Shown piece by piece: positions 1 through 32,044 of a stretch of 32,044 bases of DNA. Numbering within the stretch: position 1 is the first letter of the stretch; the number at the start of each line of letters is the position of its first letter. The stretch lies in assembly GCA_902785905.1 (NCBI GenBank), contig CADAAM010000085.1, positions 1 to 32,044 on the forward strand, written 5' to 3'. Source of the DNA: Oscillospiraceae bacterium. Its GTDB lineage: Bacteria; Bacillota; Clostridia; Oscillospirales; Oscillospiraceae. The position numbers were made by a program, and so were the translations under genes. The notes under the pieces are model-generated. The model was not told the DNA's origin. It searched no databases and saw nothing but the letters and a program-made list of their open reading frames with translations.

Positions 1-975
1 TTTACGATCCAGCTTTTCGTGATGGTCGTGAACTTTCTCAACAGCGTCTATATCGCGGTGGAGCGCGCCCGCGGCAACGCGAGACGCATCTTTGTCCTCA
101 ACATCGCCGTGATCCTTGTCAAGCTCTCGCTCACGGCGTACTTTGTCTATGTGCTCCAAAGCGGGCTGAATATGATCGCCGTCGCCTCCCTCGCCTCGGA
201 GCTGACCATGTTCGTCTTTGCCATCCGTTTCAGTCTCGTCGGGGACAACGCCTTCAGCTTTTCTGTGCGGGCAGTCTCCGTTGAGCGCCGTGTCGCCCCG
301 CCGATGATCCGCCAGTCTCTGCCGGTCATCGCCGAGAAGGCGCTCTTCGCCTTCGGCAAGACCATCGTCAACTCCATGTGTACGCTCTACGGCCCGCTGA
401 TGGTCGGGGCGATGGGCGTGTCCAACAATCTCGGCGGCATCACCACGAATCCGCAGAACGGCTTTGAGCAGGGCAGCGCCGCCATTATCAGCCAGAACTT
501 CGGCGCGGGCCGGTTCCGGCGCGTGCTGGAGGCGTTTTACGCCACAGCTGCGTTCAGCATGCTGCTCGGGGCGGTGATCTCCGGACTTGAGCTGTGGCAG
601 CTCGACTTCCTGTCCAGCCTGTTTGACGGCGGAAGCGAGGAATTTCGCCGCATGATCGTCATGGTCTACCGCTATGAGGTCTGGGGCGCGGTGCCGCTGG
701 GTCTCAACGCTGCGGTGATGGCCCTGCTCTACGGCCTGGGAAAGACCCGTCTCACGCTCATTTTGAATTTCTCGCGTGTCTTTGTCTTCCGTATCCCGGT
801 CTTCTGGTTTTTGCAGCACTGTACCGACGTGGGGGAAAAGAGTGTCGGCATCGTCATGATGGTCAGCAACATCTCCGTCGCTGTAGCAGCCGCCCTGGCC
901 GCCGCCGTGGTGATCCGCCGCTTCCGGCGCGACTATCCCGTACAGGGCGGGACTGATAACGCTGAAAATGCCTGA
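1..975 (+). CDS. MATE family efflux transporter, 5' end outside window
   Basis: This is an inner-membrane multidrug/toxin extrusion (MATE) type antiporter that would export small molecules using a Na+ or H+ gradient. The frame is already open at base 1 (FTIQLFVMVVNF), so the gene starts before the window. An internal ATG at 22 is not a credible start. The visible ~324 residues hold several hydrophobic helices and MATE-like features in the second half: an AEKALFAFGKTIVN stretch, a PQNGFEQGSAAIISQNFGAGR loop, and GLNAAVMALLYGLGKTR before the last helices. MATE proteins are about 450 residues, so roughly the first quarter is missing. The frame ends in TGA at 973-975. The next gene has its own promoter, so they need not be co-transcribed. 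The substrate cannot be told. Confidence 0.88.
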   Translation, partial: FTIQLFVMVVNFLNSVYIAVERARGNARRIFVLNIAVILVKLSLTAYFVYVLQSGLNMIAVASLASELTMFVFAIRFSLVGDNAFSFSVRAVSVERRVAPPMIRQSLPVIAEKALFAFGKTIVNSMCTLYGPLMVGAMGVSNNLGGITTNPQNGFEQGSAAIISQNFGAGRFRRVLEAFYATAAFSMLLGAVISGLELWQLDFLSSLFDGGSEEFRRMIVMVYRYEVWGAVPLGLNAAVMALLYGLGKTRLTLILNFSRVFVFRIPVFWFLQHCTDVGEKSVGIVMMVSNISVAVAAALAAAVVIRRFRRDYPVQGGTDNAENA

Positions 976-981
976 CGGCGC

Positions 982-1010
982 TTGTAATTCTGTTTTTCTT
1001 CTGATAGAAT
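982..1010 (+). promoter_or_regulatory. Promoter for the GGDEF gene
   Basis: TTGTAA (982-987) and TAGAAT (1005-1010) are separated by 17 bases, a good sigma-A-type spacing. The site lies just after the MATE stop and 30 bases before the GGDEF start. Confidence 0.6.
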
Positions 1011-1039
1011 CGTAACACGACGCAGGAGGAGGGCAGCTC

Positions 1040-2116
1040 ATGTATACATCCGAATATCTTTCCCGCTATCCGTTCTTTCGGGAACTGCTGGAAGCCATGC
1101 CTCTCCCGTCCATCCACGACTCTCTGACAGGGCTCATCGCCCGTCCCTTTATCCTCCGTTTCATCCAGGCGCTCATTGCGGAGGGCCGCCCCTTCGCCGC
1201 GGCCATCGTCGATCTGGATAATTTTAAGAGCATCAACGACAACTATGGCCACCGCACCGGCGACGAGATGCTCAGCCGCGTCGCCGCCGATCTCACGCGC
1301 TATGTCGGTGAGCGCGGCGTCGTCGGGCGCTACGGCGGGGATGAGTTCCTGTTTGTATATTTTGGCCGCCTGGATTACGGCAGCGTCCACGCCTTTCTTG
1401 ACGCCATGTTCTTTGACGGGGATGTTTTCCGGCGCGACCGGCTGATCCGGGGAAGGACCATCTTCTCCACCGCCACCGTCGGCTGCGCCGTCTATCCCAA
1501 GAACGCCGGCAGCTTTGACGAGCTCTTCGCGCTGATCGACAAGCTGCTGTACCGGGGCAAATCCAAGGGCCGCAACTGTTTTATCCTCTATGTGCCGGCC
1601 AAGCACGATCATCTTGAGATTCCGTCTCTTGCGAGGCGCAATCTCTACGATACCTTCCGGGCTATGGGCCTGAGCTTTGACAGCGGTGCCGACATTTGGG
1701 AAAAGCTGAGGCGGGCCTTTATCCCCATTCGGGATAATTTGCGCATGTACGGCTTATTCCATATCGATGCGGAAAACCGTCTCTTTGACGCACAGAGCGG
1801 AGAAGAGCTCGCCCGCATTGAGCCGCCCGACTCTCTGGTCCGCAATGGGCTTTTCGCCGCGTGCGGACTTGACGAGCTGGAGCGCTGCTGTCCGACCTTC
1901 AGCGGCATACTCGCTGACCTCGGTTTTGATTCCGTCCTTCTCTCCGAGATCTCCTGTGCCGGTGAGTCCTTCGGCTTTCTCGCCTTATGTCCGGAGGTTC
2001 ACACCCTGCACATCTGGCAGGAGCATGAGTGCGCTGCGGCCTTCTTCCTCTCGCACATGCTTGCGCGGGAGCTGGCGGCAGAGCATCAGGCGTCCTCCTT
2101 CGGGCAGCGGCTTTAA
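1040..2116 (+). CDS. GGDEF domain protein (probable diguanylate cyclase)
   Basis: This is a probable diguanylate cyclase that makes c-di-GMP from two GTP. Residues ~25-190 form the GGDEF domain. It has the DSLTGL entry motif at 27-32, a VDLDNFKSIND metal-binding segment near 57-67, and the active-site loop RYGGDEF at 97-103, whose GGDEF signature is intact. I see no RxxD inhibitory site five residues upstream, so product inhibition may be absent. Residues ~190-358 form an unrecognised C-terminal domain with no clear membrane segment, probably a sensory or GAF-like fold (inference). The ATG at 1040 is preceded by AGGAGGAGGG, a strong ribosome binding site. No EAL or PilZ partner is in the window. 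The 3' end overlaps the leftward ORF that ends at 1985. Confidence 0.85.
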   Translation: MYTSEYLSRYPFFRELLEAMPLPSIHDSLTGLIARPFILRFIQALIAEGRPFAAAIVDLDNFKSINDNYGHRTGDEMLSRVAADLTRYVGERGVVGRYGGDEFLFVYFGRLDYGSVHAFLDAMFFDGDVFRRDRLIRGRTIFSTATVGCAVYPKNAGSFDELFALIDKLLYRGKSKGRNCFILYVPAKHDHLEIPSLARRNLYDTFRAMGLSFDSGADIWEKLRRAFIPIRDNLRMYGLFHIDAENRLFDAQSGEELARIEPPDSLVRNGLFAACGLDELERCCPTFSGILADLGFDSVLLSEISCAGESFGFLALCPEVHTLHIWQEHECAAAFFLSHMLARELAAEHQASSFGQRL

Positions 2117-2572
2117 GCCATCCGCCGCTTTTTCTCTCATGGAAAGTAGAGAGAAATCAACGGAGGGAGACGCACCGTCCCCCTCCATGTATAATCCATA
2201 TGTAAATGGGAGCTTTTTCGGAAGTTCCCATTTTTGCTGCTCCGCCGCGTGAGCGGAAAGCGCCGCCGAGATGATGATCAGACTGATCAGTGCAAGAACA
2301 GCCAGGGTGATTGCAGCCCGTTTCATGGTCGCCTTTCTCCGCCTCTTCATTTCCTCCTGCTCGCGCCGAATCGCCGCCATCCGCGCCTTTGTCTTCTCCT
2401 GCGTGAGCTTCATGCCGCGCTGCGCTTTGCGCGCCTTGTCGGCATAGAAGTTTCCGGCATCGCCGACCGTATCCCTGTAAACCTCCTGTGAGAAGCTCTT
2501 CACCGGATCAAGCAGATCGTGCTTCAAACTTCTCAGGTTCTCCAATTCCTCTTTTCCAAAGAACGCGCCCAT
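1985..2572 (-). CDS. Small membrane protein, unknown function
   Basis: I do not recognise this gene. From ATG 2572 it encodes 195 residues. There is a charged N-terminal half (MGAFFGKEELENLRSL, then a run rich in Arg, Lys, Glu and Gln suggesting a coiled coil) and one hydrophobic helix near residues 85-107 (AITLAVLALISLIIISAAL). After that comes a low-plausibility tail that reads antisense through the 2177-2236 repeat and into the end of the GGDEF gene. A longer frame starts at 2638, but MGAFFGK looks more natural; the ribosome binding site is weak in both cases. The N-terminal 110 residues look like real protein. The tail after AEQQKW is probably read-through of a repeat and terminator, so the true or ancestral C-terminus may be near 2240. 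Confidence 0.5.
   Translation of the reverse strand: MGAFFGKEELENLRSLKHDLLDPVKSFSQEVYRDTVGDAGNFYADKARKAQRGMKLTQEKTKARMAAIRREQEEMKRRRKATMKRAAITLAVLALISLIIISAALSAHAAEQQKWELPKKLPFTYGLYMEGDGASPSVDFSLLSMREKAADGLKPLPEGGRLMLCRQLPRKHVREEEGRSALMLLPDVQGVNLRT
2177..2236. repeat. 60-base interspersed repeat, copy 1, with terminator hairpin
   Basis: This copy matches 10170-10229 over 60 bases without gaps, at 51 of 60 positions by eye, with mostly transition differences. It ends in a stem GGGAGCTT/AAGTTCCC (2208-2229) followed by ATTTTTG and preceded by TAAAT, which suits rho-independent termination, best on the + strand. It ends transcription after the GGDEF gene. Confidence 0.75.
2208..2236 (+). terminator. 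Rho-independent terminator after the GGDEF gene
   Basis: An 8-base-pair stem with one G-T wobble and a UUUCGG loop is followed by ATTTTTG. It is embedded in the interspersed repeat and also lies inside the leftward ORF. Confidence 0.65.
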
Positions 2573-2611
2573 TCGGTTCCACCGCCTGTTTATTTGATTT
2601 TGCCTGATATG

Positions 2612-2678
2612 AAACAGACTGCTGCCGCTTCTCCGCATATCTGCAAAGGCGGGCCATTCGCGTTATGGCAGTCTGTTT
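2612..2678 (-). terminator. Long inverted repeat, possible terminator of the RsbW-like gene
   Basis: Perfect 11-base arms AAACAGACTGC (2612-2622) and GCAGTCTGTTT (2668-2678) enclose 45 bases. They lie between the RsbW-like gene and the small membrane protein. On either strand the right arm runs into T-rich sequence. The long loop makes this a moderate terminator candidate only. Confidence 0.4.
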
Positions 2679-2788
2679 TATTCTCACATCCGCGCCGGAA
2701 TTCTATATATCAGATTCTTCAGCAGGCTCTCCGGTTCTTCTTTTTTCAGCTCTGTACCGCAGCTGAAGTGAACTTATGCGGTGCTGCC

Positions 2789-3196
2789 CTATAGCTTTTT
2801 TCGAATAAGAAGCGTATTCTGACCGTCCCGGCGTTCATACTGCACTTTGTCCATCGTCTTTTTCAGCATATAGATACCGAGGCCGCCGATCGGACGTTTT
2901 ATCAGCGGCAGCGTCGTATCGGGATCGGATATAGCCAGCGGATTAAAGGATTTTCCCCGGTCGGAAAATCGGATGACCACGGCCTTCGGGTCCTCCTGTA
3001 TGTCGATTTGAACGCATACCTGACCCTCTTTCCCGTCATAGGCATATTTCGCGATATTGGAAAAAATCTCGTCTGTCGCCACGTCAAGCTGGATTCTCGT
3101 CATGCTGGGGCAGTTGTTTTCATTGAGTATCTCATTGATAAAGGCCGTTACAAGGGGAAGATTTTCTCTTTCAGCCGCCACCGTCATTTCTTTCAT
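2789..3196 (-). CDS. RsbW/SpoIIAB-like ATP-binding protein (anti-sigma factor kinase family)
   Basis: A 135-residue GHKL-fold ATPase of the RsbW family. Such proteins bind a sigma factor or a partner and phosphorylate a STAS antagonist on serine. The sequence shows an N-box DEIFSNIAKYAY (43-53, Asn47 for Mg2+), a G1 box with SDRG (78-81), and a G2 box RPIGGLGIY (101-109). The length matches single-domain RsbW proteins. The ATG at 3196 follows a strong GGAGGAGG site. A STAS protein encoded upstream on the same strand (4484-4783) is the obvious candidate partner, although a PHP gene and a terminator separate them and each has its own promoter. No sigma factor gene is present, so the target is unknown. 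Confidence 0.85.
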   Translation of the reverse strand: MKEMTVAAERENLPLVTAFINEILNENNCPSMTRIQLDVATDEIFSNIAKYAYDGKEGQVCVQIDIQEDPKAVVIRFSDRGKSFNPLAISDPDTTLPLIKRPIGGLGIYMLKKTMDKVQYERRDGQNTLLIRKKL

Positions 3197-3312
3197 ACAG
3201 GCGCACCTCCTCCCCCCGCCGTGGATGGCCTGACAAAAAAGAACACGCCATTTGCACGGGTCTTTCGCCTGACAGGCACAGCGCCGAATCGAATTAATAT
3301 ATTTGATGTATT

Positions 3313-3341
3313 ATTATAATCCATGTTTTCTGATCTGGCAA
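3313..3341 (-). promoter_or_regulatory. Promoter for the RsbW-like gene
   Basis: On the minus strand TTGCCA and TATAAT are separated by exactly 17 bases (positions 3341 to 3313). Transcription would start about 110 bases before the ATG at 3196, leaving a sizeable leader in which I see no known riboswitch. Confidence 0.7.
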
Positions 3342-3404
3342 GCGCCAAGGCACGGCTTTTCATCATATCCGAAAACGCCGGGCACAGCGCTGTCCGCTCC
3401 TACG

Positions 3405-3443
3405 AAAAAAACAGGAGCCGCGGCATCAACCAGACGGCTCCTG
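3405..3443 (-). terminator. Terminator of the PHP gene
   Basis: On the minus strand the arms CAGGAGCC and GGCTCCTG are followed by seven T residues (3411-3405). It lies nine bases beyond the PHP stop codon. Confidence 0.75.
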
Positions 3444-3451
3444 CATCATTT

Positions 3452-4360
3452 TTACTTCTTCAGATATACGCACGACGGACTCAGCAGCATGTCCGGCAGC
3501 TTCGGGTCTGCCCGCTCCAGAAACCGCATCATGCCTTCTGGCACCGGCATACTGTATTCCATGCCGGTATCGCCGAGGGCGATCAGTTTATTCGTTCCGT
3601 GATAATCGCTGCCCGCCGTTACATAGAGCTCATAGTGCGCCGCATATTTCAGCATCTCCCTTTTCAGTTTAGGAGAGAAGCCTGAGTAAAAAGCCTCGAC
3701 ACCCTGCAGGCCGAATCCGATCAGTCGCTTCAGACGTTCATCCATCTTCTCGCCGACGATCAGCTCATCTCCGCTGCCGAAGCACGGATGCGCCAGCACC
3801 GGGATGCCGCCGCTTTTCAGGATGCCGCTGATGGCCTGCTCCGGGCGTACAAACTCGTTTTTAAAATGCTTTTGGTTGATAAATTGGTGGATCGCTTTCT
3901 CCTTGCTTTCCGCGTATCCGTACTTTACCATCAGATTGCCGATATGCGGCTTGCCGGGGTTGTCCATAGCTAGGAGCGTCTGTATCTCCTCCTCCGGAAA
4001 GCGGAAGCCGAATTCGTCCCGAATGAAATTCAGCCTCTCCCGCACCTTTTTCATGCGCAGGCTGTGCCCCAGATCAACAAGCTCCCGCATGGCCGGCGCG
4101 TCGGGATCATAGGCATAGCCAAGGATATGATACCTCCCCTGCTCGTCTTTGCAGGAAAACTCCGCCCCGTTCAGGAAAGCCGGGTCGCCTTCACGCAGAA
4201 GGCCGCGTATAATCCCGCAGCCCTTCACCGCGTCGTGATCACTCACCGAGAACAGTGCAAGCCCGGTATGCTTCACCGCTTTCAAAAGCGCCTCCGGCGA
4301 ATCGCTGCCGTCTGACACCGTGGTATGAATATGCAAATCAATTTTCTTCTTAAAATACAT
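3452..4360 (-). CDS. PHP domain metal-dependent phosphoesterase
   Basis: A 302-residue PHP-superfamily phosphoesterase of the TrpH/YciV kind. Characterised relatives are 3',5'-nucleoside bisphosphate phosphatases or 5' exonucleases; the substrate here is not determined. Metal-binding motifs are in order: DLHIHTTVSDGS at the N-terminus, FSVSDHDAVKG, GAEFSC, KPHIGNLMV, PVLAHPCF and GSDYHG near the end. I chose the ATG at 4360 (MYFKKKIDLHIHTT), which has GGGAG seven bases upstream, over a longer frame from 4390. It sits 123 bases after the STAS gene and may be co-transcribed with it. A strong terminator follows. Confidence 0.87.
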   Translation of the reverse strand: MYFKKKIDLHIHTTVSDGSDSPEALLKAVKHTGLALFSVSDHDAVKGCGIIRGLLREGDPAFLNGAEFSCKDEQGRYHILGYAYDPDAPAMRELVDLGHSLRMKKVRERLNFIRDEFGFRFPEEEIQTLLAMDNPGKPHIGNLMVKYGYAESKEKAIHQFINQKHFKNEFVRPEQAISGILKSGGIPVLAHPCFGSGDELIVGEKMDERLKRLIGFGLQGVEAFYSGFSPKLKREMLKYAAHYELYVTAGSDYHGTNKLIALGDTGMEYSMPVPEGMMRFLERADPKLPDMLLSPSCVYLKK

Positions 4361-4483
4361 GGACTGTCTCCCGCGCCCCATATCGCTCACTTTTCTGCAC
4401 AGAAAGCATACAGGGCAAACGTCCGGCCTGACCCTGCGTCAGGAAAGATGCCCCCTGTCTCAGTTCAGCGTCGATGTTCTATC

Positions 4484-4783
4484 TCACTCGATGGTCAGAA
4501 TGTCGCTGAAGCCGGTCACATCAAAAATCTCCAGGACCGTGTCGTTGACATGGATGAGCTTCATCTCGCCCTGCTTGTTCATGATCTTCTGGGCCGACAG
4601 CAATACGCGCAGGCCGGCGGAGGAGATATACTCCAGCTTTCCCAGGTCCAGGACCAGATTGCTGACGCCGGGCAGCGCGTCTTTCAGTTCTCCCTCAAGC
4701 CGGGGTGCGGTGGTGGTGTCCAGGCGGCCGATCAGCTCCACTGTGAGAGACGTATCCTCCAGATTTTTGTTGATGTTCAGCAT
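4484..4783 (-). CDS. STAS domain anti-sigma factor antagonist
   Basis: A 99-residue single-domain STAS protein of the SpoIIAA/RsbV type. These bind an anti-sigma kinase and are switched off by serine phosphorylation. Visible features are the start MLNINKNLEDTSLTVELIGR, the LDTTTAPRLEGEL segment, NLVLDLGKLEYISSAGLRVLL around the usual phospho-serine loop (ISSAG at 53-57) and a DVTGFSDIL end. The ATG at 4783 has AAGGAG nine bases upstream; a longer frame from 4858 would run over the promoter region. The likely partner is the RsbW-like kinase at 2789-3196. Which Ser is phosphorylated cannot be fixed by eye. Confidence 0.88.
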   Translation of the reverse strand: MLNINKNLEDTSLTVELIGRLDTTTAPRLEGELKDALPGVSNLVLDLGKLEYISSAGLRVLLSAQKIMNKQGEMKLIHVNDTVLEIFDVTGFSDILTIE

Positions 4784-4845
4784 GATCCGTTCTCCTTTCA
4801 AATTGATCCGGTGTTGTCTTTGCGGCGATTTCATTTCGATAAGCG

Positions 4846-4874
4846 ATGATACAGCCAACTTGCGTATTTGTCAA
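4846..4874 (-). promoter_or_regulatory. Promoter for the STAS gene
   Basis: On the minus strand TTGACA (4874-4869) and TATCAT (4851-4846) have a 17-base spacer. It is divergent from the + strand promoter at 4904-4933. Confidence 0.72.
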
Positions 4875-4903
4875 TCTTGTTCTGCAGGATTGCGGCAATG
4901 TCC

Positions 4904-4933
4904 TTGACAGCGGCGCAATCTTGCGGATAGAAT
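4904..4933 (+). promoter_or_regulatory. Promoter upstream of the HAD/DUF3574-like ORF
   Basis: A consensus TTGACA (4904-4909) and TAGAAT (4928-4933) are 18 bases apart. The GTG at 4961 would lie only about 20 bases after the transcription start, without a clear Shine-Dalgarno sequence. Confidence 0.6.
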
Positions 4934-4960
4934 GACGTTCACGGGCCTTACCCCGAAATT

Positions 4961-5548
4961 GTGAGCATGCACATGTACACCATCAGCGGCAATCCCTACC
5001 GCAGCGCGGCCTTCATGCTGGTGGCGGACGACGACGCGCGCGACTACGGCGATCCCGGGAAGACCGAGTCCCTGAAGCAGAAATGGGCGGACAGCGGCTT
5101 CAACGTGATCTCCATGCGCGACGATTTCCGCACCATCTACGGCGACGGGGTGGTCAAGACCGGCGTCTTCCGCTGGCCGGACGACCTGGCGGAGGATCGC
5201 AGCGCTGTCCCGTCCGAAACTGAGACGAACAGCGGCATACAGTATATCCTCTACCTCGGCACAAACGACAAGGACACCAACAAGCCTGTCTTCACCCAGG
5301 CCGAGGCCCAGGCAAAGGCCAAGGAGATCCTGATCCGGCACTTCGGCGGCTACACGCTGCAGGAGGCAAACGGCGGCTGGATGGACGGCGACACGCTATA
5401 TCAGGAGTATACGCTGGTGATCTATCTGAGCGACACGAACGAGGAGGCCGTACACGCTGCCGCGGACGAGCTGGTCGAGGCCTTCCGCCAGAGCTCTGTC
5501 CTGATCGAAGCCATCCCCACGCAGACCGAGTTCTACGCCGGCGCATAA
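4961..5548 (+). CDS. HAD-like C-terminal segment fused to a DUF3574-like domain, probably N-terminally truncated
   Basis: The function is not established. Residues ~10-70 (NPYRSAAFMLVADDDARDYG, then GFNVISMRDDFRTIYGDGVV) resemble, from memory, the C-terminal part of clostridial HAD-type hydrolases. Residues ~92-190 (IQYILYLGTNDKDT, HFGGYTLQEANGGWMDG, YTLVIYLSD, FRQSSVLIE) resemble the DUF3574 family. No signal peptide, HAD nucleophile DxD or ribosome binding site is visible. In-frame coding-like sequence continues upstream of the GTG (NDVHGPYPEIV) until a TAG at 4928 that overlaps the promoter -10. This suggests the N-terminal part has been deleted. GTG 4961 and ATG 4967 are both weak starts. 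The gene may be a remnant. Confidence 0.55.
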   Translation: MSMHMYTISGNPYRSAAFMLVADDDARDYGDPGKTESLKQKWADSGFNVISMRDDFRTIYGDGVVKTGVFRWPDDLAEDRSAVPSETETNSGIQYILYLGTNDKDTNKPVFTQAEAQAKAKEILIRHFGGYTLQEANGGWMDGDTLYQEYTLVIYLSDTNEEAVHAAADELVEAFRQSSVLIEAIPTQTEFYAGA

Positions 5549-5566
5549 AGCCATCTGTCCAAAAAA

Positions 5567-5598
5567 CAGCGGGAGCCCTTTCTATTGGGCTCTCGCTG
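5567..5598. terminator. Strong hairpin after the DUF3574-like gene
   Basis: CAGCGGGAGCCC pairs with GGGCTCTCGCTG (12 base pairs with one wobble, 8-base loop). The A-run just before it makes it a better terminator on the minus strand; on the + strand no T-run follows. Its role on the + strand is uncertain. Confidence 0.45.
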
Positions 5599-5639
5599 TG
5601 CTATACTGTGGAAAAGCAGTTCAACGATGAGGTGATCCC

Positions 5640-7508
5640 ATGGACGATTCCCTTCTCAATCCCGCCCAGCTTGAGGCCGTCACAACGACCGAGGGCTTCG
5701 TGCGCGTCATCGCCGGGGCAGGCTCCGGCAAGACCCGCGCCCTGACGCGGCGCTTCGCCTTTCTGGTAAACGAGCTCGGCATCCTGCCGGGGAACATTCT
5801 CTGCGTCACCTTCACCAACAAGGCGGCCAATGAGATGCGTCGGCGCATCCATTCCCTCACCGGCGACAACGATACAGGCTACATCAACACCTTCCACGGC
5901 TTCTGCGTGTCGCTCCTGCAGGAGGACAGCTTTGCCGTCTCGTTCCCGAAGAGCTTTCTGGTGCTGGACAATTCCGATATCGACGACATGCTCCGCATCA
6001 TCTACGACGAGCGGGGACTTACCCTGCGGGACATGACCTTTTCCCAGGCCCGCGACATGATCGAGATTCAAAAGCTCTTCAAAAAGCCCGAATACTATCT
6101 CGACCTCATCGGCCTCTCCCTCGAGGCCCTGCGTGAGAAATACGAAAAGGCCGAGGGCGTGAAGGACACGATCTTCTACGGCTACCTCTACCAGGCGAAA
6201 AAATGCTTCGGTCTCGACTATAACGACCTCATCAAGTTCACGCTCTACATCTTCCGTGAAAATGCCGACATCCGACTCAAGTGGCAAAAACGCCTCGAGT
6301 ACATCATGATCGACGAATTTCAGGACATCGACATGCTCCAGTATGAGCTGATGGAGGCCCTGTGCGGCTATCATAAAAATCTCTTTATCGTCGGCGATCC
6401 GGACCAGACCATCTACACCTGGCGCGGTGCGGACGTGAAGTATCTGCTGGACTTTGACCGGGTTCACCCCGGGACGAAGACGATCATGATGATGCAGAAC
6501 TACCGCTCCACCCCGCAGATCATCAGCGCCGCCAACAGCCTCATCGACAAAAACCGCGCCCGCATCAAAAAGGACCTGATCCCCGTCCTCCCTGACGGCG
6601 AGAGCGTCCTGTGCCACCACGCCAAAAACACAGAGGCAGAAGCCGAGTGGATCGCGCACCGGGCCCATGAGCTCCACGATCGGGGCGTCTCTTACCGCGA
6701 GATGGCGGTGCTTTACCGCGCTCACCACGTCACCCGCAGTCTCGAGGAGGTCTTCCGCAAGCGTGAGCTGCCCTACGCCATCTACAGCGGGGTACAGTTT
6801 TTCGGCCGCGCTGAGATCAAGGACGCGCTGAGCTATCTGCGCATGGCCGCCTACAAGGACGATCTCTCCTTCCGCCGCGTGGCTAATGTCCCGAAGCGCA
6901 ACCTCGGCGAGCGGCGCATGCGCTTTCTCGAGGACTACGCCGCCCGCGAGAGCTGCACCCTGTACGACGCCCTGCGCCGGAACCTCGAGGGGGAGCTCTT
7001 CAAAGGCACGAAGGCCGCGATATTTGTCCGCCTCATTGAGGACTTCTCCGCCTCCTGCACCGAGCGGCCCGTGTCGGAGCTGCTGGCCGACATTCTGGAC
7101 AAGAGCGGCTATGAGGCCATGCTGCGCACCGAGGGCAGCATGGAGCGGCTGGACAATCTCGCAGAGCTCAAGCAGTCCGTCTATGAGTATGAGACGAGCT
7201 GCGGCGAGGAGGCCACCCTCGTCCACTACCTTGCCCACGTCGCCCTCTTCACAAACGCCGACGCCGAAACGGAGGGCGAGCGCATCAAGCTCATGACCGT
7301 ACATGCGGCCAAGGGCCTGGAGTTTCCCTGTGTCTTCCTCTGTGGGATGAACGAGGGCACCTTCCCTACCCGCCGCACCGGCACCCTCCCCGCCATGGAG
7401 GAGGAGCGGCGGCTGGCCTTCGTCGCCATGACCGCTATCCCTCGCGCTTTCTGCTGGATATCGACCCCGGCCTGCTCAGCTATGACGGGACGCCGCGCGA
7501 GGATCTGA
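5640..7508 (+). CDS. UvrD/PcrA-like ATP-dependent DNA helicase, frame lost near residue 598
   Basis: A superfamily 1 3'-5' DNA helicase for repair and replication-fork maintenance. Motifs in order: AGAGSGKTRALTRR (Walker A), CVTFTNKAANEMRRR (Ia), MIDEFQDID (Walker B), GDPDQTIYTWRGAD (III), QNYRSTPQI (IV), LMTVHAAKGLEFP (V) and RRLAFVAMT (start of VI). The ATG at 5640 follows GAGGTGAT. Motif VI normally continues TRA with an essential arginine, but here the frame breaks straight after VAMT. The last ~25 residues of this ORF are out of frame. Coding resumes in another frame with RYPSRFLLDIDPGLL and runs to 7729. About 20-25 family residues appear to be missing. If the sequence is right, the helicase lacks its arginine finger and is probably inactive. 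Confidence 0.85.
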   Translation: MDDSLLNPAQLEAVTTTEGFVRVIAGAGSGKTRALTRRFAFLVNELGILPGNILCVTFTNKAANEMRRRIHSLTGDNDTGYINTFHGFCVSLLQEDSFAVSFPKSFLVLDNSDIDDMLRIIYDERGLTLRDMTFSQARDMIEIQKLFKKPEYYLDLIGLSLEALREKYEKAEGVKDTIFYGYLYQAKKCFGLDYNDLIKFTLYIFRENADIRLKWQKRLEYIMIDEFQDIDMLQYELMEALCGYHKNLFIVGDPDQTIYTWRGADVKYLLDFDRVHPGTKTIMMMQNYRSTPQIISAANSLIDKNRARIKKDLIPVLPDGESVLCHHAKNTEAEAEWIAHRAHELHDRGVSYREMAVLYRAHHVTRSLEEVFRKRELPYAIYSGVQFFGRAEIKDALSYLRMAAYKDDLSFRRVANVPKRNLGERRMRFLEDYAARESCTLYDALRRNLEGELFKGTKAAIFVRLIEDFSASCTERPVSELLADILDKSGYEAMLRTEGSMERLDNLAELKQSVYEYETSCGEEATLVHYLAHVALFTNADAETEGERIKLMTVHAAKGLEFPCVFLCGMNEGTFPTRRTGTLPAMEEERRLAFVAMTAIPRAFCWISTPACSAMTGRRARI

Positions 7509-7729
7509 TCAGCGACGCCCGCGGCTATATCTCGGCGAGTGAGAACCGTCTCTCGGCCGGTGAGTTTCAGCCCTTCCCCGTCGGCCAGCGGGTCATGCAC
7601 GCGATACTCGGTCCCGGCACGGTGGTGGAGATCGACGCCGACAAGGGCGCACACCTCGTCAAATTCGACGCGATGCCCACGCCCCGTGCCATCTCCTTCC
7701 GCGCGAAGCTGGAGAAGAGCGAAGAATAA
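7433..7729 (+). pseudogene. C-terminal part of the UvrD/PcrA-like helicase, displaced frame
   Basis: This 98-residue continuation of the helicase begins at RYPSRFLLDIDP. It ends with a small Tudor/SH3-like module (FPVGQRVMHAILGPGTVVEI), as in the C-terminus of PcrA, followed by LEKSEE and TAA at 7727-7729. It has no start of its own. It is separated from the main ORF by the junction at ~7432, where the number of missing bases is not a multiple of three. Confidence 0.8.
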
Positions 7730-7734
7730 ATTGT

Positions 7735-7777
7735 AAAAAGGACAGGAGACTGCATAGAGCAGTCCCCTGTCCTTTTT
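7735..7777. terminator. Bidirectional terminator between the helicase and the DUF362 gene
   Basis: Arms AAAAAGGACAGGAGACTGC and GCAGTCCCCTGTCCTTTTT pair over 19 positions with one mismatch and a 5-base loop. A-run and T-run on the two sides serve both converging genes. Confidence 0.9.
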
Positions 7778-7778
7778 A

Positions 7779-8897
7779 TCAAATTTTGATCAGCTCGTAG
7801 TCCCTTGAGCCGAGGCCGATCTCCTCGGCGTGGATGAGGCCGGGTTCCCACTCGGCGTCCGGGTGGTTGAGGTGGAAGTACTCGTGATTCGGGTCCTCGT
7901 CCCAGAAGGACTTGATATGCCTGTCCAGGCGGCTGCCCTCGATGACGGGCATCTTGTTGCACAGATCGACACAGGCCTGATCCAGAGCCACGGGGTCGAA
8001 GGAGGCGAGCATGCCGATGTCCGGGATGATGGGCACGTCGTTCTCGGCATGGCAGTCGCAGAAGGGCGACACGTCGCAGATCAGGGAGATGTGGAAGTTC
8101 GGGCGGTCCTTCACCACGGCGTAGGCGTATTCGGAGATTTTGCAGGAGAGAATGCCCGCGGAGTGCTCCACGCTCGGCTCGATGGCGTCCTTCGGACATA
8201 CCGCGAGACAGCGGCCGCAGCCGACGCACTTGTTATGGTCGATGCTGGCCTTGCCGTTTGTGACGCGCGGGCCGTCGTGGGCGCAGATGCGCACGCAGGA
8301 GCCGCAGCCGATGCAGAGCTCGGGCTCGACCACGGGCTTGCCCTCCCAGTGCTGCTCCATCTTGCCGGAGCGGGAGCCGCTGCCCATGCCGAGATTCTTG
8401 AGCGCGCCGCCGAAGCCCGCCTCCTCATGGCCCTTGAAGTGGCTCAGGGAGATGATGATGTCGGCGTCCATGATGGCCTGTCCGATCTTGGCCTCCTTGA
8501 CCAGCGGCAGATTGATGGGCACCAGGGCCTCGTTTGTACCCTTGAGGCCGTCCGCGATGATGACGTGACAGCCGGTCTGCAGGGGGGAAAAGCCGTTTAA
8601 GTAAGCGGTGTCCATATGGTCAAGGGCGTTCTTGCGGCTTCCGACATAGAGGGTGTTGCAGTCGGTCAGAAAAGCCTTGCCGCCGAGCTCCTTGACATAG
8701 TCCGCAACGACCTTGGCATACTGCGGCCGCAGATACGCTAGGTTGCCGAGCTCGCCGAAGTGGATCTTGATGGCGGCGTAGCGGTCGGTAAAGTCGATGC
8801 TTTCAAAGCCCGCCTTTTTCAGCAGACGATGCAGCTTCTGGGGCAGTGTCTCGTTGGTGACGTGAAAATCGGTGAAGTATACGGAGGATTTTGCCAT
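7779..8897 (-). CDS. DUF362 domain protein with two 4Fe-4S clusters
   Basis: A 372-residue cytoplasmic iron-sulfur protein of the DUF362 family. Function is not established; an electron-transfer or scaffold role is suggested by the clusters. The DUF362 part flanks a bacterial ferredoxin module with two full cluster motifs, CIGCGSCVRICAHDGP and CVGCGRCLAVCPKDA, at about residues 188-235. A further Cys group (CDVSPFCDCH) follows. The ATG at 8897 (MAKSSVYFTD) has AAAAGGAG at a suitable distance; the longer frame to 9119 crosses the promoter and is rejected. The gene is monocistronic, with its own promoter and the strong shared terminator. Confidence 0.87.
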   Translation of the reverse strand: MAKSSVYFTDFHVTNETLPQKLHRLLKKAGFESIDFTDRYAAIKIHFGELGNLAYLRPQYAKVVADYVKELGGKAFLTDCNTLYVGSRKNALDHMDTAYLNGFSPLQTGCHVIIADGLKGTNEALVPINLPLVKEAKIGQAIMDADIIISLSHFKGHEEAGFGGALKNLGMGSGSRSGKMEQHWEGKPVVEPELCIGCGSCVRICAHDGPRVTNGKASIDHNKCVGCGRCLAVCPKDAIEPSVEHSAGILSCKISEYAYAVVKDRPNFHISLICDVSPFCDCHAENDVPIIPDIGMLASFDPVALDQACVDLCNKMPVIEGSRLDRHIKSFWDEDPNHEYFHLNHPDAEWEPGLIHAEEIGLGSRDYELIKI

Positions 8898-8973
8898 GTT
8901 TTCAGCTCCTTTTAGATAATGGTCACAGCCCGTCGCCGGGCACTCTCTCTTGCTTCTCTCGTACTTTGTTTTT

Positions 8974-9002
8974 ATTATGCCAAAGAACCCCGCGTATTGC
9001 AA
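8974..9002 (-). promoter_or_regulatory. Promoter for the DUF362 gene
   Basis: On the minus strand TTGCAA (9002-8997) and CATAAT (8979-8974) have a 17-base spacer, giving a ~70-base leader. Confidence 0.55.
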
Positions 9003-9224
9003 GAGCCGCTTATAGATAAAAAATAAAAATACGGAAGATTGCCCATAGTGCGGCGGCGCCGGTGCCGCGGGCCCTCCGCCCTGCCGGGACATCTCCTCGG
9101 ACTCCGCCGTGCCTCCCATGCAGAGCAGTCTCTATGTGAGGTTTTCCGCTCGGTTGGTTTATGAAAATGAAGAACGGCATACCCGCAGCGGCGTTTTTAA
9201 AATATGAAAAAGTCATTTTTTGCA

Positions 9225-9253
9225 TTGTGAGGATCACAAAGCTGTGTTAAGAT
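9225..9253 (+). promoter_or_regulatory. Promoter for the zinc-ribbon membrane protein
   Basis: TTGTGA (9225-9230) and TAAGAT (9248-9253) are 17 bases apart, 33 bases before the ATG at 9286. The rest of 8898-9285 holds the opposing DUF362 promoter and a GC-rich stretch (about 9048-9120) with no credible gene. Confidence 0.5.
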
Positions 9254-9285
9254 AGGGATACTTCAAGAACTGAGGGGTGACTCCC

Positions 9286-9918
9286 ATGACCGATGCCAAA
9301 TCCGGGAATCTCAACGATTCAGAAAAGACTGTGCGCTGCTCTTCCTGCGGAACAATGTATTCTGCATCAAAGCGAAAATGCCCCGCCTGCGGCCAGAGTA
9401 TTTCATCGAAGCGTTCTCCCCAGCCCGACAGCTTTTTCGCCAGGCTGAGTGAGATGAGAAAGCCTCAGAAAGTCAATCTACCCGCTCTGATCGGCGCCTG
9501 CCTGATCGTGACCGCCTACACGGCCGGCATCGTATTCAATATTTCGGCGAACGCCCGGGATGTCGAGCCCGTCCCGACCGCTGAAATTGTCGAGACGGCG
9601 GCACCGACGCCTGTCCCCACGCCCACGCCCACACCGACAGTCACCGGCATCAAGCTGTATGCATTCGGACGCGAGCTGGGCACCGACGGTTTTACCGCAT
9701 ACGTCGGGGACAAGCCCTTCTCCATCACCGCCGAGCTGGAGCCTCAGCTTCCGTCTGCGCATGTATCATGGTCCATAAGCGACAGTGCTTCCCTGTCCGT
9801 CAGCGGCGACAGTCTCAGCTGTGAATTCGCGGCGCTGAAACCCACCGGCAAAAACGAGCTTACCGTCAACTGCTATGGCTTTGAGACAACGATTCCCGTG
9901 TACCTGTGGGAGCGGTAA
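9286..9918 (+). CDS. Zinc-ribbon, single-pass membrane protein with an Ig-like extracellular domain
   Basis: A 210-residue protein of unknown function. A cytoplasmic zinc ribbon (CSSCGTMY...KCPACGQ, residues ~18-37) is followed by a single helix (LPALIGACLIVTAYTAGIVF, ~65-86). Next comes a Pro/Thr-rich linker (about 105-122, PTPVPTPTPTP) and a C-terminal beta-rich domain (VTGIKLYAFGRE to PVYLWER) with the look of bacterial Ig-like group 2 repeats. The topology suggests an outside-facing domain tethered to a zinc-binding cytoplasmic end. ATG 9286 is chosen because GAGGGG lies at the right distance; the in-frame GTG at 9277 overlaps that site. The gene stands alone. Confidence 0.7.
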   Translation: MTDAKSGNLNDSEKTVRCSSCGTMYSASKRKCPACGQSISSKRSPQPDSFFARLSEMRKPQKVNLPALIGACLIVTAYTAGIVFNISANARDVEPVPTAEIVETAAPTPVPTPTPTPTVTGIKLYAFGRELGTDGFTAYVGDKPFSITAELEPQLPSAHVSWSISDSASLSVSGDSLSCEFAALKPTGKNELTVNCYGFETTIPVYLWER

Positions 9919-10169
9919 GCCGTGCTGTGAAAGCGTCTTCCCTGCTCTTTCCATCAATCGGTTCCCTCTTCGGGCTCGGCGGCCCTGTCGAAGAGTCAGG
10001 CACTGATCAGACAAGCGCAGCCCTCTCGCCCGGACAGGCATTCTTGAAAAGAGCAGGAGCATCTTTCATAGATTTGACGGACGCGGTTTTCTCCGCGTCC
10101 GTCAGACTGCAGACAAACCCTCGCAAACCAGGTTGGTCTTGTAAGGGTGATCTGTGATGGGGGCGGGGA
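9919..10169. other. Non-coding stretch between convergent genes
   Basis: No credible gene was found. It holds a perfect 11-base-pair hairpin GACGGACGCGG/CCGCGTCCGTC (10076-10103, loop TTTTCT) without a T-run, and a G-rich/C-rich pair just before the 10170 repeat. Confidence 0.5.
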
Positions 10170-10229
10170 GTCCCCCTTCACGTACAATCCATGCAAAAAC
10201 GGGAACTTTTTCGGAAGTTCCCATTTTTG
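10170..10229. repeat. 60-base interspersed repeat, copy 2, with terminator hairpin
   Basis: Second copy of the element at 2177-2236. It carries the perfect stem GGGAACTT/AAGTTCCC (10201-10222), flanked by an A-rich run and ATTTTTG, and can act as a bidirectional terminator. It lies between the convergent zinc-ribbon protein and the Suv3-like helicase genes. Confidence 0.78.
10201..10229. terminator. Bidirectional terminator within repeat copy 2
   Basis: Perfect 8-base-pair stem with a TTTCGG loop. ATTTTTG follows on the + strand and GTTTTTGC on the minus strand, as expected for a shared terminator between converging genes. Confidence 0.7.
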
Positions 10230-10233
10230 TCCG

Positions 10234-10530
10234 TCATATTGATCCGTTTCTGATCCAGCCGGACTCTCTCAGGGCAAAGCAGCGGTCACAGCAGTTGTAC
10301 ACCGTGCCGATCGGCAGCTCCTTTCCGCAGGACGCGCAGCGGCGGATGTACTGGTCCTTGCCCTCTCTCATCAGCTCCGCAATCTTGTCGCAGATAGCCC
10401 GTCTTGCCTCGGTGCAGTCGTCCTCGATCCCGACGCGCCGCAGCAGCTGATGACGGATGTCGTAGGCCTTGTACTGAAGCTCGCATTCCTGGAGCGTCTC
10501 GTCGCCGAAATACGGCTCCGGGACGTGCAA
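10234..10530 (-). pseudogene. C-terminal part of the Suv3-like helicase, displaced frame
   Basis: This 98-residue continuation starts at LHVPEPYFGDETLQECELQ. It holds a helical segment and then a four-cysteine zinc finger (CASCGKELP...CCDRCF) and ends RNGSI, TGA. It has no start codon of its own in a sensible place and reads directly on from the main helicase ORF once the frame is switched at ~10531. The zinc finger may bind RNA (inference). Confidence 0.75.
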
Positions 10531-10531
10531 T

Positions 10532-11983
10532 TTTGCCCGCGCACCTGGCCCAGTAGATGACGAGCTCCGGAGAGCGGGTGTCCACCGGACAGGTGATGAG
10601 ATCATAGACGAGCTCCCTGTTTTCCGCCGTGACTCTGCTTTTCATGTGCTGCAAGAGGATGCGCGCGTCATGCATGCTCTCCCGGACAAACTCCGTCTCT
10701 TTGGGCATTTTGTCCCAGGCCAGGAGCAGCAGGTCCAGGGGGTAGTCCTCGGACAGGATCTCCCGCGGAAAGCCTATACAGGCCTGTCGGATAGCCTTCA
10801 CGCTCTGGCCTAGCTTTGCGCCGATCAGCTCACTGCTGCCGAGGGCCAGCACCTCCCCGTACTCGTTGAGGCCGTAGCGCCCGGCCCGGCCGCCGATCTG
10901 GTTGATTTCCGCCGTCGACAGGTTCCTGAACTCTTTCCCGTCAAATTTCTGTGTCTCCGCAAAGATGACGCGCTTGATCGGCAGCGAGATGCCCATTCCG
11001 ATTGCGTCCGTCGCCACGACGATATTGTTTTCACCCGAGAGGTATTTGCGCACCTCGTTCCGCCTGGCCTCCGGCGGCAGGGCCCCATAGATGACGCTCG
11101 CGTGAAAGCCGTGCTTTTCCAGGATGGCCGCCGTGGACAGCACGCTCTTTCTGGAAAAGCAGATGATGGCGTCATCCGGCCGGAAGTCCCGGTAGCTTCC
11201 GCACTGGCCTGCGTAGCGCAGCGGCGCGAGGCGCTTGTGCCAGACCACGTTGTAGGGATCGCCGAAGCTCTTGATCAGCTTCTCGATAAACGGCAGAGCC
11301 TCGGGCGCCATGCAGATGTGCACCAGCTCCGCGTCGACCAGGCAGATCGCCTTGAGCCAGGCTGAGCCGCGGTCCCTGTCCGCGATGAGCTGGGCCTCGT
11401 CGATGACCGCGGTCTTAAAGCGCGTGTTCAAATCGCAAAGCTCAATCGTGGAGGAGACGATCTGTGCCCCCTCCGTCGGGATGGACTCCTCCCCCGTCAG
11501 CATGCTGCACGGGATGCCCGCGCCGTTGAGCTTGTCGAACATCTCCAGCGCCAGAAGGCGCAGCGGGCCGAGGTAGGTGCCCGGCGTGTTCTTTTTCAGA
11601 TCCTCGACGGCGTCGTAGGTCTTGCCGCTGTTGGTCGGGCCGACGTGCAGCACAAAGCCCCGGCGCAGCCTGCGCGCCCTGTCGATATACGCCTCTGGAG
11701 AGAAGGACTCATACATCGCGGTGATCTCACTAAGCTGCCGCTCCCGGAGCTCTTTTTCATCCCGCTCCCGGAGGGCCTTCTGTATCTCCGGATGCCGGAT
11801 CGCCTCTTCGGACACAGCCTCCGGCCAGCCCTCCAGCGTCCACCAGGAGCCGCCGCGCCCTCGGGTCCGCACGATCTCGGGTTTTGGGAAATACGCGAGT
11901 ATGAGCTTTTTGGAGATCTTGTATTTTTCCATGATCTGCCGCCGGGTGAGCAGACGGACCTTTTCTTTTTTGCTTTTGCCCAT
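10532..11983 (-). CDS. Suv3-like DExH RNA helicase, frame lost near residue 484
   Basis: A superfamily 2 helicase of the Suv3 type, probably acting in RNA unwinding and decay. Motifs in order: HVGPTNSGKTYDAV (Walker A), GPLRLLALEM (Ia), LTGEE, AVIDEAQLI (DEAQ box), CFSRKSVL, VVATDAIGMGISLP (V) and QIGGRAGRYG (VI). ATG 11983 (MGKSKKEKVRLL) is chosen because the promoter at 12026-12054 excludes the longer frame to 12112; its ribosome binding site is weak. After ELVIYWARCAGK the frame changes. The ORF as read continues out of frame to 10286, while family-like sequence resumes in the next frame at 10530. A short stretch appears to be missing. The helicase core is intact, so partial function is possible. 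Confidence 0.82.
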
Positions 11984-12025
11984 GAAACCGATTCGCTTTC
12001 TGTTTTGTTTTTGTATCATACCCGT

Positions 12026-12054
12026 ATCATAACACGCCGCCCCGTGCAAAGCAA
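12026..12054 (-). promoter_or_regulatory. Promoter for the Suv3-like helicase
   Basis: On the minus strand TTGCTT (12054-12049) and TATGAT (12031-12026) have a 17-base spacer. A second TATGAT follows 11 bases downstream. The position supports translation from 11983. Confidence 0.55.
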
Positions 12055-12154
12055 GGACTTGCCCGCCCGCCGGATGAAGCGGAATTTGGCGTCTGATCGG
12101 CAATTTGTCCAAGCGCTCCGTCGGCGGCAGGCGTCAGATTTTACATGCCCGCAA

Positions 12155-12183
12155 TTGACAAAGTGATGCGAACTTGATACTAT
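12155..12183 (+). promoter_or_regulatory. Promoter for the metY-metA operon
   Basis: A consensus TTGACA (12155-12160) and TACTAT (12178-12183) have a 17-base spacer. The ~60-base leader is too short for an SAM riboswitch or T-box and shows neither. Confidence 0.7.
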
Positions 12184-12250
12184 TTGCAAAGATATTCACG
12201 CGGGCCTGTTCTTTCAGCCCTTTGGTCAAGATACTATCCGAAAGGAATGA

Positions 12251-13525
12251 ATGATTATGAGCATCGGAACCACCTGCGTCCAGGCCGGCTACACGCCCGG
12301 CAACGGCGAGCCACGACAGATTCCCATTGTTCAGAGCACGACTTTCAAATACGCCACCGGCGCGGAGATGGCCAAGCTCTTCGATCTGGAATCCAACGGC
12401 TATTTCTATACAAGACTGCAAAACCCCACCAATGACATGGTGGCCGTGAAGATTGCGGCTCTGGAGGGCGGCACGGCGGGTATGCTCACGAGCTCCGGCC
12501 AGGCGGCAAACTTCTACGCCGTCTTCAATATCGCCTCCTGCGGCGACCACGTGGTCTCGAGCTCCAGCATCTACGGCGGAACCTACAACCTCTTTGCCGT
12601 GACCATGAAGCGCATGGGTGTGGACTTCACCTTTGTCTCCCCCGACTGCACGGAGGAGGAGCTGGAGGCCGCCTTCCGCCCCAACACCAAGGCTGTCTTC
12701 GGCGAGACCATCGCAAACCCCGCCCTTACGGTGCTGGACATTGAGAAGTTTGCCAAGGCGGCCCACGCCCACGGCGTGCCGCTCATTGTGGACAACACCT
12801 TCGCCACGCCCGTCAACTGCCGCCCCTTTGAGTGGGGGGCCGACATTGTGACGCACTCCACCACCAAGTACATGGACGGCCACGGTGTCGGCGTCGGCGG
12901 GGCGCTGGTCGACAGCGGGCACTTTGACTGGACCAAGTACCCCGAGCGCTTCCCCGGCCTGTGCACACCCGACGAGAGCTACCACGGCGTGACCTATACG
13001 GAGCGCTTCGGGCTCGCGGGCGCGTTCATCACCAAGGCCACGGCCCAGCTCATGCGCGACTTCGGCTCCATCCAGTCCCCTCAGAACGCCTTTTATCTGA
13101 ATCTCGGCCTGGAGAGCCTGCATGTGCGCATGGCGCGCCACTGCGAAAACGGCGCAAAGGTTGCCGCCTTTCTCAAGGCCGACCCCCGCGTCGCCTGGGT
13201 GCAGTACCCTGGCCTTGAGGGCGACAAATACTATGAAATTGCGAAAAAGTATATGCCGAACGGGAGCTGCGGCGTCGTGAGCTTCGGCGTCAAGGGCGGG
13301 CGCGAGGCGGCCGAGCGCTTCATGGGCAGGCTCAGGATCGCCGCGATCGAGACCCATGTGGCCGACGCCAGAACCTGCACCCTCCACCCGGCCAGCACCA
13401 CCCACCGCCAGATGAGCGATCAGGAGCTCGCCGCTGCCGGGGTCTCCCCCGACCTCGTCCGCTATTCCTGCGGCCTGGAGGACGCGGAGGATCTGATCGC
13501 CGACATTGACCAGGCCTTGACCTGA
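12251..13525 (+). CDS. metY: O-acetylhomoserine sulfhydrylase (aminocarboxypropyltransferase)
   Basis: A PLP enzyme of the Cys/Met metabolism family that makes homocysteine from O-acetylhomoserine and sulfide in the cytosol. Family marks are TTCVQAGYTPGNGEPRQ at the start, FYTRLQNPT, SSGQAANFYA, YGGTYNLFAVT, VDNTFATPVNCRP and the PLP-lysine segment THSTTKYMDGHG. Near the end come ETHVADARTCTLHPASTTHRQM and DLVRYSCGLEDAEDLIADI. It is full length (424 residues). The start is either ATG 12251 or ATG 12257 (MSIGTTCVQ); AAAGGA at 12241-12246 fits 12257 slightly better. It is followed after 30 bases by metA, whose product supplies its substrate. This makes a complete direct-sulfhydrylation module. 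Confidence 0.93.
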   Translation: MIMSIGTTCVQAGYTPGNGEPRQIPIVQSTTFKYATGAEMAKLFDLESNGYFYTRLQNPTNDMVAVKIAALEGGTAGMLTSSGQAANFYAVFNIASCGDHVVSSSSIYGGTYNLFAVTMKRMGVDFTFVSPDCTEEELEAAFRPNTKAVFGETIANPALTVLDIEKFAKAAHAHGVPLIVDNTFATPVNCRPFEWGADIVTHSTTKYMDGHGVGVGGALVDSGHFDWTKYPERFPGLCTPDESYHGVTYTERFGLAGAFITKATAQLMRDFGSIQSPQNAFYLNLGLESLHVRMARHCENGAKVAAFLKADPRVAWVQYPGLEGDKYYEIAKKYMPNGSCGVVSFGVKGGREAAERFMGRLRIAAIETHVADARTCTLHPASTTHRQMSDQELAAAGVSPDLVRYSCGLEDAEDLIADIDQALT

Positions 13526-13555
13526 TAACTGACTGCCTGAAGGAGAACACGCGCC

Positions 13556-14482
13556 ATGCCGATCAAAATACCGAACGAGCTGCCCGCGACCAATGTGCTC
13601 GAGAGCGAGAACATCTTCGTCATGACGGAGCGCCGGGCCATGACCCAGGACATCCGCCCGCTGCAGGTACTGCTGCTGAACCTGATGCCGACCAAGATCG
13701 CCACGGAGACCCAGCTCACACGCCTTTTGAGCAATACGCCCCTGCAGGTGGAGCTGGAGCTCATGCAGACCAGCACTTATGTGGGCAAGAATACGCCGCA
13801 GGAGCACATGCTCAAGTTCTATACGGATTTTGCGCACGTCAGGGACCGCTATTTTGACGGCATGGTCATCACCGGCGCGCCGGTGGAGAAGCTGGACTTT
13901 GATCAGGTGGAGTACTGGGATGAGCTGTGCCAGATCATGGAGTGGAGCAAGACCCACGTCCACAGCACCTTCCACATCTGCTGGGCTGCCCAGGCCGCGC
14001 TCTACTACCACTACGGCATCCAGAAGATCCCACTGCCGGAGAAGCTCTCGGGCGTGTACCCGCACTGGGTGGTGCGCCGCTCGTCCATGCTGATGCGCGG
14101 CTTTGACGACCGCTTTATGGTCCCCCACTCCCGCAACACCACAGTCGCGCTGGAGGACGTGATGGCCTGCGACAAGCTCAAGATCCTCGCCGTTTCCGAG
14201 AAGGCCGGGCTCTACGCCGCGGCCACGGAGGGCGGACGTCAGATCTTCATCACCGGCCACTCCGAATATGACGCCGACACCCTGAAAGGCGAGTATATCC
14301 GCGATCTGAGACTGGGTCTCAACCCACATATGCCAGAGAACTACTTCCCCAACGACGATCCGAGCCGCGAGCCGATCATGAGCTGGCGCTCCCATGCCAA
14401 TCTCCTGTACATGAACTGGCTCAACTACTTTGTTTACCAGTCCACGCCCTATGACATCCAGACCATTGAACCGATCAAGTGA
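13556..14482 (+). CDS. metA: Homoserine O-acetyltransferase, MetA type
   Basis: Acylates homoserine at the first committed step of methionine synthesis. It is full length (308 residues), beginning MPIKIPNELPA. Catalytic residues of the glutamine-amidotransferase-like fold are in place: Cys142 in HICWAAQ, and His235 and Glu237 in TGHSEYD. Residue 111 (GAPVEKL) is Glu. In characterised MetA proteins Glu111 favours acetyl-CoA and Gly111 succinyl-CoA, so the product is predicted to be O-acetylhomoserine despite the common 'succinyltransferase' label. This fits the metY gene just upstream. AAGGAG precedes the ATG, and a strong terminator follows. Confidence 0.93.
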   Translation: MPIKIPNELPATNVLESENIFVMTERRAMTQDIRPLQVLLLNLMPTKIATETQLTRLLSNTPLQVELELMQTSTYVGKNTPQEHMLKFYTDFAHVRDRYFDGMVITGAPVEKLDFDQVEYWDELCQIMEWSKTHVHSTFHICWAAQAALYYHYGIQKIPLPEKLSGVYPHWVVRRSSMLMRGFDDRFMVPHSRNTTVALEDVMACDKLKILAVSEKAGLYAAATEGGRQIFITGHSEYDADTLKGEYIRDLRLGLNPHMPENYFPNDDPSREPIMSWRSHANLLYMNWLNYFVYQSTPYDIQTIEPIK

Positions 14483-14492
14483 AGCATACGCA

Positions 14493-14534
14493 CGCACAAG
14501 AGGCCCGCTGACAAAACAGCGGGCCTCTTGTGCG
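14493..14534. terminator. Terminator of the metY-metA operon, shared with the leftward small gene
   Basis: A perfect 17-18 base-pair stem (GCACAAGAGGCCCGCTG and its complement) with a 6-base ACAAAA loop is followed by a moderately T-rich stretch. It lies between convergent genes. Confidence 0.8.
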
Positions 14535-14547
14535 CGTTATATTCTCT

Positions 14548-14733
14548 TTACCAGGAATGGAGCGTCGCGCCGCAGCGGGGGCATTTGTTCTCAAAATTGT
14601 GCTGCCAGCCCTTCAGCTTGACTTCGAGGCCGCAGCGGGGGCAGATGATATAGTCGATATTGGACTTGCCGCCCGCGACGGCGTCCAGCTCCTCGTCGGT
14701 TTTGAGCTCGGAGGCTTTCACTTCATCGGACAT
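14548..14733 (-). CDS. Small peptide with double-glycine-type leader and two-CxxC zinc-ribbon core
   Basis: A 61-residue peptide whose function I do not know. Residues 1-22 end in LKTDEELDAVAGG, which closely resembles the double-glycine leaders cut by C39-peptidase ABC exporters in bacteriocin and RiPP precursors. Residues 23-61 contain CPRCG twice (31-35 and 51-55), a spacing that suits a zinc ribbon, plus a WQHNF segment. ATG 14733 has AAGGAG upstream, and a consensus promoter lies at 14788-14816. No peptidase-exporter or modification enzyme is nearby, so either it acts with distant genes or the leader likeness is coincidental in a small zinc-ribbon protein. Confidence 0.75.
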   Translation of the reverse strand: MSDEVKASELKTDEELDAVAGGKSNIDYIICPRCGLEVKLKGWQHNFENKCPRCGATLHSW

Positions 14734-14787
14734 GGTTTTGTTCTCCTTTTCAATCAGTGTGTGGGCTTGTCCCTGTTTGCTGGAAAA

Positions 14788-14816
14788 ATGATACCTTGAA
14801 ACGCGGGTACTGTCAA
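14788..14816 (-). promoter_or_regulatory. Promoter for the small leader/zinc-ribbon peptide
   Basis: On the minus strand TTGACA (14816-14811) and TATCAT (14793-14788) have a 17-base spacer, a near-consensus promoter for a 61-residue gene. Confidence 0.72.
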
Positions 14817-14843
14817 GCGCTCCGCCGCTGATTTAAGACTTCT

Positions 14844-15011
14844 TCAGATCATTTCAAACTGGAAGTTTTCAAATTTTAGCTTGCTCCCCTCGTCGGCCTC
14901 CATCGGCAGCAGGGCGCGCGCGATGAAATACGGCTCCTCCTGCGCGCTGGTGCAGTCAAGCCAGGCGTAGTCCCCGTCGATACGGCTGACCACATAGTAC
15001 TTTGTCTCCAT
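14844..15011 (-). CDS. 55-residue DUF3006-like small protein
   Basis: A short reading frame (METKYYVVSRIDGDYAWLDC..., ending FENFQFEMI). The VSRIDGDYAWLD start, the central IARALLP and the following DEGSKLKF resemble the DUF3006 family of small beta-rich bacterial proteins (VDRxEGDYAVLE...LPxxxxEGD). The function of that family is unknown. ATG 15011 has GGAGGGGAG upstream and a consensus promoter lies at 15063-15091, which together support a real gene. It lies behind the promoter of the neighbouring small peptide gene, so each is transcribed separately. Confidence 0.72.
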   Translation of the reverse strand: METKYYVVSRIDGDYAWLDCTSAQEEPYFIARALLPMEADEGSKLKFENFQFEMI

Positions 15012-15062
15012 GGGCAATCTCCCCTCCGTTTGTCATTTTGTTGTTGATTCTTTTCTTTTTTC

Positions 15063-15091
15063 ATTATACAGAACGAACCCGAAAACATCAA
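15063..15091 (-). promoter_or_regulatory. Promoter for the DUF3006-like gene
   Basis: On the minus strand TTGATG (15091-15086) and TATAAT (15068-15063) have a 17-base spacer. Confidence 0.68.
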
Positions 15092-15121
15092 GCTCATTCG
15101 ACCGTGCGGACGCGCTTTTTA

Positions 15122-15150
15122 TTGACTTGCGTGATGCGGGCCAGTATAAT
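15122..15150 (+). promoter_or_regulatory. Promoter for the ABC importer operon
   Basis: TTGACT (15122-15127) and TATAAT (15145-15150) have a 17-base spacer. It is divergent from the DUF3006-like promoter. I see no obvious Fur-box dyad. Confidence 0.75.
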
Positions 15151-15214
15151 ATGAAAGGACTCCGCGCGGCCATGCCCGGCGTCCCAGACAAACCGACAAG
15201 GAGGGTCCCGCGAT

Positions 15215-15982
15215 ATGAAAAAAATACTGGCGCTGCTGCTAACGCTCCTGCTGCTGACTGCCTGCTTCCCGCTCGGCGCATTCGCCGTCAATGAGGACGT
15301 GGAGGGCACGGTCGGCATCTATTCGTCGATGTACCAGTTCGTCATTGACATGATGGATGAGGCGATCAAAAAGGAATTTCCCAACCTGACCCCGGCCTAT
15401 GACGGCAGCTTCTTTTTTTACGGCGGCACGTCCTCTCTGATCACGAAGGTCTACGGAGAGATGGAGACCGGCACGCTCGGCTGCGACATGATGCTGGTGG
15501 CGGAGCCCGCCTTTTCTCTTGAGCTCAAGGAGGCCGGTTATCTCGAGCCGGTGGAGATTGAGGACGCGGACAGCCTGCTGCGCTTCCCCTATGACGAGGA
15601 GGGCTGCTGGTATCCCGTGCGCGTGTGCAACATGGTCCTGGCCTACAATCCCGACATGGTGGACGACTGGGCCGCCAGGGGCGTGAAGATTCCCCATACC
15701 TTCAGGGACTTTGCCGAAGATCCGTCCCTCAAGGGCTACATCTCCATGGGCAACCCCATGACCTCCGGCACGACCTTTGCCGCTGTGGCCTCCCTGACCC
15801 AGGACGACCACTACGGTGAGGACTTTCTCAAGGGTCTCGCCGCAAACGGCGTCATGATCGAGTCCGGCTCCACCGCCATCACCAAGCTCCAGACCGGCGA
15901 GTGCGCGGCCATCATGATCCTGGAGGAGTCCATCCCATCACGAACGTCGCCTGCATCTACCCCGAAGACGGCGTGGTGCTGA
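15215..15982 (+). CDS. ABC transporter substrate-binding protein (ferric-iron type), frame lost near residue 240
   Basis: An extracytoplasmic solute-binding protein of the iron (FbpA/AfuA-like) family, first gene of an ABC importer operon. The signal peptide MKKILALLLTLLLLTACFPL carries a possible lipobox (LTAC, Cys17), with an alternative signal peptidase I site at AFA-VNE. The mature part shows EGTVGIYSSMYQFVIDMM, FFYGGTSSLITKVYGEM and CNMVLAYNPDMV. A gene-type ribosome site (AAGGAGG) precedes ATG 15215. After MILEESI the frame breaks at ~15935 and this ORF ends out of frame at 15982. The rest of the protein continues in another frame to 16260. Ligand specificity is inferred from the family only; 2-aminoethylphosphonate or other anions are alternatives. 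Confidence 0.8.
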   Translation: MKKILALLLTLLLLTACFPLGAFAVNEDVEGTVGIYSSMYQFVIDMMDEAIKKEFPNLTPAYDGSFFFYGGTSSLITKVYGEMETGTLGCDMMLVAEPAFSLELKEAGYLEPVEIEDADSLLRFPYDEEGCWYPVRVCNMVLAYNPDMVDDWAARGVKIPHTFRDFAEDPSLKGYISMGNPMTSGTTFAAVASLTQDDHYGEDFLKGLAANGVMIESGSTAITKLQTGECAAIMILEESIPSRTSPASTPKTAWC

Positions 15983-16260
15983 TCCCCTCCACGGTGATGA
16001 CCGTCGCGGAGGAGCACTCCGCCAACGTCAATACCGAGGCCTGCGAGGCGGTCGAGCAGTGGCTTCTGAGCGAGGAGGCCCAGAAGCTCATCCTCGAGGG
16101 CTACATGCACTCCGTTTTTGCCGGGATGGAGGAATACCCCCACAATTCCGTCCCCACCGAGGAGCTCATCGAGAAGGACTTCGGCGTGGACTGGGACAAC
16201 GCCTACCACAACCGCGAAGCGATCAACACCGCCTGGACGGAGATCGTCACTGCTAAGTAA
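15934..16260 (+). pseudogene. C-terminal part of the ABC substrate-binding protein, displaced frame
   Basis: This 108-residue continuation (PITNVACIYPEDGVVLIPST to AWTEIVTAK, TAA at 16258) contains the typical C-terminal lobe of a family 1 binding protein (EAVEQWLLSEEAQKLI). The junction lies in a direct repeat CCATC-CCATC at 15930-15939. About 8-12 residues appear to be missing relative to related proteins (estimate from memory). Confidence 0.8.
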
Positions 16261-16439
16261 ATCCCCATGCGGCACGCCTCACCACGATGAAAAAAGCTGA
16301 TTCAAGGGGATTTACATGTGCATGAAATCCGGTTGCCGCGTTAGCGGCGAGGATTTCGCACGTTCAATAATTATTATAAAGGCGTCAGCTTTTATAATAA
16401 ATCAAACACAGCCCGCAGGAGACCGAAAACGGTCTCCTG
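16257..16439. other. Hairpin-rich intergenic region between binding protein and permease
   Basis: Four inverted repeats are packed in about 180 bases. GTAAATCCCC/GGGGATTTAC (16257-16266 and 16306-16315) is the first. A compound stem with GTGC/GCAC, GAAATCC/GGATTTC and GCCGC/GCGGC lies at 16318-16361. TTATTATAAA/TTTATAATAA (16371-16400) and CAGGAGACC/GGTCTCCTG (16416-16439) follow. Outer arms AAAAGCTGA (16292-16300) and TCAGCTTTT (16385-16393) would enclose the middle. Such hairpins after a binding-protein gene commonly stabilise its mRNA or reduce permease expression; a mobile palindromic element is the alternative. Confidence 0.6.
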
Positions 16440-16462
16440 TGTCGTATCCGAGGTGATCGTAC

Positions 16463-18928
16463 ATGAAACTCAACAGTGCGCGCGGCGGGGCGTCGGGCGT
16501 GAAGCTCGTCCTGCTGCTGTTCTTTGCGGCGGGTCTGTGCCTTGTGTATTTCGGCGTCTGGGGGCTGAACATCTACGCCTCCTCCGGCTTCAGCTCCGCC
16601 TCCGCCTTTGAGTCGGTCTACCGTCTGTCAGCCGGGCTGGACAGGGACTGGAAGGAGCTTTTGTCCCCTGCCCTGTCGCAGCTTTCCGACGAGAAGCAGG
16701 CCGCCGTCGAAGAATGCGCCGAGTCGCTGCTGCGTGAAAACTGGGAGGGCCGCAGAAAGGGCGCTTCCGAAGAGCTCGACGCGCTGCTCTTTGATCTCAA
16801 AGCCTCCGAGCGGGCGGAGACCGCGCAGAAGCTCCTGTATATCACATACCAGACCGGCGGTCCGAAGGTCTCCGCCGCGCTCAAAAAGGCGCTCGGCGGA
16901 GGCGAACATGCGCACGCCATTCTGGAGGCCCTCTCCGGGGAGAACGCGGCGCTGCCCGAGGCCGTCTCCGCAGCCGTTGCCAAGCTCGGCGGAAGCGAGC
17001 GGCAGGCCATGCTCATGCAGCTTTTCTATACCTCCCTCGCCTCCCGCTCCCAGCTCAAAACGGACGACGTGAACAGCTTCAAGAAGGGCATACGCGACAA
17101 GGACGCGCAGATGGCGGCCTTCCGCATGATCGCCCGCGGGGAGATCGGCGGGGCGCGGATGTTCGTGATCGCAAACGCCCGCACGGTCGTGCTGTGCGGG
17201 GTGCTGCTGGCTCTCGACGCGCTGCTGCTGGCCTTTCTCATGGCGGCGGACAGGCACTGGCGCTTTGATATCAAATGGCTTTTCATCCTCGCCATTGCGG
17301 ACTTTCTGCTGGTGTTCCAGGTGACGCCGCTGGCCTACATGGTGTACAAGGCGTTTTTCCCGGACGCCTCCTTCTCGCTCGAGACCTTCCGGCGGCTGTA
17401 TACCTACCCGCTCAATCTCGACGCGCTGAAAAATACGCTGATCGCGGCCTTTGCGGCCATGCTGGTCGGCACGGCGCTGGCCTTCCCGCTGGCGTGGCTG
17501 GTGGGGCGGACCAATCTCTACGGCAGGCGTTTTTTCCGCTCCCTCTTTGTGCTGACCTACATGGTGCCGCCCTACGTCGGGGCCATGGCCTGGCTGCGGC
17601 TCTTAAACCCGAACGTCGGCACCGTCAACCGCTGGCTGCGCGCCCTGCTGCGCTTGAGCGACGTGCCCGGCCCGCTCAACGTCTACTCCCTGCCGGGCCT
17701 CATCTGGGTGCTGAGCAGCTTCTATTACCCATACGCCTTCATCACCGTCAGCCGTGCCATGGAGAAGATGGACCCCTCCCTGGAGGAGGCAAGCCGCGTC
17801 TCCGGGGCCTCGCCGCTCAAGACTCTCTTCACGGTGACGCTTCCGCTGATGACGCCCTCGCTCATCTCCGGGGCCCTTCTGGTCTTCGTCAGCGCCATGA
17901 GCTGCTATGGCATCCCCTCCATTATCGGCAGTCCCGGGCGCATTCACACGGTGACGACGCGCATCGTGGAGTACGTCTCCCTCGGGCAGAAGGGTCTGAA
18001 CGACGCCACCGGCATGGCGGTCTTTCTGATGGTCGTGGCCCTTCTGATCCTCTTTCTGTCCGACTTTGTGCTGGCAAAGCGGCAGTACGTCACGGTCTCC
18101 GGCAAATCGGTGAGTCCCGCGCTGGTGGACCTGCGCTCCTGGCGTGTGCCGCTGACCGTGCTGGTAGGCCTTTTTGCCGTGGTGGTCATCCTCATCCCCT
18201 TCGGCACCATTCTGCTCACCTCGCTGAAAATCGACGTGGGCAAGAGCGTGCTCGCTCCGAACAACTTCACGCTCTCGAACTGGAAGACCATCTTCGGCCG
18301 CGGCGAGACCATGCACTGTCTCAAAAACTCCCTGCTCTACGGCGCGATGACGGCCACCGTCGGCATCGCGGTCGCCTGCGTGATGAGCTATCTGCTGCAG
18401 CGCACGCGGATACGCGGGCGCAAGCTGCCCGACTTTCTCATAACCCTCGGCAGCGGCACCCCCTCCGTTGTCATCGCCCTGGGCCTCATCATGACCATGA
18501 AGGGCAGCTTCGGCGTCAATATCTACAACACCGCCTGGATTCTGATCGTCGCCTATCTCATCAAGTATCTGATGATGGGCATGCGCACGGTGGTCTCCGC
18601 CATGTCGCAGATCCACGTCTCGCTGGAGGAGTGCTCGCAGATTACGGGGGCGGGATGGCTTCGTACCATGACGCGCATCACGGGGCGGCTCATCTTCCCG
18701 TCGATCGCGGCGGGCTGGTTTCTGATCTTTATTCCGAGCTTCTATGAGCTCTCCATGACGACGCTTTTGTATTCCAGCACGACCAAGACCATCGGCTTCC
18801 AGCTCTACGAGTACTGGACCTTTACGAGTCAGCCCATGGCCTGCGCGATGGCGTTCGGGATTCTGCTTATCGTCGTCGTCCTGAACTTTGTTCTCAATCG
18901 CCTGACCAAAGGCAATTTCTCCATCTGA
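16463..18928 (+). CDS. ABC transporter permease, two fused permease domains with an extra N-terminal domain (ferric-iron type)
   Basis: An 821-residue inner-membrane component of the importer. Two BPD_transp_1-type halves follow each other, each with an EAA loop for the ATPase: EEASRVSGASPLKTLFTVTLP in the first and EECSQITGAGWLRTMTRITG in the second. This is the fused FbpB/ThiP-type layout. Between the first membrane helix (~15-33) and the next (~232-252) is a ~200-residue soluble, helical, Glu/Ala-rich region (about 40-230). It is absent from typical FbpB proteins and probably faces outside (inference). ATG 16463 follows GAGGTGAT. The ATPase gene begins 16 bases after the stop. Confidence 0.9.
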   Translation: MKLNSARGGASGVKLVLLLFFAAGLCLVYFGVWGLNIYASSGFSSASAFESVYRLSAGLDRDWKELLSPALSQLSDEKQAAVEECAESLLRENWEGRRKGASEELDALLFDLKASERAETAQKLLYITYQTGGPKVSAALKKALGGGEHAHAILEALSGENAALPEAVSAAVAKLGGSERQAMLMQLFYTSLASRSQLKTDDVNSFKKGIRDKDAQMAAFRMIARGEIGGARMFVIANARTVVLCGVLLALDALLLAFLMAADRHWRFDIKWLFILAIADFLLVFQVTPLAYMVYKAFFPDASFSLETFRRLYTYPLNLDALKNTLIAAFAAMLVGTALAFPLAWLVGRTNLYGRRFFRSLFVLTYMVPPYVGAMAWLRLLNPNVGTVNRWLRALLRLSDVPGPLNVYSLPGLIWVLSSFYYPYAFITVSRAMEKMDPSLEEASRVSGASPLKTLFTVTLPLMTPSLISGALLVFVSAMSCYGIPSIIGSPGRIHTVTTRIVEYVSLGQKGLNDATGMAVFLMVVALLILFLSDFVLAKRQYVTVSGKSVSPALVDLRSWRVPLTVLVGLFAVVVILIPFGTILLTSLKIDVGKSVLAPNNFTLSNWKTIFGRGETMHCLKNSLLYGAMTATVGIAVACVMSYLLQRTRIRGRKLPDFLITLGSGTPSVVIALGLIMTMKGSFGVNIYNTAWILIVAYLIKYLMMGMRTVVSAMSQIHVSLEECSQITGAGWLRTMTRITGRLIFPSIAAGWFLIFIPSFYELSMTTLLYSSTTKTIGFQLYEYWTFTSQPMACAMAFGILLIVVVLNFVLNRLTKGNFSI

Positions 18929-18944
18929 GAGGGGGACGCAAAAC

Positions 18945-20024
18945 ATGTCTGTTATCACCATCAAGGGCCTGACCAAGAGCTTCGACGGCGTGCCCGTCAT
19001 CAAGGAATTCAGCGAGGTGTTTCAGGACGGGGAGTTTATCACCCTGCTCGGCCCCTCGGGCTGCGGAAAGACCACCATCCTGCGCATGATCGCGGGCTTT
19101 GAATTTCCGACAAGCGGCGAGATCTGGTTCGACGACAAGCTCGTCTCCGGCGGCAAAACCTTCCTCCCGCCGGAAAAGCGGGACATCGGCATGGTCTTTC
19201 AGTCCTACGCCGTCTGGCCGCACATGAACGTTTTCGACAACGTGGCCTACCCGCTTGAGATCAAGCGCGTGCCCAAGGCCGAGATCAAAAGCCGCGTGGA
19301 GAAGATGCTCGACACCGTGCACCTGTCCCAATACGCCTCTCGCCTGCCGAGTCAGCTCTCCGGCGGGCAGCAGCAGCGCATCGCCCTCGGACGCGCTCTG
19401 GTCTCCGAGCCGAAGCTCCTGCTGCTGGACGAGCCGCTTTCCAACCTCGACGCCAAGCTGCGTGAGACGATGCGCTTCGAGATCAAGGAGCTGACCAGGG
19501 AGCTCCGCATCACGGTGGTCTATGTGACCCACGACCAGACCGAGGCCATGGCCATGAGCGACCGGATCTTCCTGCTCAACAACGGCGTCGTGCAGCAATC
19601 CGGTACGCCGGACGACATCTACAACCGCCCGGCCAATCCCTTCGTGGCCGACTTTCTCGGCAAGGTGGACTTCTTTCGCGGCACGGCGGAGGGCGGGCAG
19701 CTCCGGCTCACGGACTGGGGTGCCTCCCTCCCATGCCCCGCCTCGGCGCGGAGCGGGGCCGTGATCGCTGCCGTCCGGCCTGAGAATATCCGCATGCACA
19801 AGGCGGGCGGGACAGGCGTGCCCGGCGTGCTCGAGCGCCTGTACTACCTCGGCGATGTGACGGACTGCCGCGTGAAGGTCGGCGGCATCCTGGTCCGCGT
19901 GATCGCCGACGCCGACGCCCGCCTCACGTTCAAGCCGGGCGAGACGGTAGCCCTCGAGGTCAAAGATTTCATGGTCTTCCCGGACGACGGCTCGACTGCG
20001 GAGCAGCTCAAAATCAGGACATAA
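18945..20024 (+). CDS. ABC transporter ATP-binding protein (FbpC/PotA-like)
   Basis: A 359-residue cytoplasmic ATPase that powers the importer. It has Walker A (LGPSGCGKTTI), the Q-loop (MVFQSYAVWPHMNVFDN), signature LSGGQQQRIALGRAL, Walker B (LLLLDEPLSNLD), and an H-loop (VTHDQTEA). The FQSYAVWPHMNVFDNVAYPL stretch is common in ferric-iron type FbpC proteins. Residues ~245-359 form a TOBE-like regulatory domain (AAVRPENIRMH, DCRVKVGG). ATG 18945 has GAGAGGGGG upstream. Nothing is missing. A hairpin terminator follows at 20101-20140. Confidence 0.92.
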   Translation: MSVITIKGLTKSFDGVPVIKEFSEVFQDGEFITLLGPSGCGKTTILRMIAGFEFPTSGEIWFDDKLVSGGKTFLPPEKRDIGMVFQSYAVWPHMNVFDNVAYPLEIKRVPKAEIKSRVEKMLDTVHLSQYASRLPSQLSGGQQQRIALGRALVSEPKLLLLDEPLSNLDAKLRETMRFEIKELTRELRITVVYVTHDQTEAMAMSDRIFLLNNGVVQQSGTPDDIYNRPANPFVADFLGKVDFFRGTAEGGQLRLTDWGASLPCPASARSGAVIAAVRPENIRMHKAGGTGVPGVLERLYYLGDVTDCRVKVGGILVRVIADADARLTFKPGETVALEVKDFMVFPDDGSTAEQLKIRT

Positions 20025-20093
20025 GGTCATACGGCACGTTTCTCACCGTAGAGGCGGCCCTCGCGGTCGTCCGGCGCAGAAAACAGACAATCA

Positions 20094-20140
20094 TAAAAAA
20101 CGTGCGGCGAATCCGTAGCAATCTACGAATTCGCCGCACG
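20094..20140. terminator. Bidirectional terminator between the ABC operon and the leftward operon
   Basis: A 12-base-pair outer stem CGTGCGGCGAAT/ATTCGCCGCACG (20101-20112 and 20129-20140) encloses an inner CGTAG/CTACG stem. The preceding A-run gives a clean T-tract on the minus strand; the + side is followed by CTTTGTCTCT. Confidence 0.8.
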
Positions 20141-20153
20141 CTTTGTCTCTGTT

Positions 20154-20279
20154 CATACTGGTCTCCCATAAAACGGCTTAAAGCCGTTTTATAGTGCCAA
20201 AGGCACGTCGGAGACCTATGAGACGTGTTTTGTGCCCGAGGGCACAAAACAACGAGCCGTTTTAACGAAAAACAGTATC
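20154..20279. other. Multi-hairpin structured element
   Basis: Outer arms GGTCTCC (20160-20166) and GGAGACC (20210-20216) enclose two hairpins in a three-way-junction layout. These are ATAAAACGGCT/AGCCGTTTTAT (20168-20192, loop TAA) and GTGCC/GGCAC (20194-20206, loop AAA). A further perfect 11-base-pair hairpin GTTTTGTGCCC/GGGCACAAAAC follows at 20227-20250 with a two-base gap. Then AGCCGTTTTA is repeated at 20255-20264, and short inverted ends CATACTG and CAGTATC flank the block. No open reading frame fits. It is either a structured RNA or a palindromic interspersed element. Confidence 0.6.
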
Positions 20280-20280
20280 A

Positions 20281-20552
20281 ATCGGTACCGCGCGGGCATG
20301 CCTCCCCTGTAAGGGGAGGTGGCATCCAGCGTCTCCCGCGACGGCACATTATCAAGGGCGAAGCCCATCCTTAAATGTGCCAACTCCCTTTAGGGGCAGG
20401 CCGGATGTCAGAGGGGTTACCCCTCAGTCACGACGCTTGCGGGGGACTCGCCGCGACAGCAGAGCTTTGTACGTCTCGCGTTTCTCGCGCGTCGCTATGC
20501 TCTCCTTTCAGGGGAGCCGCGGGGCGCTGTGGATTCGCCAGGGTGCTTTCTG
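20281..20552. repeat. GC-rich palindromic intergenic repeat region
   Basis: There is no gene here. Hairpins are CCTCCCCT/AGGGGAGG (20301-20319), GGCACATT/AATGTGCC (about 20344-20381, with an inner GGGC-GAA-GCCC stem), GAGGGG/CCCCTC (20411-20425) and CTCCTTTCAGGGGAG (about 20502-20516). The phrase style (CTCCCTTTAGGGG, CCCTCAGTCACG, CTCCTTTCAGGGGAGCC) matches interspersed intergenic repeats that I recall from Clostridia genomes. Short ORFs within are spurious. It directly abuts the 3' end of the YbaK-like gene. Confidence 0.6.
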
Positions 20553-20678
20553 TCATTCCGCTTCCCAGGGCAGGTCGACGAAGGTCGGCGCGTGGCCCAT
20601 GGCGGGGATGATCTTTTCCAGCAGATCCGAGGTGCTGACGCGCAGGGACGAGCTGTTGAGACAGGGGTGCATGCCGAT
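20553..20678 (-). pseudogene. C-terminal part of the YbaK/ProX-like deacylase, displaced frame
   Basis: A 41-residue continuation (IGMHPCLNSSSLRVSTSDLL to FVDLPWEAE, TGA). It includes the HPCLNSSSLR segment that is conserved near the end of this family. It is reached only by switching frame at ~20679, where the family normally has a few more residues between RD and the Gly-x-HP motif. Confidence 0.8.
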
Positions 20679-20680
20679 GG

Positions 20681-21091
20681 ATCGCGGTCGATGAGCAGAC
20701 GCACCCTGTTCTCTCTGTCGTTTATCAGGCCCAGCACGCTGACCGAGCCGGGAGTGATGTCCAGCACGTCCAGCATCTGTTCGGGCGTTGCAAAGGACAG
20801 GCGGGCCGAGCCGATCTGCTTTGACAGCAGCTTTGTCTTGAAGGGCTTGTCCCCCGGCATGAGCAGCAGCCACAGCTCGGTCATCTGGCGATTTGTGAGA
20901 AAGAGGTTCTTGCAGATCTCACAACCCAGGAGCTTTTCGATCTCATGGCAGGCCTCAATGGTGTCAGCATGGTCGTGGTCGACGCGGGTATAGGCGACGC
21001 CGAGACTGTCCAGCAGCGCATAGCAGCGCTCCTCCTTGTCGGCGCGTCTGTCCGCGGGTCTGCCGGTGTAGACGGTGTGGTCAATGTACAT
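20681..21091 (-). CDS. YbaK/ProX-like aminoacyl-tRNA deacylase, frame lost near residue 137
   Basis: A cytosolic editing enzyme family that hydrolyses mischarged tRNA (for example Ala- or Cys-tRNA(Pro)). The sequence shows YALLDSLGVAYTRVDHDHADTIEACHEIE, CKNLFLTNR, the KTKLLSKQIGSARLSFATPE segment with the family lysines, LGLINDRENRVRLLIDRD. After IDRD the frame changes; the ORF as read runs out of frame to 20495. ATG 21091 lies one base after the TGA of the upstream gene, indicating translational coupling. It is the last gene of the leftward operon. The likely full product is about 185 residues. Confidence 0.82.
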
Positions 21092-21092
21092 G

Positions 21093-22145
21093 TCAGCTAT
21101 CCTCCGTTAATACGTTGATCAGATTGTCCGCGAGATAATCCATGTCCGCCTCCGTGTAGCGCTGGTCGCAGAGCACGGCGATCATGTGCTCCGTGATGTG
21201 ACGGCTTACCGGGCAGACGCCGGAGGCCTCCTTCGGCTCGGGCCAGATGGCCGAGGGGCAGTAGATTTTCCGGCCGAAGAGCACGCGCTGCACCGCGTCC
21301 CGGTCTTGCACCAGGATCGGCAGATACAGGCCGCTGCGCTCCGGGGCCGGGGTCATGGGGCGTATCGTCCCGGCCTCAAAAAGCGGGGCGAGGCGTACTT
21401 GCAGTCTTGCCAGATTCCGCCGCCGCGCGGCGAGGATTTTGTCAAAGTCGATGCCGCGCAGCAGCTCCCGATATGGAGGGCGCATGGCGAAGGGCTCCCC
21501 GCTCTCGTCCAGCACAGCCTCGGCCCGGTGGAAGAGCTCCGTGTACGTCTTGCGCAGGGCCATATCGCCGCTTTTCAGAAAGCGGCTCTTTTTCTCCATC
21601 GCGTCAAAGCGCAGATCGCCGTAGCGCGCGTCCGTTCCGGCCGCACAGACCCCAAGGCGGGTCTCCAGCATACCGCCCTCCGGCAGCGCCGTCCACTTGC
21701 GCAGGCTCGCCGCCGTGCCGTCGGGGGTAAAACCCTCCTTCTCCCGGCGCACCAGGATATCATGGGTCCTGTCCTCGAGGAAGAGAAGCCCCGGCTTCTC
21801 CCGGCGCAGGCTCTCCAAAAAGGTGTCCGAAAAGGGCTTTACGCCGAAGTAGCGCATATAGAGCAGGACACTGTCGTCTGTGAGTTTTGCGCGCAGGTCG
21901 TCCTCGTCCGCGCACAGATCCTCCCGCAGGCGATAAAAGCCGAGCTCATAGCCGTTTTGCGTGAAGGGCAGGAGCATCGACTCACAGCAGAGGGCGGGCA
22001 GGAATACGCGCCTCTTCCCCGCGAGGCGCGCGAAGGCTTTCAGCGCGTCCCGTCCGCTGCGGAAAAGCTGCCAGCTCTCCGGGACAGGATTCTCACCCAG
22101 AAAAGGACGGTTTGTGTTGAGGTCAAATTCGCTTCCGTATTCCAT
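21093..22145 (-). CDS. DegT/DnrJ-like PLP-dependent aminotransferase-fold protein
   Basis: A 350-residue protein with a fold-type I aminotransferase look. There is an early FRSGRDALKAFA segment, an acidic LFLEDRTHDIL (Asp125 in the cofactor-binding position), and SLRKWTALPEGG with Lys150 in the place of the PLP lysine. This resembles DegT/StrS sugar aminotransferases, but some motifs are weak, so the reaction is unknown. It lies four bases after the dipeptidase gene and one base before the YbaK-like gene. The membrane glycosyltransferase-like genes upstream make a cell-surface sugar role conceivable (inference). Confidence 0.65.
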   Translation of the reverse strand: MEYGSEFDLNTNRPFLGENPVPESWQLFRSGRDALKAFARLAGKRRVFLPALCCESMLLPFTQNGYELGFYRLREDLCADEDDLRAKLTDDSVLLYMRYFGVKPFSDTFLESLRREKPGLLFLEDRTHDILVRREKEGFTPDGTAASLRKWTALPEGGMLETRLGVCAAGTDARYGDLRFDAMEKKSRFLKSGDMALRKTYTELFHRAEAVLDESGEPFAMRPPYRELLRGIDFDKILAARRRNLARLQVRLAPLFEAGTIRPMTPAPERSGLYLPILVQDRDAVQRVLFGRKIYCPSAIWPEPKEASGVCPVSRHITEHMIAVLCDQRYTEADMDYLADNLINVLTEDS

Positions 22146-22149
22146 AGGC

Positions 22150-23118
22150 TTATCCGATCACATCCGCGAAAACGCGCAGTGCGTTTTGACAGCAGATTTT
22201 TTCCGCCGCGTCCGAGCCGAAGCGGTCAGCGATCCGCTCCGCGAGGGCGGGCAGCCCGGTATAATCGCCCAGCTCAAGGGTGCAGTCGATCCCGTCAAAG
22301 TCGGAGCCGAGGGCCACGGCCTCCATCCCCGCCTTGTCCGCGATATGGCCCATGTGGCGCAGGATGTCGTCGTTTGCGGTATGCTCCGCGTTTTCCCGCA
22401 GAAAGCGGGCGTAGAAGTTCACGCCGCACACGCCGCCCGCGTCGCCCAGGGCGCGGAGCTGCCCGTCCGTGAGGTTGCGGGGGTGATCGCAGAGGGCGCG
22501 GGCGCAGGAGTGAGAGGCGATAAAGGGCTTTTTGCTCTCCCGCGCGACATCCCAAAAGCCGCCCTCGGAGAGGTGGGACACGTCCACAACCATGCCGAGC
22601 TGCCCCATACGGTCGATGACCTCAAGGCCGAAGTCCTTGAGCCCCTTTCCGTGCAGGTCCGGGTCGGGGGAATTGGGATAGCCGAGGCTGTTTTCATAGT
22701 TCCAGGTGAGGGCGATCATGCGCACGCCGAGCTCATACATGGTCTGCAGGCGCTCGATCTTCCCGTCGAGGCCGACGCCGTCCTCCACGGTGAGCATGGC
22801 GGAGATGTGGCCGCGCTTTCGGTTTTGTTCGATGTCCGCCATGGTGCGCGCGGGGCGCAGCGCGTCGGGAAAGCGGGCGGCCTCCCGCTCAAACAGCGCC
22901 GTCTGGGCGAGGAAGAAGTCCCACGGGTCCTGTGTAATGTGATATTTCTCGGCGCAGTCGTGGGTCGGGATGAAGGCCGCGAAGCACTGCAAAAGCGCCC
23001 CGCCCGAGCGGAGCTTATGAAGGCTTACATGTCCCGGCGCGGCCTCCAGCCCGCAGCCCTCCTGCTGCAGGGTCAGCAGGGTATCGCAGTGCAGGTCGAC
23101 AAATATTCTGTTGCTCAT
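22150..23118 (-). CDS. Membrane dipeptidase (renal dipeptidase family, peptidase M19)
   Basis: A zinc-dependent dipeptidase of 322 residues. The HxD metal motif is at residues 10-12 (VDLHCDTL), followed by the bridging Glu in TVEDGVG, the His in DVSHLSE and ASHSCARAL, and the LGSDFDGID segment that holds the conserved substrate-pocket Asp. There is no signal peptide, so a cytoplasmic location is likely. ATG 23118 overlaps the preceding stop (ATGA) and has GGAG upstream. It is apparently intact. Confidence 0.9.
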   Translation of the reverse strand: MSNRIFVDLHCDTLLTLQQEGCGLEAAPGHVSLHKLRSGGALLQCFAAFIPTHDCAEKYHITQDPWDFFLAQTALFEREAARFPDALRPARTMADIEQNRKRGHISAMLTVEDGVGLDGKIERLQTMYELGVRMIALTWNYENSLGYPNSPDPDLHGKGLKDFGLEVIDRMGQLGMVVDVSHLSEGGFWDVARESKKPFIASHSCARALCDHPRNLTDGQLRALGDAGGVCGVNFYARFLRENAEHTANDDILRHMGHIADKAGMEAVALGSDFDGIDCTLELGDYTGLPALAERIADRFGSDAAEKICCQNALRVFADVIG

Positions 23119-23750
23119 GCTGACTTCTCCCCCTCCGGCGTTTTATTTCCGATCACGTCCGGCATGGTCTCGCCCTTCTCGATCATCGGCAGATACCAGC
23201 TCCCGTAATAAAAGGGCTGCTCGTCCGCGCTGCCGGGCCATTTACTGCCCCAGGGGCGCAGATAGATCACATAGTGAAAGCCGCCCCTGCCGACGGCCTG
23301 GTACTCCCCTTCGATGGTCAAAAGCATTCCGCAGGCGTCCTCCCTCTCGGTGATCGTCCAGTCGGAGGGACTGAGCTCCCGGTCGAGAAAGCTGCCGCCC
23401 GCGCAGCGCAGCGCGCCGCCGTCCCGCTCAAGAAGCGCTTCGCTGAGGCAGTTGTCGCGGGGCATGTCCTCGTCCCAGAGCAGGAGCTTCCGCGCGCCGT
23501 CCGCCTCGGAGAGCACGGCGCAGCAGTCCCAGTAATAGCCGTACATATGCGCCCAGTCGCCCTTGCAGTGGTCCATCTTCCACCAGCCGTACCAGTCCCC
23601 GTCAGAGACAGCGGCGGCTTCGGCGGTGGGCGCGGGCGTCGGGGCCATATCCAGGATCACGACGGTCTTGTCCGCCGCGCTTTCTTTCCCGCAGCCGCAG
23701 AGCAGCAGAGAGAGCAGCGCGGCGAGCAGGGATATGCCTATATTTCTCAC
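23115..23750 (-). CDS. Hypothetical lipoprotein
   Basis: A 211-residue secreted lipoprotein with no family that I recognise. The signal peptide MRNIGISLLAALLSLLLCGC ends in a lipobox (LCGC, Cys20). A short linker rich in Pro, Ala and Thr (about 35-46) leads into a Trp-, Tyr- and Cys-rich domain (WYGWWKMDHCKGDWAHMYGYYWDCC). The start is GTG at 23750, overlapping the TGA of the upstream gene (GTGA). It is part of the long leftward operon. A role at the cell surface alongside the membrane glycosyltransferase-like genes is a guess. Confidence 0.75.
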   Translation of the reverse strand: MRNIGISLLAALLSLLLCGCGKESAADKTVVILDMAPTPAPTAEAAAVSDGDWYGWWKMDHCKGDWAHMYGYYWDCCAVLSEADGARKLLLWDEDMPRDNCLSEALLERDGGALRCAGGSFLDRELSPSDWTITEREDACGMLLTIEGEYQAVGRGGFHYVIYLRPWGSKWPGSADEQPFYYGSWYLPMIEKGETMPDVIGNKTPEGEKSA

Positions 23751-24120
23751 CCGAATTTCACCACGATCCTGTTGTCGATTTTCTGCACCGAGCCGTCGTA
23801 GGGGTACTCCGCCATGGCGAGCACGCGCGGGTCCTCCGCAAGCTCTGCAAGCTCCGCCTCGTCCGCAAAGGGGATGTCGAGGCCGAGGTAATATCGTATG
23901 AGGTTTTCCCGGGAATAGATGTTGACAAGATCCCGGTTCACGCCCATGAAGAGCTCGGTGTCGAGCTCCGGGAAAGTATGCAGCAGATTGTCCTGCCGTC
24001 CGATGACGGCGAGGGTGCAGCCTTCGTCAAAGCCCTCGGTCCTCTCCACCCGGGAGGCGAGCACGGTATAGAAGGCCCGGGCGTTTTCATATTGCAGGGT
24101 CATTTTGAGATAGCACTTGT
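23747..24120 (-). pseudogene. C-terminal part of the GtrII-like glucosyltransferase-domain protein, displaced frame
   Basis: A 123-residue soluble C-terminal domain (KCYLKMTLQYENARAFYTVL to GSVQKIDNRIVVKFG). The YLKMTLQYENAxAFYTxLxxRVExTEGF segment belongs directly after the last membrane helix in GtrII-like proteins. It has no sensible start codon and follows the main ORF across a frame switch inside the palindrome CTTGTACAAG (24116-24125). Confidence 0.78.
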
Positions 24121-25193
24121 ACAAGGCACAGCGGCAGACAGAGCCAGTCTGCGCCGCCCTTCACCCGCTCCGCCGCGATCCCCATCAGCAGATAGACACA
24201 CACGAAGCTGTACATGACCAGCGTGTGAATCGACTCCTGCGACATGATGAGGAACATGCAGCAGATGCTCAGCGGCAGAAGCAGCAACAGCACCGCGAGC
24301 AGCGCAGCGTTTAACACCCGGCGCCCCCTGAGCGCAAGTCCCGCCAGCGCCGCAAGGGTAAGGCCCAGCAGGGCGATGTGCAGATAGCGCGAGGCCTCAG
24401 ACGTGATGAGCGAGAAGTTTCGGAAGCTGAAGATGTAAGTAAAGGCGTCATAGGCCATGCGGACGCGCCGCGGCAGACTCACCGCGCCGTTGACGTTCTC
24501 GGTCACATAGCTGTTGAATGCCGTGCCCGTCACGCGCAGGACGAGCAGGGTGATGAGATAGTACAGCGCCACCGCCCCCAGCAGCATCGCCAGGGCCTTG
24601 ACGCCGAAGCGCACGATCTCAAAAACAGGCTTCTCCCCGTCCAGGGTATCACGGATCATCACCAGCAGCAGCAGGCTTGCGGCGAGTGAGATATACGCCT
24701 GATAGATGCCCAGGGCGAGCACCAGCAGCACCGCGCCCAAAAGCGTCCGCCGCAGTCCGCCCTTACAAAACAGGAACACCGCCAGCACCGCGAGGCCGAA
24801 GGACCAGGCATAGGCGCTGGAGGTGAACATGAAGCAGAAGACCCCCGTAAGGGCCGGAAAGCTCGTGATGATTGCGGGGAGCACGGCGCGCATGACCGTG
24901 CTGCGGATGTTGAGTACGGAGAGAATCAGGCAGCAGGCCAATGAGATCAGCAGCAGGCTCACAATTCCGTAGACCCAGGGCATGGACCAGTCGGGAAACA
25001 GGACCTTCACGAGCTCAAGTCCCCAGCGTCCGGAGGTCACGGTCGCGCCCTTGCCGAAGAGGGACTCGATCTCGTCATGGTTTAAGAGCTTGTTGGCAAA
25101 GGCATAGCCGTGGGCGAGCAGGCCCGCGATCAGCGCCGAGCAGAACGGCGTCCGCCAGTCCCGCCGCAGGGCGTTCAGCTTCTCCGTATTCAT
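24121..25193 (-). CDS. GtrII-like membrane glucosyltransferase-domain protein, frame lost near residue 357
   Basis: A polytopic membrane protein of the GtrII-like family, which adds glucose to surface polysaccharides in characterised relatives. It begins MNTEKLNALRRDWRTPFCSA and has a catalytic-type acidic loop (FANKLLNHDEIESLFGKGATV), then about nine hydrophobic helices. After the last helix (LPLCLV) the frame is lost, and the ORF as read runs out of frame to 24087. The soluble C-terminal domain continues in the next frame (23747-24120). A few residues (about 10-15, estimate) appear missing. ATG 25193 overlaps the stop of the preceding gene (ATGA). Confidence 0.75.
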
Positions 25194-26740
25194 GGGCGGC
25201 TCTCGACCTTTCTGAAAACAGTGAACAGCCCGTAGGCCGCGATGGGCAGCATCAGGGAAAAATACGGCAGGGCGTACTGACTCTTGGCCTCAAACAGCAG
25301 ATGGTAGAGAAGCCCGCCCAGGACGATCAGCGGCAGCAGGCAGCGCAGCAGATCCTTCTTCTTCCACAGGCGGATCAGACCGAAGAGCAGGCTGAGGAAG
25401 ACGAACTGCTGAAACTGGTTCATAGTGCCGAAGGTGCGTCTCGTCCCGCTGCCGCAGAAGAAGTCGTACAAAAAGCCCTTCTTGCCGTAGCTCGGGTACA
25501 CCTGGTTGAGCCAGAGGGAGCCGTAGCTCGGCTCGTTCCACTGGCTGCGCAGCTTCTGGGAGAAGAAGGTAAACATAGAGGACGGCTCGCGCAGGAACTC
25601 ATGCAGGCGCGCGGCGACGCTCTGCCTCGCCTGGGCTGCGGTCTCGGCGCTGTCGCGGCCGTTTCTCTCGAAGGACTCCACCGTGTAGGCCGCGTTATAC
25701 CAGCCCGGCGCGGCGTAGCCCTCGTTGAAGCCCATGGCCATCCAGGCGATCATGGGGATGCCGTCGCCATAGTCCACGCCTATCCCCTTTTCGTAGATCT
25801 TCTGCGGCAGCTTCGGGATCGTAAAGACACAGACCGCGGCAAACAGCAGACACAGCAGAGATTTGAGCGAGGGCTTTTTCAGCAGCATGATGATCCAGGC
25901 CCCGCCCACCGCCGCGCAGAAGATCAGCAGATTGAGCTTGAGCGTGACCGCGAGGGCCAGCAGCAGGGCGCAGAGCACGCCGTATCTCGTCTTGCCCTTT
26001 TTGATAAACAGCAGCATCATCCACACAGCGCAGATGCCGCAGGAATAGGCGGGGACGTTTCCGTAGAGAAACGGCAGGGTCAGCAGCGGAGGAAAGCAGA
26101 AGAAAAGCAGCAGGATCAGGAGCTTGCGGATGCGCTCATCCTTAAACAGCAGCCCTGTGATCTCAATGAGGGCGTGGTATTGCAGGATCAGCCAGAAGAG
26201 GTTCAGCTCCTGCAGGGCGAGCACGGCGTAGCCCTCCGGCGCGCTGCGCAGAAAAAGTGCCATGAGGCGGAAGAAAATCTCCGAATACAGCACATAGCCG
26301 AGCTGGAACGGGAAACGGTGAAAATAGTTCTCGGACAGAATGGAATAATCCCCCACTGCCGCGCGCTGCGCCCCATAGGTGACGAGGAAGGAGTCGCTGT
26401 AGCTCGGCGCGCGCAGCTTCGTCGTGGCGATATAGGCCGTCCCGAGGGCGAAGGTCCAGAACAGCAGGGCATATTCCATCCGCCGAAAACGTATCCCGCC
26501 GCAGTGGCGGAAAAACAGGTAGACCGACGACAGGAGGAGGGAGAGGATGATGATGTTCAGAAACACATTATCGTCGTAGAACTCGATATTCTCACCGGAG
26601 GCATCCTCCGTGTTCAAGATGCTGGTCTCCCAGAAGGCCGCGGCCGTAAGTCCAAGGATAAACGCAAGGGTGAGAATCAGGATGATCGCGGAGGCCGTCT
26701 TCTCCAGGTTTGTGGAAAAGCGCTCCAGTCTGTTGTCCAT
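25190..26740 (-). CDS. Multi-pass membrane glycosyltransferase-like protein
   Basis: A 516-residue membrane protein with about ten to twelve hydrophobic helices and an extracytoplasmic segment in the second half. The general layout is of dolichyl/undecaprenyl-phosphate mannosyl- or glucosyltransferases of the GT39/ArnT/PMT type. An early acidic segment lies after the first helix (SGENIEFYDDN). The end, FEAKSQYALPYFSLMLPIAAYGL, is typical of such proteins in Clostridia as I remember them. ATG 26740 has GAGGAGGAG upstream. It overlaps the GtrII-like gene by four bases. The acceptor is unknown; a wall or lipid-linked polymer is likely. Confidence 0.65.
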   Translation of the reverse strand: MDNRLERFSTNLEKTASAIILILTLAFILGLTAAAFWETSILNTEDASGENIEFYDDNVFLNIIILSLLLSSVYLFFRHCGGIRFRRMEYALLFWTFALGTAYIATTKLRAPSYSDSFLVTYGAQRAAVGDYSILSENYFHRFPFQLGYVLYSEIFFRLMALFLRSAPEGYAVLALQELNLFWLILQYHALIEITGLLFKDERIRKLLILLLFFCFPPLLTLPFLYGNVPAYSCGICAVWMMLLFIKKGKTRYGVLCALLLALAVTLKLNLLIFCAAVGGAWIIMLLKKPSLKSLLCLLFAAVCVFTIPKLPQKIYEKGIGVDYGDGIPMIAWMAMGFNEGYAAPGWYNAAYTVESFERNGRDSAETAAQARQSVAARLHEFLREPSSMFTFFSQKLRSQWNEPSYGSLWLNQVYPSYGKKGFLYDFFCGSGTRRTFGTMNQFQQFVFLSLLFGLIRLWKKKDLLRCLLPLIVLGGLLYHLLFEAKSQYALPYFSLMLPIAAYGLFTVFRKVESRP

Positions 26741-26783
26741 TGCGGTCTCTCCTCCTCTATCTTAAAATCAGAATCAGCTGTGG

Positions 26784-28148
26784 TTATTGCCTGCTGCGCC
26801 CTTTTCCAAAGCTCAGACGGTGCAGAAACAGGAGCAGGAGCGCGAGGTAGACGGCCGCGATCGCGCAGACCACAATGGCCATGAGGTCGGAGCGGGCAGC
26901 CAGACTCACCAGCACCAGGACCGGTGCGCCCAGGATGATGCCGACGCTGCTGCCGCTGACGAGATTGTTGGCGGCCGGAGTCTTAAAGTTGCTGTCGATC
27001 TCCCGCAGCAGGAGGATGCCGGAGGAGATGGTGCCGGTCATCATGCCGTACATGGAGATAAGACCTTCATAATAATAATCGGGATAGGCCCAGCGGCACA
27101 CGCGCTTGAGGTGGAGCCAGGTGAAAACGCCGCCGCTGAGGGCCATGAGCAGAAAGTAAACCCACAGGCCGCTCAGATCCTCGATATTGATGGAGGAGAC
27201 GCCGGCGACGATCATAAGGTCGAAGAAGAAGCCGGAGATTCGATTCAGGAGATAGTTGTTCTGATACTGCCGCTCGATGAGGCCGCTCTGTCTCCCCTTC
27301 TCCAGCAGGGCGCGCAGCAGCACCGCGATAGCCGAGCCGATGATGAAGTTAAAGCCCCAGAGCAGGGTGTTGACCGTTCTGGCAAGGCCCTCCGAAATCG
27401 CCGCAATGCCCGAGGTCAGCCCCCAAGTGGCAAGATAGGTGACAAGGTAGGTCACCAGCACCATCGCGAGCTGGACGGACAGCCTGTCCACCGAGTCGGC
27501 CACGGGCAGCTCGTTTCGATCCTGGAAGAAGTCGACGGCGAGATCGTCGTCGCTCGCCCTCTTCGAGGGCTTGAGACTGCCGCGCCTGGCCAGGACGTTG
27601 AGCAAAATGACGCCCACGACGCAGGCGCAGAGATAGCCCGCCGCCGCGATGGCGAGGCCGAAGCTGCGCCCGCCGGCAAAGCCCAGGTTCTGATAGCTGG
27701 TGCCCACGTTGTTGGCCTGTCCGGGGCCCTGGCCGAAGCCCATCGGCAGCAGCAGGCCGGAGGCCTTGAAAAGCCCCGGCATCAGGGTATAGCCGAGGGT
27801 GATGCTGATGAGAAGGCCGATCACGCCCTGCACCATGTAGGAGCTCACAATGATGACGCCGGACTTGAGGGCGGCGTGGTCAGTCTGGTTTGCCGCCTTG
27901 TTCGGCACGCGCAGGGACATGGCGATGAAGCCCAGGGCAATACCGTGGTAGACCAGGATCTCCATGATCTCCCCGTCGATATGGATGAGGCCCGTGTATT
28001 TGAGCGCGAGGACCGCCACGGGCATCATGGCATTGCGGATGAGTTTGACCCGGTTGCGCAGCATATTGCAGATCAGGATCGCCCCCGCGATCAGGCCGAG
28101 CTGTATGACAATATTCCAGAGGGATGTGTTTGCGGCAGAATAATCCAT
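26784..28148 (-). CDS. Sodium/glutamate symporter family protein (GltS-like)
   Basis: A 454-residue inner-membrane Na+-coupled carrier of the ESS/GltS type. It has 10-12 helices in two repeated halves, with glycine-rich re-entrant loops: MGFGQGPGQANNVGTSYQNLGF in the first half and YGMMTGTISSGILLLREID in the second. The glycine-rich loop differs from E. coli GltS (GQGPGQANNVG), so the substrate may be something other than glutamate. ATG 28148 has GGAGG five bases upstream. It lies 14 bases after the acyltransferase gene in the long leftward operon. Confidence 0.82.
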   Translation of the reverse strand: MDYSAANTSLWNIVIQLGLIAGAILICNMLRNRVKLIRNAMMPVAVLALKYTGLIHIDGEIMEILVYHGIALGFIAMSLRVPNKAANQTDHAALKSGVIIVSSYMVQGVIGLLISITLGYTLMPGLFKASGLLLPMGFGQGPGQANNVGTSYQNLGFAGGRSFGLAIAAAGYLCACVVGVILLNVLARRGSLKPSKRASDDDLAVDFFQDRNELPVADSVDRLSVQLAMVLVTYLVTYLATWGLTSGIAAISEGLARTVNTLLWGFNFIIGSAIAVLLRALLEKGRQSGLIERQYQNNYLLNRISGFFFDLMIVAGVSSINIEDLSGLWVYFLLMALSGGVFTWLHLKRVCRWAYPDYYYEGLISMYGMMTGTISSGILLLREIDSNFKTPAANNLVSGSSVGIILGAPVLVLVSLAARSDLMAIVVCAIAAVYLALLLLFLHRLSFGKGRSRQ

Positions 28149-28162
28149 GTTGTCCTCCGATT

Positions 28163-29221
28163 TCAGGCCGCGGCATTCTGCCAGACCATCAGGTATTTTC
28201 TCAGGCAGGCCCCGCCCGCCGCGCGAATTTCAAAATAGCGGTCCCCGACGGAAAAGAGCAGCATCCCGGCCTTGACCATGGCCATGCTGTCGATCTCCGT
28301 GAGCGGAAAGCACCGGCCGCCGAGCTCGATGGCGTCGGGGTACTGTCGGAGCTCTCCCTTTGCAAGCAGCGTCTCGCGGTGGCCGGCGCCGATCTCGCGC
28401 AGGGTCATGTCCCCGTCCGAGAAGAGCAGGCCGTCCGCCCGCGCGCAGATATCCTTCAGCGCGCTCCGCTGAACGGTCTCCCACTCGGCGAGGGTCTCCA
28501 CCGGGTCGGGCGGGTCGAAGAAGCCCTCCTCGGTATAGAGAAGGTCGAGGCCGCAGGCGCAGACCACGCGGTCTCCCACGCCCCGGACACTCCCGAGCTC
28601 TCCGCATTTAGGGCAGAGAAAGAAGCCGCGCTCGATCCCCTCGGCCCGGTTCCGTCCCCGAAAGCGCACATGCTCCGTCCGCTGGCGGGCAAAGGCGTCC
28701 TCGTACAGGTCGCGGTCGATGAGGGCCGTAATTGCCGGGCCCTTCATGGCCTTCAGCTCCTCCGGGCTGTAGATCCCGACGGCAGCGCCGCGCATCCGGC
28801 CGAGGCGGCGGGAGTTTGCCCAGCGCGGCAGGCTGAGATAGCCGCCCTCCAGGCGGTAGGTCACAAGCGGGACGCCCGCCATGGCGAAGAGGCAGACGGT
28901 GTCCCCCGCCTTCAATGCGCGCAGGACCGCCATGACCGTGTCCGCCCCGGAGGCCGCCTTTTTACGCGGGATGGGCGCGACCAGCCATTCAAGCAGTTTT
29001 GAGAGGAAACCGTGACGGAAGATATGCTCGCTCGCCACGAAGCGTACGGGGCGATCCGGAAAGCTCATCGCGAGCAGAAGGGGGTCCCAGTTTGTCACAT
29101 GGTTTGCGATAATGAGGCAGGGGCCGTCCGTTTGGCAGGGCTTCGCCGTCATGTTGAAGCGGCGCGCCACGAAACCGCGCATCAGCCGCTGCAGAAAGCG
29201 CCAGCGTTTGAGTCTTTTCAT
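28163..29221 (-). CDS. PlsC-like acyltransferase with zinc ribbon, probable internal deletion of motif III
   Basis: A lysophosphatidate acyltransferase family protein of 352 residues. The catalytic NHxxxxD motif is clear (ANHVTNWD, His41, Asp46). Related proteins continue from a CLFAEGNRS-type segment (the EGTRS motif that binds glycerol-phosphate) to VTYRLEGGYL. Here VCLFA is followed at once by MAGVPLVTYRLEGGYL, so about 20-25 residues including that motif appear to be missing, in frame, at ~28881. Residues ~205-235 hold a zinc ribbon (CPKCGELG...VCACGLD), and the C-terminus is a PH-like beta domain. ATG 29221 has GGAGAGGGG upstream. As read, the enzyme would probably be inactive. Confidence 0.78.
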   Translation of the reverse strand: MKRLKRWRFLQRLMRGFVARRFNMTAKPCQTDGPCLIIANHVTNWDPLLLAMSFPDRPVRFVASEHIFRHGFLSKLLEWLVAPIPRKKAASGADTVMAVLRALKAGDTVCLFAMAGVPLVTYRLEGGYLSLPRWANSRRLGRMRGAAVGIYSPEELKAMKGPAITALIDRDLYEDAFARQRTEHVRFRGRNRAEGIERGFFLCPKCGELGSVRGVGDRVVCACGLDLLYTEEGFFDPPDPVETLAEWETVQRSALKDICARADGLLFSDGDMTLREIGAGHRETLLAKGELRQYPDAIELGGRCFPLTEIDSMAMVKAGMLLFSVGDRYFEIRAAGGACLRKYLMVWQNAAA

Positions 29222-29241
29222 GGGCGTCCCCTCTCCCCTTT

Positions 29242-30390
29242 TTATTTTTGCGGTATCAGCTCCAGAAGGCTCTGCTCAAAGCCGTAGGCCGCGCGCAGGG
29301 CCTCCGCTCTCTCCCGGCTTCCGCTCCGGCGTCTGCCGCTGTATTTTGCGCGGAGCATGAGGTTTTTGGGTGAGTGCTCGAAGTCCACAAATTCGATCAC
29401 GTCTACCTCGTAGCCCTCGTCCTCCAGCACCGCCGCGCGGATGGAGTCGGTCAGCAGGGCGCAGACGCGCTCCTTGATGATGCCGTGCTCCAGCAGCAGA
29501 TCCAGCTCCCCGCCCTTGTGAATGCTGAGGTTTACCTCATGCTGGCAGCAGGGCACGGAGAAGATGTGCTTAACGCCGTGTTTGACCGCGTAGGCCAGGG
29601 CGTAGTCCGTCGCCGTGTCGCAGGCGTGGAGGGTGACCACCATGTCGATCTCCGTGTCGGCGAGACTGTCCTTCGTCACGTCCGCGACCTCGAAGCGCAG
29701 GCCTGCATAGCCGTAGCGCGCGGCGATCTCACTGCAGCGGGCCACCACGTCCGCCTTGAGGTCGTAGCCGATGATCTCGGTCTCCATGCCGCGGCGGACG
29801 GCGAAATAGTAATAGAGAATAAAGGTCAGATAGGACTTGCCGCAGCCGAAGTCCAGGATGCGGATGCAGTCAGCCTTCTCATCCCGCACGCCCTGATCGA
29901 CCAGCTCCACAAAGCGGTTGATCTGGCGGAACTTGTCGTACTTGGCGCGCACGATATGAAAGTCCTTCGTGAAAACACCGAGGTCGACCAGCGCCGGGAT
30001 GTTCTCCCCCTCGCGCAGGAGGTAGTCCTTCTCCCGGTTGTGCGCCTGCGCGCCGCCGGGGCGGGGCAGAACAGCCGCGCCGCCGGTCTTTTTATAGCTG
30101 CCGTCGCGCTTTAAGATGTACTGGCGGCTCTCCGTCTCCGCGCTCAGCAGGACCTGGCGGAAGCGGCCCTCCAGATTTCCCTCCGCCCAGGAGAGCAGGC
30201 CGGCGCCGGTAAAATTCAGATGAAACGCCTTGTTGTTTTGAAAGCTCTCCGCCTGATAACGCCGCTCCCCTTTGATGAGCACGGGGCGCAGCTCGACCTT
30301 CTGGGGGCCGTCCTTCCCGGTCGGCTGGGAGAAGACCGCCTTGCCGAGCGTCGGCAGGAGAATCGCGAGCTCCTGTGTGATCTTCGCCAT
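29242..30390 (-). CDS. Class I SAM-dependent methyltransferase (Methyltransf_32-like)
   Basis: A 382-residue methyltransferase with a Rossmann core. The SAM-binding motif I is ILDFGCGKSYLTF, followed by IGYDLKADVV, FEVADVTKD and VVTLHACDTATDYALAYA. This arrangement resembles the METTL25-type (Methyltransf_32) family; the substrate is unknown, perhaps RNA or protein. The N-terminal ~130 residues are a separate beta-rich part. I chose ATG 30390, one base after the RsmI stop (TGAAATG), over the in-frame GTG at 30399, which overlaps rsmI. It is coupled to rsmI. Confidence 0.78.
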   Translation of the reverse strand: MAKITQELAILLPTLGKAVFSQPTGKDGPQKVELRPVLIKGERRYQAESFQNNKAFHLNFTGAGLLSWAEGNLEGRFRQVLLSAETESRQYILKRDGSYKKTGGAAVLPRPGGAQAHNREKDYLLREGENIPALVDLGVFTKDFHIVRAKYDKFRQINRFVELVDQGVRDEKADCIRILDFGCGKSYLTFILYYYFAVRRGMETEIIGYDLKADVVARCSEIAARYGYAGLRFEVADVTKDSLADTEIDMVVTLHACDTATDYALAYAVKHGVKHIFSVPCCQHEVNLSIHKGGELDLLLEHGIIKERVCALLTDSIRAAVLEDEGYEVDVIEFVDFEHSPKNLMLRAKYSGRRRSGSRERAEALRAAYGFEQSLLELIPQK

Positions 30391-30391
30391 T

Positions 30392-31273
30392 TCAGCCACC
30401 GAAGAGGCACTTGAGATTCAGGGCCGCGGCCTTGAGCTCGTTCTTGCTGTAGGAGTTGTTCTCGTCGCCGAGTACCGCCGCGACGGCCTCCTTGGCGGAG
30501 AGATCGCCCGCGATCATGGCGTCGACCAGCATGGCCTCGGCCGAGACCGTATGCTCCTGCTTGTTGAAAATATAGTCCTCGTCGATCTCCACGACGATGG
30601 CATACTCGCCCTTGTCGTAATTGCCCTTGGCGAGAAGCTGCTCCTTCACCTCGGCGGGCGTGCCGCGAAAGCTCATCTCATGGAGCTTGGTCAAATCGTT
30701 GCACAGGCACAGACGGCACCCGGCCCCGCTGTCGATGAAGAAGTCCACCAGCTCCATAATGCGCTTGGGCGACTCATAGAGGGCGAAGGTGCGGGTATCG
30801 CCGCGGCGCATTTTCTCCAGGAGCTTCCGGCGCTCCGCGTTTTCCCGGGGAAAGAAGCCGTAAAACAGAAAACTTGACAGATCGAAGCCCGACACGGACA
30901 GGGCCGTCACCGCCGCGCAGCAGCCTGGCACGCCGATGACCGGGATGCCCGCTTCCACGGCGGCCTTGATGAGTTCGTTTCCCGGGTCGGAGATGCAGGG
31001 CGTGCCCGCATCGGTGATGACGGCGACGCTTTTGCCCTGGAGCATCTCATTAATAAAGTACCTGGCCTTGCCGTACTCGTTGAATTTATGATTGGAGACC
31101 AGCTTGTTTCGGATCTCCAGCTTGCCGAGCAGCACCATGGAGCGGCGCGTATCCTCGGCCGCGATGATGTCCACGTCCGTCAGGATCTGCTTCCCCCTGG
31201 GCGACATGTCGCGGGAGTTGCCGATGGGCGTGGCGACGATATAGAGCTTTCCGGTTCCGGTCGTTTCGTTCAT
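30392..31273 (-). CDS. rsmI: 16S rRNA (cytidine1402-2'-O)-methyltransferase RsmI
   Basis: Methylates the 2'-OH of C1402 in 16S rRNA using SAM. It has the tetrapyrrole-methylase fold, with LYIVATPIGNSRDMSPRG at the N-terminus, DIIAAEDTRRS, VAVITDAGTPCISDPG, GVPGCCAAVTALSVSGF and YESPKRIMEL, and an LTKLHEMSFRG segment. It is full length (293 residues). ATG 31273 has AAAGGA at a good distance; the longer frame to 31300 overlaps the promoter's downstream region. It is the first gene of the long leftward operon. Confidence 0.93.
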   Translation of the reverse strand: MNETTGTGKLYIVATPIGNSRDMSPRGKQILTDVDIIAAEDTRRSMVLLGKLEIRNKLVSNHKFNEYGKARYFINEMLQGKSVAVITDAGTPCISDPGNELIKAAVEAGIPVIGVPGCCAAVTALSVSGFDLSSFLFYGFFPRENAERRKLLEKMRRGDTRTFALYESPKRIMELVDFFIDSGAGCRLCLCNDLTKLHEMSFRGTPAEVKEQLLAKGNYDKGEYAIVVEIDEDYIFNKQEHTVSAEAMLVDAMIAGDLSAKEAVAAVLGDENNSYSKNELKAAALNLKCLFGG

Positions 31274-31310
31274 GGTGTGTTCCTTTTCCGTTGCTTTCAT
31301 TTTTCATTAT

Positions 31311-31339
31311 ATTATAACCCACCCGCGCCCCCTTGGCAA
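31311..31339 (-). promoter_or_regulatory. Promoter for rsmI and the leftward operon
   Basis: On the minus strand TTGCCA (31339-31334) and TATAAT (31316-31311) have a 17-base spacer. It begins just past the hpf terminator. Confidence 0.75.
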
Positions 31340-31344
31340 GCGAA

Positions 31345-31376
31345 ATAAAAAACGCCGGGGAAAACTCCCCGACGTT
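31345..31376 (-). terminator. Terminator of hpf
   Basis: On the minus strand AACGTCGGGGA pairs with TCCCCGGCGTT (11 base pairs, one wobble) around a GTTT loop, followed by a run of T residues (31350-31345). Confidence 0.88.
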
Positions 31377-31390
31377 AAAATGGCTTAAGA

Positions 31391-31942
31391 TCAGTCAAGA
31401 TTCAGCCCGTCGTCGCAGATCAGGCCATAGCCGCCCTGTTTGCGCTTGTAGACCACAGAGAAAGCCTCATCCGCGTCCATGTTCTTGAAGACAAACCACT
31501 CATGCTCCAGCAGGTTCATCTGCAAAATGGCCTCTTCGGGAGACATGGGCTTGATGGAGAAGCGCTTCGAGCGTACGATCTTGAAATCGTCCGGCTCTTC
31601 CTCGACAGGCTGCTCATAGGCCGGCAGGACTTCTTTCTCCATGACGCCCTCTCTGAGCTTCTTCTCCAGGCGGGTCTTGTTCCGGCGAATCTGGCGCTCG
31701 ATGGCGGCGACGCCGGAATCGACCGAGGCATACATGTCGTTGGTCACTTCGCTCGCACGGTAGTAGATACCGTTGTTGTGGATGGTGATCTCAGCCTTAT
31801 GTCTGCCGCGTTCGATGCTGAAGGTGACATAGGCCTCGCCCTCGGTCCTGAAGAAGCGGTCCAGCTTGCCGATCTTTTTGATCGCATAGGCGCGCAGTTC
31901 CTCGGAGGAGTCCATCTTTTTCTCGCTGAAAGTGAACTTCAT
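31391..31942 (-). CDS. hpf: Ribosome hibernation promoting factor, long form
   Basis: Binds the small subunit and drives formation of inactive 100S ribosome dimers in stationary phase or stress. The 183 residues hold an N-terminal RaiA/YfiA domain (MKFTFSEKKMDSSEELRAY, VTFSIERGRHKAEITIHNNG, ASVDSGVAAIERQIRRNK) and a C-terminal dimerisation domain (VRSKRFSIKPMSPEEAILQM to FVFKNMDADEAFSVVYKR). ATG 31942 (MKFTF) has AAGGAG nine bases upstream and is preferred to the ATG at 31951. It has its own promoter and terminator. Confidence 0.94.
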   Translation of the reverse strand: MKFTFSEKKMDSSEELRAYAIKKIGKLDRFFRTEGEAYVTFSIERGRHKAEITIHNNGIYYRASEVTNDMYASVDSGVAAIERQIRRNKTRLEKKLREGVMEKEVLPAYEQPVEEEPDDFKIVRSKRFSIKPMSPEEAILQMNLLEHEWFVFKNMDADEAFSVVYKRKQGGYGLICDDGLNLD

Positions 31943-32002
31943 GGGTGACAACTCCTTTCCTTTATGCCGTCAAAAAACGAAAGTCCGTCTTTTGTACTTT
32001 AG

Positions 32003-32031
32003 AGTATAACACAAAAATCGCAGAATTTGAA
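32003..32031 (-). promoter_or_regulatory. Promoter for hpf
   Basis: On the minus strand TATACT (32008-32003) lies 17 bases after TTCAAA (32031-32026). The -35 is weak. Confidence 0.5.
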
Positions 32032-32044
32032 TATTCTTTTCCGC

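Follow-up and report, generated by a model that had tools for sequence, protein, structure and literature searches.

Short Blunt Losses of Conserved Coding Sequence in a Metagenome-Assembled Oscillospiraceae Genome Are Very Probably an Error of Its Assembly or Data

Results

Six Scarred Genes on One Contig

The stretch of DNA analyzed here, referred to as the window, has 32,044 bases and is the whole of contig C85 of the draft genome G000, a metagenome-assembled genome (MAG) that comprises 191 contigs, totals 2.73 Mb, and is 84.8% complete. For comparison, 40 relatives were searched, 24 of them sharing the genus of G000; no second genome of its species was found, and the named loci similar to the window came mostly from gut and rumen Clostridia MAGs. 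The original prediction placed in each of six genes one abrupt junction at which family-conserved sequence seemed to be missing. All six junctions were present, a few bases at most from the predicted sites, as read from the alignment joins and, for the third gene, from the frame model described below (Table 1). In the five genes that could be compared with same-genus relatives, conserved sequence was indeed missing in the lengths listed, and the relatives carried the segment within one open frame. The tblastx comparisons of each of these genes with same-genus loci gave two colinear blocks whose offset jumps at the junction, and the relatives kept a single frame across every compared junction.

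Table 1. Genes of the window that carry a scar.
Gene	Coordinates	Strand	Scar	Missing sequence	Effect on frame
UvrD/Rep-type helicase	5640..7728	+	7433/7434	61 nt	changed
Suv3-like helicase	10234..12112	-	10529/10528	11 nt	changed
ABC-transporter substrate-binding protein	15215..16260	+	~15935	roughly 20 nt (estimate)	changed
YbaK/EbsC-type deacylase-like	20552..21091	-	20680/20679	16 nt	changed
GtrII-like glucosyltransferase membrane protein	23747..25193	-	24121/24120	41 nt	changed
Acyltransferase (Pfam Acyltransferase)	28163..29221	-	28883/28882	66 nt	kept

The size of the loss in the uvrD-like gene was obtained from the tblastx offsets against L003 and L022 and from an alignment of L003, L022, L023, and L024; further downstream, the L022 block differs by one codon more. 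This loss lies directly after the motif FVAMT, in the C-terminal helicase domain, and the Pfam UvrD_C match in the first piece reaches profile position 337 of 350. For the Suv3-like gene, which matches DEXQc_Suv3, the same loss was found by tblastx against two genomes, one represented by L103 and L111 and the other by L104 and L110. The loss in the YbaK-like gene, whose TIGR00011 match is weak (21.6 bits), was the same against all seven relatives (L125-L131) in tblastx, five of which were also aligned, and that of the GtrII-like gene, which matches Glucos_trans_II, was the same against each of L139, L140, and L141 in tblastx. The in-frame loss of the acyltransferase gene was found against each of L153, L154, L156, L158, and L159, and in nine genomes by block coordinates; against four more distant genomes (G001, G005, G006, and G014), it amounted to 63 nt, one codon fewer. 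Its Pfam match ends at the scar, at profile position 97 of 132, and the second piece is without a match. A close relative of the substrate-binding protein was absent from 26 genomes, where the best match had 29% identity, and a search of 147 genomes of the order at E 1e-10 gave none outside G000 and one weak paralogue within it. The two halves of this protein fit Pfam SBP_bac_6 up to position 154 and from position 168, respectively, and the loss was therefore estimated at about 20 nt, the second half scoring 22.4 bits against a cut-off of 24.6.

Reading frames were followed with a Markov gene model, implemented as an HMM with a penalized frame jump and trained on G000 (window included). Seven jumps were detected in the window: five at 7435, 10533, 15936, 20679, and 24120, and two more at 23123 and 25201, which are ordinary short gene overlaps. 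Intragenic jumps were thus found by this model solely at the five sites expected to change frame, in agreement with the prediction that the genes hold no other frameshifts; losses in frame, such as that of the acyltransferase gene, escape it.

Frame Jumps in the Rest of the Genome

A strict criterion was applied to the jumps, which requires the first frame to run on beyond the jump by more than 40 nt without a stop; this discards most gene overlaps. The stretches of 38 other G000 contigs (616.7 kb) gave 51 jumps, of which 29 were dropped by the strict criterion and 22 kept, some of which may be false; the criterion also drops the window site at 24120, where the first frame is open for 34 nt. 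When 41-nt deletions were simulated in G000, 116 of 217 were recovered under the same criterion. The 22 strict jumps were distributed over the contigs in a Poisson-like manner (chi2 33.9, 37 df).

Six of the genes hit outside the window were compared with homologous sequences, dnaK, rpsJ, and rplD with the DNA of relatives and RsmA, EF-G, and MurA with profiles. For dnaK, rplD, rplC, and yebC, the gene names are putative assignments from the sequences. In comparison with eight of eight relatives in each case, 41 nt are missing from rpsJ, the gene of ribosomal protein S10, and 35 nt from rplD, the gene of L4. The two scars lie 1.7 kb apart on contig C16 (rplD at L218:1249 and rpsJ at L218:2950) and flank an rplC-like gene that is open and single. 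A search of G000 with Pfam S10 gave no site besides the broken rpsJ. In dnaK, 104 nt are missing relative to four of the five same-genus relatives having a listed second block; the figure for the fifth, L226, is 101 nt, its block lying further downstream. The sole other G000 match to dnaK is weak (27%). With the window genes, the size of the loss was read against relatives in eight genes. As for the profiles, the two pieces of RsmA cover positions 1-159 and 179-255, with 19 skipped, and those of EF-G reach position 390 and resume at 430, with 39 skipped.

A special status for the six genes of the window is not supported: the window has four strict jumps, whereas the other G000 contigs would lead one to expect 1.14 (P = 0.029). 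Its density is about 3.5 times theirs, a mild excess in a window that was picked for having scars. The predicted spacing was found, the distances between junctions being 3.1-5.4 kb, and random placement of six points would seldom give distances as even as these (CV 0.20, P = 0.0035), in a test that was made after the fact and in which every site falls in a separate gene.

Frame Jumps in Control Genomes

The model trained on G000 was run on other genomes, and the same-genus MAGs showed few strict jumps at comparable detection power. None was found in 228 kb of G015, G022, and G003, where 39 of 79 simulated 41-nt deletions were recovered under the strict criterion (18 of 35, 16 of 32, and 5 of 12, respectively). 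A second set, 17 stretches drawn from 11 other genomes of the genus and all with GC above 0.53, gave one strict jump in 270.8 kb, with 42 of 94 simulated deletions recovered. The pool of these 14 MAGs therefore holds one strict jump in 498.8 kb, against 22 in the 616.7 kb of G000.

Stretches with low sensitivity or low GC were kept apart from this pool. G008 was set aside (80 kb, no jumps), 0 of 28 simulated deletions being found there under the strict criterion, and, of 20 later stretches, three with GC of 0.53 or less were left out, two from G001 (40 kb, no jumps, 0 of 14 simulated deletions found) and one from G024 (9.6 kb, two jumps, 1 of 3 found). The two jumps of G024 are at L285:849 and L285:973 on contig C75, 124 nt apart. 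With all the set-aside stretches included, the same-genus total is three jumps in 628.5 kb. Among sixteen GC-matched named loci, four strict jumps were found in 248 kb (L026:2162, L049:412, L087:5242, and L095:9733), and 44 of 90 simulated deletions were found.

Counts from models that had a training of their own for every genome or locus were rejected. They had given seven jumps in G015, seven in G003, three in G022, and none in G008, with a further 16 across the 1.07 Mb of 59 named loci, and they were dropped because the translations at jumps looked antisense in G015, G022, G003, and two named loci; the model was therefore retrained on G000 and rerun.

Joins and Missing Segments

The two sides of the joins read share next to no sequence: 1 nt in rpsJ, 0 in rplD, and 0 in dnaK, and about 0-2 nt at the compared joins of the window, which were read by eye against more diverged relatives. 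No direct repeat beyond these 0-2 nt was seen at the ends of the lost segments in the joins read. This argues against false overlaps at short repeats, either between contig ends or within read pairs. Merging of that kind would likewise remove tens of nt in a single assembly, but it needs about 10 nt or more to be shared at the join, and we regard it as very unlikely.

The missing segments, as found in the relatives of six genes, were compared for GC content and folding with windows of the same genes. In all nine rows of the uvrD-like and acyltransferase genes, and in two rows of the Suv3-like gene, the missing segment was GC-richer, and for the former two genes, eight of nine segments fell within the most stably folding 14%. 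These values would suit an artefact of library preparation or sequencing in which a polymerase skips hairpins or high-GC stretches. However, the segment was GC-poorer in three of three rows for gtr, four of four for dnaK, and four of five for ybaK, and 8 of the 12 segments of these three genes fold less stably than half of the windows or more. The six genes tested (uvrD-like, acyltransferase, Suv3-like, gtr, dnaK, and ybaK) show no consistent hairpin or GC cause, and polymerase skipping is a very unlikely source of the scars.

No runs of Ns were found in the G000 stretches read, one left-out contig excepted. When the missing segment of dnaK was sought in G000, no near-full copy appeared among the 40 short matches listed (E up to 10), the best of them being 39 nt at 79% (E = 0.006).

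Discussion

We consider it very probable that the scars are an error of the G000 assembly or of its data, a judgment that also covers the library or sequencing, false-overlap, and data-handling explanations. S10 and L4 are essential. With rpsJ and rplD both broken and no other S10 found, the population would not be viable, and the consensus is therefore wrong at these two genes. The scars of the window have the same anatomy and are most likely further cases of the same kind. The original prediction had offered two options, a systematic artefact and a process that removes short stretches of DNA. The former is supported, the scars being spread over the sampled contigs of this one MAG at a roughly Poisson rate, found in ribosomal genes, and rare in same-genus MAG stretches; the latter is not supported.

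The second option would mean that the deletions are real and arose in a strain undergoing decay or hypermutation, where blunt end-joining took 11-104 nt from many genes. The losses are real in the consensus, their sizes vary freely, and the 0-2 nt shared at the joins would suit end joining. Against this, rpsJ and rplD are broken even though every ribosome needs both products, no point frameshifts accompany the scars in the window, and the scars are rare in the same-genus MAG stretches, so that real deletions are highly improbable. Pseudogene decay has in common with these scars that conserved genes carry broken frames; it leaves several lesions per gene in dispensable genes, whereas here one clean loss was found in each window gene, with no further breaks, and ribosomal genes are hit elsewhere, which contradicts it. 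Translational bypassing and programmed frameshifting are different again. In those systems, the product requires a jump of the reading frame; here, the DNA itself lacks the conserved coding stretch, and there is nothing to bypass or recover. We also give almost no credence to the idea that the segments are truly absent and are supplied again, in RNA or DNA, by pieces encoded separately.

As to how an assembly error would produce such scars, erased assembly or scaffolding gaps, that is, short gaps closed without Ns, are a reasonably likely cause, rather than another informatic or library step. Two pieces really separated by roughly 10-100 nt would have been written end to end where the assembler failed. 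Such joins would carry neither Ns nor any true overlap, and every one of them would lose a short blunt piece, usually breaking the frame. The Ns would presumably have been erased within the making of the assembly or, in a sub-type of this explanation, stripped later in data handling from runs that the deposited record holds at the scars. In favor of such later stripping, there are the zero N runs in 1.72 Mb of genome stretches (from partly overlapping loci and with one contig left out), whereas five runs, 10-122 Ns long, were seen among the 80 named loci. None of the named loci matched a locus of the genomes compared at ≥95% over 600 bases. The same-genus genomes of the same source collection, however, show few scars, and this sub-type is possible but rather doubtful.

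Erased gaps remain our preferred account, although the even spacing and the higher density in the window do not fit it neatly, as neither is predicted by a uniform artefact. Both features were seen after the window had been selected and were given little weight. The four strict jumps of the GC-matched named loci and the two of the G024 stretch also speak against an error peculiar to this assembly.

Local errors and scaffolding gaps in MAG assemblies that leave incorrect or incomplete protein-coding genes in public databases are described in passages of Chen et al. 2020 (PMC7111523), according to which the error regions lack perfect read support and Ns are inserted despite an overlap. The likeness to G000 is that faults of a draft metagenome assembly spoil protein-coding genes; the difference, as far as these passages go, is that the Ns are inserted there despite overlap, whereas the G000 joins lose short sequence without Ns. 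In the parts of the literature on assembly errors covered by our search, no case of exactly the form seen in G000 was named.

By rough extrapolation over 2.73 Mb, the number of such joins in G000 may run to a few hundred, a figure based on the 22 detected in 617 kb, all taken as real, at about 53% sensitivity, plus the in-frame losses that go unseen. The joins, which break genes such as rpsJ, rplD, and dnaK, could be taken for lost genes, for pseudogenes, or for novel starts of genes. Frame jumps in ribosomal genes, together with same-genus controls carrying simulated deletions, would offer a cheap screen for MAGs.

Two sites on other contigs lie at gene boundaries. At L214 near 17010 (contig C11), there is a frame jump between two adjacent similar genes, which look polysaccharide-deacetylase-like by eye and may be an ordinary tandem pair. 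At L174:18339 (contig C60), murA is cut a few residues short of its end and leads at once into an MBL-fold hydrolase gene that lacks its start, and the joins therefore cross gene boundaries too.
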